DNA of 64,000 nt, from the NCBI GenBank assembly GCA_022606425.2, contig JAHDVF020001020.1:62001-126000 (forward strand), given 5' to 3'. Positions 1 through 64,000 of the stretch are shown in pieces (position 1 is the first letter of the stretch; every line of letters starts with the position of its first letter). The notes beneath the pieces were generated by a model that did not search any database, was not told the origin of the DNA, and saw only the letters and a program-made list of their open reading frames with translations. The DNA comes from Lepidostoma basale. Taxonomy: Eukaryota > Arthropoda > Insecta > Trichoptera > Lepidostomatidae. The position numbers were made by a program, and so were the translations under genes.

Positions 1-474
1 AATGTATGGAAGCGAAGCATGGAACTGGCAGAAGAAAGATGAGAGCAGAATAAATACGGTAGAGATGAGGTCCCTAAGACGTATGTGTGGTAGAACGATA
101 TACGACAGAATCTCAAATGCTGATATAAGAAAGGAATGTAGAGCGGAAGAAGGTATTATGAACAAAATTATGAAAGGATCGCTGCGTTGGTTCGGACATA
201 TGGAACGCATGGATGGTGAAATAATGGTTAAGAAAGTATACGTTAATGATGTAAATGGGGTACGAAGTCGAGGCAGACCGAGGAAAACATGGCATGCCAA
301 ATTAATCAAATTTTAAAGGTTGGTCATGTTAGAAGTCGGAGGAATCGACGTGCGTGTATGACTCGTTGTATGAATGTGGAGGAATCTAGAGAGGTTTGCC
401 AGGATAGAGTAGTGTGGCAGTCCATTCTCTCTGCCTACCTCTGCGGGTAAACGGCGTGATCGTTTGTTTGTTTG
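1..474 (+). mobile_element. LINE-A 3' end (subfamily 1, GTTT tail), 5' cut by window edge
   Basis: This is the C-terminal end of a non-LTR retrotransposon reverse transcriptase. The frame at 2-316 has the YGSEAWNWQKKDESRI block after the palm, then LRRMCGRTIYDRIS, LRWFGHMERMD and SRGRPRKTWH, the usual tail of RTE-like LINE proteins. A shift near 300 moves the rest (RNRRACMTRCMNVEESRE, then QSILSAY) to another frame that ends near 450. The 3' end is GGCGTGAT followed by (GTTT)n. It is a dead fragment; the clade assignment is less certain than its being a LINE. Confidence 0.85.
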
Positions 475-752
475 TTATTATTATTATTATGTTGAATAGC
501 TCTTTAAATCACTACAGCGCGAGCCAAATCGATGTAAAAGGTATGAACCGGTTGGAAACGTTCGAGCTTAGAATAGCTATCATATTGAATCTCGCGATAT
601 GTGATAGGTAGCGAATCTATCGCCATTTTATTGTCAAGTGAATTCTACACCATACCGATAACAGTGTGACAATCACACTGCAATCGCCGGGAATCGAACC
701 CGGGGCTTTCGGGTGGCAGTCAAAGCACTTACCAATTGGCCACGAAGGTCGT
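475..752 (-). mobile_element. tRNA-derived SINE, tail type B
   Basis: On the minus strand it starts at the CACGAAGGTC end (750-741) with a tRNA-like head. The box B region reads as GGTTCGATTCCCGG on the minus strand (complement near 690-705). A body with TGTGATTGTCACACTG follows, then a GTGTAGAATTCAC block and a tail related to ATCGATTTGGCTC ending in (AAT)n. It abuts the LINE-A tail at 474. A 35-40 base segment absent from other copies lies near 543-580. Confidence 0.75.
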
Positions 753-1670
753 CAAATTATATCAGCACTTATTTTTCTAGTTGACGTAGTCTATATCCCA
801 TTTATTTGGAGTCGGCTCTTCTCATTTCGGATCTTCTCATTTACTTGGAGATGTCTCCAGGACTGTTTGTTCTGGGTGGCGGCTGGTGTTACCCGATCAC
901 TTTGGTGGCTCCTGTTGATATCAGCACTGTTCAAATTTCGAAAGCTTTAATAAACGCAGGGATCACAAGATGCTTCCGTTATTGTTGGCTGTGCTAATCG
1001 AGAAAATAATTGGCTGTATAGTTGCCTCTCAGTCTAGTGTACAGAGCCTTGCAGCCTCTGTTGGGGTTACCGGTTCATTTCACAGAAGAGCGGATCGCTA
1101 TAGAAGCAACACAAATATTAGCGTAACCTTTTAAAGATAGCAAACATTATGAAATTAATGGGCGAACTTGAGTTTACTCAAATCTTTATAAAGAAAATTC
1201 TGTAAATCAAATTCTGAAAAGCGTTTATTTAAATGAAATAGTAAAAAGCAATTTGAAAACTTTGGAAATAAATTATTTAACATTTGGTGCTTTTGTAAAT
1301 AAATTTGTGCGAAAGTTATAAATACAAATAAATGTATATAAACAGAATTTAAAATTGCTTTGCTCGGTGCTGTTCTATTACGTTTATATAAGAAAGTTTA
1401 TCATGGAACTGACACAACATGGTTAAAAATCGTTGATTAATTGTGTTAGAAATTATATCCCAATGCCGTATGCCCAAATCATAGGATCATCATGGTCCAA
1501 TGAATGTATTTCGTGGAAAACGCTTTAAAAAAATCACTATAGATGATTGGTGATTTGGATACATAGAAAAATGAATGACAAAGGAACTGGTTGGTGGTGG
1601 TTGTCATGTTTTCAATTCTAGAATCAACCAGATTCCTTCTTCAATTTTATTTTTTATTTATTATTAATAT
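753..1670. other. Unassigned interval, no gene seen
   Basis: The stretch 760-1110 is less AT-rich and has short open frames (666-950, 806-997 +) with no recognisable domain. It may be an unknown repeat. From 1110 to 1670 the sequence is AT-rich and featureless. Confidence 0.4.
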
Positions 1671-1904
1671 TTTGTTCACACACAACAGGTCATTTGAATC
1701 AAATTACTTGTGTACAATTTATTTTTAGCCATTTCATTGATTATCATTGCATGTGCTATGTAGCTAATCTATCGCCATTTTATTGTTGGTGAATTCTACA
1801 CCAGAACAAATAGAGTTAAGATAATTACACTGCCATCTCCGGGAATAGAACCCGGGACCTTCCGTGTGGTAGCCGTAGCTTTTGTCACATTGCCACGAAA
1901 GTCG
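1670..1904 (-). mobile_element. tRNA-derived SINE, tail type A, diverged
   Basis: The minus strand starts at GACTTTCGTGGCA (1903), passes a box-B-like GGTTCTATTCCCGG and the GTGTAGAATTCACC block, and ends in tail A (GTACACAAGTAATTTG, CCTGTTGTG near 1690-1681). Many substitutions suggest an old copy. Confidence 0.7.
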
Positions 1905-1974
1905 TTCTTCAAAATAATGAGAAAATTCTTGTCACATTGACTTGTATAGTATTATACGATTTTTTAATGAATTA

Positions 1975-2110
1975 AAACACTGTTTTTTCCACTTTTGAGT
2001 TTATTTTTATCGACATGTTTCGAAGGCTTTATAGCTTCATCATCAGGAAAACGATATAAACTTAACTGTCGACTCAAACTGTTAACACCGTAAGTTTATC
2101 TAAAAAAGTT
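1975..2110 (-). repeat. Ribozyme-like repeat, family E
   Basis: An AT-rich repeat unit whose minus strand carries CTGATGAT, a GAAG...CTTC hairpin and GAAACATGTCG. The single arm here has no obvious inverted partner. See the ncRNA entry at 1999-2061 for the fold. Confidence 0.5.
1999..2061 (-). ncRNA. Hammerhead-like ribozyme core (family E)
   Basis: Seen on the minus strand: CTGATGAT (2046-2039), a hairpin with GAAG and CTTC arms (2038-2022), then GAAA (2021-2018) overlapping the palindrome ACATGT (2018-2013), then C (2012). This matches hammerhead core strings C3-U-G-A-N-G-A9 and G12-A-A with A15.1 and U16.1, and predicts cleavage after base 2012. Stem I can form: C 2047 with G 2011, then GTTTAT (2061-2056) with ATAAAC (2004-1999), leaving an internal loop. 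One extra U follows A9, and stem III is only a self-complementary hexamer, which would favour dimers. Cleavage itself is inferred. Confidence 0.45.
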
Positions 2111-2329
2111 TTATTACCATGGATATAAAGAAATCTCTGGTGATAGTATTTAAAGTAGAGAATTTTTTGCGCGAATATTGTAAATCATGAATTCAAGATC
2201 GAGCAAAACATGGCACGATTCCAAATGTTGGCCAATTGATAAGTATGAAAGAGTCATCAGTGCATGATGCTCTGTAAGATTGTTGATTAGTTAATAGAAG
2301 TTAGTTTGGATAAATTAATGTTTCTGGTC

Positions 2330-2382
2330 AATCGTCTCTGTCTGCCTAAACGGGAAAACTGCGTGATGGTTAGATTAATTTA
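2330..2382 (+). mobile_element. LINE-A 3' tip
   Basis: Only the last 50 bases of the element remain: TCTGTCTGCCTAAACGG, then GCGTGATGGTTAG. The tail is a single degenerate GTTA unit. Confidence 0.55.
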
Positions 2383-2407
2383 ATGGTACAGAGGCATGCT
2401 CCACCTT

Positions 2408-2890
2408 TGTTCTTCTTCTTAGACAGCTATTGTCGTCCACTGCTGGACATAGGCCTCCCCCATACCTCTCCACGTATCCATGTCTTGTGCCTTTCGCATC
2501 CAATCGCCGGCAATTCTTCTAATGTCATCAGACCATCGTGATGGGAGTCTCCCTCGGTTTCTTTTGTCTTCACGGGGTCTCCACTCTACCGCCCTTCTGG
2601 TCCATATATCGTCTACCAATTTGGAAACATGTTCCGCAAATGACAATTTAAGTTTAGCTACTCTTTCGACGACATCTGTTACTCCCGACCTTCTACGTGT
2701 TACAGTATTTCTTATCCGGTCTAAGAGTCTTAGATGTAACATGTCTCTTTCGCGTTTCCTTTGTGCTACACGGAGTCTCTTTATGGTCAACTTGGTGAGG
2801 GTTAGCGTTTCTGCTCCATATGTCAGTACTGGAAGTTCGCATTGATCATACATTTTGCATTTCAGACACTGGGGACCATGTTTGATCAAC
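2408..2890 (-). mobile_element. LINE-B fragment (RTE/BovB-like RT C terminus)
   Basis: An uninterrupted 156-codon minus frame (2889-2419) encodes the C-terminal part of an RTE-type polyprotein. Visible blocks are LTYGAETLTLTK, DRIRNTVTRRRSGVTDV, EWRPREDKRNRGRLPSRW and a final WRGMGEAYVQQWT, the familiar end of BovB-like LINEs. It is 5'-truncated with no RT catalytic motifs. The 3' end is a short (GAA)n tail, seen as TTCTTCTTC at 2410-2419. It is open throughout the piece that remains, so it may be fairly young. Confidence 0.8.
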
Positions 2891-3357
2891 TGAAAAAAAA
2901 ATTGAAAATACGAATTAAAACTTGTGAGTGTTTTACTAAACTATTTAAATGGAAAGTTATGTAATTTAACTTAAAGGGCGTTCAGAAAATTAGCGATAAA
3001 AATAGTTCACTTTACTGGGTACTTGACCAACTTGGATATTGAAAAAGTTTTGCTCTGAATATGAAGTTGTAAAATAAATATTTTGCACGCACAAAATATT
3101 AATTAATTAGATGACTTTAGAAAACTTCTATCCTAAATGTGATTTAAATCAAAGTCCTTATAAGCAAGACGTTACCAGCAATATCAACAACATATATGCA
3201 ATTTGACGTATATTCAATTATATAAGGAAATTATATCACTGAAAAGAATATGCTGGAGAACCATTTATGATAGAATATCGAATATCTAAAAGTTACATAA
3301 ATATCTGGATCGTCCAGCTGACTCGTGCACCATAAAAAATAACATTATGTGTTATTT

Positions 3358-3548
3358 ATTGTTTCTTGAACAATGATGTACAACTCCTTATCAAATAAAT
3401 TTTATTATATTTTATGGAAATGACATGTTTCGCACTTCTTAGGCATTACCAAACATTTGATAATGCCTTAGAAGGGCGAAACATGTCATTCCCATAAAAT
3501 ATAATAAAACTTCTAGAAAACTAACGTTTTCATTCGTATTAATTATTA
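3358..3548. repeat. Palindromic ribozyme-like repeat, family C, copy 1
   Basis: The two arms are inverted: TATTTTATGGAAATGACATG on the left and its complement CATGTCATTCCCATAAAATA on the right. Each arm carries hairpin plus GAAACATGTC (right arm 3454-3487). The outer parts (TTCTAGAAAAC, CATTCGTATTAATTATT) recur in other copies. Confidence 0.75.
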
Positions 3549-3599
3549 TGTGTTATGTTATTTCAATTATGTTATTTTATTGTATCTCATTGTATTTTA

Positions 3600-3815
3600 T
3601 ATAACTTGTTTTAGATTTATTTTGAAGACGTTGGACAATCGAAATGTGCGCAGGAGATGCCTATCGGTGGCGATGAGGTTCGCAACCCATCACACTGCGT
3701 TTCCCGCGGGGGCGAAAAGAGAAGGGTGGAGTGCCGCATCGGTTAAAGTGTGGCAGTCCATTCTTTTTACCTATCCCTTCGAAAGGATGGCGTGATGGTT
3801 GGTTATTTAGTTAGA
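3600..3815 (+). mobile_element. LINE 3' end with LINE-A-like tail
   Basis: It shares GTGCGCAGGAGATGCCTATC and the following open frame (RFATHHTAFPAG) with the piece at 23160-23345. It ends in the LINE-A 3' signature (GTGTGGCAGTCCATTCTTT, GGCGTGATGGTTGG). Confidence 0.65.
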
Positions 3816-3819
3816 TAAA

Positions 3820-3890
3820 TGATGTTGATAATACCTTAGCAAGGCAAAACATGTTATTTCTATAAAATATAATAAAACTTCTAGAAAAGT
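3820..3890 (+). repeat. Family C ribozyme-like repeat, single arm
   Basis: TTGATAATACCTTAGCAAGG is followed by CAAAACATGTTATTTC and AATAAAACTTCTAGAAAA. The GAAA of the consensus is CAAAA here. It is an old half-element. Confidence 0.6.
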
Positions 3891-3894
3891 TCAT

Positions 3895-4215
3895 CGAAAG
3901 AAAGGTTGGTTCTGGAAACAAAATAAATGGCGCTCTCAAAGTCATCACTGCAAATATAAATATATCCACTAAAACAAAGATGGTATTACATAATGGAATT
4001 TTAGTGAACTGTTATGTAAGAAAGTGAAGCTTGGAGCTGGCAAAGGAAATATGAAAGTAGGATAAATGCCGTAAAAAGATGATCACCGAGAAGAATTTAC
4101 GGAAAAACGATATACATTAAAATATCAAATGACGAAATAAACAAGAAATGTAAGGCAGATGATTGCATAATAAGTAAAATTAAAAATATATGGTTTGGAC
4201 ATATGGTATGAATAA
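3895..4215 (+). mobile_element. LINE-A remnant, heavily decayed
   Basis: Recognisable pieces are GGTTGGTTCTGGAAACAAA..ATGGCGC, then GTGAAGCTTGGAGCTGGCA (the WxWQ block) and GATAAATGCCGTAAA. All frames are broken by stops and small indels, so this is one of the oldest copies. Confidence 0.65.
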
Positions 4216-4244
4216 ATGAAAGAAAAATGAATAATTAAAACAAA

Positions 4245-4350
4245 AAAAATGATACAAAATTTCTTTATTATTATGTATTTAGTGTGCTTCCACTTGTGTA
4301 TATGTTCGACCGGTTTCGGAAGCTTGCTGCCATCTTCTGGGACCTACATC
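4245..4350 (-). repeat. Family B ribozyme-like repeat, single arm
   Basis: The minus strand has CAGAAGAT, then GGCAGCAAGCTTCC, then GAAACCGGTCGAAC (4340-4304). It has the same order of parts as the copies at 5455 and 9366 but no inverted partner. Confidence 0.6.
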
Positions 4351-4554
4351 AAAATTTATTTGATTTATATAATAAATATTAGTGGTGGGGGTCAAACATT
4401 TTTTCCCCCTGATTCTAAACAATGTATTACTGTTATTAAGTTGTAGGTGAAATTATTTAGAATCATTTCTTTTGTTTTCATTATTTAAAATGAACTTCTA
4501 CCAAAAAATTTCAATAAAAAACATGAATTATTTGAGATAAAAATGGTAAAAATG

Positions 4555-4660
4555 TTGTATATAAGCAGTGTAAGAGGAAAGAGAAGCCGTGGAAGACTAA
4601 GGAAAGCATGGTATGACCAAACGGAAACGGCGTGATGGTTAGTTAGTTAGTTTCCAGAAA
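4555..4660 (+). mobile_element. LINE-A 3' fragment
   Basis: AGAAGCCGTGGAAGACTAAG and AAAGCATGGTATGACCAAAC correspond to the SRGRPRKTWHDQ block, then jump to AACGGCGTGATGGTTAGTTA. An internal deletion has removed about 130 bases between these parts. Confidence 0.7.
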
Positions 4661-5204
4661 ACAGACGTCTTCATTCGTATAAATTAAAGCCAATCTTGTG
4701 GTAGTTTCAGGTTAAATTAACGCATCAACTTCCCGAGTCTAATAACGTCGCCTCGAAGAAGTTGCAAACCATAATGATGGTCCAGGGAGGGCACACACTG
4801 TGTAGTTACGAGCACAATAACCAAGTGGGAGGAACTGTAGAAGATAAACACGGATGATGGGGAGATGGGAGAGACCCAGCACGGGCGGCGGTCGGAAAAG
4901 GCTACAATAAGAATCATAAGTAAGAAGGCACAATCCATAATAGAGTCGTATACCCGTGTGCGTAATTCGTACCGAAAAAATTCGAGTGTTTCTCTGTAAT
5001 TTGTGAAATTAGTACTGCGATAAAAGTTGGAATGAAAATTTGTTAGATAAAACTGTTTTTAAATACTATTAACACATTTTTATAAAAACCTTAATAGTTG
5101 GAAATAACAGTAAATATAACTACGTAGTGTAAACTAATAATTAAAAAAGTAAACAAATGATTTTACTGAAATCTCTTAACGGAAGTTCATTTTAAATAAT
5201 TATT

Positions 5205-5375
5205 AAATAAAACGATGTTTTTTAGCTACTTCAACTTTTGTCTTTATTTCGACAGCGAGCGGTTTCGCCAGACTTCAGTCTGTTGATGCCAGCGAGCCTG
5301 GCGAAACCGGTCGCTGTCGAGTTAAAGACAAAAGTGGAAGTACTCATAGTTAAAAAACATCGTTTTATTTAATTA
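5205..5375. repeat. Palindromic ribozyme-like repeat, family A, copy 1
   Basis: The outer arms AAACGATGTTTTTTAGC and its complement near 5355-5370 enclose inverted copies of TTTTGTCTTTATTTCGACAG. Both arms carry the ACCGGT-type core, the left one changed to AGCGGT. The right-arm core is described separately. Confidence 0.8.
5276..5316 (+). ncRNA. Hammerhead-like ribozyme core (family A)
   Basis: CAGT (5276-5279) can pair with GCTG (5313-5316) as stem I. CTGTTGAT (5280-5287) follows, then a perfect GCCAG/CTGGC hairpin (5288-5302), GAA (5303-5305) and ACCGGT (5306-5311), with C 5312 at the predicted cleavage position. Against the hammerhead consensus one core base differs (A6 reads T) and one extra U precedes stem II. 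Activity is uncertain; the arrangement is what is conserved in the other family A copies (6788, 27993, 56728). Confidence 0.4.
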
Positions 5376-5444
5376 ATATAAATTTGAAATTTCATGGTAG
5401 AAGTTCATTGTTAATAATAATATTATAAAAAAAATCTTTTATAA

Positions 5445-5575
5445 AAAGTATATTTAGTTAAAATCCACTAATGTTTGTGTCTTCGACCGGTTTCGGCAGC
5501 TGGCTGGCAGCAGGAGATGGCAGCGAGCTGCCGAAATCGGTCGAACGCAAAAACATTAAGAAATTTTAACTAAGT
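5445..5575. repeat. Palindromic ribozyme-like repeat, family B, copy 1
   Basis: Inverted arms TTCGACCGGTTTCGGCAGCT and AGCTGCCGAAATCGGTCGAA flank a 20-base loop. The outer parts are AAATCCACTAATGTTTGTG and its degenerate complement. The right arm has GAAAT in place of GAAAC. Confidence 0.75.
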
Positions 5576-5584
5576 ATTCATTTT

Positions 5585-5805
5585 AATTTACGGGGACGTC
5601 AAAGACGACGATACTGGCATCAACATGTAGAAAGATTGAGCTCAAATAGAATACCATACATAGCTCTCCATGGAACGCCAAACGGACAACGCCGACCAGG
5701 AAGACCCCGAAAACGGTGGAGAGAAAGCTGGAGTTCAGCGTCTCAAGAGGACCCGCCTGGAATAACAGAGTCTACCAAAAGTGAAGAACAAGAAGAAGAT
5801 TAATT
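5585..5805 (+). mobile_element. LINE 3' end with (GAA)n tail
   Basis: The frame reads RRRYWHQHVERLSSNRIP, then RRPGRPRKRWRESW and ends GAAGAACAAGAAGAAGATT. The GRPRKRW block is the usual C-terminal motif of such LINEs. It is only a C-terminal stub of about 70 codons. Confidence 0.75.
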
Positions 5806-6242
5806 TAAATTGTTTTTTTTACAAATTTCTTTATTTTCGTTATTATATAATGATAAATAATCAATAAATAAACTTTTACCAAGAAGTTTCCTTAACCAAC
5901 CTAAAAATCTTGTCAACGTTTTGATAAAAAAGTTAGAAGATGAAAAAAAGAAATTAAGAATTCAAAGATTAAAAATTGTGACGCTAAAATTACTTTATGA
6001 GGTTGGTTTATAAACAGATAGGGGTGGTTCTACTGTAGACACTGACCGCAGACAGCGTTCACTCAGTCTAGAACGTGGTTATGTTACATCAGCGGGATTT
6101 ATACTATGGTAAATAGCCAAGTTTATCTCCCATTGTACAGACAATACAGTTATTCTATTATAAAAATGGTGACGAATTTGTGTAACAGACCATTTAATAA
6201 ACTAAATAATGAAATGTTACTTAATCATTTTTTCCGTATATC
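5806..6242. other. Unassigned AT-rich interval
   Basis: No open frame or repeat was recognised. A slightly GC-richer patch at 6020-6130 is of unknown origin. Confidence 0.3.
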
Positions 6243-6595
6243 CAAACCACTTTAAATGGCAAAGAAACTATATGTTAATGATGTAAACGGAACAAGAAAT
6301 AAAGGAATACCGAGAAAAAAACAATGTAAAAGGTCATGAAGATTTTTGGATATATGGACAGAACTAATAAAGACAGACTGGTCAAGAGAGTGTACGTAAA
6401 CAACGTAAACGGCACTAGAAATAGAGGAAGACCGAGGAAAAGTGCCACAAACAAATAAATCAAATAATAAATGTCAGACACGATGAATGGACATGAGGAA
6501 GCGGGAGACGTGTGTCATGAAATAACAGTGTGGCGGTCAATTCTTTCTGCTCACTCTTTTAGGGAGACGGCGTAATGGTTAGTTAGGTAGTTAGT
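6243..6595 (+). mobile_element. LINE-A, internally duplicated remnant
   Basis: The valine-asparagine block (TATGTTAATGATGTAAACGG and GTACGTAAACAACGTAAACG) occurs twice, at 6270 and 6391, so part of the C terminus is repeated or two pieces are joined. It ends with GGGAGACGGCGTAATGGTTAGTTA. Confidence 0.7.
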
Positions 6596-6664
6596 TTAAC
6601 TTATTGTTTCTTGAACAATGATGTAAAACTCAATATTTAATGACAGAAATCTCCTGATGGTAGT

Positions 6665-6890
6665 TAATTTTAAATAATAATGAAATAAATCAATGTTTTA
6701 TAACTACTACCATTTTTCTCTTTATTTCGACAACAACCGGTTTCACCAGGTTCACTGGCTTCGACAGACTGGTCCAGTCTGACTATTCTGTCGATGCCAG
6801 CGAGCATGGCGAAACCGGTCGCTGTCTAAATAAAGACAAAAGTGGAAGTAGTTATAAAGCATCGATTTATTTAATTATTATTCAAAATTA
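6665..6890. repeat. Palindromic ribozyme-like repeat, family A, copy 2
   Basis: The outer arms are AAATCAATGTTTTATAACTA and its complement near 6852-6870. The right core is CTGTCGAT (6788-6795), hairpin GCCAGCGAGCATGGC, GAAACCGGTCGCTG. The loop contains a second small inverted repeat, GACTGGTCCAGTC. Confidence 0.8.
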
Positions 6891-6894
6891 AATA

Positions 6895-7100
6895 ATTAAC
6901 ACAAATGAAAATGACGTTTCTTAGAAGTTTTATTGCATTGTTTTTATGGGAATGACATATTTTGCCTTGCATCAAATATTTATATTAAATATTTGTAAAA
7001 TTTGATAATGCTTTAGCATGGCAAAACGTGTCATTCCCATAAATACTCGTACAATAAAACTTCTGGGAAACAGACGTTTTTATTCGTATGAATTAGTTTT
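6895..7100. repeat. Palindromic ribozyme-like repeat, family C, copy 2
   Basis: Inverted arms share TTTTATGGGAATGACA and its complement. The right core is TTTGATAATGC...GGCAAAACGTGTC. It lies directly beside family A copy 2, and both arms are partly decayed. Confidence 0.7.
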
Positions 7101-7630
7101 GTTATACTTATTTATATCCCGTACTGTATAAATTTTGCATAGTCTCAGCATTCTCGGGATTGTAACGCCTATACTCCCAACCCTTTTATTCTCATTTCTG
7201 TTATACAACAGAATAAATCCAACCAAATCTTTAAATCTTTCCTATACAATTACAGTTTCCATTAAGAGAGTCATTTATTGAATCAAGGATATAACTTTTG
7301 TCTTTCACTCAAACTTTCAAAGTACTTACCAATTCCAAGACTCTATCTACGGGTTACGAAAAAAATATTACGAAACCGTAAACGTATTTACAACTGGCAA
7401 TCAAGATACGTATTACTAAAATGCTTTCCGATTTTTATCCGATAATATTTAATGCCATGTTATAAAAAATAAGCAAAGAAAAAAGTTTAGAATTTATTAA
7501 GTGTTTGAAAATTTAAAAAAATCAATGGACGTGTGTTATAACATTATTGATTCTTTAAGTTTATTTTTATATCTGTATTTATAACGTACAATATTTACAA
7601 AGCTGTACAATATTTACAAAGCTCCCAGTT
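7101..7630. other. Unassigned AT-rich interval
   Basis: No gene or repeat was recognised except a 20-base direct repeat TACAATATTTACAAAGCT at about 7588 and 7606. Confidence 0.3.
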
Positions 7631-7632
7631 TC

Positions 7633-7915
7633 TCCACACAGGTCAGACTGAATAGACTGAGATGGGCCGGTCACATGCAGAGGATGCCGTCATCGCGAAC
7701 CCCAAAAAGATTGCTGGAGTGGCACCCAGGTGGTAGAAGACCAATTGGACGACCAAGGCTGCGATGGGAGGATGAAGTTAGGAGAGATGGAACAAGATTG
7801 TTAAGAGTGTCAGATTGGAGGGTCGAAGCGGAGGACAGGAGGAGTTGGAGGCGAAGAATACTGGAGGCTAAGGCTCGATATGGGATGTAGGGCCATCGAA
7901 GAAGAAGAAGAAGAT
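7633..7915 (+). mobile_element. LINE 3' end with (GAA)n tail (WAGHMQRM type)
   Basis: The frame reads VRLNRLRWAGHMQRMPSS, then RPIGRPRLRWEDEVRRD and RRSWRRRILEAKARYGM, then stop and GAAGAAGAAGAAG. It is the C-terminal 90 codons of a LINE RT with no interruption. The GRPRLRWED block and (GAA)n tail are shared with other stubs here. Confidence 0.8.
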
Positions 7916-7984
7916 TTATAACGTACTGGATTAAAATAAATATTTATTCCTTTAAGCTAACTGTTGATGATATACCTGTTGAGC

Positions 7985-8470
7985 AAGTAATGAGTTTCAT
8001 ATATTTTGGAGAAGCAGCCATAATGACCTTTATACCTAAGTAGGAGAAAGAGTCAGTAATGTCTCAGGTGTCTGAAGAATCTGGTATGGAAGAACACGCA
8101 CATGCGTATCGAAAGTAAGATCAAAATTTATAAGACATGCGTGCGACCTATCATAATGTACTGTGTAGAGACGCGGGCCAACATAAAGGTCCTAAGATCA
8201 ATTACTGAAAAAACTCTCCGAGACCGTGTCCGCAACGAGGATATTGTTTGGTGGAATAGATCCGGAAGAAGATATTAAAGGGACCATGTAGCCCGAATGG
8301 ATGGTGACAGGCTCGCATATACAGCCGCTTACGTATATAAAATCCCCTCTGCACACCGCCCACCTGAAAGACTACCTAAGAGATGGAGGGACAGCTGGAC
8401 CTCATCATCCCACGAGACATGATTTCTGTGTCACAGTTCGTCAAAACAATTAAAAGAAGAAGAAGAAAAA
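7985..8470 (+). mobile_element. LINE-E copy 1, truncated and decayed
   Basis: It matches the copy at 16915-17420 from the E-V-M-S-F-Y-F-G block through ATGCGTATCGAAAG, CGAATGGATGGTGACAGGCT and the end AAGAGATGG(A)GGGACAGCTGG. It has many stops and a (GAA)n tail at 8453-8468. Confidence 0.75.
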
Positions 8471-8751
8471 GACGATATTTATTCCTGAGAGCCATAAAGT
8501 CTTAAGTGAATTTTTGACTGAAATGACAATGTACGAGTATATTAATTTTACCATCGACCTAATAACCAGTTAAGAAAAGTATAATATATCCAGTTCACAG
8601 TATAAATAACAGTGGAGTAACAAGTGACCGACTACAGGCAATTTCCTTGGACGAAATCATAACATTATGAAAATTTTGAAACTTATTTTACTCTAAAATT
8701 CACATAAGACTTTATGGCTCTTAGGAACAGATAGATTGCTCTCAATCAACT
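8471..8751. other. Unassigned short interval
   Basis: AT-rich, with no frame or repeat recognised. Confidence 0.3.
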
Positions 8752-9312
8752 ATAATATCTAACTAACTATCACGCCGTCTCTTCGGAGGGTTAGGCAGAA
8801 AGATTGACTGACATACTATTCACACTTCCTCTACATTCATATGTAGTGGCATATACGCACGTCGATTTCTTCGACTCCTTACATGGCCCACATTAAATGT
8901 TTGATTTCTTTGTTCAACCATGCTTTATTTGGTCTTCATATATTTCTATTTCCGTTTAGGTCTTTCACATATCGTACCTTCGGTAAGACAAGGGCACAAT
9001 TACACTTTTTGTAATTTTTCATTACAGACATTTTAAGATTTTTTTATGAATAATATGGTGTTATTCTGGCTATATTGATCATATACTATCGCCCTCTGGC
9101 TGAATGAGACTGAACTTAACGAGCGACTTTGTTCCTGAGCGACTATTTTACTCCAAATAAGATGTTTTTAAATTACATTGGCATACTTAACTCGTTTTGA
9201 GAATTTTTAACAATTATGCCCTTGTCTTACCGAAGGTGCTATATAATCTTCCATTCTGTTATTTATTCATTTAACGTATCTTAACCACATTAATGACCTT
9301 TTCATTATTTTG
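8752..9312 (-). mobile_element. LINE-A 3' end interrupted by a MITE
   Basis: The minus copy starts at the (GTTA)n tail complement CTAACTAACTATCACGCC (8760-8777), runs to about 8965 and resumes at about 9243 (CCATTCTG...TTAATGACCTTTTC) to 9312. The two parts join cleanly once 8976-9237 is removed. Confidence 0.8.
8976..9237. mobile_element. MITE with about 23-bp inverted repeats, inside LINE-A
   Basis: The ends are ACCTTCGGTAAGACAAGGGC (8976-8995) and its complement GCCCTTGTCTTACCGAAGGT (9218-9237), with a further near match inward. The 262-bp interior is AT-rich and non-coding. The target duplication is unclear (CATAT-like bases on both sides). The superfamily is not recognised. Confidence 0.8.
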
Positions 9313-9365
9313 TTCGTAACAAATAATGATAACAAAATCGTAATTAAAAGAAAATGTATATATAT

Positions 9366-9503
9366 TTAAAATTCATTAACGTTTATGTCTTAACCCGGTT
9401 TTAGTAGCTCGCTGCAATCTTCTAGTGACACCAGAAGATGTCAGCGAGCTGTCGAAACCGGTCTTAACCGGTCGAAGACACAAACATTAGTGGATTTTAA
9501 CTT
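9366..9503. repeat. Palindromic ribozyme-like repeat, family B, copy 2
   Basis: Inverted arms: AAATTCATTAACGTTTATGT on the left against ACAAACATTAGTGGATTTTA on the right. The right core is CAGAAGAT, hairpin, GAAACCGGTC (9432-9462), with a small ACCGGTC duplication after it. Confidence 0.75.
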
Positions 9504-9547
9504 AACATACATATGATATAAAAATCTCTATTTACAATGAACTTCTA

Positions 9548-9787
9548 CCATGACTCATTTATTGTTTCTTGGACAATGATATAAAACTCTTTATAAAATA
9601 ATTAATACGAATGAAAACGTTAGATTTCTAGAAGTTTTATTATATTTTATGGGAATGAAACGTTTCGCCCTTCTAAGGCATTATCGTATGCCATTTGATC
9701 ATGCCTTAGAAGGGCGAAACATTTCATTCCCATAAAATATAATATAATAAAATTTATAGATCTGAGATTTTCATTCATATTAATTAT
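9548..9787. repeat. Palindromic ribozyme-like repeat, family C, copy 3
   Basis: A nearly complete copy. Arms CTAGAAGTTTTATTATATTT and complement flank cores with CGCCCTTCTAAGGCATTAT and ATGCCTTAGAAGGGCGAAAC. The outer block ATTGTTTCTTGGACAATG is itself a small hairpin. Confidence 0.8.
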
Positions 9788-10697
9788 TCTACCATGACAT
9801 TTCAAATAAGAAAATTGTTTGTATTGTTAAGAACACTTTCATTCGCATTGCATTGACGAATGTCAATTAACAAAAGTAAAATTTCGCTTCTGTTGTTGAA
9901 ACGTTCTATTGTGCTTATTTGAATTGTGACATTTTTTCGATTGACATGCCCAATTGGTAAAAACGTTTTCGGTGTAATACTCGTAGTCGCATTACACAGC
10001 GCGCCGCGCCGCGCCGAGCGGGCGAGCTCGTCGGGCTGCCAGTGACATATGCTGCAATTTTAAAAACCCTTGTCTCATGAAATGTTGTTCTCCATGAATA
10101 GGAAATAGGACTCCGATGTCAGGTCAGAGTCCGCTCCTTTGTTCCACCGGCAATCGGGGGTTTACTTTGGAATATGGGTTTCCCTCGACATACGAATATG
10201 TAATTTTAAAACTATTTTTTTTTACTAAAACCAACACCACTGTTTTGAATTCAGCTTTATAGAGTTACGAACGAAGTTGAAATTATAATACTTCAGGCAT
10301 ATTAGTTGAAACGATAAATGCAAAGTGCTACAACTGATTATCCAAGGTAAAATTAAAAGAAAACGACGTGTCGAAAGAAGCTAAAAATCCTGACTATAAA
10401 GCTTTCCAGAATTGTTTATTTGCAGCACAATATCCCTGTTTAGACCTACTGTATTAACAGTAAAAATAGCCTCGATGTTGTCAAACTTCCAATAGAAACG
10501 GAACAAGGAAAAGAAGAAGAAACCGTTTGTGTAAAATGTGTTGGCATATTTAGTTGAATAATATTGTACGTTGAATATGTGAGATAACTTGCTTATATTT
10601 ACCCCTATCAACCATAGAAAAACAATGGATTATGTACAGAAGATGGATCACCACATTTTTTTTCTTGACACAATACTAGAGATTCTCGTCCGTTACT
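9788..10697. other. Unassigned interval with a GC-rich patch at 9995-10045
   Basis: Most is AT-rich without frames. The patch GCGCGCCGCGCCGCGCCGAG (9998 on) and the following GGGCGAGCTCGTCGGGCTGC stand out from the surroundings. No promoter motif or coding frame can be supported. Confidence 0.35.
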
Positions 10698-11230
10698 GAT
10701 TCGTTGATCGGTATTTTCCGGTTTTTAAGGATGTAGAACCGGATGTTAAACCGGAAAATACCGATTAATCTGAAACGAAAAGTCTATGAGGCCTCCGTTC
10801 TGCCAGTTGGTACTTATGGCCTAGAAACTGGTACATTGTCCAAACAAAGTGCCGAGAAACTACGAGTGACCAAAAGAGCCATGTTTGGAATGAGCCTAAG
10901 AGACAGCGTTAGAAACGATATGGTGAGAGAAAAAACAAAGTTCACTGACATCATCCACCGGGTGGCGACTCTAAAATGGCAATGGGCAGGTCACGTAGCC
11001 AGAAGCTCCGACAAAAAGTGGACAAGTAGACTGCTGCCTTGGAGAACGTGGACGGCAATGAGAAGTGCAGGGCGACCGCAACTACGGTGGAAGGATGCTC
11101 TGAACAGACACTTCGGAATAAACTGGATGCAGTCTGCATAGGACAGAGTGACATGAAAGCGAATGGAGGAGGCCATTGTCTAGAAGTGGACTGGAATAGG
11201 CTGAGGAAGAAGAAGAGGAAGAGAAGACTG
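10698..11230 (+). mobile_element. LINE-B2 copy with inverted 5' end
   Basis: The frame from 10743 has NRKIPINLKRKVYEASVLPV, GTYGLETGTLS, SLRDSVRNDMVREKTKFTDI, WAGHVARSSDKKW and GRPQLRWKDALNRH, then a stop at 11139. The remaining codons continue to a (GAAGAAGAGG) tail near 11205-11225. The first 40 bases (10698-10737) are an inverted copy of the segment starting at 10743, as made by twin priming. The closest relative here is 30255-30795. Confidence 0.8.
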
Positions 11231-12509
11231 CATCGTATTTTTATTTTCTTCGATAGTTTCAAACCAAGAGATTGGTTTGTATCAAAGTGTTACATTTTTG
11301 CTGGTTCTTGGGATGCCACTTGGGCCTTTAATGTTGTAGTTTTCTGTTGGTTTCCTTCTAATTAAAATTATGGAGGACATTTTTATTTTTATTTTGACGT
11401 TGATAATAGGCAAATTTTTATCATGTAAAACAACGTTCAAAGAAATAAACGAGAACTATAATTAATAGTGATTTTAAAAAATCGTTGTTTGAACATTTCG
11501 AATAAATAATAAAACTTTGATTTCTTTCTACTTTTTTCTTCTTCGCTTTCTCACTGAAATCACTTTGAATCACTTGACGAAGTTTTCCAAGAACGCGAGT
11601 TCACGCAAAGCGAGGGCTATTGTACCTGTTTGTAAACGTATTAAACTTCTGGCGACGAGGGTTTTCGTAAGAATCACAATTCAAACACAAGTTGACCGAG
11701 GCCAGAGACGCGGCAAAAGTTTTATAGTATGAACAAGTATCCCTATATCTGTAGGGAACTCCTGCTTTTGAATTGACTGTTGTTTTAGAATACCTTCGGG
11801 TGAATCTTTTATAAGCGAGTAGTTAGTAACAAGTCATTCGTTCATATATAATATTACACATTCAAGAAGATAGCAAGTAAACTTACTTTGTATCTTTACC
11901 TATATAGTACAATACGATTGAACTGATTTGAAACTGCTATAACTTTCAATTAGATTCGCGATACTATGGTATTATCAAAAATTATGTACTATATTTAAAT
12001 TAATAACTTGTAAAATACTTGAATACATAAATAGAAAAATCGTTTTGAAAGAAATCAATTATTTTTATTTAACCAGTACAAAATCACCTTTACAGTGAGT
12101 AAACAAAATAAAATGGGTGTCTTAATTGAAAGCAGTTAATGCCAAAGAAAATGAGTTGGTCGAAAGCGGAAAAAAAACAGATTGAATAATTTTTTTAAAT
12201 TACCATTTTCAATTGTTTGTAGCTTTTGATAATCTTATGTCTGTGTATAACTGTAGAAATTTCATTATTTTGAATGAAAACATCATTTTGTTGACATAAA
12301 CCACCGATTTATATTTATATAGTTTTCCCGATTAAAAATGTATAATACATTTGAAGTACGATGACGAAACTCTTTTAAAAAAATAATTCATAAAAATAAA
12401 CTTTTTCAATACACCCTGTTTGAAAGGATTTTGATGAATTACCTTTTTATAAAATAATGTTTTTTTGTGATAAATTAAAATATCTAAGTAAGTTAATTAG
12501 GTTACACAA
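11231..12509. other. Unassigned AT-rich interval
   Basis: About 1.3 kb with no repeat I recognise. A 71-codon frame at 11517-11732 (+) has no known motif and is likely chance, though its second half is less AT-rich than the flanks. Confidence 0.3.
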
Positions 12510-12735
12510 TTTTTGTCCATTGTTTTGGCCGAAATACTATGATACTTTAACATTATAAACTGTGAAATTAAAAAAATATATATATTTTACGCGACAGCTA
12601 TTCCGTCAACCTATGTTGACATCATCAGGTGTAACAATTATTGTAACACGTGATGATGTCAACATAGGTTGACGAAACAGCTGTCGCCTAAAATAAAAAT
12701 TCAACTGTGATACATAAAACAAAGTTTTTTAATTG
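12510..12735. repeat. Palindromic ribozyme-like repeat, family D, copy 1
   Basis: Inverted arms around 12590-12690 share CGACAGCT, GTCAACCTATGTTGAC and ATCATCA. The right core is GTGATGAT, perfect hairpin GTCAAC-ATAG-GTTGAC, GAAACAGCTGTC (12650-12686). The outer block TCCATTGTTTTGGCCGAAA (12516) recurs inverted beside copies at 51190 and 57380. Confidence 0.8.
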
Positions 12736-12984
12736 AAAGGTTTATATAATTTTAAAGACTACAGTGAAAAATAGAAAGAAATTGATATTTACTAAATAAG
12801 GATGGTTTTGTATTCAAGCTATAACGCAAAATATAAGCGATAATTTAACAAAACTCTTATGATAACTGAAATTCTGTCAAACAGAGGATACAAATATTTA
12901 TTGAACAAATTTATGTATTCTAAATTGATTACGATTTTGAAGTTTTGATGAACAGTTTTCTTTTGTATTAAACCTATTATATCA

Positions 12985-13071
12985 TATACAGCTGGATCTC
13001 ATCATCCGACGAGATATGATTTCTGTGTCACAGATCGTCAGATCTATTAAAAGAAGAAGAAGAAGAAGAAT
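12985..13071 (+). mobile_element. LINE-E 3' tip with (GAA)n tail
   Basis: CAGCTGGATCTCATCATCCG and ACAGATCGTCAGATCTATTA are followed by AAAAGAAGAAGAAGAAGAAG. Only the last 85 bases are present. Confidence 0.75.
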
Positions 13072-13644
13072 AGATTTATAATCTGATCTTTAAAACATTA
13101 AAAATATGCAAGTACTTTCTATGAAACTATGCTTTCACGCATATCTCGTGAGCTGCTAGCGATGTTACTCTATGATAAATTCTGGTGTATAACTATTATG
13201 TTATCTTACGTAACGCGGATTCCCTTCGAACACCGATATACACCTAGTACAGTATTGAACAACGCAACAGACACACACATACTTCCAAAGTAATACATTT
13301 ATGTACATTGTAAAATATTTTAGGGGTAAATTCCTGTTAAAATTCGTAGTAGCGATGTTTGGAAACTGCGAAACATTTCTGCTACCGACATATTTGTGTA
13401 CATTGTTTTAGAATTAATTTTCTAACTATTTTTAGTAGTTTCACACTCACCGTGTTAAAGGATACTTTTATATTTAAAGTAAAATACGTACTTTGAATAA
13501 AACGAGTCAATATCATGAATGAATACATTAAAGTTTCTTTCGTAGTGAACATTAATAACGAAGTTTTAATATAATGCAATGTGATTATAAAATAACATAG
13601 ATTTATTTATGAAAAATTCCTTTCCGATTATCCTAAATAAAATA
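13072..13644. other. Unassigned interval
   Basis: No gene or repeat was recognised. The short frames are AT-driven. Confidence 0.3.
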
Positions 13645-13799
13645 ATTTAACAAGGGGTAGGCACGACAAAGAAAACTGACTTCAGGATGGTATTTTGCAG
13701 GATTTAAGTATCCCCTGGGAGTTGTCCATAGTCAAAGTAAGAAACCACAATAGCAAACCAACTTATAGAAAAAAAGACTAAATTTTTTTCACTGTTTCA

Positions 13800-14205
13800 T
13801 TATCATCATCATCAGCCGTCTGTCATCCACTAATAAATGTAGGTCTCTCCCAAAGCACGCCACCGCCCCCTATCCATTGCCGCTCCCATCCATCCATGTT
13901 TAGCAATCCTCTTCAGATCGTCGGTCCAGCTCCAGAACCCGTCTCCCACCCTTCGGCCGTCAGTTCTTCGACAGATATGGCCAGCCCATCGCCACTTCAG
14001 CCGGCCCATCCTCAGAGCCACCTCAGTCATCTCGGTTTGTTGTCGAATAAATTCGTTTCTAAATCTGTCCCTCAAGGTTAATCCAGGCATGGCTCTTTCC
14101 ATGGCGCGTTGGGCGACCTTGAATCTATAGACCTTTTGTCAGTGTCCACGTCTCGGCTCCGCACGTCATGACTGGCAAGACGCACTAGTTGAAGACTTTA
14201 GTCTT
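13800..14205 (-). mobile_element. LINE-D fragment (RTE-like), 3' end
   Basis: The minus frame 14102-13830 reads ERAMPGLTLRDRFRNEF, VALRMGRLKWRWAGHICRR, TDGRRVGDGFWSWTDDLKRI and RGRWRALGETYI. The 3' tail is (ATG)n on the minus strand, seen as TATCATCATCATCA (13801-13814). It is related to 28550-29005. Confidence 0.8.
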
Positions 14206-14224
14206 GTTTTAGCAAAACAAAAAA

Positions 14225-14310
14225 AAAAGCATGACCCGGGATTTGAACCGGAAACCAGCCGGCCAGCGAAATAGAGAAGGCAAGCTATCTGCTCAGCCAC
14301 CTTGCTATTG
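14225..14310 (-). repeat. tRNA-like Pol III box pair inside long-TIR element
   Basis: The minus strand has box-A-like GGTGGCTGAGCAGATAGC (14301-14284) and box-B-like GGTTCAAATCC (14249-14239), with a T run about 10 bases further on, as in a Pol III terminator. I could not confirm a cloverleaf, so this is a tRNA-derived segment and not a tRNA gene. Confidence 0.55.
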
Positions 14311-14570
14311 ATACTAGTGGCGAAATTTCTAATATATAAGCAACGCTGAAAAGTTTAAAGCCTTTTTTCTAGAAATTGGCAGGCTATTGCACGTTCTTAC
14401 TTTGACTATGGACGACTCTTTGACGATACTACAATCCTGTAAAATTCTATCTCCAAGTCATGCCCTTCTCTTGTTAGTTTTAAACATATGTGTTAGGTCG
14501 CAAGCGTTAGTAAAGTTTATTCAATATGAGTAATCACAATAAAATGTAGAGATTATCAGTCTATCTTTGT

Positions 14571-14802
14571 AATTATTATTATTTTGTTGAATCACTATTT
14601 ACATCAGAGCATGAGCCAAATCGATGTAAAGGATATTATAGCTATCATAGTGATTCTCGTGAAATATGATCGCCATTTTGTTGTCACGTGAATTTTACAC
14701 CAGACCAAAGACAGTATGACAATCAAACTGCCCTCGCCGGGAATCGAACCCGGAATCTTCGAGGTGGCAGTCAATGCACTTACCACTCGGCCACGAAGGT
14801 CT
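14571..14802 (-). mobile_element. tRNA-derived SINE, tail type B
   Basis: It starts at GACCTTCGTGGCCGAGTGGT (14802 down) and has a box-B-like GGTTCGATTCCCGG (near 14740-14753), the GTGTAAAATTCACG block and tail B (ATCGATTTGGCTC, near 14622-14610). The last bases are AAAATAATAATAATT. Confidence 0.8.
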
Positions 14803-15804
14803 TCATTGATTTGCTTTACGCATGATTCGAGCTGTAGATAACAGCAGAACTTTTTATATGAAGTACTAACTTTAAAGTTAGACATTTTAAATTAATAAAT
14901 ACGAGTATGTAAAATAAAACAGTAACTAATCAAAATATAAATGTAACTCAATGGTTTTTTATATTAAGGAAAACATACGTTTTCTAGAAACGTTCAATTT
15001 TCTCAACCTTCAAAATATAACATAGAATTTTACATCATTATTCAAGCAAAAAAATACTCAAAGATGTTGTTATTCTAAAAATACATCAATAATAGGTTCT
15101 CAAAAATAAAGAGCAATTACAGCGAAATGTTTCGAAATGATGCTTTTAGCGATTTTAGAGAATCATATTGTGATAACGCTGTATGTATATTTATAAGAAC
15201 CTAATTTGTATGCAAACGGCACGATAACGATTTGAATAAATAAATAAACGTTTACGAATTCCACTTCGATTTTAAACTCTGGCAACAATATTTGAATACA
15301 ACATCCCGCGGTCTGCGTAACTCAGTTATCGGCAGTAACCGTAAACCTCGCGCTGGTATTTCGGTATTTTTATCAGTTCTGAGGAAAGACGAAGTACTAA
15401 GTGAATTAAGAGCAGGCGATTTTTCACAGATTCGCCGAGCACTTTGTTTTCTAACCGAAACTGTTACGGCCCCCCTCCCTCCTTGCGGGGGGAGGGTCAA
15501 CCCAGCCTCGGCGGTTTGGGAAATCGATATGCCTTGTGAAAAGCGAAATTTCTTAGCGTGTGTTATCTGCGTACAGCATTCGGGACCGAAATCAATCCGC
15601 CATTCTAAAGGCCTACGGAAAAGTATGTGAGAAATTTCAATTTGATTTACGGGTTTACAGGTAGGGTAGGAACTTTATAATAGGTACCATTAAAAGATTA
15701 AACTCTTAATAGAGATGTACAAAAAAAGGTGTTGTCCACGACTAATCAATAATCGATTTTTAAAACATTTCTGGGATTTAATTTTTTTAGTACAACAACA
15801 ACAA
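14803..15804. other. Unassigned interval with a distinct 15250-15640 patch
   Basis: 14803-15240 is AT-rich and empty. The patch 15250-15640 is much richer in G and C, has no repeat relatives in the window and carries open frames on both strands (15292-15630 +, 15500-15252 -) with no known domain. It could be an unrecognised exon, a regulatory segment or a repeat fragment. Confidence 0.35.
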
Positions 15805-16720
15805 CAACAAACTAACTCGCCGTTTCCCCGGAAAGGTAAGCAAAGAGAATGGACCGACCTTAATCTCTATCCTGACCCACACCGTCTTTATCCTGACACA
15901 CATCTGTAGATTCCTCCATAGTCACACAGCGAGTCATAAACTCACGCTGATTATTTCGACTTCCAACATGGCCGACCTTTAAATTTGATTGATTTGGTTA
16001 TGCCATAGGACAAGTCAACAAGGCTTCGGCGGAATCAGGTTGTCTCAAGGATGTAATATGGAAAAACAAGTATATGAGAACTGACAGTAAGGTCAGAATA
16101 TATAAAACCTGCGTAAGGCCTATACTAACATATACCATTGAGACCAAAGCGGATACCACAAGAACGAAGGCTAAAGTACGGGTGGCAGAGATGAGGACGC
16201 TGAGGATGATAGCAAGGACAATTTGAGATAGGGTGAGGAACACGGCTATCCGTGAGATCTGCAAGGTGGAGGATGGGGCAGACAACGCAGAAGATACTGG
16301 AATACGCACGTGCAGAGGATGGATCCCACCAGAATCCCACACGCTGTGGCGCATCAGATTCCTGCCGGCTGCCGTCCTCCCGGATGACCGCCGAAGAGAT
16401 GGAGAGATAGTTGGGAGTCAACCTCCCAAGAGAGGCCAGCCTGATTTCAAGAACAGACCCAAGGTCTATAAGAAGAAGAATAATAAAAAGGTTATGCCAT
16501 GTTTTTCTTGGTCTTCGCAATCTATTCACATCGTTAAAGTATACTTTCTTAACCATTATTTCTTCATCCATGCGTTCTATATGTCTAAACCAACACAAAA
16601 AATCTTCCATTATTTTGTTCATAATATTCTTCCGCTCTACATTAATTCCTTATATCAGCATTCGAATTTCTATCGTACTTCTATCCGGTACGACATAAAT
16701 GCGTGTTGCTCAGGATCGAC
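15805..16720 (-). mobile_element. LINE-A 3' end split by LINE-E2
   Basis: The minus copy runs from AACTAACTCGCCGTTTCC (15810) through TGATTGATTTGGTTATGCCAT (16006) and resumes at 16501 (GTTTTTCTTGG..) to about 16720 (the WFxHMERMD region). Short of its 3' tip it carries a scrambled patch at 15850-15905. Confidence 0.8.
16007..16489 (+). mobile_element. LINE-E2 inserted in LINE-A with 11-bp target duplication
   Basis: The frame reads NKYMRTDSKVRIYKTCVRPI, LTYTIETKADTTRTKAK, EMRTLRMIARTI, then a stop and DRVRNTAIREICKVED. A (GAAGAAGAATAATAAAAA) tail ends at 16489. GGTTATGCCAT is present at both edges (15996-16006 and 16490-16500), a clean target site duplication. Confidence 0.85.
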
Positions 16721-16914
16721 TGATGTGGAAACAGTTGGAGGAGATCTTGTGAACTGATGCTGTTGATTATGACGACTTTTGTTATCTGCTTAAAAATAAA
16801 TAAAATTTAATGAACATTTGCATTTAATCAGTATTTCAAACAATCTTTTCATTGCGGTTGGGACAGATAAAACCTTTTTGAATAATTCTTAAAAATTATT
16901 AAAAATTTAATATT

Positions 16915-17420
16915 TAGATCTTTAGCCAAAATGACCTTTATACCGGAGTACGAGAATAAGTCAGTAAAGCCTTTGCCGTGTCAGGATATCTGAAGAACAG
17001 GCACATGCGTATCGATAGCAAGATCAAAATTTATAAAACATGCGTACCACCTATCATGAAGTACGCTGTAAAGACGCGGGCCGACACTGTGCGAACCATG
17101 GGACTACTAAGAACATCCGAAATGATGGTCCTAAGATCAATTACTGAAAAAACTCTCTGAGATCGTGTCCGCAACGTAGACATAAGAAAAACTTGCGAAA
17201 TAGAGGATATTGTTCAGTGGAGTAGATCCAGAAGAATATTCTGGAGGGACCATGTAGTCCGAATGGATGGTGACAGACTTGCATATACAGCCGCTTGTGA
17301 AATCCCCTCCTGATGCCGCCCACCTGGAAGACCACCTAAGAGATGGAAGGACAGCTGGACCTCATTATCTGACGAGACATGATTTGTGTCACAGATCGTC
17401 AGATCTATTAAACGAAGAAG
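16915..17420 (+). mobile_element. LINE-E copy 2
   Basis: Frame pieces SGYLKNRHMRIDSKIKIYKT, CVPPIMKYAVKTRADT and MVLRSITEKTL precede a stop at 17158. The rest (VRMDGDRLAYTA, RPPKRWKDSWTSLS) lies in other frames to the GAAGAAGAATAA tail. It is the best guide to the LINE-E family in the window. Confidence 0.8.
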
Positions 17421-17689
17421 AATAATTATATTTAATAATTATTTTAACACGAGTGAAATATTTAGAGAAGTTTAAACCTTATATATCCAGTGTATCAGGA
17501 TCACGTTACTTTTGTAGTAACATTTTTTATGGATAAGGTAAGACAAAAATAAGGTACTTAAGCAGAAAATATTAGAAAAGCCATTTGCTTCAATAATGAA
17601 ATAAAGTAACAAAATATGTGTGTGCAAAAATCTTGAAAATTTTGAAAGTGAAAATCCATAAAGATCAAACAGAAAAATAAATTAAAAAC

Positions 17690-17790
17690 TTTATATCTTT
17701 GTATTATCCACTTTATTTTGACTAAGTTGGGCCAACCGGTTTCACTCTTTAGCGAGCTTCTTCAGGGCTATACACAAACTAAACTTGTTC
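17690..17790 (-). repeat. Ribozyme-like repeat, family F
   Basis: A single arm with outer sequence CCACTTTATTTTGACTAAG. It holds the core listed separately. Confidence 0.5.
17731..17768 (-). ncRNA. Hammerhead-like ribozyme core (family F)
   Basis: The minus strand reads GCC (17768-17766), CTGAAGA plus A (17765-17758), hairpin GCTC-GCTAAA-GAGT (17757-17744), GAAA (17743-17740) within palindrome ACCGGT (17740-17735), T (17734), then GGC (17733-17731). GCC and GGC can pair as stem I. All core positions C3-U-G-A-N-G-A9 and G12-A-A fit the hammerhead pattern; the extra base after A9 is the same oddity as in family E. Activity is inferred only. Confidence 0.45.
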
Positions 17791-18334
17791 AAAATGAAGT
17801 GGTTAATACGACGGAAAAAAGTGTTCAATTTTTAAATACGAGTACATCAAACCACCAATGGCTTCGTATCAAAGAAAAAACCTGTTTTGCATAATGTCAA
17901 GTGATTCCATATTTTTAAATTTATTATTATTATTTTTTTATCATATATCATCGTTTCTCTTACTGCTTAAATATTCATAGGAACAAACCACATTTTATAA
18001 TGGTAATAAAACATTTTTGAAGCTTACTTTGAATGTATATTTAATGGATGTACTAGGATCGGCAATGATAATTCATTTTTTAGTTAATGGCGGTCTCAAA
18101 AGCTTTCGCAGTAAATTATTTTGCTTAATTCGCAAAACTGCAAAAAAACCTGATTTGAAAATAGGATTATTTTAGAAAAGTATTTTAAATCATTATTTTA
18201 TCTTTATTGATGCAAAAAATAAAACGCTGTGTATTTAACCTCGGTATGAGTATATCATACCGTGGATAAATAAAATATTTTTTGTTTTTTTATATCTATT
18301 ATCTATATTTCTTTATATCAACATTGAAAAGCTC
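17791..18334. other. Unassigned AT-rich interval
   Basis: No coding or repeat signal was recognised. Confidence 0.3.
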
Positions 18335-18560
18335 ATCATCATGAGCAAAGTGGAAGGAAGGCGACCACAGGGACGACCACCGAGTCACTGGACCGATCAA
18401 ATCAGTGATGTGACTGGTCTCTCATTAGCTACAGCCTGGAGACTGATGGGTGACAGGAGCGCATGGCGTACCATGGTCAATGGTTTACAGAATGGACAAG
18501 ACCCTCAATCACGAGGAATACAACTGAGAAGAATAAGGATATCTATAAATTTAAAATGTC
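18335..18560 (+). mobile_element. LINE C-terminal fragment
   Basis: The 77-codon frame reads SKVEGRRPQGRPPSHWTDQI, SDVTGLSLATAWRLMGDRSA and WRTMVNGLQ. GRPPSHWTDQI is the same kind of C-terminal block as in the other LINE stubs. There is no clear tail. Confidence 0.65.
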
Positions 18561-18921
18561 TAATCACAAGGTGATGTGACCAAAATTAAAAAAAAAATTC
18601 ATAGATTTTTTTAAGGTCTTAATGATATTTTAAAATACTTTTTTTAAACATAAATGAATTATGAACAAAATAATGAAAATATCATTAAAAAAAATTGGAC
18701 ACGTGGAAAAAAATAATGAAGAAGAAGGTGCAGGCGAATGGCGTAAACGGAACTAGAAACAGAGGAAGACGACCTTCGTGGCAGAGTGGTAAAGGCTCTG
18801 ACTTCCATACCGAAGGTTCCAGGTTTGATTCCCGGCGATGACAGTGTGATTGTCACACTGTCTTTGGTCTGGTGTAGAATTCACGTGACAATAAAATGGC
18901 GACAGATTGGCTACCTATCAC

Positions 18922-20041
18922 ATTTATTTATTTATTTTATTTTATTTATTTATTTAGGGTAACATACAGCGATATCAATAACATATATATATATATAAAA
19001 GAAACATTCAGAATAATTAAAATAAGGCCAATTACATGCTACCACAGATTAAAAATAATAGTTAACAATCAACAAATGATAGTGAGAAACATTGAAGTTA
19101 AACTAAGACAAAATAAGGTATACATAATATTTAAGAGTTAAAATACTTATAGTACTGGAAATAAAAATTAAATTAAGATAAAATAAAATAAAAAGTAATA
19201 TACAAGTATTATAATATCATGTTACATCGTGGTCACATCCGCGCCGAAATGTTGCTCCGATCTCTTTTTTAAAATTTCGCTCGCTCAAATGAAAGACGTC
19301 AATGTCTCCAAAATGTTTGTTGTAGATATCACAGATTCGATACAGTGCCGCGCTCAGAGCGTAATTTGTGCGATAAACAGGAAGGTGGAAAACTTGGTTC
19401 GCGGTGTGTCTCGTGCGAGACATGGGGGTATTGAGTGACAATTTGCTGAGAAGTTCAGAATTGTCAATTTTAAAATGAATTATTTTATGAAGTAACATCA
19501 TATCATGAAGAGTACGTCTATTTTCAAGAGAGTCCAAGGAGTGAAAAATTAGGGCAGATTTGTAATCAGAGAATGACTTGCACATTTTAAAATTAATATG
19601 TTTAATAAACATTTTTTGTACTCTTTCAATGCGTTGGATATGTGCCGCATAATAAGGAGACCAAACGGGAGATACATATTCAAGGCGTGAGCGAACCATG
19701 GTTGTAAATAATACTTTAAGGGCAGTGATATTTTGGAAAGGTTTGCATGTGCGTAGTATAAATCCCAACGTTCTGAGAGATTTGTCCACCATGTCATCAA
19801 TATGACTAACGAAAGTGAGTTTAGGGTCGATTGTGACTCCAAGATCTCTCACGCGGTCTGAATCGGATATTATGGAACCATTGATGGAGTACACATGTTT
19901 GTGAGGGTTCATTTTACGCGTCAGTGAAAGCTTATGACATTTGTTTGCATTTATGGATAATTTATTTAGTATACAGTAATGAGAGAGTCTGTCAAGATCT
20001 GACTGGAGTCGAAGGCAGTCAGAAGTGTCTGAAACCTTCAT
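18922..20041 (-). mobile_element. CR1/Jockey-like LINE 3' end inserted in the SINE
   Basis: The minus strand carries an open RT C terminus (20041-19217), an AT-rich 3' UTR with CTGTATGTTACCCTAAATAA-like end, and an (AAATA)n tail (18922-18957). UTR relatives lie at 41930-42010 and 48705-48810. Confidence 0.85.
19217..20041 (-). pseudogene. CR1/Jockey-like reverse transcriptase, C-terminal part
   Basis: This is the longest repeat-type frame in the window, 274 codons without a stop. It encodes the region after the YADD box of a non-LTR reverse transcriptase: LSHYCILNKLSINANKCH (the thumb-side NxxKC motif), VRDLGVTIDPKLTFVSHID (the LGVxxDxxLxFxxHI block), RTLGFILRTCKPF, VRSRLEYVSPVWSPYYAAHI and VQKMFIKHINFK. 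The catalytic palm and any ORF1 are missing through 5' truncation, so it cannot work alone. The stop at 19217-19219 is probably the natural end, followed by a 3' UTR. The intact frame and clear junctions suggest a fairly recent insertion. Confidence 0.85.
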
Positions 20042-20394
20042 GTCATGTCCCGAGAATCAATATAATAGCTAAAAAATAAATTGCATACAGTTATAAATAG
20101 GGTTCAAACGACCTGTTGTATACATAAAAAAAAAGACGGAGGAAAATGTCTCACGATCAAATCAATCAAATATTAAATCCGGCCACGTACGGAGTCGGAG
20201 AAATCGACGTGCGTGCATAACCAGATATATGAATGTGGAAGAAGCGAGAGAAGCATGTCAGGAAAGACCAGTGTGGTAGTCTATTCTTTCTGCCTATACC
20301 TCCGGAAAAATGCTTGATGGTTAGTTAAATAGTTAAATAATTTTATTTTTGAATATATTTTGTATATGTCGATTGGACTGTATGCGATTTTATG

Positions 20395-20545
20395 ACATAT
20401 TAAACTATTTTTTAATGATGACTCACTGTATGAATGTGGAGGAATCTAGAGATGTATGCCGGGATAGTGTATGTTTGGCGGTCTATTATATCTACGTACC
20501 CTTCTGGAAACGGCGTGATGATTTGTTGTTGTATGTTTTAAAAAT
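20395..20545 (+). mobile_element. LINE-A 3' tip (subfamily 1)
   Basis: GTATGAATGTGGAGGAATCT, then GGCGGTCTATT and ACGGCGTGATGATTTGTTGT. The tail resembles the GTTT type. Confidence 0.7.
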
Positions 20546-20822
20546 TGTTTTGAAATAAATCTGTTTCAGAATGTATCTTAATGATTAAATACGAACGTCT
20601 AGTTCAGACCTAAGAATTGTAGGATTGTACTTCCGGATCAGCTTTGATAGCATCAGCAAAGATCGCCCAAAACAGTTTGAACTATTGGTTCATTTCCGAA
20701 TCTCGTTCCCTATTACCCGCCCCACAGCTGGGCGCGGGATGTGTCAAGCTGCGGCTGAAATATGCATAAATTTACGTGACTTGTCTATCGGTTATTTCAG
20801 TTAACATTTGTGCCCTGTTTAA
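20546..20822. other. Unassigned interval
   Basis: No frame or repeat was recognised; 20690-20760 is slightly GC-richer. Confidence 0.3.
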
Positions 20823-21020
20823 CACGTTGACTGCGGAGCACTGACTGGGACAGTGGTAAGACTCGGCTCGAAAGGCTATCGTGAACTGATGAATCTTTCC
20901 CTTACAGCTAAACCCCCTACTACTTACTTAAAACCGCACAAGATAGGGCTACCTAGACAGGGGTTAGCCGTTAAGTTCCCTTCTTACCACTGTCCTGGTC
21001 AGCGCTCCGCAGTCAACGTG
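20823..21020. mobile_element. piggyBac-like MITE, 198 bp
   Basis: TTAA borders both sides (20819-20822 and 21021-21024). The inverted ends begin CACGTTGACTGCGGAGC and extend about 39 bases (to GGACAGTGGTAAGA) with few mismatches. TTAA targets with CACGTT-type ends are typical of piggyBac-like elements. No coding sequence. Confidence 0.85.
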
Positions 21021-21083
21021 TTAAAATAATTACTTAATTCGAAGAGTATCAACTATATAGTGGTGCATTATATCATCACAATC

Positions 21084-21245
21084 ATGTTCTGGTCTGGTGT
21101 AGAATTCACGTGATAATAAAATGGCGATAGATTAGCTACCTATCACATGTCACGAGAATCACTATGATAGCTATAATAATACCCTTTACATCGATTTGGC
21201 TCATGCTGTCATGATGTAAAGAGCGATTCAACAAAATAATAATTT
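21084..21245 (+). mobile_element. SINE tail type B, 5'-truncated
   Basis: It starts inside the body at TCTGGTCTGGTGTAGAATTC and runs through tail B (ACATCGATTTGGCTCATGCT, GAGCGATTCAACAAAATAAT). The tRNA-like head is absent. This is the cleanest copy of tail B. Confidence 0.8.
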
Positions 21246-21254
21246 GTTTAATAA

Positions 21255-21455
21255 TATTTTTTACATTGATTTTCTTTCATCATTTATAAAAAAAATATCT
21301 ATAATAGTGACAAATTTGTTTCGCCCTGCGAGGGCATTCTGAGACTACTTCGCGTTTGAGAATGTCAAAAAACAAAACAAAACAAAACAAATTTGTCACT
21401 ATTATTTATATATATTTTTATAAATAGTAAAAAAAACAATCAATGTAAAATATAA
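21255..21455. repeat. Palindromic ribozyme-like repeat, family H
   Basis: The outer arms ACATTGATTTTCTTTCATC and complement, and the inner arms AATAGTGACAAATTTGTTT and complement, frame a minus-strand core: CTCAGAAT, GCCC-TCGCA-GGGC hairpin, GAAA with palindrome ACAAATTTGT, then C (21352-21310). The right arm has lost its hairpin and has an (AAAAC)n run instead. Confidence 0.65.
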
Positions 21456-22548
21456 TAATAAAAAATCGCGTTTTAATACATACTCTTATTATTATTATAA
21501 CGGAGTTTTCAAAAATTAAAACCAAAACGATAATTGCTTCTTAAACAATAATTAAATGAATATGGAAGATAATAAAAATAAGTTTCGAATTATCTAAATG
21601 AACGTCATTAATTTTATGTAATTTTTATATTCTTCTTCGTCATCTTATTTTATATCATTGGTCTGTTCTTGAATGAGGTCACTTCTCTTGGGAAGTGGAA
21701 CACCGGCTATCTTTTCATCTTTTTGACGGTCTTCCTAGCAGACGATGTCCCACTGTTATACGAGTTTTGTGGGTAACCTAATGAGGAATTCTTGCACCAC
21801 CCATCCTATCAACGTGGTTTTTCCAGTACCGCCATCTTTTCCAGACTCATCTCACAATGTATTTCGTTTTAAATATTATATTAGAATAATATATTATTTT
21901 TTGTGTGTTGTTATTGTTAAATATAAACATCCGTTAATATATCGCAAAATAAATGAGCAAAAACGCGCATGTCATTCATTTTGAAAAATGTTTTACAAGT
22001 TCAGAATATCTGAGTTTGTCATGTTTAGTCGGAATATATGGATAATAGATACAGGAAGATTTCACTTTCATATTTCATACCCAAGTTAAACATTTATACT
22101 TTGTTCTACTATACTTTTAAACCGATCGCTTTTTAAGCGGTCACATTTAGATTTTTAGATTTAAAACACGTCTTAATGCGCCCTTGAGGTGATTACATCA
22201 CAAAAACGGCGCTTTACAAGTTAGCATATTATTATTATTATTATTATCTGGCATCCTTATTATTCTTAGATAAATATTATCTGTGATAAACGTTTTCACA
22301 GCAGTATATATTAGATATCATTATCATAATATAAATAGGCAAAAACTGATGTCGTCAAAAAAGAGTACGAGAATATTTTAAATACAAGAGAGCGAGAAAG
22401 GAATATTTCGATTCTCTCCGAAAGTAATTCGAAATGCACACGATGTACATGCCGGAGAACGTTTCTAGATAGATTATTTAAAAAAATTGTTCTGATTATT
22501 GCTGTATTACAGTAGTGTATAATACAAAAGGAGAAGAATTTGGTTTTA
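21456..22548. other. Unassigned AT-rich interval
   Basis: Contains a short (ATT)n run at 22229-22248 and a chance 79-codon frame at 21745-21984. Nothing else was recognised. Confidence 0.3.
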
Positions 22549-22661
22549 TTAATTGTGAAATTTTAACCGTGTATGAATAAAAAGATTTACATTAAAAGTT
22601 AAAACTACTGATTACGATTGTTACAGTGAACCATGTTTTTAAGGGTAGAAAATCTTTACTG
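22549..22661 (+). repeat. Left copy of a 113-bp direct duplication
   Basis: TTAATTGTGAAATTTTAACC to TCTTTACTG is repeated at 23362-23474 with only two differences. It flanks the LINE insertion 22662-23361 and looks like an unusually long target site duplication. Confidence 0.75.
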
Positions 22662-23361
22662 TTTTTCTTGTTTACGTGTTTAAGTGAATTGTTTTGGGCA
22701 ATTTAACTGTTGCCGCACTTTATAATAGTTAATTGTGACACGTAATACGTTTGTACTGTTTTGCTGTTAAAATTATGTTAGTTTTATCGTTTTTATAAAG
22801 AATTTTGACAGGTGTAAAAATAAATTTTTCATTTGTTCCAATGACAATTTAAATAATTTCTTCAATATTATTTTAAAGTTCTTGCTTGTTAAGTGCCTTA
22901 TTACAGATAATTTAAAAAATGGTGAATACGTGTAACATAAATTAAATAAACACAAAAGTCCGGATCGTCTATATCAACATGTGCAACATCGAAAAAAACA
23001 TTATGTGTTATTACATTATGTGCTAAATTAAAAAACGGTGGATACGTGGAATATAAATTAAATAGACAATATGTGCACCATCTAAAAATAACGTTTTGTG
23101 TTAAATTATTTTTATTTTGTTATTTTATTTTATATCATTGTATTTTATATTATTTGTTTTAGATTTATTTTGTGGGTTTTGGACGATCGAAGTGTGCGCG
23201 GGAGATGCCTATTGGTGGCGACGAGGTTCGCAACCCATCACACCGCGTCTCCCGCGGGGCGAAAAGAGAAGGATGGAGTGCCGCATCAGTAAAAGTGTGA
23301 CAGTCCATTCTTTCTGCCTACCCTTTCGGGGAGACGGCGTGATGGTTAGTTAGTTAGTTAG
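22662..23361 (+). mobile_element. LINE insertion with (GTTA)n tail, 700 bp
   Basis: The 3' part shares GTGTGCGCGGGAGATGCCTA and an ATHHTASPAG frame with 3600-3815 and ends GGAGACGGCGTGATGG then TTAGTTAGTTAGTTAG. The 5' half is AT-rich and has an internal near-duplicate (ATATAAATTAAATAGACAAT / ACATAAATTAAATAAACACA; AACATTATGTGTTA). It is bounded by the 113-bp duplication. Confidence 0.65.
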
Positions 23362-23474
23362 TTAATTGTGAAATTTTAACCGTGTATGAATAAAAAGATT
23401 TACATTAAAAGTTAAAACTACTGATTATGATTGTTACAGTGAACCATGTTTTTAAGGGTAGAAAATTTTTACTG
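23362..23474 (+). repeat. Right copy of the 113-bp direct duplication
   Basis: Identical to 22549-22661 except GATTATGATT for GATTACGATT and AAAATTTTT for AAAATCTTT. The low divergence dates the event as recent. Confidence 0.75.
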
Positions 23475-23817
23475 CCGTGAATACTTGACGGTTGCAATGA
23501 GTGTTTCCATATTTTTAATTGTAAATGGATGTATTACTATTATTTCAAAAACATGTTTTTTCTAAGAAATACCTTCAGCTTCATTTTATATGTAGTTAAC
23601 TAATAATATATGATGTCAAATTATATTCAAACTCATTATTTTTCTTTAACAATGTTAACATTATTTTTATTAGTAGTCCCGAAATGCTTTAATTATTTCC
23701 AAGAAATTTCTTATGAAGTTATTTCTAAGAAGTTAATATATTAAGTCAAATCAGTTCCCTCAAGAACGTTCTTCTGGCCCATTAACTCGGGTATATAAAT
23801 AGCTACCCGGTTGTTTC

Positions 23818-23915
23818 TCGCTACATTTGATAATACCTTAGCAAAGTAAAACGTGTCACTCGTTAAAAATACAATATATTGAAACCTCTAAAAACTAGAT
23901 GTTTTTATTATTATT
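23818..23915 (+). repeat. Family C ribozyme-like repeat, single arm
   Basis: ACATTTGATAATACCTTAGC, AAAACGTGTCACTC and a decayed outer arm. The hairpin is incomplete. Confidence 0.55.
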
Positions 23916-24177
23916 AAATAATGTTTATATATTCCTAATCTTGGTAATATGAATAAAAATATGTCTTTTAACCCCCATTCTGCGGTTGGCTTCATTTGTA
24001 GTAAGAACATGGTTTCGAACTGCGTCTGACTACATTTGCAGTTCAGACAGATAGTCCAAGTTCATAAGAAGTGAAGAACTTAAGTAAAAATGTTCCTAGG
24101 ATACATTCAAATATGGACTGCAAATGTAATCGAAATCATTTTTTTGTACTGCAAATATAGAATTTTGTACTGCAAAG

Positions 24178-24893
24178 AAGAAATCATGACAGTCTGCAAA
24201 ATAAGCGTGATGGTGAAAATTTGGAGCAAGTTGATGAATTCGTGTATTTGGGTAGTATGTTAACAAAAGAGAAAAAGTGGGGAGGAATATTGAAAGAAGG
24301 ATTGGGGCAGGCAACAAAGTGAATGGTGCACTTAAATTTGTCATCGCAAACAAAAACCTATCCAAAAAATCTAAAATGGCAGTGCAAAATAGTGTTCTTC
24401 TACCGACCCTTATGTATGAAAGCGAAACATGGAACTGACAAAAGAAGAATGAAAGTAAAACAAATGCAGTAAAAATGAGATCTCTTAGACGAATGTGCGG
24501 ATAGTCTGTGTATGATAGAGTGTCGGATGAAAATATAAGAAGTGAATGCGGTGCGAATGATGGTGTTATGAACAAAATAATGAAAGGATCGTTAAGATGG
24601 TTTAGGCACACGGAAAGAATGAATGAAGAAAAAATGGTAAAAAATATATATGTTACGATGTAAATGGATCTAGAAATAGAGGAAGACCAAGGAAAACGTG
24701 GCACGATCAAATAAATCAAATATTGAATATCGGCCACGTGAGGAGTCAGAGAAATCGACGCGCGTACATGACACGATGTATGAATGTTGAGGAAGCGAGA
24801 GAAATATGTCAGGAAAGAAAAGTGTGGCAGTCCGTTCTTTCAACCTACCCCTTCGGGGAGACGGCTTGATGGTAAGTTAGTTAGTGAGTTAGC
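24178..24893 (+). mobile_element. LINE-A copy (subfamily 2, GTTA tail)
   Basis: It runs from the block after the YADD box (ATCATGACAGTCTGC, GTTGATGAATTCGTGTATTT = VDEFVYLG) through AAGCGAAACATGGAACTGAC, GTGTATGATAGAGTGTCGG and GGAAGACCAAGGAAAACGTG to GATGGTAAGTTAGTTAG. Stops and small indels break every frame. It closely resembles 53220-53935. Confidence 0.85.
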
Positions 24894-25964
24894 AAATATA
24901 TTCATTTGCAATATAGGGGTTCAGTACCTAAGATACGATTAGATTGGTCGATTGCATAAAAAAGGGATTAGGAGTTCTAAAACAATTTGAGGGCTTATCA
25001 CAACAACCTTTCATATTTCGTAAGCTTGTTTTTTCCTCTCTCTAAGCCTTCGCGCAATACCACAACAGAAGCATTCGTCAACTTTATTTGTAAACTTTGA
25101 ATGGACGAACATCAGTGAGTCCAGGGAAATGCCTTAAAGTCGGTACATTTTAAATCCTTTAGCCTACTTTTCTATACAACAACGAACCTTTCTAAGTCAA
25201 GAAAGGCAGAGGGAAATATCACAATCATATCTCACCGACCAATATTACTTCGGCGAATTTCAAACCACTGAAACTCTTAATAAAGAAGGGTATTTTCTGA
25301 TTTTCGACGAAGCGCCCTAAGGTATGATTTATATTGAATATTCAAACGGACTTAACTTCTGTCAAATGTATCCACTTCCTCGATGATTAATATTTTATCT
25401 AAGTGCAAACCCTTGTCTAAATATAAACATAAAATACATAAAGGAAATAATAAAACAGCAATAAGGTTTTTCAAGTACATCAATATATATCGCTTTGTGA
25501 AATTTAAATAAGTTTTTCATACGAATTTGATCTAAAAATAAATACTCAAATGTATTTCAGTATATACTAAAATGCTGTAATACAAACCAAATATTTACAT
25601 ACTCGTATATATGACATAATACAATATTGATATTTTTTAAATTGTTTTCTTCTAAATGTTTATTATTATAGTGACTCGTAGTTTAGAGTCATCGACATTG
25701 ACAGACTGCTCTGAAACGAAACGGTACTTCAGAATTTATTTTTTATACTTTTTTATTTAGTTATAAAAAAATATACATGCTTTACAACTGGTATATGAAA
25801 GTTTTTAAATACATAAAAAAAGCAAATAGTCACAAAACACACAACAAATTTAACACCAAGAAAAATATTAATAATTTAAAAATGTGACCGGGCGTACACT
25901 CTACATTGGTTGCGGAATTTGTGAACATTATCTGAATCCTTCATAACTCCCTGAAAATGTTCAG
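24894..25964. other. Unassigned AT-rich interval
   Basis: About 1 kb without recognised repeats or plausible frames. Confidence 0.3.
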
Positions 25965-26610
25965 CCCTCTCTAGCTTTACCCACATTCATACAGCGAGTC
26001 ATACACGCACGTCGATTCTTCCGGCTTCTGAATGAACAACCTATAAAATTTTATTAATTTGGTCATGCCATGTTTTCCTCGGTCTACCTCGACTCCGTAC
26101 TCCATTTACATCGTTAACCTATACATTTTTAACCATTCTCTCTTCACCCATGCGCTCCATATGTCCGAACCAACGCAGCGATCCTTTCATAATTTTGTTT
26201 ATAATACCTTCTTTCGCTCTACATTCCTTTCTAATATCAGAATTTGAGATTCTGTCGTACATCGTTCTACCACACATACGTCTTAGGGACCTTATATCTA
26301 CCGCATTTATTCTGCTCTTATTTTTCATCTACCAGTTCCATGCTTCGCTTCCATACATAAGGGTTAGGACCAGAACTCCATTGTGAACGGCCATTTTAGC
26401 TTTTATTGATAAATTCTTGTTTCCAATAACTATTTTTAAAGCTCCATTCACTTTGTTACCCGCACCAACCCTTCTTTCAACATCACTGTCCGTTCAGCCG
26501 TCCGCTGTGAACATGCTACCTAAATACACAAATTCCCTCACCTGTTCCAAGTTCTCTTCATTCACACTTATATTACAAACTGTCATTTGCCCTACCCTTT
26601 CAAAAACGTT
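25965..26610 (-). mobile_element. LINE-A copy (subfamily 1), 3' tip missing
   Basis: The minus frame 26328-26119 reads KNKSRINAVDIRSLRRMCGR, TMYDRISNSDIRKECRAKEG and LRWFGHMERMGEE. The copy extends upstream to the fusion with family C at 26605. The terminal GGCGTGAT and its tail are absent, so it has lost its 3' end. Confidence 0.85.
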
Positions 26611-26800
26611 TTTAAATATTTTATTGGAATAACATATTTCACCTGAAAAGGCATTATCAAATGATATTATCAATAATATTGTGGTTAGGTTAGGTAAATA
26701 TATTATTCACTTAAAATATAATAAAACTTCTAGAAAACATATGTTTTCATTCGTATAATTATTTGATATGGAGTTTTATATCATTGATTAATAAATAATA
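26605..26800. repeat. Family C ribozyme-like repeat, degraded
   Basis: The left arm TATTTTATTGGAATAACATA and core CACCTGAAAAGGCATTATCA are recognisable. The right arm core is lost and replaced by GTGGTTAGGTTAGGTAAATA; AATAAAACTTCTAGAAAACA and CATTCGTATAATTATTTGAT remain. Confidence 0.6.
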
Positions 26801-27319
26801 AACAACACCTTTAATTAAAATACAAATAATTGATTGTTTTATTGCCCGAAATAATTAAAGTTTTAGAGAAAGGCATTGAAGTTATAGATGGATGCAATTG
26901 AAGGGCTTAGTGTGTGCTTGTATTAAACACAAGCAAGCCGACAAAGCCACAAGTCACAAGGAGAGTAGTACTTCTTCGAAACCATCAAGTTGGCGATGTA
27001 TAGTGATATTAAGGGCTTAGCGTAGGCGGCGAAGAGCAAGAGAGAGGCGAGAGAACGTATTCTGCGTAGTTTATGAAACGAATAAAAGATTTCTCTTATC
27101 AAATAATTTGTTTCTAGTTTTATTGGAACAAGGAAACATCTTTGTTTTTACGGTTTTTGTTTAACTTGACTATCTATGGTATCTGGTTTTTGGATATATT
27201 CTTGAATTTATATAAAAGCAACGCAATGATTTAATAATCCACTGTTTGGGCGTAAACACTTTTATATATCAACATTATTAACTGGTAATTGCGTAGATTT
27301 TCACGGTTGGCAGCAATAC
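26801..27319. other. Unassigned interval
   Basis: 26880-27070 is less AT-rich (CAAGCAAGCCGACAAAGCC, GGCGGCGAAGAGCAAGAGAG) with no frame recognised; the rest is AT-rich. Confidence 0.3.
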
Positions 27320-27396
27320 GTTTGTTGTGTTTTTGGGTAACACCGTGTTACCCAAACGCATTACAACACACGGTGTTACCCAAAAACACAACAAAC
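27320..27396. repeat. Perfect 29-base inverted repeat
   Basis: The arms 27320-27348 and 27368-27396 (starting GTTTGTTGTGTTTTTGGGTA) are exact complements around a 19-base loop that itself contains GTTACCCAAACG. It would form a strong hairpin. A very short MITE is possible, but no target duplication is evident. Confidence 0.75.
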
Positions 27397-27446
27397 ATAT
27401 AACATTATTAACTGTTTAAATAAAAACTTTGTTATTAATATCAAAA

Positions 27447-27535
27447 TTGATTATATTTTGTCGCGACAGCTGTTCCACTATCTGAAGTTAGCATCGTCAG
27501 GTCTTACAATCAACTATATCATTGATTTTGATATA
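27447..27535 (-). repeat. Family D ribozyme-like repeat, single arm
   Basis: The minus strand has TTGATTGTAAGAC, CTGACGAT (27500-27493), a decayed hairpin and GGAACAGCTGTCGCG, then AATCAA (27452-27447), which can pair with TTGATT (27513-27508) as an outer stem. The GAAA core is altered. Confidence 0.55.
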
Positions 27536-27577
27536 TTTTGTTACTCTTTTCATATTTACACTTTTTAAAAAGTTTAT

Positions 27578-27705
27578 GGTAGAAGTCGGGAGAATCGACG
27601 TGCGTGTATGACTCGCTGTATGAATGTGGAGGAAGCTAGAGAAGTGGGATCCATTCTCTCTGCCTACCCTTACGGAGAAACGGCGTGATGGTTTGTTTGT
27701 TTGAA
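27578..27705 (+). mobile_element. LINE-A 3' tip (subfamily 1, GTTT tail)
   Basis: AGAATCGACGTGCGTGTATG, ATGAATGTGGAGGAAGCTAG, then AACGGCGTGATGG and TTTGTTTGTTTG. Some 17 bases between AGAAGT and GGGATCC are lost. Confidence 0.8.
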
Positions 27706-27894
27706 AGATATTTATTGTTGTTAAAAACAATGATGCTGTTATATAAAAATGAAATAATTTATTAAAGGTATTTATTTTAACATATTAAAACATGATTTTT
27801 TGCCGGACAGAATTTTGTTTTTGCTAGTGTAGCTAAAATAGAAATTGAAATAAAATAAAACATTTAAATAATAATAATAAAAAAAGTGTATTTT

Positions 27895-28018
27895 ATAAAA
27901 TACTTCCACTTTTTGTCTTTATTTCGCCAGCGATCAGTTTCCTTAGACTAAGTAGCGTTGACAGACTGGGACCAAGTGTGTTGATGCCAGATAGCCTGGT
28001 GAAACCGATCGCTAACTC
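27895..28018. repeat. Palindromic ribozyme-like repeat, family A, copy 3
   Basis: The left arm ACTTCCACTTTTTGTCTTTA..CGCCAGCGATCAGTTTCC and the right core GTGTTGATGCCAGATAGCCTGGTGAAACCGATCGCT (read in two pieces at 27982-28012). The right outer arm is missing. Confidence 0.65.
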
Positions 28019-28044
28019 CCCTTAAGAGATTTCTGTAAAATCCT

Positions 28045-28320
28045 TATTCTTCTTCTATTTAAATTTTCTCACTATCGAGGGTTGTGATTCACGGAGCAGC
28101 CTGTGGTTAAAACAAAATGCATCCAATCCTATCTGTTCACCGCAGCCTGCACCACCAAGTAAAATATCTCCCCCAGTCATCTCCTTCATCTGATCACACC
28201 ATCTCGAAGGAGATCTGCATCTTCTTCTTATTTTGTCTGGAACTCTTCCTGTGATACTTTTTTTACAGGTAACCAGCTCTTTCCTGACAATGTGACCAAA
28301 GTATCTCAACACTCACCGAC
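28045..28320 (-). mobile_element. LINE 3' end (RYFGHIVRK type)
   Basis: The minus frame 28312-28055 reads LRYFGHIVRKELVTCKKSIT and RCRSPSRWCDQMKEMTG, then RLLRESQPSIVRKFK. The tail AAGAAGAATAAGG lies at 28050-28038. The R-Y-F-G-H block is the equivalent of WFGHMER in LINE-A. Confidence 0.75.
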
Positions 28321-28344
28321 TGCATAATACAGATAAATTAGTTG

Positions 28345-28430
28345 TTTGTAACACCTGATGATGCCTATATCGGTTGGCGAAACGGCTTTCGCGATAAAAA
28401 ATAAAAATATTTGTGATGTCATAAGAGTGT
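28345..28430 (+). repeat. Family D ribozyme-like repeat, single arm
   Basis: GTAACACCTGATGATGCC (CTGATGAT at 28354), a loop ending GTTGGC, then GAAACGGCTTTCGCG. The palindrome that is ACAGCTGT elsewhere is altered here. The flank ATTTGTGATGTC fits family D. Confidence 0.6.
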
Positions 28431-28549
28431 TTTCAATTTTAACAGTAAATATATAGTGTTTCTGTTTTTTTGAGCTCAGTAAGGACTAAGTCGTTCGTCC
28501 TTTTAATTATCATGTTACACAAAATCAGGAGCGTTTAAAATCACCCATC

Positions 28550-29005
28550 ATTAGCCGTCTGTCATCCACTGCTGAATGCAGGCCTCTTTCAAAACACGCC
28601 ACCACCCCTTATCCATTGCCGCTCCCATACATCCATGTCCAGCAATCCTCTTCAGATCGTCGGTCCAGCGGGCAGGGGGACGTCAAATTTTGCGGAATCC
28701 TGTACGCGGTCTCCACTCCAGAATCCGTCTCCCACCCTTCGGCCGTCGGTTCTTCGACAGATATGGCCAGCCCATTGCCACTCCTGCCCGCCCATTATTA
28801 GAGCCACCTCAGTTACCTTGGTTTGTTGACGAATAAATTTGTTTCTAAATCTGTCCCTCAAGGTTATTCCAAGCATGGTTCTTTCCATGGCGCGTTGGGT
28901 GACCTTAAATGTTTAGACTAGACGTTTTGTCAGTCCACGTCTCGACTCTGTACGTCATGACTGGTAAGACGCACTGGTTGAAGACTTTAGTCTTGAGGCA
29001 TTGTG
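28550..29005 (-). mobile_element. LINE-D fragment (RTE-like)
   Basis: The minus frame 28888-28652 has ERTMLGITLRDRFRNKFIRQ, QQTKVTEVALIMGG, WAGHICRRTDGRRVGDGFWS, then a frameshift. It ends at the GTGGATGACAGACGGC block. It pairs with 13800-14205 as the same family. Confidence 0.8.
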
Positions 29006-29071
29006 GTATTTTAGAGGTGAGAACAAGACGTAATTTTCCAAAGGCCGCCTAACCGACTAAACTAAGGCCAA

Positions 29072-29308
29072 CCTTCGTGGCAGAGTGGTTACGAGGTTAC
29101 TGGGTTCGATTCCCGGCGATGGCAGTGTGATTGTCACACTTTCTTTGGTCTGGTGTAGAATTCACGTGACAATAAAAATGGCGATAGATTGACTACCTAT
29201 CACATGTCACGAGAATCAATATAACAGCTAAAAAAATCAATATAAAATAAAAAATGAATACAGTAATTGGGTCCAAATGACCTGTTGTGTACATAAAAAA
29301 AAACCCAA
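29072..29308 (+). mobile_element. tRNA-derived SINE, tail type A, near full length
   Basis: ACCTTCGTGGCAGAGTGG (box A region), box B GGTTCGATTCC (29102-29112), TGTGATTGTCACACT, GTGTAGAATTCACGTGACAA, then tail A (GAATACAGTAATTGGGTCC, GACCTGTTGTGTACAT) and 9-10 A. About 20 bases between boxes A and B are deleted. Confidence 0.9.
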
Positions 29309-30254
29309 CTGAATCTTCTGTTGGCTTCTTTCTCGAAATTGTTTCTACCTAATTTTATGAGTTGAATCACTAGATTATTTTTAAATGCACCTTCCGCCTT
29401 TGACTTCAGAAGTTTGTGTTTGAATTTAGGGCGCACACTTCTAAAGCTATAGTTATACGTGCCGCACCAAGAAATATAACAGTAATATCGCTCTGACTTT
29501 ATTGTCATGAAAACTAAAATTTTATTACATATAAAGATAAAGAATTTGGAACATTCCGAGTTATAATTTCATAACTGGAAACTTCTAAGAACTTTGACAT
29601 ATTTCCCATACTTTAAGTAACTAATTTTGAATTTGCGGAGTCTTATTTATTTGGGAAATATTGAAAAAGTATACCCAGTTACATACGTTTCGCTTACAAA
29701 GTTGGACGGAAATAAAAATAAAACGAGAAACAGCTTTGGAAGAATTGTTTGTTTTTATTTTTATAATGGAGTTTTCAAAGAAGTACAATCAAAAAATAAA
29801 TTTTTGATACATACGAGATATTCGCTTTGTAAGTTTTAAAAGGGATTAAGTTGATGAATATATTAATTTAGTACATTCGAGTTGGATAAAAATCCGATAA
29901 GTACACCCGGATTTATTTTCTTATATTAAATACAATCGAATAAGCATGTTTCAGGTATGTCATAACACCTGTATTTAGTTTGAAAACAACTTAATTTATA
30001 GTATAAGCGTCTATATTAAAAATAACATATTATATTATTTGTTGTCACTATTTGTACCTTGCAGCTTGTTGCCCTACCACAATATGAAAAAAATATGTCG
30101 CTGTTTAGTTATTAGTCGTGTTTATTTTGCTCTACTACGTTTATTTATTAATCCTTCCTTCTTCAATTATCTGAATATTCTTAACTTGTCTTAGGCTTAT
30201 TTTTTACTGTTACTATATTAAAATGTTCTCAGATTTATGTCAATTATATCTTCT
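29309..30254. other. Unassigned interval
   Basis: Chance frames of 102 (29508-29200 -) and 70 codons (29627-29839 +) lack any known motif. No repeat was recognised. Confidence 0.3.
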
Positions 30255-30795
30255 CTTATTCTTCCTCAGCCTATTCCCATCCATTCCTGGACGAAGGCCT
30301 CCTCCATTCGCTTCCATGTCACTCTGTCCTGTGCAGACTGTATCCAGGTTATTCCAACGTGTCTGTTCAGATCATCCTTCCACCGTAGTTGCGGTCGCTC
30401 TGCACTTCTCTTTGCCATCCACGGTCTCCAAGTCAGCAGTCTTCTTGCCCATTTTTCATCTGAGCTTCTGGCTACGTGACCTGCCCATTGCCTTTTTAGA
30501 GTCGCCACCCAGTGGATAATGTCAGTGACCTTTGTTTTTTCTCTCACCGTATCGTTTCTGACTGTGTCTCTCAGGCTTATTCCTAACATGGCTATTTTCA
30601 TGGCTCTTTGGGTCACTCGTAGTTTCTCGGCACTTGGTTTGGATAGTGTAATGGTTTCAAGACCATAAGTACCAACAAGCAGAACGCAGGCTTCATAGAA
30701 TTTTCGTTTCAGGTTGATCGGTATTTCCCGGTTTTTAAGGATGTAACTCATGTTTCCGAAAGCTACCCAGCTTAGTCCAATTCTTCTTCTTCTTC
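30255..30795 (-). mobile_element. LINE-B2 fragment (RTE-like), longest open copy
   Basis: The 161-codon minus frame (30751-30266) has ILKNREIPINLKRKFYEACV, LLVGTYGLETITLSKPSAEK, ISLRDTVRNDTVREKTKVTD, WAGHVARSSDEKWARRLLTW and ends QDRVTWKRMEEAFVQEWMGI. It covers only the region after the RT palm, and no stop breaks it. The same family is at 10698. Confidence 0.85.
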
Positions 30796-30884
30796 AATTA
30801 TATATATCAACAATACATGTAATGGAATTTATTCCGTCAATTACAAAATAAATCAAATAAAACAAAAATAGTTTTTTTGTATAT

Positions 30885-31080
30885 TATTTCTTAAACAATG
30901 ATGTAAAACTCCATATTTAATAATAATTACGAATGATAACGTCTGTTATATACCAGTATAAGTTTTATTAGATAATATTTTATGGGAATGACATATTTCA
31001 CCTATCTAACGTATTATAAAATGTCATTTGTCATTCGTACTTAAAAAAATGCTAAACATTATAATATAATTATTATTTCG
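30885..31080. repeat. Family C ribozyme-like repeat, degraded
   Basis: TATTTCTTAAACAATGATGT, ATTACGAATGATAACGTCTG, TTTTATGGGAATGACATATT and TTCACCTATCTAACGTATTA. Only the left arm is preserved well. Confidence 0.6.
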
Positions 31081-31104
31081 CTATTGCAAGGTTTTTTGAA
31101 AGAT

Positions 31105-31200
31105 GCAACATATCTTTTATAAGTTGTAAGAAGAAGAAATTAGAAGACGGCTAAGGCAAAGGCTTGATTTGAACTGTAGTCCTATTGAAGAAGAATAATG
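31105..31200 (+). mobile_element. LINE 3' tip with (GAA)n
   Basis: AGAAGACGGCTAAGGCAAAG and CTTGATTTGAACTGTAGTCC end in ATTGAAGAAGAATAATG. This is the type whose frame ends RRLRQRLDLNCSPIEEE. Confidence 0.6.
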
Positions 31201-31816
<616 letters not shown>

Positions 31817-33095
31817 TTAGGTGTATAACTTTGCTTCCGCCGTTTTGCAATAGATGGCAGTAGCGGTAAGTGGTAGTTGGAATAAATAGATCATAGATGT
31901 CATAGTTTAAGTATTTGTAAACATAACGCCATCGAAATATTAGTCGATTTGTGTCTGCATCATAAAGTTATTCCCGATTAAACATGTCAGCTTACGAGCC
32001 AAATTCTCGTCATTTGCGGGAGGTTTTAATTTTATGCTTTAATATGAAGAAATCTGCGGCTGAGGCTCATCGAATGCTCTCAAATACCTATGGTGAGGCC
32101 GCTATTAGTGAAAGAACGTGCCGAGAGTGGTTTCAACGCTTCAAGAACGGTGATTTTAACGTCGAAGACCAGCATGGCGGTGGAAGAGAGAAGGTTTTCG
32201 AAGATGCAGAATTGGAGGCATTACTTGATCAAGACTCGTGTCAAACGCAACAAGAATTGGCAGGATCATTGGGAGTGACGCAACCAGCCATTTCAAAACG
32301 CCTGAAAGTCATGGGAATGATTCAGAAACAAGGAAATTGGGTGCCGTACGAATTGAAGCCGAGAGATGTTGAACGGCGTTTGTGTGTTTGTGAACAGCTG
32401 CTTGCAAGGCAAAGACGGAAGGGATTTCTGCATCGCATTGTGACTGGGGACGAGAAATGGGTTCATTACGATAATCCCAAGCGCAGAAAATCATGGGGAT
32501 ATCCCGGCCATGCTTCCACGTCGACGGCCAAACCGAATATTCACGGTTCCAAGGTTATGCTCAGTATTTGGTGGGACCAGCTCGGCGTAGTGTATTATGA
32601 GTTGTTAAAACCGACTGAAACAATCACAGGCGATCGTTATTGAACGCAATTAATGCGTTTGAGCCGAGCATTGAAAGACAAACAGCCGCAATACAACGAG
32701 AGACATGATAAAGTGATTTTACAGCATGACAATGCTCGACCCCATGTTGCGAAAGTGGTCAAGACATACTTGGAAACTTTGAAATGGGAAGTCCTACCCC
32801 ACCCGCCGTATTCTCCAGACGTTGCTCCCTCGGACTATCACTTGTTTCGATCAATGGCACACGGCCTAGCTGACCAGCACTTCCGGTCTTATGAAGAAGT
32901 AAAAAATTGGATCGATTCGTGGATCGCTTCAAAAGATGACCAGTTTTTTCAACGCGGGATTCGTATGCTGCCCGAAAGATGGGAGAAAGTAGTGGCCAGC
33001 GATGGACAATACTTTGAATCATAAATGTATAACCAGTTTTTTACGATAAAGCCTCGAATTTCGGAAAAAAACGGCGGAAGCAAAGTTATACACCT

Positions 33096-33097
<2 letters not shown>
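31817..33097 (+). mobile_element. mariner transposon (Mos1-like), complete, TA-flanked
   Basis: The 1281-bp element has perfect 30-bp inverted repeats: TTAGGTGTATAACTTTGCTT... at 31817-31846 and its complement at 33068-33097. TA borders both sides (31815-31816 and 33098-33099), the mariner target. Length, ends and transposase fit the mauritiana/Mos1-like group. It lies inside (TA)n, where every second base offers a target. The only visible defect is one nonsense codon. Confidence 0.95.
31984..33024 (+). pseudogene. mariner transposase with one in-frame stop
   Basis: The reading frame covers 346 codons, the normal mariner length, with a TGA at codon 220 (32641-32643) and no frameshift. The N-terminal half has two HTH regions for binding the inverted repeats (TCREWFQRFKNGDFNVED near residues 45-62 and GVTQPAISKRLKVMG near 97-111), then WVPYEL at 119-124. 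The catalytic triad is DD34D: D156 in VTGDEKW, D249 in LQHDNARPH and D284 in YSPDVAPSDYHLF. These are the positions known for Mos1. The protein cuts and pastes the element in the nucleus. The TGA could come from CGA by CpG decay. Without readthrough the second and third acidic residues are lost, so this copy should be inactive. The start is the first ATG after the 5' UTR and matches the family (MSxY/MSSF). Confidence 0.95.
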
Positions 33098-33539
<442 letters not shown>

Positions 33540-33554
33540 TACTTTAAGACAATG

Positions 33555-33675
33555 GTTCAGAAAGTATTACCACATCGCTGTTCAGGGTCGCAGTCATCAA
33601 GGTGAAAATAGCCCCGATGATCGCCAACCTTCGCCAAGGAGACAGCCCTTAGAAAAGAAGAAGAAGTCAAGAAGT
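33555..33675 (+). mobile_element. LINE 3' tip with (GAA)n
   Basis: GATGATCGCCAACCTTCGCC, AAGGAGACAGCCCTTAGAAA, then AGAAGAAGAAG. Its 5' end is at or inside the TA tract. Confidence 0.6.
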
Positions 33676-34496
33676 TTCTCCTTTAAAAGCAGATTAGACT
33701 AACACGTTATGACTTGCCAGACATATTTTTATAAATCATACTTATGACTTGTTATTCACACTAATAAAACATTTAATGCAAAACTTAATATAGGCATAGC
33801 GTAAATAGTTATCATTTATATTTCTAGTTAAATCTTCAAGCATAGCAAACGAAACATATCTTAAATAAATACACAAAGACAACTAAAAGAACATTTACCC
33901 GTTTTTTTGTTTGAGCGAAATCAGGGAAATGTATTTAAAGTCTTAAAATATTCAGCAAAGATGAGAGGATATCGGAGGCGAGGACTGGCGCCGATCCTTT
34001 TAAAAGAAGTCTCGCGCGTTCAAGAATCCTTTGTTTACCGCAAACCGAAAACCAAAAAGCTGATTAAGGATTCACCATGTCAGCACTAAGTTTCCGAACA
34101 GAATTTTCACCTGTTTGTCTTTCGTTTTAAGTTGCTTTCGCGATGGAACAGTGCCTAAGGGAAATAATTCTAAAATGCCTTGCAGAAGTTTCCGTGTTAT
34201 TCCGAAGCTTCATTTCCATTCACTAGAAAACATTGTTTTTGTTCGAGAAGACGCGAAACAGTTCTTTGCGTGTTCTCTATAAGATAATTTGTTTAATCTT
34301 CAAGCCCCAATCCCGACGAGAATATGCAACTACATTCAAGAAATTACAATACTTGATTTTAATCCTTCTTCGAGATATATTTAAGATAAATCTGGCGATT
34401 TTTTTACATTACACTTTAAACTAAGTACCTATCTTGTTTCTGTTAAGATTAATTATTAATCTACGATAAAAGAATCGCAATAAGTTGTAAATTAAT
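33676..34496. other. Unassigned interval
   Basis: Small frames (33907-34089, 34233-34424 +) have no known motif. No repeat was recognised. Confidence 0.3.
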
Positions 34497-34580
34497 AACT
34501 CACTAACCATTACGCCATCTCTCACAAGGGGTAGACAGAAATAATGGACCGCCATAACATTCTTTTCACACATATATCTT
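34497..34580 (-). mobile_element. LINE-A 3' tip
   Basis: AACTCACTAACCATTACGCC, AGGGGTAGACAGAAATAATG and GACCGCC are the minus-strand end of the element. Only about 80 bases remain. Confidence 0.7.
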
Positions 34581-34724
34581 TTGCTTCCTGGATAAATATA
34601 ATATTAACTTGATAATTTTATTTTTAATGCATATATGGTATGGAGCATCGAAAAAAAAACATAAATTAAGTAAACAAATTAACGGGGCATAATAAGGCAT
34701 TTTATTTATAAGTAAAAAATGGTA

Positions 34725-34850
34725 CGACGTACGTGCATGGTACAATGTATGAATGTAGAGGAAGCCCGAGAGGTATGCCAGGATAGAGCATTGTGGCGAT
34801 CCATCCTCTGTGCCTACCCCTCCGGGCAAATGGCGTGACGGTAGTAATAT
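34725..34850 (+). mobile_element. LINE-A 3' tip
   Basis: CGTGCATGGTACAATGTATG, AATGTAGAGGAAGCCCGAGA and CAAATGGCGTGACGG. It has no tail repeats. Together with 34497-34580 it makes a head-to-head pair of tips. Confidence 0.7.
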
Positions 34851-35094
34851 TATTCTTGGAAATGACACAATCGATTTTAAACAATCAATATAACTTTACA
34901 ATAATTTTAAACTTTGTACGACGTTCTTTGAAGATAGAAAGATCAAGTCTCACACTTGATGTTAGATGATACCCGCACTTACCCCGTAGGGGTAGGCAGA
35001 GTTCCAAAAATATTAACTAGCAAATTCATAACGCCATGGGCGCTTATGTATCTCTTTTACCATATGTATATATTTATATGAATACACATTTTAA

Positions 35095-35200
35095 AGTATT
35101 TTATTAACATTGTACAATATTTTCAAAACACTCCTTTGCATATTTGCAGACCGCATACGTCCTTCCTCAGTGAAGATATTCTAACAATACTATAAGATGA
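35095..35200 (-). repeat. Ribozyme-like repeat, family G, weak
   Basis: The minus strand has CTGAGGAA (35175-35168), a GGAC-GTATGCG-GTCT hairpin, then GCAAATATGC in place of GAAACATGT. The resemblance to the other families is partial. Confidence 0.3.
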
Positions 35201-37067
35201 AATCGTACTAAATGACACGATGAGTGAGTAGATACGTATAGAGGTGTGGATTTTTTAAACTATTATTGTAGGACAATGGGAACAAATCAAATATTGGACT
35301 TAGAGTTAAGTTTATTTGGTTGTTTGTAATATTTTTATTACTTTTATAATTTAACAAATTTCAATGACATTTATTGTAATATTTCTTTAATTAACATGTT
35401 AACATTAACAGCCGTTTTTTTTTAAAAATATTAAACTAGTGATTTTTCAATGAGGTGGTTGGTGAATTCTGAAATTGTTGTTATTATTAGCGAGTGATCG
35501 TAATGTTGTTTCAACTAAATAAAACAAGTAGCGAGAATTGCATTTCAATTTATAAATAACGTTTGAATTAAGGTTGTTATCAATCAAGCTAATTTGTAAG
35601 TCTAATCAGTAAAATGTGGGAAGCGTGTATATTTGTGTTTTCTTCGGCAAAAAGAAACACTTTAATGCGGAATACAAGGGGTTAGCAGTATCTAGGTTAA
35701 CGAATTTATAAAGCGTTATTTAGTAAGCAGTAGCAGGAACAATGCGTTCGAAAGAAAATTAGTATGTTGATCCTTAAAACGACTGCAGGTAGCGGACTGC
35801 CCCAGTACCCCAAGCCCGCTACAGAGGCCCACCTCGGCGGGATAATTATGGAAATGAGAAACGGAATTAACATTCGCTTATCAGTTTCGGAAATTCCCGA
35901 GTCCATTCTGTCGGCACAAAGGAACCGAGTACACGGTGAAAATTGCCAAGTCGTGTCGTTGTATTAAATGACAAGAAAGAATACAGATATTTCCATCATA
36001 TTGGAAGATGCTAAGACATTATATAAAATTTTAGTTTCCTCAATCAAATTAAACGCCATTCGGATAATTCAAACATTTGTACGTGTGCTGCGTTAAAATC
36101 GTAACGAAAGTGCGAATATTTTTTATACTTTTGTGCGTAATGCCCTTTTTAACCGATTTTCAAGGAGTTTGGTTCTTGCGTAAGATTTCCAATAAAATTG
36201 AATGTTTTGTAGTTTTTATTGTAATTTTGTAAATTTGATGTGAATCGTATAAGTTCTTGAACATAAAAAATGATATTTTATACCAAAGATGTATGTAATG
36301 GTACAGCGCTTACGATAGAGATCTAATATAAAATGTAAATGAAACCCGGAGATAGGCGGGAATCCGTTTTTTTCCCTCTATTTGCGCAGTAATACATATT
36401 TTTTGTGTTTGGAATTTGAGCAATAAATGCGTGATAAAGTATACGGAATATTTTATGCCAATAATCACGAAAGCCTTTTGTTTGGGGAAATCTGTAGTAT
36501 TATATTGTTTTCATGTTTGCGTATAAACAAACTAAACAAATCTAAATTAGGTTCTAAAATTCCGTTTGTATTACTGGAAACAAAAGTAGAGCAAGTCTCG
36601 TTAGCCGAGTAGCTCGGGGGAATAGACAATTCTGACAAGTGCGTGTTCAGTCTGGAAATCCACCTATACCTATACGAGTAGGTACCCTCCGCGATGGCTG
36701 GTGTTCGTGGGTAGTCTCTTATTTCTCTGTTTGGATTGAAAATCGGTTTCCCTCTTTTTGGTTTCACGGAAACGCCGTATAACAAAGAAATTAATTGTGT
36801 ATTCTGGTATACATTTCTTCTGACGCAGAGCGCAAGGTCATTTTTGCTTTTTCCTTCCCTATACACACCACCCTAACTGTCAAAAACATGCGCAGACATC
36901 AAAAAATATATTTTACTATCCCAATTTTCTGTGATCAAATAAAGGCAAGATACATGTTTAATAATGTAATATTATTTCAATGCATTTTATTTCATTATTA
37001 ATATAAACAAAACACGAAGTGTTTTATATTAAATAGTACAAATTTATTGAAAATTTTCATTATAAAA
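35201..37067. other. Unassigned 1.9 kb interval
   Basis: No transposable element was recognised. A few frames (35764-35967 +, 36866-36465 -) of 60-133 codons lack domains; the longest, 36866-36465, has Ser- and Asn-rich sequence without similarity I know. 36340-36720 is less AT-rich. This is one of the larger stretches that could be single-copy sequence. Confidence 0.35.
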
Positions 37068-37140
37068 ATGACGACTTTGTGGTAGAGTGGCAAGAGCTAT
37101 GACAAGTTTCCCGGCGATGGCGATGTGATTGTCTTACCAT
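37068..37140 (+). mobile_element. SINE head fragment
   Basis: GACGACTTTGTGGTAGAGTG, AGAGCTATGACAAGTTTCCC, GGCGATGGCGATGTGATTGT. Box B is deleted; only the 5' end remains. Confidence 0.6.
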
Positions 37141-37179
37141 GTAATGGTACATCATTACGATTTCTTCGGCCACTGAATT

Positions 37180-38340
37180 CGCCCCAATTCTCCCCAGTTA
37201 AGTACCTTTTCGAAATTTATTTCCAACTTCTCCTGTTTCCGCCCTGTGAGCCACCGCCGCCTTCCCAATTGGTAACACTGCTTTTTCGGTACTCTATGCT
37301 TCGAGGCAGAAGCCCGCCACTTCCCTCTAGTCAGCCATTGCGGGTAGGCCGCCATCTTGTGTTCTTTCGCCAGTGCCCAGTTACCACCACGATGTAGGAG
37401 AAACGTTAATCCGTTTGCATCCGGCTGGACCAGCAATGGTTCAGCCTTTCTCCCATTATATCAGGTAGAATACTAATAATAATATCCATATCGAAGACCG
37501 CACATTGGTTCCACATGTGCGTCATGTGTCCGCGTGTCTGCGATTGATTCCCTCCGCCACGGTCCGAGCCATCCTCTGCTCCCGAAATTGCCGCCCACGT
37601 GTTGTCGCACATCATGTCCCGACAACGTGGTTGACCTCACCAGCCAGCGGAACTGCGAGGACCACTTCTTCACGCCGCTTCAGACAGCACCAACAGGTTA
37701 GGGAACCTCGTGTCTGTCAGGTGACTCTGAACTTGTATTTTGTGAACCGCCATCAACAAGTCGTCGACACAGCGTCGCTGACAACGTCGACGGACGACGT
37801 CGCCGGTCGATGTCCTGATGAGCACGCCATCGAGGAATCGCCACAAACAGCTTCTTCATTCTTCCATTTAAGTTTCGATTAATAAGACATCCCTAGCCTC
37901 TGGATTATTGTTATAATGTTAACTAGATAATAAACCTTAATGTATCCCATGTAACTGTCTTTATATTTACACCCGTCCCTGAATCGAATAATATACCGAA
38001 AAGAATCTCACGATTACCACCCTGAGGATTAAAAACCATGCTCTCCGTGCTAACCGAGGAGGTACGTTTCACTGGTTCTCAAGGGACTCGCATAATTTCC
38101 ATCATTTCGCGAGGACGGGTAAGCGACCCCGGGACCCTAGCCATTACTGCTATTCCTAGCATACTTTCCCCCATAGCAGTAGTGTCCTTCAATCTAACCT
38201 TGTTTCCTTCCTCATTATGCATCCTATCCCCACTATGATTGCCCCCTTCCTTGTGCCAATTTCTATCTTACTTGCGTTTGTAGTGTCTATTGTGTTATGG
38301 TATGTATGAATAAGCGCCTGATGAAGAATAAACTGCCCCC
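37180..38340. other. GC-richer island of unknown identity
   Basis: Compared with the AT-rich surroundings this 1.1 kb is close to balanced, with blocks such as GACAACGTCGACGGACGACG (37779). A 125-codon frame at 37505-37882 (+) has no known motif. AATAAACC at 37928 may be a polyadenylation signal. It might be a solo LTR, a retroelement piece or host exon sequence; I cannot decide. Confidence 0.35.
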
Positions 38341-38767
38341 ATTCACCACTTGATCTAGTTGTGTTAGGAGCGCTTTAAGAGAAGATGCCTGTATCCATCG
38401 AATGCATGAATAATTGTAAATTTCCCGAACGCTAGAGACACTTGGTAGACCTACAGATGCATTTGTATTATGGTTTGGTTATATTTTCCCTTCCTACTTG
38501 AATGTTCCATCTTCTTGTATGTTCTGGGTGGATTAGGCTTCCTTTATTTGTGTGGAATACTGAATTCACTCAGCAAGAATGATTCGACTTCCGAACTAAC
38601 ATCGGTAAACAGTGGGATTTTTTAAGAATTGACGTCTCTATGCTTCAATTAAATCTTTTTATTCGAATGGAGCTGATGTACCCATGATGATTTTTTAAAG
38701 TCTTCATGCTTTAGTATACAAATAAAACAATATAATAAAAAAAAATGTATGGTTTAGGTTTAGGATA
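38341..38767. other. Unassigned interval
   Basis: No gene or repeat was recognised. Confidence 0.3.
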
Positions 38768-39365
38768 CTAGATGATAATGCAGCTGGAAGTATTTAAAAT
38801 GTGACTGCTATCATACACAGAGTATACACACATTTGTCTAAAAGATTTCATTTCTACTGCATTTATTCTACTTTCATCCTTCTTTTGCCAGTTACATGCT
38901 TCACTTCCATACATAAGGGTCGGCACAAGAACACCATTGTGCACTGCCAACTTAGCTTTTTTGGATAGGCTTTTGTTTGCGATGACATATTTAAGTGCAC
39001 CATTTACTCTGCTGCCTGCCACAATCCCTCTTTTAATATCCTTCTCCACTCTCCTATCCTCTGTAAACATACTTCCTAAATAAACAAATTCCTTCACTTG
39101 TTTCAGATTTTCACCGTTGACACTAATGATGCAGACCGCCATGTTTCCTTCTTTTTCGAAAATCATTACCTTGGACTTATTCACATTCATCATCAAATCG
39201 TATAGCTTGCATACCTCATTCATACTAGACACCAGGGCTTGTAGTTCATGTTCGTTGTCTGCAAGTAGCACAGCGTCGTCCTCATACAAAAAACAGCTTA
39301 TTGAAACATCGTTGATTTTTGCACCTGAATCCAACTCTTTCAGCTCTTTCATACCATATTCTGTT
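38768..39365 (-). pseudogene. LINE-A reverse transcriptase piece with YEDD box
   Basis: An open 194-codon minus frame (39352-38768) starts in the palm of a non-LTR reverse transcriptase. It reads VSISCFLYEDDAVLLADNEH, where the catalytic YADD box is YEDD, then LMMNVNKSKVMIFEKEG, EFVYLGSMFTED, VNGALKYVIANKSLSKKAK and LMYGSEACNWQKKDESRI. The reverse transcriptase would copy the element's RNA into DNA at a nicked target, but this piece has neither endonuclease nor palm motif A, and the A-to-E change falls in the metal-binding turn. The 3' part and tail are cut off after about codon 180 (VYSVYDSSHILN), where LINE-A similarity stops. It is the second best LINE-A coding segment after 52738-53935. 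Confidence 0.85.
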
Positions 39366-40229
39366 TTATACGATAGATTTTATGGTTGAATATTTTCGTT
39401 TCTTTGAAATGTATTATATATTCATGCAAATTAAGGTGTTAGAATTTTGGTAGTGATATTGCATGAATATGATATTTTAATACAAGAATCTAATATGCAA
39501 AAACAAGTAAACTTTTCACGGTTTTTTCGTTATTTTAGCTAAAATAATTTACATACCATAAATATACAGCACATCCAAGCACAAACATTGTATATACATT
39601 TGTACATTTATTATTATTCTTGAATTTATTATTTGGGGAGTCACGCTTGAAATATTTAGCATTGAATACGAAATAACACGTAGGTGCGTATAGCGCTCAG
39701 ACCGACAAAAAATACACATATTTGATAAAGAATATATTCTCATATTGGGAAATCAATATACGCTTACAAAAATATTTTTCCATTAGTATGTTAAAAAAAC
39801 AGTCGGAAGGAAATGGAAATATGTAAAACATCTGCAAAAGATAGGTAATTCGATATTATTCGAGTCATAAGTAAAAAACAGGAAGTAGAGAATAGAGCGA
39901 AAAAAATATATAAAACAATACATCCTAAACATCCGGAAGATATTATTTGAAAAGAACACCTTACCTAAATTCAAAAATGTATTCTTTTATTTAGAATAGA
40001 ATATATTGTTGCTCCATCGCAGAATGTTCCGAATCTCCCAGTCGTAAACCAACTCATTCCAAAATTTTGGTGAATTGAGTTAAGTATGCAGAATGACTAA
40101 AAAAGCGCGCTCTATCACCCAGTAAATCAAAAACTGCCCCACATTTCATAAAGTTATAGTGTGATTTACCAAAAACTATCGAGAACCGAAACACGTTTTC
40201 TTCATTTCTCAAAAAACATGAATTTTGGA
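39366..40229. other. Unassigned AT-rich interval
   Basis: No gene was recognised. Confidence 0.3.
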
Positions 40230-40770
40230 TTGAGCCAGTTTACGAATGGAAGTGCGATATGGTCACCAATAATGAGGTGCTAAATAGAGCCAGAGTAGGA
40301 AGAGAATTGTTGTCTGATGTGAAGTCTAGAAATATGGCATATTTGGGACACATTTTCGATCTGCTGCATCTCATCATGAAAGGGAAGATCGAGGGTAGGC
40401 GGTGTGTGGGAAGACCCCAGATGTCCTGGCTCGAGAATATCAAGGAGTGGTACGGAATTCGAGGGATAGGGGAGTTATTCCGCGCCCTCGAGATGAGTAA
40501 TTCATAAAAATGGCGCTCTATTATTATCCAATTTATTATTATATTATATTATTCCATCTGGCACAGGTTAGAGAGGCCTACGCCAGGGTGATAGCCGACG
40601 TTGGGGGGACTTGACAAAGACCCCATATGTCCTGACTCGAGAATATCAAGGAGTAGACCGGAGTTTGGGGGGTGGGGGAGTTGTTCCATCTGGCACAGGA
40701 CAGAGAGGCCTACGCCAGGGTGATAGTCGGGGGACCTGACATGATACACGAAGAAGAAGAAGAAACTACA
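40230..40770 (+). mobile_element. LINE 3' end with rearranged, partly duplicated terminus
   Basis: The frame 40259-40507 reads TNNEVLNRARVGRELLSDVK, MAYLGHIFDLLHLIMKGKIE, RRCVGRPQMSWLENIKEWYG, then a break. TCCATCTGGCACAGG and the next 35 bases (GAGAGGCCTACGCCAGGGTG) occur twice (40554 and 40687) and TCGAGAATATCAAGGAGT also recurs (40432 and 40636). It ends GAAGAAGAAGAAGAAAC. Related to 42060-42385. Confidence 0.75.
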
Positions 40771-41299
40771 AATCACACTTATAATTTGGTAATTTTGTGA
40801 GGGTCATTATAAGTTTTCTATATACAGAGTGCTCCATAATTAATGAATTTATATTTTTCATAAATTATAATCTTTTTAGTTTGAAAATATAAATGTCAAG
40901 GAAAAATCAACATAAGTTTCCATTATATGATATCTGCATAGTTATATCTAAATACTGAAAAATATTGGTCATGTCTAAATTGATTTGGAATAATGAAAAA
41001 ATCTTCTTCATCTTATTAAAAGTTATTCATCTGTTGTTAATGTAAATTTATAATAGTAACTCAAATTATCTCGGTTTAATAATTTTCTAATAAATAATGG
41101 TATAAAAAATTACATGTATACTTAAATTTCACGTTTTCTTTAATTTCGACCGATAACAGCAGCTCGATGCAATATTTTGATGGCGTGAACTGCCAAAAAA
41201 AAACGGGCGAAACAAAGGAATAAGTGGAATAAAACTATGTATACAGTTTTTCATAGAGATTATACATAAATTATGAACGAACTGTAATTTGGTTCTTAA
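40771..41299. other. Unassigned AT-rich interval
   Basis: No gene or repeat was recognised. Confidence 0.3.
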
Positions 41300-42010
41300 A
41301 AATGTATCAACATGATGATTGTCAAAACATTCTCTAGGTACTGACACTGGTTTACTTTTGAACTTTAATGGCACTTTGGTGAATAGAGATATGGACATAA
41401 TAAAAATGATATCAATATTTAAAAAAAATGTATCGCAGGACAAAAAACGGGACAACGAATGTGCCTCTACGTGTATTGTTAATAAACTCTCGTTGAACTC
41501 TCTTGAAAATATACGTTCTCTTAATGATTGACACATTAAAATTGATAACTCTGAACTTCTTTGCAAATTGACACTCAATACCCCTATGTCTCGCACAAGT
41601 CACACCCCGAGCCAAGTTTTCCATCTTTATGTTCACGCACTAACTACGCTCAGAGCACGGCAAATTATCGGATTTGTGACAACTACAGTAACATTTTGGA
41701 GACATTAACATTTTCCATTTGAAAAGCGATATTAAAAAAAAAATGATCGGAGTAACCTTTCGGCATGAATGAGACCATAATGTAATATGATATATAATAT
41801 ACAAATTTTTATTTTTTATTTATTTTACACTACCATTATTATTTTTAAATCTAGAATATTTTGCTTAGCCTTATTTTGTCTTAGTTTAACTTCAATTCCG
41901 TTTCATACTGTCGTCTGTTAACGATTTAAATTTGTGGTAGCATGTAATTGACCTAAAGTTTTCCTAAAATATATGTTATTGATATCGCTGTATGTTACCC
42001 TTAATAAACA
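41300..42010 (+). mobile_element. CR1/Jockey-like LINE 3' end, old copy
   Basis: It is the same family as 18922-20041, in the other orientation. TTGACACTCAATACCCCTATG (41569) and CACACCCCGAGCCAAGTTTT match the end of that frame, and the 3' UTR (TGTGGTAGCATGTAATTGAC, CGCTGTATGTTACCC) matches to the AATAAACATAATAAAAT tail. Frames are broken throughout. Confidence 0.75.
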
Positions 42011-42059
42011 TAATAAAATATGGACCTACCGACAAATTGCCCATGTTTCATAGAGGGAC

Positions 42060-42385
42060 CACATGACAAATGAAGAGGTTCTCAGCAGAGTTGAAGAGAG
42101 TAGGCACATGTTGAACACCATAGTGGAGAGGCGCGCAAGATGGATTGGTCATGTGTTGCGACACGAATGTTTACTGCATGAAGTGTTGGAAGGAATGGTC
42201 GAGGGATTGATTGGCAGAGGACGATCTCGCTAGGAGTACCTAGACCAGATTTGCCGAGATATGGGCTGCACCTATTATGCGGAGTTGAAGAGAGTTGCCG
42301 AGGACCGAGCGGAGTGGAAAAGGAGATGCGTCGCCTTGCTGCAGACCAATCATTAGATTGAGACCGGAGAAGAAGAATGAACAAA
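42060..42385 (+). mobile_element. LINE 3' end with (GAAGAA) tail
   Basis: It reads MTNEEVLSRVEESRHMLNTI, VERRARWIGHVLRHECLLHE, GMVEGLIGRGRSR, stop, EYLDQICRDMGC and AEDRAEWKRRCVALLQ. The tail AGAAGAAGAATGAAC follows. A single TAG (42232) breaks it. Confidence 0.8.
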
Positions 42386-43139
42386 TAAGTAACCCCCCTG
42401 GAAACGGCGTGAAGTCGGTCGAACCTTCCACCACAATGGCAAGAGAAATATAAGAGATAAGACCCGATTAAGATAATCTTTACGAGATTAGATTACTATT
42501 GACACGAAGAAAAAGAAGACAAGCAAACAAATCCCGACAACATTCATATACGAGTATAAACAAAAAAAAACCTTTACGTTTTGAATGTTATGAATATGAA
42601 TATGACCGGTGATCAAGTTGCTGAGTTTGTAAAAAAAAAAATGATAAAAATAACTTGATGAGGTCAAATAATTTGATGTATTAGTCACCCTGTATTTGTT
42701 TTTCTTGGTGGAAACAACAAAATAACAACTAAGTGGCGGTTTACAAACGAAATATATCCTTTAAGTATCCACCACTCTTTATGTTAATTCCTCTCAGGTA
42801 TCCAAATCACGTGTCGTAAATAATAGTTAGGAAGTCGGAGGGAGCGCGTTTTGTCACTAGGAGCTGAGATTTACAGACTTGTTTTCGCTTTCTTCTCACT
42901 TCTCTTCAGAAACTATTCTAACTAGAATCTTTAATATTCAACATGCTTAGCAAATGACGCATCGGAAGGCAAAAGGACGCTATGGCTAAAATAATACTTT
43001 TAAATTAAAATTAAGGGTTATCTTTTCTTTAGCCAGTTGCCTCAGATATGTAAAATCCGATATTTTTATAATAATTATTTAAATTATTTTTTTATATAAT
43101 TAAATTTATATTTATTATTATTTTTTATAATATATAACA
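42386..43139. other. Unassigned interval
   Basis: CTGGAAACGGCGTGAAGTCGG at 42397 resembles the LINE-A terminal block, but nothing else of LINE-A is present. The rest has no recognised feature. Confidence 0.3.
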
Positions 43140-43440
43140 GTTTGTTTGAATACCGTGCACCGTAACGAGCACCGTGAGAGCCGGTCGCCTAGCATGGATT
43201 GCGCACGTATGCCGAACCGAAGAGACCAGAGCAACCAAGACCCTGTACGCGTCTAGACCGACTGGAGTAAGACCTCTAGGAAGGCCTAGACAGCGCCTAA
43301 TGAACAATGTTCTGGCTGATCTGGCTAGGTTGGGCAATTCGGACTGCTAGGAGCAAAAGGCGCAGGATCGAGGAGCTTGGCGAAAAATCATAAAGGAGGC
43401 TAAAACTTTTCAAGCGTTGTATGGCCATAGGCCATAGGAA
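43140..43440 (+). mobile_element. LINE 3' end (RPLGRPRQR type)
   Basis: The frame reads GRLAWIAHVCRTEETRATK, TGVRPLGRPRQRLMNNVLAD and LARLGNSDC, a stop, then AQDRGAWRKIIKEAKTFQAL and YGHRP. There is no GAA tail. A SINE (43452-43669) begins 10 bases downstream. Confidence 0.75.
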
Positions 43441-43451
43441 GTAATTAAGTA

Positions 43452-43669
43452 AGATCGTTTGAACCCAATTACTGTGTACACTTTGTTTTTAGCTATTTTA
43501 TTGATTCTTACGACATGTGATAAGTAGCTAATCTATTGGCATTTTATTGTCACGTGATTTCTACTTCAGACTAAATGACAGTGTGACAACCCGTCCGCCA
43601 TCGCCGGGAATCGAACCCAGGACCTTCGGTACGGTAATCAGAACTTTTCCCACTCTGCCACGAAGGTCA
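43452..43669 (-). mobile_element. tRNA-derived SINE, tail type A
   Basis: The minus strand has GACCTTCGTGGCAGAGTGGG (43668 down), box B GGTTCGATTCCCGG (43619-43606), TGTCACACTGTCATTTAG, then AGAAATCACGTGACAATAAA and tail A truncated at GTACACAGTAATTGGGTTC (43479-43461). The terminal CCTGTTGTG and A run are missing. Confidence 0.85.
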
Positions 43670-43998
43670 TCAAACGTTCATTCAACTTTAAAAACAGTTT
43701 TTAGTAGATATGTCCTAGTTCACGTAATAAGTTACCCATGTTATAACCGCTGTGCTTATTTGACTCATTTTATAATAAAAATGTATATTATATAAATAAT
43801 TATACTTTATTAAATGCAAGATATTTTGTTTTTCTAATCTAATCTAATTATGTGGTAATACTTGATTTTTTTTTATCATGTTTCATAGTACAAATTTATA
43901 TATATTTTTAATGAAAAAAAAAGCTTGCGGATTTAATTCTCGCCTATTTCATAAATTATAAGTATTACATTAGTGTTTGTGAATAATAATGCAATTTT

Positions 43999-44085
43999 AT
44001 GGAATTCAAACTCAATATGTAAAAAAAGGAACAACTAAAAAGTAGATGGAATTCAAACTCGATATGTAAAAAAAGGAACATGTAC
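43999..44085. repeat. 47-bp tandem duplication
   Basis: ATGGAATTCAAACTC(A/G)ATATG with AAAAAAAGGAAC starts at 43999 and again at 44046, one difference in the matched 34 bases. A simple local duplication. Confidence 0.75.
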
Positions 44086-44695
44086 ATATTTTATATTCAA
44101 GTTTGTTATTCTAAATTATATTTATGATTCATGTTTCCAAAGAAATTTGTATACATATAAGAATACGTTATGGACATATATTTGGAATGGAGTTTATGTG
44201 AGATGCCTACTATTAGAGGAAATAATAGTTAAATATGCGTTATGGTCCTAGCGCCATTTTTGCTCTAAACGCTTGAAATTCAGATGTTGCTGGGAACACA
44301 AATTACATTATGAATAAATCTTTATTTATGTTCACAGGTCCTAGAGGTCGCGCGGTGTTCCTGGAATATTTTTTAGATGTTTCGAGAATTGATGTTTTTG
44401 TCACTAGATTTAACAGATTCAATAGTTTACTTTGGTACTTTCATATTTCTTTGAATGCTTGCATGAATATTTATGTTTTCGGTAACTTGAAGATTAAGTG
44501 CTCGCTTTTCTAACTGAATTGGTAGCTAGCAATATTGGAACACGAGAAAACCAAACATTGTAAAGCTAAGAATATGTACTTTTTATGTTTCTTTTTTTAT
44601 ATACGAATACTTTGTACACACTCACATGTATTAAAAAATAAAATATTCAACGTGTTTTGGACTAACCATTGAAACCTGGCGTTCAAATTTTGCAT
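44086..44695. other. Unassigned interval
   Basis: A 67-codon frame at 44310-44513 (+) has no motif I know. No repeat was recognised. Confidence 0.3.
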
Positions 44696-45465
44696 GTTAA
44701 CTAACTAACCTAACTAACTTACTAACTAACTAGCCATCACGCCATTTTGCCGGAGGGGTGGGCAGATAGGATGGATCGCCACAATGCTCTATCCTGGCAT
44801 ACCTCTCAGGCTTCCTCTACATTCATACATCGTACCATGCACGCACGTCGATTATTCCGACTTCGAATGTGGCCGCCTTTAAGTAATTGATTAATTTGGT
44901 CATGCCATGTTTTCCTCGGTCGTCCTCGGCTTCTTTTTCCACTCACGCTGCTTGTGTACAACTTTTTAACCATTCTACTCTCATCCATTCGTTCCATATG
45001 TCCAAACCATCTCAGGGATCCTTTTTTAATTTTATTCATGATGCAGTCATCTGCCTTACATTTCTATCTTATTTCATCGTTTATCATACAACGTTTTCCC
45101 GCACATTCTTCTTAGTGATCTCATTTCTACGGTGTTTATCCTGCCTTAATCCTTCTTTTTCCAGCTCCGAGCTTCACTTCCATATGTGAGGGTTGGCACT
45201 AGAACTCAATTGTGTACTGTCATCTTTGCTTCTGTGGATATATTTACAGTAATGGCTTTGAGTGCGCCATTTATTTTATTCCCAGCACCAACCCTCCTTT
45301 CGATGTCTTTCTTAATTTTTCCGTCTCTTGTGAACATGCTTCCCAGATACGTAAATTCGGTAACTTGTTCCAATTTCTCGCCCATCGCACTTACGAGTAT
45401 ATCACAAATCGTCATACATTCTTCTTTCTCGAAAACGTTTTACGAAAAAGATTTAGACACATTCA
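44696..45465 (-). mobile_element. LINE-A copy, diverged variant (GTTA tail)
   Basis: The tail is AACTAACTAACCTAACTAAC (44699). Minus frames 45415-45206 (MTICDILVSAMGEKLEQVTE, FTYLGSMFTRDGKIKKDIER) and 45039-44806 (GSLRWFGHMERMDESRMVKK, SGKRSRGRPRKTWHDQINQL) cover most of the C terminus. The KLYTSSVSG stretch differs from the YVNDVNG of other copies, suggesting a separate subfamily. Confidence 0.85.
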
Positions 45466-45747
45466 TCACTGATCATCTGACAAATACTTCATCTAATCAT
45501 GCGGGACTTACGTTAAAAAAAAATATATATGTTTATTTGCAACCAAGGGGGACCCAGACCACATTTAAGCTTCGCTACTCTACCTCAATATCCCACAGTA
45601 CACACATAGCAATACAACAACAAAAGATAATGTACAATTTATACAAACATATGTCAGAGAAAGAATCTAAAGTAATAATGCACAGCAGGAAGCACAGGAG
45701 AGAACGAATGAGGAATACATTTTTACTCTTAAAATACATTATGAAAC
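45466..45747. other. Unassigned insert between LINE-A pieces
   Basis: Includes TTTGCAACCAAGGGGGACCC and a 3' part AAGCACAGGAGAGAACGAAT. No family recognised; part of the 45186-45758 chance frame. Confidence 0.3.
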
Positions 45748-45915
45748 TAACTACCTAATTCTCACGTCGTCTCTCCGAAGAGATAGGAAGAACGAAAGGA
45801 CCGCCACCCTGTTATTTGCTGACATACTTATTCCGATTTTTTAATATTTATATATCGTGTCGCGCATGCGCGTCGATTTTTCCGACTCTACACGTGGCCG
45901 ATATTAAATAAACAA
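45748..45915 (-). mobile_element. LINE-A 3' tip
   Basis: AACTAACTACCTAATTCTCA, TCTCTCCGAAGAGATAGGAA, GCGCGTCGATTTTTCCGACT, ACGTGGCCGATATTAAATAA. It is 5'-truncated after the HVRSR block. Confidence 0.75.
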
Positions 45916-46184
45916 GTCTTTTACTTTTTGTTTCATAATGAATATTTAATAGTTTGTGTTATTATTTAAGAATCAGTAAAGGGTATAGATTGTGTTCTAA
46001 TAGAAATATTATTTTTGTATGTGTTTTCAATATTATTTCACGGAAAAATGGGTAAATATTTTAATAAGTATACAGAAATCTTTCAGATAAATAAAATTTC
46101 TCTTCTCAAAAAACATTTTTCCAAACCTTTTGTAAAACTTATGATTTAATGTAATAAAACAATGGAAAATAATTTTTCTTCTTG

Positions 46185-46995
46185 TAGCGACCCTTATGTA
46201 TGGAAGCGAAGCATGAAACGAGTAGAAGAAGGATAAAATAATAATAAATGCAGTAGAAATGAGGTCTCCTAGACGAATGTGTGGAGAATCTGTGTATGAT
46301 AGAGGGTCGAATAAAAATATAAGAATTTAATGTGGTGCGAATGAAAGTGTTACAAACAATATAATTTACGAAACATTAAGATGGTTTGGACACATTGTAG
46401 GATGAATGAAGAAAGAATGGTAAGAAAGTATGTACCAACGATGCAAATTGAATTTGAAATAGAGGAAGCCCGAGGAAAACGTGGCACGATTAAATAAATC
46501 AAATATTGTATGTCAGCCACGTGAGGAATAGGATAAATCAACGACTGTGATATATGACACGGTGTATGAATGTTGAGGAAGGAAGATAAGTACAGTAGAA
46601 CGTTGTTTATCCAGGCTTATTGGGACTGGAGGTATTCCGGATACTGATTTTTCTTGATAATCAAAGAGGCGATAATTCTTTTAGTAAAATAAGGTGTAAA
46701 TCGATTTCATTTTTCCTCGGCTCATTTATCGATTACGTGATTACAAATTTTACTGCTAAAACAAGTATGTATGTAGAACATGTACATAAAAAGGCTTACA
46801 TTACTCTACAGTATTGAAAAACAATCAGATTTTTTTTTAACAAGATATTTTCGTCTTTTTTGCACTTTATCATCTCGGCTCTTCCGGATAATTGACGTTC
46901 CGGATAACTTCTTTTCTGTACGTCAAGAAAGAAAAGTTGAGTAGACTATTGTTTTTGCATACCCCTTTGGAGAGACGGCGTGATGGTTTGTCAGT
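46185..46995 (+). mobile_element. LINE-A copy split by a pogo-like MITE
   Basis: CGACCCTTATGTATGGAAGC, GTGTATGATAGAGGGTCGAA, GAAGCCCGAGGAAAACGTGG, up to GTTGAGGAAGGAAGATAAG (46590); it resumes CGTCAAGAAAGAAAAGTTGA (46921) and ends GAGACGGCGTGATGGTTTGT. All frames are broken. Confidence 0.85.
46593..46918. mobile_element. pogo/Tigger-like MITE, 326 bp, in LINE-A
   Basis: The ends CAGTAGAACGTTGTTTATCC and the complement of ATCCGG...TTCTTTTCTG are imperfect inverted repeats of the CAGTA..ATCCGG kind typical of pogo/Tigger elements. TA lies on both sides (46591-46592 and 46919-46920). Extra subterminal ATTCCGGATA and TTCCGGATAA copies are present. It is non-coding. Confidence 0.85.
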
Positions 46996-47514
46996 AAGTT
47001 CATAATTAACATTTATTTAGGATAACAATATACGAGTACTAAACAATTCCAATAATATATAGATAATAATTTTCTAAGAAAATTTGATATATGTTTGTAT
47101 TGAAAATAGTGTTACATAGATATATTATGTTGTAACCAAAAAACAGTACTTTAACGAATGTCCAATATTTTTCAGATGATTAATGGTTTATTCATATCTG
47201 TAGATCTCGAGTGTGAATATTGCGTACCAAAATATACAATATTTTTTCTCACACACACATTATTATTATAATCATCGGTTTTGTTTATTTGCAATAACAT
47301 TGCCAATTTTCAATGAAAACTTATTATATTTATTTAAACATTTAATAATTCAAGGAATATGTTTAAAAAAACTAAAACCAGCGAACGGACACCAAATTTT
47401 ATATTTTATACTTAATTAAGGATATAAGTATTATATTTTTATTTGTTAATTTATTAAAAAAAAAACTGGTGGATTCTAATTTATATTCTATGATGTCATA
47501 TGACATACTTCTAT
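46996..47514. other. Unassigned AT-rich interval
   Basis: No gene or repeat was recognised. Confidence 0.3.
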
Positions 47515-47625
47515 AAAACTAACTAACTAATCAGCACGTCTCCTCGAAGGGGTAGGCAGAAATAATGAATCCGACACTGTTCTCTCCTCACGTGGTCAAT
47601 ATTTAATAATTGATTGATTTTAGTG
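47515..47625 (-). mobile_element. LINE-A 3' tip with internal deletion
   Basis: AACTAACTAACTAATCAGCA, CTCGAAGGGGTAGGCAGAAA, then TCCTCACGTGGTCAATATTT. The middle (EEAREICQ codons) is deleted. Confidence 0.7.
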
Positions 47626-47732
47626 AACATTCCACAAGATTTATCATACCATTCTTACATACTTCTGAAAACTCTCTGCACTAAACACTCAATAAGGCTT
47701 ATTTTTAATTTTGTATTATATATTTGATTTGG

Positions 47733-47795
47733 ACATATATGAGGACGCCGAGGATGATAGCAGGAAGGACTATTCGAGATAGGGTGAGTGATTGT
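47733..47795 (+). mobile_element. LINE-E fragment
   Basis: ATGAGGACGCCGAGGATGAT, AGCAGGAAGGACTATTCGAG, ATAGGGTGAG match the EMRTLRMIARTIRDRV block of 16180-16240. Confidence 0.6.
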
Positions 47796-48384
47796 GAGTA
47801 TTTTTTTAAAAATTGTTTTAAATACTTGTGATGTTTGTCGCGTCTGCCACGGTGTGTGTCTGACGGTCTGTGAGCGCACCTTTAGTCTGGATAAAATATG
47901 AAACTTGGAACTGAATGTTGATACGACGTACAGCATGTTTGTATTAAAGTAAACTTAGAATACCTCGGGCGCCGTAATAATAACATTACTTTTAATATGT
48001 GAGCAACCAAAGGGGGTTCGCGTAACATCACGAGAAATTTAGTTTGTTTAATCCTCCCCTCGTTACTTCCTGTCGGGTCCGCTGTGTCTATTGAACTTCC
48101 AGGTATTGCTGGAACTTTAAACCATGGTTCGAGTATCGTTATTTATCCATTCCAGGAAATACACCAAACTCTGGGAATTCCAAAGTGACAGATAAAACGA
48201 AGGTGGGCACGTGATGTGCTGTGTATTTTATGTGTTACAATGTTCACACTACAAGCTCGCAAGCTTTTAATTATAAAACTTTCAGTTTGCAGGATAATTT
48301 CAATAATATTGAAATGTTTACTTTGAAATATTTAATGTTATAAATTGTATCATTGTTATATATACATATTTAACTAAAAAAAAA
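47796..48384. other. Unassigned interval
   Basis: The part 47830-48200 is less AT-rich with no recognised frame. Confidence 0.3.
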
Positions 48385-48530
48385 CTAACTAACCATCACG
48401 CCGTCTGCCCGAAGGGGTAGGCAAAAAGAATGAACCGCCACGCTTTTCTTTCCTAACATATTTCTCTCGATTCCTCAACATTCATACATCGTGTCATGCA
48501 CGCGCGTCGATTTCTCTGACTTCGGGGCGA
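48385..48530 (-). mobile_element. LINE-A 3' tip
   Basis: ACTAACTAACCATCACGCCG, GAAGGGGTAGGCAAAAAGAA, ATACATCGTGTCATGCACGC, GTCGATTTCTCTGACTTCGG. It stops at the RSQR codons. Confidence 0.8.
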
Positions 48531-48704
48531 ATGAAACTAGTTACTCTACTTTTTCTTTTCTTGTCTTTTTCTTTTTTTTTACATTTTAAAATTATATTTC
48601 ATCTTTAATTATTCATTATTACTAATACTACTAGTTTTCTCTTTAACTTATCAAAGTGTTACTTTATTCTTTTTATATATTTAACCTTATGTCAGTTGTT
48701 ACAT

Positions 48705-48810
48705 AATATTTGTGGTAGCATGTAATTGGCCTTGTTTTGTTGTCTCTGTGTGTTTATATTCTTATACTGTAATTGCTGTTTGTTACCCTCAACAATAAAA
48801 AATAAAAAAT
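48705..48810 (+). mobile_element. CR1/Jockey-like LINE 3' UTR
   Basis: TGTGGTAGCATGTAATTGGC, TTGTTTTGTTGTCTCTGTGT, GCTGTTTGTTACCCTCAACA and an (AATAAAA)n tail. The coding part is absent. Confidence 0.75.
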
Positions 48811-49551
48811 AAAATATTTACACCTGAAGATAGAGGTCACCTCCGTAACATAAAATAAATAAAAGTTTAATAAAAACAGCGTAGTAAATTCAATTTCAAG
48901 GTCATTACAATAGAATTACAGTGTTAACGTTCTAAACTTCAATAAAGTATTATATATTAATTTTAAAAGCGATATATTATACATAATCCATGTCATCTTA
49001 TATGTGTAATAATTCCATAAACTCAATTAACTCCTATTAATATCGAGGTGGCGATCTTTGCCCGATTCTCCTTCACAAGGCGAGGCTGGTTATTAATTCA
49101 ATATCGGATTTACTTTCGTGTTTTTGAATAAATTGAAGGAAGATAACGTCCCGAAAACGTGATTCAATGGGCAGTCCTTAATAGGTCCCTTAGTTTACCG
49201 GAGGATTATGTGAGATTAGGATTAGGATATATTTGAACTAAGGTTAGGTTTAGTCCTTAGACCTTCGTAGCTAAGCATTGCGAATGGCTGGTGAGGAATC
49301 TAAATCAAACAAATATATCTTCATCACCACACCAACTGAATATGGAGCTAGTGCTTATCTTATATATTTAACTCTACCTTTTTTTGTAAATACTGTAGGA
49401 TAAATACGTTTTCTTCTCTTTATATGTTAATAAGTATTCATATTCGAAGACAAATTTATGTAAATTCTTAACAATTTAAAGATCATTTTATTTACCAGTT
49501 TATTGTCTTAAGTATTGTTATTGTCGATTAAGTAAACATATTTTATTTAAA
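48811..49551. other. Unassigned interval
   Basis: No gene was recognised. Isolated TTAGG-like words near 49210-49260 are not an array. Confidence 0.3.
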
Positions 49552-49801
49552 TAATTAATACGAATGAAAACGTCAGTTTTCTAGAAGTTTTATTATATTT
49601 TACGGGAATGACATGTTTCGCCCTTCTAAGGCATTATCGAATGTTTCAATATTTCAAATATCAAAAACATTTGATAATACCTTAGAAGGGCGAAGCATGT
49701 CATTTCCAAAAAAATATTTTATAACTTCTAGAAAACAGACGTTTTTATTCGCATTAATTATTTAATATGGAGTTTTACATCATTGTTCGAGCAACAATAA
49801 A
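49552..49801. repeat. Palindromic ribozyme-like repeat, family C, nearly complete
   Basis: Outer arms TTAATACGAATGAAAACGTC against GACGTTTTTATTCGCATTAA; inner arms CTAGAAGTTTTATTATATTT and a degraded complement. The left minus core is GATAATGCCTTAGAAGGGCG, AAACATGTC; the right core is similar with GAAGC for GAAAC. The outer hairpin ATTGTTCGAGCAACAAT follows at 49781. This is the best guide to the family's boundaries. Confidence 0.85.
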
Positions 49802-49849
49802 TCTGTTTTCTATTTATTGAAAAAAAAAAAAAACATTCGATTTCCAAAA

Positions 49850-50190
49850 GGAAGATTGAATAACAATATTATAAACATAATTATGAAAGGATCGCTGCGT
49901 TGATTCCGACATATGAAGCGCATGGATGGGTAAGAATGGTTAAGAAAGTATACGCTAATTATGTAAATGGAGTACGAAGTAGACCGAGGAAAACATGGCA
50001 TGACCAAATTAATCAAATTTTTAATAAAATTGTAATACAGAAAATAATTAATACGTGCGTGTATAACTCGTTGTATGAATGTGGAGGAATCTAGAGAAGT
50101 GTGTCAGTATATAGTAGTATGGCGGTTCATTTTCTCTGTATACCCCTACGGAGAAAATGCGTGATGGTTTGTTGTGTTGTTGTTGTTATA
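49850..50190 (+). mobile_element. LINE-A copy (subfamily 1, GTTT/GTTGT tail)
   Basis: AACATAATTATGAAAGGATC, AAGCGCATGGATGGG, then frame pieces KVYANYVNGVRSRPRKTWHD and TRCMNVEESRE-like codons. It ends AATGCGTGATGGTTTGTTGT. Confidence 0.8.
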
Positions 50191-50284
50191 AAAGTCTTAA
50201 AAAGTCCATAATATTTGATTGAAAAAATGTGATAATTAATACATTTTGATTGTGTCTTCAAAAATGATGTCATATTTCATACTA

Positions 50285-50465
50285 AATGATAAATACGAAT
50301 TAAAACGTATATTTTTTCTAGAAATTTAATTGGAGTTAATGTGACGGATATATTTCACTATATAAGGCATTTGATAATAATTTGAAAATGCGAAACATGT
50401 CATTCAAATATACTTTAATAAAACATCTAGCAAACAAACGTTTTCATTCGTGTTGATTATTTAAT
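50285..50465. repeat. Family C ribozyme-like repeat, short palindrome
   Basis: AATACGAATTAAAACGTATA, TTCTAGAAATTTAATTGGAG and TTTCACTATATAAGGCATTT face TTGAAAATGCGAAACATGTC, AATAAAACATCTAGCAAAC and AACGTTTTCATTCGTGTTGA. Confidence 0.7.
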
Positions 50466-50544
50466 CAAAGTATGTCTGTAAAGAATCTATCAACATAACT
50501 TTCTTAATCGAACGTTAATCATTAATGTCTGTTTTCATATTATT

Positions 50545-50640
50545 TTATTATTATTTTGCAGAATTGCTTTTTAGATCATTACAGCGCGAGTCAAATCGAT
50601 GTCAAGGTTATAACTATCATATTGATTATCGTTAATACGA
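50545..50640 (-). mobile_element. SINE tail type B fragment
   Basis: TATTATTATTTTGCAGAATT, CATTACAGCGCGAGTCAAAT and CGATGTCAAGGTTATAACTA match tail B (compare 21180-21245). Head and body are missing. Confidence 0.65.
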
Positions 50641-51057
50641 TTGATTATAAAATAACTTTGTTTTTAAATTAAAAACTTATCCCCTGTACAATCTAGCTAA
50701 AAAATAATAATACTACCTTCAACTTTTCTCATCTTTCCTATTAATGTAATCTATGTATGTACTTCCTGTTATTGTTTATCGATTTTAATTTATGATGTTT
50801 CATCGTTTTTGACTCTGTACTATGTGTGATTGTTTCTTCTAATTATTGTTTTATTATTATAATTATTATTTTATTATTATAACTATTATTTTATTATTAT
50901 ATTTTCCACCTTTAATATTTTCTCCAATAAATAGTAACTAACCGTTCGTTAAAATAAAATATTTAGATACCTTATTCAACTTCAGTAAGAACTTCAAAAT
51001 TCAAATTGACTCACATAAAGATTCGAAAAATCACGAAAATTTGACATTTGATATATT
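50641..51057. other. AT-rich interval with ATTATT runs
   Basis: TTATTATTATAATTATTATT near 50850-50905 is low-complexity. Nothing else was recognised. Confidence 0.4.
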
Positions 51058-51205
51058 ATTGTAACACCTCATGATGTCAACATAGGTTAATGAAACAGCT
51101 GTCGCGTAAATAAAATACAATTGTGATACAAAAAACAAAGTTGATTGATTAACAGTTTAAAATGTTAAGGTGTCATAGTGTTTCGGCCAAAACAATGGAC
51201 TTTTT
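51058..51205 (+). repeat. Family D ribozyme-like repeat, right half
   Basis: TTGTAACACCTCATGATGTC, AACATAGGTTAATGAAACAG, CTGTCGCG (51060-51107), then AAACAAAGTTGATTGATTAA and the outer block TTTCGGCCAAAACAATGGAC at 51181. CTGATGAT reads CTCATGAT. Confidence 0.7.
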
Positions 51206-51850
51206 AATATTATTTGATTTTTATTACCAAAAACATTGTCGATATTTCGGAAAACAAGCTTCTTTGGATCAAACCAAAAAAAAAAAAAATTGTAATAAAA
51301 ATTGTATAATAATAAAATTGTAAACGCTTACCTTCTGATACCATTGAAACACTTCTTAATTCAATTGTCATCCTGAGTTTCGGCTACTGCAATTCACTGT
51401 ATGCCGGACAACCCAAGAAGCAACTGGAAAGACTGTAAAGTATAATGAAAATTGATGTAATATTTACTTTCAAAATACTTTTACACAACTGGATTTAAAT
51501 AAATCGTATTTTGTATTTTGTACAAATGTTTGTACAATCTCCAATATGAGTAGAAATGGTAGCTCAATATAATATGAGGAAAGCGGATCCGGTGTAAAAT
51601 CGAACCTAAGCCCCTAGATCACGAGCCAAGCTTTCTGTCATCACCAGGATGTCTAATATCACATTAATCATCCTGTCAAGATACCAGTACATTGATATGA
51701 TGTCTAACAAATACCATTCGCAATGACTTTATGAGTTAGCTTAGGCGTCTCAGCAGAGCCCAAATACATAACATATATTCATCGTAAACCAAAAAAATAT
51801 CCACCATGAAGTTTGAAAATGCAAAAGCTATTAGAAACTATGTTTACAAG
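51206..51850. other. Unassigned interval
   Basis: No gene or known repeat was recognised. Confidence 0.3.
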
Positions 51851-51908
51851 GGGAGGGCACGACATAGTAAATTGACTTCGAGACGGAATATTGCAGGATT
51901 GTTGTATC

Positions 51909-52520
51909 AAATCAAATCAAATCAGTTTATTTACTCAAAAGACATTATAACCAGTATAAATGTTTAAGACATCTATTGAGTACAGGTCAAATATTATATG
52001 CATACAAAATAATACCAAAAATGCATTAGTGATGGTTCGACATTAGGAAGACAAGATACTTTCTAAATTCAAGAGTATTTGTCCCCTGAACGTACCTTCA
52101 CTAATATGAAAGACGTCAATCTCCGAGAAGACCGCGTTCAGCAGACTAATTGCTCTTCCCACCGGTGTCATCAGAGGATGATTGGTTCTGGCGGCCGGTA
52201 GGTAAAACAATCTGTGCTGCCGCTGTCGGAGATAGATCTATCTGGGACAAAAATACCAACATCCTCCAGCACGGCCGAGTTCTCGAAGTATCCCCTGATT
52301 GATCTAAAGAAATGAGTTATTAGATGTCCATCTCTTCAAAGCTGTAGAGAATTGGTTCCGAGCGTTCCCAAAAAAAATGCTGTGGGATAGAGCCACGGAT
52401 AACTACCATACTCCCTCATGTAGAGATACATCAGAAATTGTTTTCTGAATCCTCTCCAGCATAACGAAATATCTCGCCTCGTGAGGACTCCATATCAAAG
52501 AACCACTTTCGAGTCTGCTC
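51909..52520 (-). mobile_element. CR1/Jockey-like LINE inserted in the TIR arm
   Basis: The minus strand, reading from 52520, encodes SRLESGSLIWSPHEARYFVM and LERIQKTISDVSLHEGVW, then in another frame ITHFFRSIRGYFENSAVLED and VGIFVPDRSISDSGS. The tail is (GATTT)n, seen as AAATCAAATCAAATCAG (51909). TGTATC lies at both edges (51903-51908, 52521-52526), a 6-bp target duplication. Confidence 0.8.
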
Positions 52521-52634
52521 TGTATCCCCTAAGAGTCGTTTACAGTCAAAGTAAGAAAGCGCAATAGTCAGTGAATTTTTAGAATAAAAAGTTTAACGTT
52601 GTTTATATATTAGAAATTTGGCCACCAGGATCCA

Positions 52635-52715
52635 AAGCTAGGTGGCTGAGCGGTTAGCTTGCCTTCTCTTGGCCGACTAGTCTTCGGTTCGAATTCGGTG
52701 TCATGAGTTTTTTTT
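52635..52715 (+). repeat. tRNA-like Pol III box pair inside long-TIR element
   Basis: Box-A-like GGTGGCTGAGCGGTTAGC (52641-52658), box-B-like GGTTCGAATTC (52686-52696) and a run of eight T at 52707-52714. It is nearly the same sequence as 14301-14225 (minus). Confidence 0.55.
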
Positions 52716-52737
52716 ATTACTGATTATATTTTACTTC

Positions 52738-53935
52738 GTACATTGACAGAGAAGTTTCTGGCCAAAAATCGCAAACTTTTCTGTGCATTTGTCGACTTAC
52801 AAAAAGCATATGATTACGTTAATAGAGAAAAGTTATGGAAAATATTGTCTGAATATGGAATAAGTACAAAACTGATCACGGCCATTAAGTCACTATACAC
52901 GGAAAGCACTGCTAGTGTCAGAGTAATGGAGATCTTACAGCCTGGTTTGATATCAATAAAGGTGTCAAACAAGGTTGCGTAATGTCCCCGTGGTTATTTA
53001 ATCTATATATGGACAATTGTATGAGAGAGCTGAAAGGGTTGGATGTAGGTGCCAAAATGAGCGGAGTGTCAGTAAGCTGTCTCTTGTATGCGGATGACGC
53101 TGTCCTACTTGCTGACAACGAGCATGAACTACAGGTCCTGGTGAATTGTATGTATGAGGTATGCATGCGAAATGATCTGATGATGAATGTTAATAAGTCC
53201 AAGGTAATGATTTTTGAAAAGGAAGAAACCACGACAGTCTGCAACATTAGCGTGAATGGTGAAAACTTGGAGCAAGTAGTTGAGTTTGTGTATTTAGGTA
53301 GTATGTTTACAAGAGATGGGAGAGTGAGAGGGATATTGAAAGAAGGGTTGGGGCAGGCAACAAAGTGAATGGTGCACTTAAAGTTGTCATCGCAAACAAA
53401 AACCTATCCAAAAAGCTAGAATGGCAGTGCACAATGGTGTTCTTCTACCGACCCTTATGTATGGAAGCGAAGCATGGAACTGGCAAAGGAAGGATGAAAG
53501 TAGAACAAATGCAGTAGAAATGAGATCTCTTAGACGAATGTGTGGATATTCTGTGTATGATAGAGTGTCGAATGAAAATATAAGAAGTGAATGCGGTGCG
53601 AATGATGGTGTCATGAACAAAATAATGAAAGGATCATTAAGATGGTTTGGACATATGGAAAGAATGAATGAAGAAAGAATGGTAAAGAAATTATATGTTA
53701 ATGATGTAAATGGTACCAGAAATAGAGGAAGACTAAGGAAAACGTGGCACGATCAAATAAATCAAATATTGAATGTCGGCCATGTGAGGAGTCAGAGAAA
53801 TCGACGCGCGTGCATGACACGATGTATGAATGTTGAGGAAGCGAGAGAAATATGTCAGGAAAGAAAGGTGTGGCAGTCCATTCTTTCTGCCTACCCCTTC
53901 GGGGAGACGGCGTGATGGTTAGTTAGTTAGTTAAT
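52738..53935 (+). pseudogene. LINE-A reverse transcriptase, longest copy (subfamily 2)
   Basis: It encodes most of the palm to the C terminus of a non-LTR reverse transcriptase in three frames. 52743-52982 has motif A (LFCAFVDLQKAYDYVNREKL) and SLYTESTASVRV. 52982-53368 has MSPWLFNLYMDNCMRELK, the catalytic SCLLYADDAVLLADNEHE and NLMMNVNKSK-like motif D, then EFVYLGSMFTRDG. 53421-53915 has LPTLMYGSEAWNWQRKDESR, LRWFGHMERMNEERMVKKLY and RRACMTRCMNVEEAREIC up to a stop at 53916. Frameshifts near 52975 and 53360 and missing endonuclease and fingers make it inactive. The 3' end is GGGGAGACGGCGTGATGG then TTAGTTAGTTAG. The YADD box is intact here. The RTE-like assignment rests on the short 3' UTR, the microsatellite tail and the C terminus. 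Confidence 0.9.
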
Positions 53936-54034
53936 ATTTTAAACTATTTACTTTGACTATCGAGGACTGTAATAATGTAACAATCTTGCAAAATAATATC
54001 TCAAAGTCAATTTCCTATATTGTGCCCTTCCCTT

Positions 54035-54611
54035 GGAGAACAAACGTAATACGAAATACGTAGTTCACACAAAGAAAAATAAAATTTAATAATAAAATTG
54101 GTTACTAATTTTGAGTAAAAGGTTTTTTCTAATAAGAGTTTATCATTAGAATTCACCCCTACTCGAGTACCGAGAGATAAGAGCAACATCCATAGGACTT
54201 CCAGTGAATCAAGTATTAGATTGCAGATAGGCTTTTCACTGAGAAGAGCGCAAGGAAGGATGCTGCTTCCTGCTTCCTTTTTCATATTAAAAACGCCTGT
54301 TTCACTACTAAAAATATTAGATGTGAAAAGGCCCGAGTTTTTATTGGAAATTTCTTTACTGCTTTCGATTTCCTTTAGCAAAACGATTTGTAAATATTTG
54401 TGTTTTATTTCGATTTTTTTCGTTACGCGCCAAAAAGAATTATTCCGCAAAAGGAAAATTTCATTTTTGCTTCAATACTAAATAAAACATGATATAATAA
54501 TTGATTTTATGTATTCGACATGTACGAAGATAGAATCTTGATGGTAATAAACAATAGGAATATTTATTTCTATCTTCATAAGACTTAAAATATAAACAAT
54601 TGTAACACAAT
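54035..54611. other. Unassigned interval
   Basis: Overlapping frames on both strands (54450-54007 -, 54221-54481 +) have no recognised domain. Confidence 0.3.
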
Positions 54612-54830
54612 TGATTATTTTTTCTCGCGACAGCTGTTTTGCTAACCGATGTTAGCATCGTCAGGTCTTACAATCAACTAAGACCTGACGATGTTACCAT
54701 CGGTAAGCGAAACAGTTGTCGCGAGAAAATATTTTATTAATTGTGATATTAATAACAAAGTGTTTTTTATTATTTTTAAACAGTTAATGATGTTGAAATA
54801 TCAAAGTATTTCCGCCAAAAACGGATTTTC
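54612..54830. repeat. Palindromic ribozyme-like repeat, family D, full palindrome
   Basis: Inverted arms run from TTGATTATTTTTTCTCGCGA (54611) to TCGCGAGAAAATATTTTATT (54719). The minus core is CTGACGAT, perfect GCTAAC-ATCG-GTTAGC, AAAACAGCTGTC (54664-54629). The plus core is CTGACGAT (54685-54692), then hairpin TTACC-ATC-GGTAA, GAAACAGTTGTC. The outer block ATTTCCGCCAAAAACGGA follows at 54807. Confidence 0.85.
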
Positions 54831-54984
54831 TAATATTTGTAGCTTAAAATATATTGAACAATAATGGTGATATAATTTTATTATTGTATTATATAGAAAA
54901 TCTACGGTAAACTGATAAATTAGAAAAATTAAACACACTAATATATTACTTGAAACATAAAGTATTTATATATTATATAACTAC

Positions 54985-55140
54985 AGTATTAAAAAAAAAA
55001 TACGAATGAAAACATCTGTTTTCTATAAAATTTAAAACATAAATGTCTTCGACGTCAAATGCCTAAAACAGAAGAAACATGTAGAGGTTTTCATTCGTAT
55101 TAATTATGTTCTATTGTTCAAGAAAAAATAAATTCAGTAC
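54985..55140. repeat. Family C ribozyme-like repeat, compact
   Basis: AATACGAATGAAAACATCTG and GGTTTTCATTCGTATTAATT bracket a shortened centre with AGAAGAAACATGTAG. The core is degraded. Confidence 0.6.
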
Positions 55141-55149
55141 TTAATTTAA

Positions 55150-55315
55150 ATACCAAATGTCGGAGACATGACGATTCGGATAAAACTACGTGCGTACATG
55201 ACACTATTTAAGAATGTTGAGAAATCGAGAAAAGTATGTCAGAAAACTATAGTTTGGCAGTTCATTCCTTCTACGTACTATTTCGGAGAGATGGCGTGAT
55301 GGTTAGTTATTTAGT
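55150..55315 (+). mobile_element. LINE-A 3' tip, old
   Basis: AAATGTCGGAGACATGACGA, TACGTGCGTACATGACACTA, AGTTTGGCAGTTCATTCCTT, GAGATGGCGTGATGGTTAGT. Many substitutions. Confidence 0.75.
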
Positions 55316-55935
55316 GCTTAATTAATGTTTTATTTGCATTGAGATTTTTTGATATATAGTATTAAAACAAGGTTAATTCCTTCTATGGATTCATAATGGA
55401 ATACCTTTGGAGAAATACTGTAGTATTACAATACTTTTTTGCTCACAACACGTCCTTCATCTGTATAAAGTATATTTTTAATAACAAAATATAAATAAAA
55501 ATGAAAGTTAGTTTATATCCAATTTCATCAGAGCATAACGACTGTATTTAATTAATAAAAGAATGATTATACTCGTACGTAAATATTTATCTAGTACAGA
55601 TATTGAAAATCTATTTGATGGTATCAGCGAATACAATTATTAAATTTCAATAGACGTGACATTAGCTGGCAATATGTTTGTTAAATAATAATGACCGCGC
55701 GCGGCCTCGGTTCTATTTACATAGTTAATTAAGGGATTAACGAATAACACATTTCCAATTTGGATTAGAATCCAGAAACTACCACGGTGAAAACATGTCG
55801 CAAAGTGGGAATACGCTCTCACCGAAGATACCACCAATATCCAGGGCCGGCTTTAGTAGATAATTACGATAAAAATGGAAAAAAATGCACATTTGCAAAA
55901 ATACCTGTTTATAATGTTAAAAAATATCTAAATAT
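55316..55935. other. Unassigned interval
   Basis: No feature was recognised; GACCGCGCGCGGCCTCGG at 55692 is a short GC-rich palindromic patch. Confidence 0.3.
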
Positions 55936-56435
55936 AACGATGTTTCCGACCCTTATGTATGGAAGCGAAGCATGGAACTGGCAAAAGAAGGATGAAAGTA
56001 GAATAAATGCAGTAGAAATGAGATCTCTTAGACGAATGTGTGGATACTCTGTGTATGTTAGAGTGTCGAATGAAAATATAAGAAGTGAATGCGGTGCGAA
56101 TGATGGTGTCATGAACAAATAATGAAAGGATCATTAAGATGGTTTGGACATATGGAAAGCATGAATGAAGAAAGAATGGTAAAAAAATTACATGTTAATG
56201 ATGTAAATGGAACCAGAAATAGAGGAAGACCGAGGAAAACGTGGCACGATCAAATAAATCAAATATTGAATGTCGGCCATGGAGGAGTCAGAGAAATCGA
56301 CGCGCGTGCATGACACGATGTATGAATATTGAGGAATCGAGAGAAATATGTCAGGAAATAAAAGTGTGGCAGTCCATTCTTTCTGCCTACCTCTCCGGGG
56401 AGACGGCGTGATGGTTAGTTAGTTAGTTAGGTAGT
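55936..56435 (+). mobile_element. LINE-A copy (subfamily 2, GTTA tail)
   Basis: It starts at TTTCCGACCCTTATGTATGG and encodes MYGSEAWNWQKKDESRINAV, CGYSVYVRVSNENIRSECGA, then a one-base loss at 56119 and GSLRWFGHMESMNEERMVKK, TRNRGRPRKTWHDQINQILN. It ends GATGGTTAGTTAGTTAGTTAG. One of the best preserved tails. Confidence 0.9.
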
Positions 56436-56762
56436 TTCTTTAACTACTTTCACTTTTGTCATAATTTCGACAGCGACCGGTTTCGCCAAGCTTGCTTTCA
56501 TCGACAAACTAGTGAAACTGTTACATACTTACTATTTTATATACATACAGATCAGGGATGGTAAAAATGATTTTATACAAAAATATTAATGTAAAAATTA
56601 AATTAAATTCAGTAAATTTTATATATGTTATTAATTTAAAGATTATTTTTGTACAGAATCATGTTAACCACCTCTGATCTGTTCATATATAAAGGAGTAA
56701 TTTTGTTACAGGGGCACCAGTCTGTCGATACCTGGCGAAGCCGGTCGCTGTTGAAATAATTT
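56432..56762. repeat. Family A ribozyme-like repeat with a 210-base loop
   Basis: The left arm TTAACTACTTTCACTTTTGT..CGACAGCGACCGGTTTCGCC (56448-56489) faces the right core CTGTCGATACCTGGCGAAGC and CGGTCGCTGTTGAAATAATT (56728 on). The loop holds a separate inverted pair (ATACAGATCAGGGATGG / CCACCTCTGATCTGTTC), probably another small insertion. Confidence 0.7.
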
Positions 56763-56871
56763 ATATATAATTTTAAATACAAGAAATGAAAGGGTATTGT
56801 CACAGTTCATATAAATTCCTCATTAAGTTAATTCCTAAATAGTAAGTCTTTTCATTTGTTACTTTAGTTTA

Positions 56872-56945
56872 TTGTAACACCTGATGATGCCAACATCGGT
56901 TAGCGAAACAGCTGTCGCGACAAAGTAAATAAAAAGGCGGGGTAG
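56872..56945 (+). repeat. Family D ribozyme-like repeat, right arm
   Basis: Begins TGTAACAC and holds the core given separately. The outer block TTTCGGCCAAAACAATGGAC lies 430 bases on (57372), so the element is split or followed by an insertion. Confidence 0.65.
56880..56917 (+). ncRNA. Hammerhead-like ribozyme core (family D)
   Basis: CTGATGA plus T (56881-56888), hairpin GCCAACATCGGTTAGC (56889-56904, one mismatch), GAAA (56905-56908) and palindrome ACAGCTGT (56908-56915), then C 56916. All invariant hammerhead core letters are present. Stem I is poor: only C 56880 with G 56917 pairs next to the core. Activity is uncertain. Confidence 0.35.
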
Positions 56946-58134
56946 CCTTTCACATTGTGTTAAAAAGATGTTCTGCTTAATGCTTAATAAACATAAATCT
57001 TTATAGATGGCGTTAGTATGTAGATTGTATAGGTTAATCTTAGAGATTAACATATATAATCAATCTTCATAGATGGCGAATTGAAACTGACATGTAAATT
57101 CTGGTGTTGGACTTTAACATATATACAACTTCCAAAAATTTGTCCGATATGGTCATAAGAAAGGTGGAATGGGGATAATTGTAATTACATAAAGCGTGCG
57201 CTTAACCCAACCAATGACAGGTCATCAGTCCTGTAAACACCTTGATCAACCATATTCAGTTTCCAATTTGCATTTTCGGCTCTATTGAGATACAATTAAA
57301 TCATGAAAAATAAATTGTTATATTATAACAGTGTTTTAAATTTTGACAGTAATAATGTTGAAGTATCAAAGTGTTTCGGCCAAAACAATGGACTATTTAC
57401 ATTATTTAATTTAAAAAAATAAATATTGGGCGCAAAGATAGACGGTGAAATTCGGCCCTGCTTGCCCTTAACCGAGAGGTGTATAGATAATTAAGAGCCC
57501 AGTGCCACTAATTGAGAATTGGCGTATCTTGAATGGTCTATCTGTAACGAGGTATCTGAAATGGAGCATCGCCGGCGGTAACTGATTGGGTAACGAGATT
57601 TCAAAATAATAATCATATTACTTTCCTTCTACCTTTCCTCCGTTCAGCGTAGACTATCTAAAGACGATTCTGTAGACACTGGAGCACCACAGTATCAGGA
57701 TGTGTCAATAATTGCGTTAATTAGATCGAATAATATGGCGGGACTATGTGAGATAATTATGGACTCGTACATAAAATAAACAGTAAATTTATTGAAGCGC
57801 AGAAAATTATTATATGGCAATGATTCCTAACTTGTAAGTGAGCCGTACCCTTTTGAATCCGATACTAGGTCTCCGCACCCCATTGAAAAATGTGTTTCGA
57901 TTTTTTAATTTAGAAAAATCCATTTTTAGAAAGTTATTAGTTTAAAAAAATTATTTAATTGACGAATTTTTTTTATGTTATTCTTAGTTTAGGCATATTT
58001 ATATATTTTTTACAAAAAACTCATAACCTAATTTTTGTATGAGCATCAATACTCCAACAACGCGTTATTCTAATAACGCAGTCCCGACTTTTGCGACTAC
58101 TGTAGTTTTCAAATATTTTTTTATCAAAAATTTA
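56946..58134. other. Unassigned interval
   Basis: Contains the family D outer block at 57345-57400 and a less AT-rich part (57430-57620) with no recognised frame. Confidence 0.3.
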
Positions 58135-58720
58135 ACTAACTAACTAACTTACCATCACGCCGTCTCCCCGGAGGGGTAGGCAGAAAGAATGGAACGCCAC
58201 ACTGTTCTGTCCTGACATACGTCTTTCGCTTCCTCTACATTCATACATCTTGTCATGCACGCACGTCGATTTTTCCGACTCCTCACGTGACCGACATTCA
58301 ATATTTGATTGATTTGATCGTACCACGTTTTCCTCGGCCTTCCTCTATTTCTAGCTCCGTTCAAGCCGTTTACATATACCTTCTTTACCATTCTGTCTTC
58401 ACTGATTCTTTCCAAGTGTCCAAACCATCTTAATGACCCTTTCCTTATTTTGTTCATAACACTTTCATTCGCACCACATTCACTTCTTATACTTGCATTT
58501 GTCACTCTATCATATACAGATTTGCCACATTCGTCTTAGAGATCTCATTTCTACTGCATTTATTCTACTTTCATCCTTCTTTTGCCAGTTCCATGCTTCA
58601 CTTCCATACATAAGGGTCGGCACAACAACACCATTGTGCACTGCCATCTTAGCTTTTTTGGATAGGCTTTTGTTTGCGATGACAACTTTAAGTGCACCAT
58701 TTATTCTGATATTCAAAAAT
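58135..58720 (-). mobile_element. LINE-A copy (subfamily 2, GTTA tail)
   Basis: The tail AACTAACTAACTAACTTACC is at 58135-58153. Minus frames 58716-58510 (NGALKVVIANKSLSKKAKMA, VVVPTLMYGSEAWNWQKKDE) and 58505-58155 (TNASIRSECGANESVMNKIR, SLRWFGHLERISEDRMVKKV, RRACMTRCMNVEEAKDVCQD) differ by one base near 58508. The second frame is open to the natural stop. Well preserved. Confidence 0.9.
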
Positions 58721-58854
58721 TTAATAAATAATATTTAATCATTTAAATAGTTAGGGGTTTCTTCCGCACCTCCGAAAATACCTTCCTGCACTTCCAGGGG
58801 TGCGGGCACCACAGGTAAAGAACCACTGTTATATGGTATTAACAAAAAAATAAT

Positions 58855-59010
58855 ACATTTAATTATCTGTTTTCAAGATTTTTTTAAAATATTATATATG
58901 AGACTGATATGTTTCAAATTTCTAAGAATTATATAATTCCTTAGTAACGGAAACATGTTCCCATAAAATACACAAAAACTTTTTTAGACAACAGGCATTT
59001 TCATTCATTT
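58855..59010. repeat. Family C ribozyme-like repeat, degraded
   Basis: GACTGATATGTTTCAAATTT, TTCCTTAGTAACGGAAACAT and CAACAGGCATTTTCATTCAT keep the order of parts only. Confidence 0.5.
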
Positions 59011-59124
59011 GAAAAATGATATACTCGTAAGTTAGAATATTGATTATTTAATATGAATGTAATCGTATATTTTTTAAGTCTTAAGTATTATTGTTTCAAG
59101 TGACAAGTTTCGCATATTAAAAAA

Positions 59125-59305
59125 AATTGATACGAATAAAAACATGCGTTTTATAGAAGTTTTATTACATTTTATGGGAATGACAAGTTTCACTTTGCTA
59201 AGGCATTATCAAATGTCAAATGTGTTTCAGAGTTAATTAAAATGTATTTGATAATGCCTTCGCAAGGCAAAACATGAATGTTCCATATAAAATGAGTATA
59301 ATATA
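59125..59305. repeat. Palindromic ribozyme-like repeat, family C
   Basis: TGATACGAATAAAAACATGC, TTTTATGGGAATGACAAGTT and TGCTAAGGCATTATCAAATG face TTTGATAATGCCTTCGCAAG and GCAAAACATGAATGTTCC. The hairpin is a perfect GCCTT-CGC-AAGGC. Confidence 0.75.
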
Positions 59306-59318
59306 ACATATAAATGAG

Positions 59319-59575
59319 ACGACCTTCGTGGCAGAGTGGTTACGAGCTCTGACTTCCATGTTGAAGGTCCTGGGTTCGATTCCCGGCGATGGCAGTGTGA
59401 TTGTTACACTGTCTGGTCTGGTGTAGAATTCACGTGACAATAAAATGGCGATAGATTGGCTACCTCTCACATGTCACGAGAATCAATATAATAGCTAAAA
59501 AATAAAAATTGTACACAGTAATTGGGTCCAAACGACCTGTTGTGTACATAAAAAAAAAAAAAAAATAATAATAAT
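59319..59575 (+). mobile_element. tRNA-derived SINE, tail type A, full-length reference copy
   Basis: GACCTTCGTGGCAGAGTGGT starts at 59321; box A GTGGCAGAGTGG is at 59329-59340 and box B GGTTCGATTCC at 59373-59383, 33 bases apart. The body has TGTGATTGTTACACTG and GTGTAGAATTCACGTGACAA. Tail A (GTACACAGTAATTGGGTCCA, ACGACCTGTTGTGTACAT) ends in A15 then (AAT)n. A Pol III promoter with an A-rich end is the mark of a retroposed SINE. It depends on LINE enzymes in trans. Confidence 0.95.
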
Positions 59576-59589
59576 AAAAATAATAATTA

Positions 59590-59760
59590 AACTTCTAGAA
59601 AACAGACGTTTTCTTTTGTATTTATTATTATGACATGTTTCGCCTTCCTGATGCCACTATTGAGTGTTATTTGATGGTGTCTTTTTCAGCAAAATAAAAC
59701 AAGTCACTTCCATAAAATTCAATAAGACTTCTAGAAAACCGACATCAGTAATCCTTAAAA
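59590..59760. repeat. Family C ribozyme-like repeat
   Basis: TTCTAGAAAACAGACGTTTT is followed by an inverted left core CATGTTTCGCCTTCCTGATG, then a loop and AAACAAGTCACTTCCATAAA with ACTTCTAGAAAACCGACATC. Confidence 0.6.
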
Positions 59761-60504
59761 AAATAAACACGTTTTTGTGAGTGCGCCTAGAGAAAACAAT
59801 GAATTTTGTTTCTTGTATGCGGGTTACGTTCTAAGAACCCGAGATAAGTAGGTCTGTAGATTTCGAGGAATCATTTGTTATAGAGCGAAAAATATTACCG
59901 AAGCAATATCTGTCAGGCTCGTTAGTAGTTTGGCGCTTGGAAAGAATATTTGAGAAGAGTTTTTCACGGCTAACTTCGAGGGTAACTTTACGAAATCAAA
60001 ATATTTATTAACTTCCAGTTACGACCTACTTGCGTACCCGCATTTCAGCGGTTAGGGCATAGAGCTCGGAGAACACCTGTGTTATGTGAGTGGTGCTATA
60101 ATATAAAGCGGATTCGAGCCATCGCGGGAAACTTTCCGCGGATGAATTTTAAAGCCAAATGACGAGATTCAAAAAGTTTGTTAAATCAGGCGCGAAAGTT
60201 TGAGACAAAGGAAAAAATTGGCTGGCGAAGTGCGCGAAAACATGCTAAGTGATCCGCTGGAAGATATGCGAGAGGCGTTATCTTTGTGATTATTCTGTAA
60301 ATTTGGTATCACTTTCTCTCCGAGCAAAGTGCGGGGCGTGAAATGCTGATAGAAAATACACGGAAAATTTATTCACACGCACTTTGAAATTTCAATGTTT
60401 TACAAATATAAGAAGCAAGAATCACAATCAAATTTTCTACAATTGTATTTAAATTTTAGGTTTTATTACCTTGTTTTTGATAATCAAGCATGTTAACATA
60501 GTGC
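59761..60504. other. Unassigned, apparently low-repeat interval
   Basis: 59800-60350 is less AT-rich than average, shows no relatives in the window and has no convincing frame. It might be single-copy sequence. Confidence 0.3.
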
Positions 60505-60705
60505 GGTATTCGTGGGAGAGTGGCAAGAGCTATGACTGCCGCATCGAAGGTCCCGAGTTTCATTCCCGCCGATGATCGTGAAAAAATCACGCTTCCCTGT
60601 AGTCCGAAAGAATTTACGTAACAATAAAAATAGCGATAGATTAACTACCTATCATATGTTATAAAAATCAATAAATAATAAAAATTGGATATAATTGCAA
60701 GGTCC
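60505..60705 (+). mobile_element. tRNA-derived SINE, diverged, tail A lost
   Basis: TATTCGTGGGAGAGTGGCAA, GAAGGTCCCGAGTTTCATTC (box B decayed), AATTTACGTAACAATAAAAA, TAGCGATAGATTAACTACCT, ending in AATAATAAAAATTGGATATA. LINE-A begins directly after it. Confidence 0.75.
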
Positions 60706-61175
60706 ATTCCGAGAATGGACCGCCACACTACTCTATCCTGGCAAACCTCTCTAGTTTCCTCCATATTCATACAACAAGTCATACACGCACGTCGATTCCT
60801 CCGACTTCTAACATGACCAAACTTTAAAATTTGATTAATTTGATCATGCAATGTTTTCCTCGGTCTGCCTCGATTCCGTACCCCATTCACATCATTAACG
60901 TATACTTTCTAAACCATTCTTTCTCTATCCATGCGTTCCATATGTCCGAACCAACGCAGCGATTTTTTCATAATTTTGTTCATAATACCTTCTTCCGCTC
61001 TACATTCTTTTCATATAACAGTATTTGAGATTTTGTCGTATATTGTTCAACCACACATACGTCTTAGGGACTTCATCTTTACCGCATTTATTCTGCTTTC
61101 ATCCTTCTTCTGCGAGTTCTATGCTTCCCTTCCATACACTAGTGATGGAACCAGAACTCCATTGAAAAAGAAGAT
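60695..61175 (-). mobile_element. LINE-A copy (subfamily 1)
   Basis: Minus frame 60890-60645 has MNGVRNRGRPRKTLHDQINQ, ILKFGHVRSRRNRRACMTCC. Upstream parts (LRWFGHMERMD, RTIYDKISNTVI) are in other frames. The 3' tip after CAGTCC is missing and fuses to SINE sequence. Confidence 0.85.
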
Positions 61176-61394
61176 ATCTTATTTATTTGAATAAGGAATT
61201 TGTCATCATTGATAAAGCAAAAAACATTATTAGTTAAAAGAAAGTTCTATAATCATTATATGATATAAAAAATATTAATGAAAGTGCAAAATAAAAATAT
61301 TGTTATGACAGGAAATATAAGGGACAAATAAATTATGTTCAAAACACCATTCATGCTAACAGATATGGGATTTTGCACCTAACATGGTGGGAAA

Positions 61395-61552
61395 AGTTTA
61401 AGGGAAACATATCAATCAAACGACGTCAGAACTCCTGCCTAAAATACCTTCGAAGATGGTAAGTTAGACATCTGCCCACATCCTTATCGGCTGCTACCCG
61501 GATTATTATAATCAACTGGATCACCGAGGGGTCGTGAAAAGAAGAAGAAGTA
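61395..61552 (+). mobile_element. LINE 3' tip with (GAA)n
   Basis: AAACGACGTCAGAACTCCTG, TCTGCCCACATCCTTATCGG, GGATCACCGAGGGGTCGTGA, AAAGAAGAAGAAG. The family differs from LINE-A to LINE-E. Confidence 0.6.
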
Positions 61553-62085
61553 AAACTAACTAACTAACCATCACGCCGTCTCCCGGAAAGGGTAGGCAGA
61601 AAGAATGGACTGCCACAATTTTCTTTCCTGACATATTTCTCTTGATTCCTCAACAATCATACATCGTGTCATGCACGCGCGTCGATATCTGACTCCTCAC
61701 ATGGCCGACTTTCAATATTTGATTTATTTGATCGTGCCACGTTTTCCTCGGTCTTCCTCTTTTTCTGGTTCCATTTACATAATATAATTTTATTTTTTTC
61801 TTCATTCATTCTTTCCATGTGTCCAAACCATCTTAATGATCCTTTCATTATTTTGTTCATAACACCATCATTCGCACCGCATTCACTTCTTATATTTTCA
61901 TTCGACACTCTATCATACATAGAGTATTTACCCATTCGTCTAAGAGATCTCATTTCTACTGCATTTATTGTACTTTCATCCTTCTTTTGCCAGTTCCATG
62001 CTTCGCTTCCATACATAAGGGTCGGTAGAAGAACACCGTTGTGCACTGCCGTTCTAGCTTTTTTGGATAGTTTTAGAAAAAGTTA
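61553..62085 (-). mobile_element. LINE-A copy (subfamily 2, GTTA tail)
   Basis: The tail AACTAACTAACTAACCATCA starts at 61555. The minus frame 62046-61669 reads HNGVLLPTLMYGSEAWNWQK, KYSMYDRVSNENIRSECGAN, SLRWFGHMERMNEEKNKI. Some 15 bases in the KLYVNDVN part are altered. It abuts the (GAA)n tail of 61395-61552. Confidence 0.88.
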
Positions 62086-62098
62086 AGAAGAATAATAC

Positions 62099-62129
62099 TT
62101 TTATTATTATTATTATTATTATTATTATC
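62099..62129. repeat. (ATT)n microsatellite
   Basis: Ten perfect ATT units directly 5' of the LINE-A copy. Confidence 0.9.
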
Positions 62130-62642
62130 TTTGTTAAAAGAAGAGCTAGGGAAATCCGAAAAATCTGCACGTTAATAAATTAAAAATAAAACAGTATTTT
62201 TTAATTAAATTAAGTTTTCATTCTATCTTTGGAATATAATAAGAATACATTGTATTATAATATAGAATATTGTGATATTGTAATGCTCAGGTAATATTTT
62301 CCAACCAAACAACTTCTTTATTTAAATAACAAAAGATCGTTCCACACTCAAAATACAACAGAAAGCCATCCTCTCAAAAAAGCTCCGTCTTTCATAAACG
62401 GAAAGCTTCTTAAAAGTGTAAAATAGTGTTTACTTACTAACAAAGATGCCCCAGCTTTTGTAATAAGCTAAAAATTTCCACGGGAAAATGTTGTATTATT
62501 TAAAACAGAATTACTTTTGTTGAATATACAAATTAATTCAGTAGTATTCATGGACATATAAAATATATTTATGGCATCATATATAAAATTATATATTTTA
62601 GTTTTAGACAGACTTAATGTGTTAATAATGTGAAATTCTATA
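62130..62642. other. Unassigned AT-rich interval
   Basis: No gene or repeat was recognised. A 75-codon frame at 62695-62468 (-) is likely chance. Confidence 0.3.
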
Positions 62643-63953
62643 GGGTTAAAGTGGGATAGATGCCACACTTTTTGAAAAATACGATTTTTCGACAAACTTA
62701 TGAATTAAACTATCTGATACTTATGTGGCGTTTAGTTTACCTATTATATAATATTGTGCATGTGTAAAAAGTATAGTATTTATTGTGTTTTTTTTGTAAG
62801 AAATTATTTTCGAAACCCCTATGAATGAGGATAGATGCCTACTCTATGGGATAGATGCCTCACTGTTATTTTGACTGGTGGGATAGTTGCCTCATGAAAT
62901 CAGTTAAAACAATATTTTTAATGTATTATTTTATTTTGTCACAATTATGTCACAATCATTTTTGGCCCTTAAAACTTACATTATAATTCAGTTTAGCAAT
63001 TTTATACCTAATATTTTATAAGATAGTTTTTTTTTCATTTGCAAAAGTTTAGCCCGTCTACATTGATTACAGATATTTCCGTACAAAGTGCAATTCTTGA
63101 AGCCACTTCCTGCACATAATACGAGTACATTGTATCCAATCTACCTTAGATTTAGTTTTCCGGTAATTTTCAAAACATTCCACGCATTCATGGTCACTTT
63201 CTTCATCTTCATCACTATCTTCTGAAACTACTCTAGGTCTTTTTTTGACAGTAATGAAGTTATCTTCACTTCAGATAAGGTACGTTGTTTGCTATTTTTG
63301 CATAACAAGCGTGGGTTGGCTTTACCTTTAACTTTATTTTCCTTCGCAGAAATATTTTCTTTAGTGGTCAGTAGGTACTGCAGCCGATTGCTTGCCTCTC
63401 TTGTATAATGGCATATAGCGTTTTTAAGAACATCTTCGGTCCATATGGCTCTTGGTCTTGCTCTTCCAATTTTGCGTACGTATTTGCGTGGCATTGCTGG
63501 AAAATAAAAATGCTGAATTAGTATGGGATAGATGCCCCTAAGGGCAACTATACTCACGAGGACTGGGGCATCTATCCTTTTTGGAGGGGATAGACGCCTT
63601 TAAATATATAAAATAAGTTAACTGAAAAAAATACTAAATCACAGTACAATCTTTGCATTTAGTGAATACATTGATCGTAAACATATTAATATTATCACTT
63701 ACCTCATACGCTCAAAAGTTCCGAGCGAAATGATTAAGTAGGAAATCGAAATCCAGCAATCGTTCGAGCGTAATCACCTATTTAACAAGTTTCTCACTCA
63801 CACGACCGTCACAACGCGATGCACTGGGCACCCTGGCGGAGAGTGGGGTAGAGCTTTGTTATAAAGTCAAAATCGGCAGTGTAATAGTTATGGATGTCTC
63901 GATATGATAATCGTGGCATCTATCCCCCTGCGGCATCTATCCCACTTTTACCC
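62643..63953 (-). mobile_element. pogo-like DNA transposon, internally deleted, with repeated 12-mer
   Basis: The ends GGGTTAAAGTGGGATAGATG (62643) and the complement of CATCTATCCCACTTTTACCC (63953) form a 22-bp inverted repeat, with TA outside (62641-62642 and 63954-63955). GGGATAGATGCC or a one- or two-base variant occurs about nine times on both strands (62653, 62829, 62848, 62881, 63525, 63566, 63587, 63914, 63932). The two coding ends of a pogo-type transposase remain, but its central DDE domain is missing. Confidence 0.85.
63228..63494 (-). pseudogene. pogo-like transposase N-terminal piece (psq-type HTH)
   Basis: The frame on the minus strand starts at ATG 63494: MPRKYVRKIGRARPRAIWTE, then DVLKNAICHYTREASNRLQ. 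MPRxYxRK followed by a W-T-E-D-x-L-K-x-A helix is the standard start of pogo/jerky-like transposases, whose psq-type helix-turn-helix binds the inverted repeats. TTTTATTTTCCAG lies 2-3 bases before the ATG and may be a splice acceptor. The later helices and the DDE nuclease are absent; the frame instead runs into KANPRLLCKNSKQRT and stops at 63228. In the next frame (63270-63020 region) codons for VVSEDSDEDEESDHECVEC and DWIQCTRIMCRKW form the C-terminal Zn-finger typical of insect pogo-like proteins. The gene therefore keeps its two ends, joined by deletion or an intron. Confidence 0.7.
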
Positions 63954-64000
63954 TAATGATTATTTTTTTATGAAACAATTTTTTTCAATGTTTTTACGAC

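Follow-up and report, generated by a model that had tools for sequence, protein, structure and literature searches.

Hammerhead-Like Palindromic Repeats in the Caddisfly Lepidostoma basale as Probable Reduced Ends of Penelope-Like Elements

INTRODUCTION

Lunse, Weinberg, and Breaker are said to have described, in 2017, small hammerhead variants that are associated with Penelope-like elements (PLEs) and cleave as dimers. Minimal type I hammerheads that occur in PLEs and are scattered through metazoan genomes are credited to Cervera and de la Pena (2014) in the account given by PMC7761336. As described in the relevant part of PMC11167929, the PAc protein cuts and extends both target strands, and reverse transcription starts at two internal sites, the interval between them constituting the tail. 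The PLEs of Adineta are described in PMC3846280 as having head-to-head inverted pLTRs, one with a tail, and target duplications of 8 to 10 bp. Hammerheads in PLEs are already known, as are their inverted ends and tails; the mode of Penelope insertion and the purpose of the hammerhead are stated as open in passages of PMC11167929 and PMC7761336.

Here we examine a 64,000-nucleotide stretch of the Lepidostoma basale genome (the window), for which it had been predicted that several unrelated families of palindromic repeats share one hammerhead-like layout.

RESULTS

A hammerhead-like motif with one extra base

Dozens of short arms lie within the window, each having, in order, a hammerhead-like core, an extra base, stem II, GAAA, a self-complementary block, and H17. 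The extra base is U in nearly all window arms and A in the left arm of family F. Profile searches and alignments of the window found arms at or beside the predicted positions for families A to F and H, and minimal hammerhead-like motifs whose self-complementary stem III is very short, present as outward-facing copies in inverted arms, were seen as anticipated. A joint covariance model, R1, was built from families A to D, with E, F, and H held out. Palindromes B4, C8, C9, and C11 are absent from the original prediction. The elements are listed below, with strand where one was assigned.

1966..2054, minus strand, family E single arm: core CTGATGA, extra T, stem II, GAAA, ACATGT, C17, tail (held-out R1 match 2004-2053, E 0.0011)
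3359..3557, family C palindrome C1, left long tail, right short tail, flank repeat ATGTGTTAT, ends set by eye
3825..3888, plus strand, family C, one arm
4240..4345, minus strand, family B single arm, core CAGAAGA
5186..5379, family A palindrome A1, left arm 5'-truncated within stem II and carrying the long tail
5442..5585, family B palindrome B2, long tail at left
6661..6894, family A palindrome A2, located within the C2 left tail
6888..7098, family C palindrome C2, left arm truncated within stem II
9345..9553, family B palindrome B3, long tail interrupted by C3
9557..9788, family C palindrome C3, within the B3 tail, flank repeat CTACCATGAC
12563..12742, family D palindrome D1
17679..17831, family F, left arm with core CTGAAGA and extra A, right arm the tail part alone (held-out R1 match 17727-17772, E 4e-5)
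21244..21465, family H palindrome, block ACAAATTTGT, left-arm stem I of 6 pairs (held-out R1 match, E 0.025)
23823..23920, plus strand, family C, one arm
26598..26805, family C palindrome C5, right arm degenerate
27400..27521, minus strand, family D, one arm
27863..28050, family A palindrome A3, right arm without near tail, far tail retained
28338..28425, plus strand, family D, one arm
30877..31034, minus strand, family C, one arm and far tail
41113..41244, family B palindrome B4, decayed
49547..49803, family C palindrome C7, far tail at right, used as genome-search query
50314..50470, family C palindrome C8
51049..51211, plus strand, family D, one arm and far tail
54603..54830, family D palindrome D5, far tail at right, used as genome-search query
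56436..56760, family A palindrome A4, arms separated by about 200 bp
56864..56935, plus strand, family D, one arm, full core CTGATGA
58870..58986, family C palindrome C9, decayed
59125..59312, family C palindrome C10
59583..59739, family C palindrome C11, decayed

A strict motif was defined by U4, G5, A6, A9, a C-G or U-A 3-8 pair, four stem II pairs, a perfect palindrome, and H17. With one extra base it matched the window four times (in E, C, D, and F) and never in 60 shuffles; with zero, two, or three extra bases it had no match in the window, consistent with the prediction of a single added base after A9. A looser motif gave 8 window matches against a shuffle mean of 0.12. An initial, cruder scan separated window from shuffles far less cleanly, with 20 matches at score 9.5 where shuffles averaged 4.65, and was set aside as too loose. 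The Rfam hammerhead models had no window match at the gathering score, nor at E 10. In RNA co-folding, the minimum-energy monomer of D, A, and F was in each case a fold other than the hammerhead, while for E the hammerhead came near the minimum.

The stems had been predicted to differ in sequence and yet stay paired, and for stem II this holds; the self-complementary block is clear as well. Among 37 window arms aligned by hand, from which more divergent arms were omitted, 83% of cells for the first four stem II pairs held a standard pair when the register was set from the core, compared to 26 to 40% after sliding by 1 to 3 bases. In the consensus strings of the seven families, 27 of 28 stem II pairs form, a value reached in 4 of 5,040 dealings of the 3' strands. 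Stem I is weaker, with 20 of 28 pairs (7 of 5,040 dealings) when its letters are entered by hand from the alignments; over its first four pairs it is good in A, E, F, and H and poor in B (2), C (2), and D (1).

The predicted CTGANGA-like core is the majority core in D, but other families differ (CTGTCGA in A, CAGAAGA in B, TTGATAA in C). As a consensus, the full core CUGANGA...GAAA, plus one base, occurs in D alone. In C and H, C3-G8 is replaced by a compensating U3-A8 pair; A, B, and E have one consensus core base changed (A6 or U4); and F is mixed. Other genome copies read CCGATGA in E and TTGAGAA in H. Judging from these sequences, the core changes in three families are expected to weaken self-cleavage.

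The families are related

The families are not unrelated, as had been claimed, since in profile searches A, B, and E match one another, C and H do likewise, and a single covariance model joins all seven. R1 recovered the held-out F (E 4e-5) and E (E 0.0011) and, weakly, H (E 0.025), although these E-values are rough, given that a further R1 match at 47265-47313 (E 3.5e-4) could not be placed in a family and looks unconvincing. A weak family G, proposed at 35095, had no match to R1 at E up to 5 and is not supported. The families have the additional base after A9 in common, as an old feature of this hammerhead-like motif. The same extra U is also present in full three-stem hammerheads of viral contigs, in 8 of 120 pattern matches, and would therefore be a recurrent natural variant.

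Constant ends, new centres

Families C, E, and D had 4,782, 2,867, and 1,982 first-look candidates in the genome, respectively, C being the highest of the three families searched. Density is very high, with 41 model matches in one 200-kb sample of the genome, and most copies consist of the motif and tail alone. For closer comparison, 20 copies each of C and D were taken as the best matches to the full palindrome, so truncated copies are under-represented among them.

In the small C and D elements the outer ends are constant, and so is the inner (5') end, which lies shortly upstream of the core; in the genome copies, conservation extends upstream of the core for about 4 bases in C and 15 in D, and one-arm copies share this inner end point. 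In the 20 C copies, the arms are alike and the centres unrelated. Most C centres are 12 to 28 bases of unrelated filler, and the similarity among 19 such spacers was 10.9, compared to 10.1 for shuffled spacers and 39 for self-comparison. D centres, read by eye, range from 0 to a few bases or are small truncations. Flank repeats of at least 8 were present in 15 of 20 C copies and absent from 5, compared to 6% of mismatched flank pairs, though three C copies (L148, L151, and L156) sit within other C copies, and such nesting can mimic duplication. For D, 7 of 11 copies had such repeats and 4 did not, compared to 7% of mismatched pairs. Within the window, the B2 tail is the uninterrupted counterpart of the B3 tail split by C3.

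The two arms of a palindrome commonly differ in their tails. The far tail was clearly better in one arm in 13 of 18 A to D window palindromes and was found in neither arm of the other 5. Arms of the same element were about as alike as arms of different elements: similarity was 0.938 within and 0.937 to 0.943 between elements for C (18 elements), and 0.868 within and 0.855 to 0.863 between elements for D (16 elements). The comparison gave no long-arm or short-arm lineage in either family.

Parent elements

A link to Penelope elements had been proposed, and for family A it was found. Two near-identical PLE copies in the same genome, L199 and L200, contain a frame with reverse transcriptase (RT) and GIY-YIG domains, and on both sides of it the element ends, head to head, in the family A motif. 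The family A profile matched both ends of each (E 1e-26 to 1e-25), as did R1 (E 1e-14 to 1e-13). In L199, the 758-residue frame matches RVT_1 at 302-478 (E 1e-13) and GIY-YIG at 651-734 (E 7e-5). Each copy has a long right end and a short left end, like the small window elements. These A-type ends are matched by B (E 1e-15), by family E (E 2e-4), and only weakly by D (E 0.13); C, F, and H had no match to them at E 1. The genome has 62 GIY-YIG matches; the comparison of parent elements covered L199 and L200, and among these a parent was seen for family A and none for B to H. A search for PLEs with GIY-YIG peptides in viral contigs and general genome contigs returned phage-like or bacterial loci only.

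In the hammerhead-like motif, A9-U-G10.1 often reads AUG. The PAc frame, according to the section of PMC11167929 on this element, begins at stem II, with the cut 26 bp downstream; the distance here is 25 to 30 nt, which fits the idea of a start codon. That the extra U is explained by A9-U-G10.1 serving as the PLE start codon is nonetheless unconfirmed: F reads AAG, C and E stop at once, and the L199 AUG, at the place where the PAc frame starts, reaches a stop after 11 codons.

DISCUSSION

We think it likely that the arms are PLE ends reduced to little beyond the hammerhead-like motif and tail, and that the palindromes arise by priming on both target strands. Because the C arms are alike, the centres unrelated, and the flanks often duplicated, it seems that every insertion creates its palindrome afresh. 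We imagine that the PLE protein would cut both target strands and that each cut would prime reverse transcription, starting at either of two internal sites in the RNA; this choice of site would account for the long and short tails. Each cDNA would then run off at the RNA 5' end, and end joining could unite the two cDNA ends, giving a palindrome in one step. Run-off from a motif copy at the transcript 5' end would account for elements with motif and tail alone. Equal arms would also be expected had a single uniform RNA, or a single perfect palindrome, been the source of every copy; the unrelated centres are the only observation that counts against unit-wise copying.

A plain palindromic MITE was among the outcomes named as refuting the original prediction; on this reading the repeats would be MITEs of a DNA transposon, with a coincidental hammerhead look. 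The palindromes are indeed short, non-coding, and high-copy, with flank repeats. We regard this explanation as highly improbable, because the centre differs in every C copy and the two ends are unlike: the termini are not inverted copies of one another, and there is no common interior. In addition, one-arm copies end at the same inner point, and family A ends a PLE having RT and GIY-YIG. Another way of making PLE ends palindromic is self-priming (snap-back) of one cDNA or antisense transcript, and self-priming on an antisense template is preferred by the Adineta authors in the discussion cited from PMC3846280; some centres here, such as that of L148, look palindromic. Snap-back arms, however, would share the variants of one template, which the similar values within and between elements do not bear out, and it would have to accommodate both the unrelated filler in most C centres and a far tail present in one arm and absent from the other. 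We therefore consider this route unlikely.

The motif itself might instead be what is selected, with active dimeric hammerheads self-cleaving and spreading as retrozyme-like circular RNAs. The stems are paired across families, the self-complementary block suits a dimer, and the U-A replacement of C3-G8 in C and H is a change known in active natural hammerheads, as noted in part of PMC3088659. We would call this quite unlikely, given that the consensus is changed at A6 or U4 in A, B, and E, that stem I amounts to just 1 or 2 near pairs in B, C, and D, and that, among the three families searched, first-look candidates are most numerous for C. The arms are also head to head rather than head to tail, their inner ends lie away from the cleavage site, and PAc hammerhead mutants also insert, according to the experiments cited from PMC11167929.

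Returning to priming on both target strands, one can envision a one-step route to miniature palindromic retroelements in which RT would start at internal tail sites beside a 5' hammerhead copy, joining would add new filler, and the extra-base hammerhead fold would bind the PLE protein. We suggest this route only tentatively, and with it that the extra-base hammerhead is a separate, protein-assisted or purely structural variant of the fold. The families form a graded core series, intact (D), compensated (C and H), and broken (A, B, and E), with stem II retained, and such a series would let the role of the fold be told apart from that of cleavage. Near-complete, very short insertions number in the thousands; with their outer ends fixed and their centres new, they preserve a natural record of how the ends are joined and allow two-strand priming to be tested from sequence.

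Comparison with known systems

The variants of Lunse and colleagues reportedly have in common with those here a minimal hammerhead, a short or missing stem III, dimers, and a PLE link. The minimal type I hammerheads, as outlined in PMC7761336, share many dispersed non-coding copies, some in PLE pseudo-LTRs, and lack helix III; they form tandem dimers, in contrast to the inverted arms here. Metazoan retrozymes, in the description drawn on from PMC7229834, are likewise small non-autonomous retroelements with type I hammerheads, and their repeats give circular RNAs of about 170 to 400 nt, whereas here the arms are head to head, on opposite strands with their 5' ends inward, and the inner ends are 4 to 15 bases upstream of the core. 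No head-to-tail units cut at the ribozyme site were present in the window or the genome copies compared. PAc of Anolis and the Pen families of Adineta vaga, PLEs of the Penelope/Poseidon type, share with this locus the RT and GIY-YIG frame, a terminal hammerhead motif, head-to-head inverted ends, a tail on one of them, and short target duplications. Compared to these, most copies here are reduced to motif and tail, are very dense, and have a constant inner end.

A shared motif in the palindromes

The motif families form one family of families. A covariance model trained on 15 arms of families A to D gave 36 matches in the window at E <= 0.01, counting the 15 training arms and one unassigned match, and scored the held-out families F, E and H in the window at E values of 4e-5, 0.0011 and 0.025, respectively. 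On a 200-kb stretch of another contig, the same model gave 41 matches at E <= 0.05; if this single stretch, from which we extrapolate, is typical, the genome total would be of the order of 100,000 arms. The surrounding animal genome is AT-rich (769 Mb in 1572 contigs), and no stretch rich in tRNAs or genes lies within the 64-kb window. Retrotransposon relics and a mariner-like frame are present.

Other features of the window
27316-27400: palindrome (TTTGTTGTGTTTTTGGGTAACACCG...) dissimilar to the motif, abutting a family D arm
31529-31860 and 33025-33605: long (TA)n-type tracts, readable as IYIYIY frames
31984-33021: presumably a mariner-like transposase, split over two frames
47265-47313 (minus): match to the covariance model (E 3.5e-4), assigned to none of the families
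59322-59394: ARAGORN tRNA-Gly (tcc), adjoining palindrome C10, with an Rfam score under gathering

Across the manually aligned arms, the letters of stem II change from family to family while pairing is retained. In the 15-arm alignment of A to D, stem II together with the 3-8 pair showed 89% pairing, versus 18-52% when slid. The 3-8 pair in that alignment is C-G in 9/15, U-A in 4/15 and other in 2/15; among usable family C arms from the genome, it is U-A in 35/36. U3-A8 also occurs in natural hammerheads and was found active in vitro (PMC3088659).

Exactly one base separates A9 from stem II in all 37 manually aligned arms. It is U in E, in H and in every tabulated D, B and C arm, A in family F, and mixed in family A (U 4, A 1, C 1). 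Over 20 genome copies each, it was T in 32/40 C arms and 39/40 D arms.

Architecture and insertion of the palindromes

The motif 5′ ends face inward and the tails outward. When both arms of 18 window palindromes were searched for the far-tail motif, it was found in a single arm in nine (C1, C2, C3, C5, C7, C8, B3, D1 and D5). In A1, A3 and B2 the second arm also matched, more weakly or 356 bases off; in A2 the matches in the two arms were as weak as each other (9 and 13 of 100 random windows); its assignment leans on alignment. That search found no far tail in either arm of C9, C10, C11 or B4, and the match in A4 was no better than chance. Judged by eye, copies of C and D elsewhere in the genome also have the far tail on one side.

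Conservation among genome copies falls to background about 4-6 bases upstream of the core in family C and about 14-16 bases in family D. Centres measure 12-28 bases in 19 genome copies of C where readable, a twentieth (L145) being a rearranged piece, and by eye are almost nil in D. Truncated arms occur in A1, C2, H and F. Where arms are unequal at the centre (A1, B2, C2 and D5, four cases judged by eye), the truncated arm seems to be the long-tail one.

C3 sits within the B3 tail, flanked by a 10-bp repeat; the B2 tail preserves the uninterrupted order.

Penelope-like elements in the same genome

A GIY-YIG search of this genome, scoring 150 of 541 candidates, gave at least 62 matches at E <= 0.001. 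Two of the matched loci, L199 and L200, carry a 758-residue frame with both RT and GIY-YIG; they are 99.4% alike across 3.38 kb, and their inverted ends span 456 bp or more. The family A motif stands at both ends of each of these parent elements, with the long tail at the right end and the short tail at the left. TA tracts surround both copies. A decayed Penelope-type GIY-YIG fragment also lies in the 200-kb sample (L190:6879-7010, minus).

The extra base in viral contigs

A scan of viral_contigs for CCTGAWGA followed by A or T matched at least 120 stretches. Among the matches listed, the core was enclosed by three stems in 8/120, and the extra base was T in each of these eight; slid controls gave 0, 0, 1 and 1.

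Three-stem hammerheads in which a single U is added after A9
Viral contigs L003, L005, L006, L007, L018, L071, L103 and L108

Rfam, given 12 loci including all 8, called none of these at gathering score. In L003 and L031 it called different hammerheads, and the one in L031 has bases inserted after the A9 position. The literature searched, whose coverage of PLE hammerhead work is incomplete, yielded no description of miniature palindromes derived from PLEs and bearing the motif of the window arms; either the extra base or the palindromes may therefore already have been published.

Comparison with known Penelope-like elements

The small elements fit machinery of the type used by PAc, the PLE of Anolis. 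In PAc (PMC11167929), the protein cuts and extends both strands, RT begins at two internal sites, the interval between which is the tail, hammerhead cleavage requires the protein, and insertion in vitro does not need the hammerhead. We infer that cDNA synthesis runs off at the 5′ end of the RNA and that two cDNAs are then joined. The Pen families of Adineta vaga (PMC3846280) have the same layout as the elements here.
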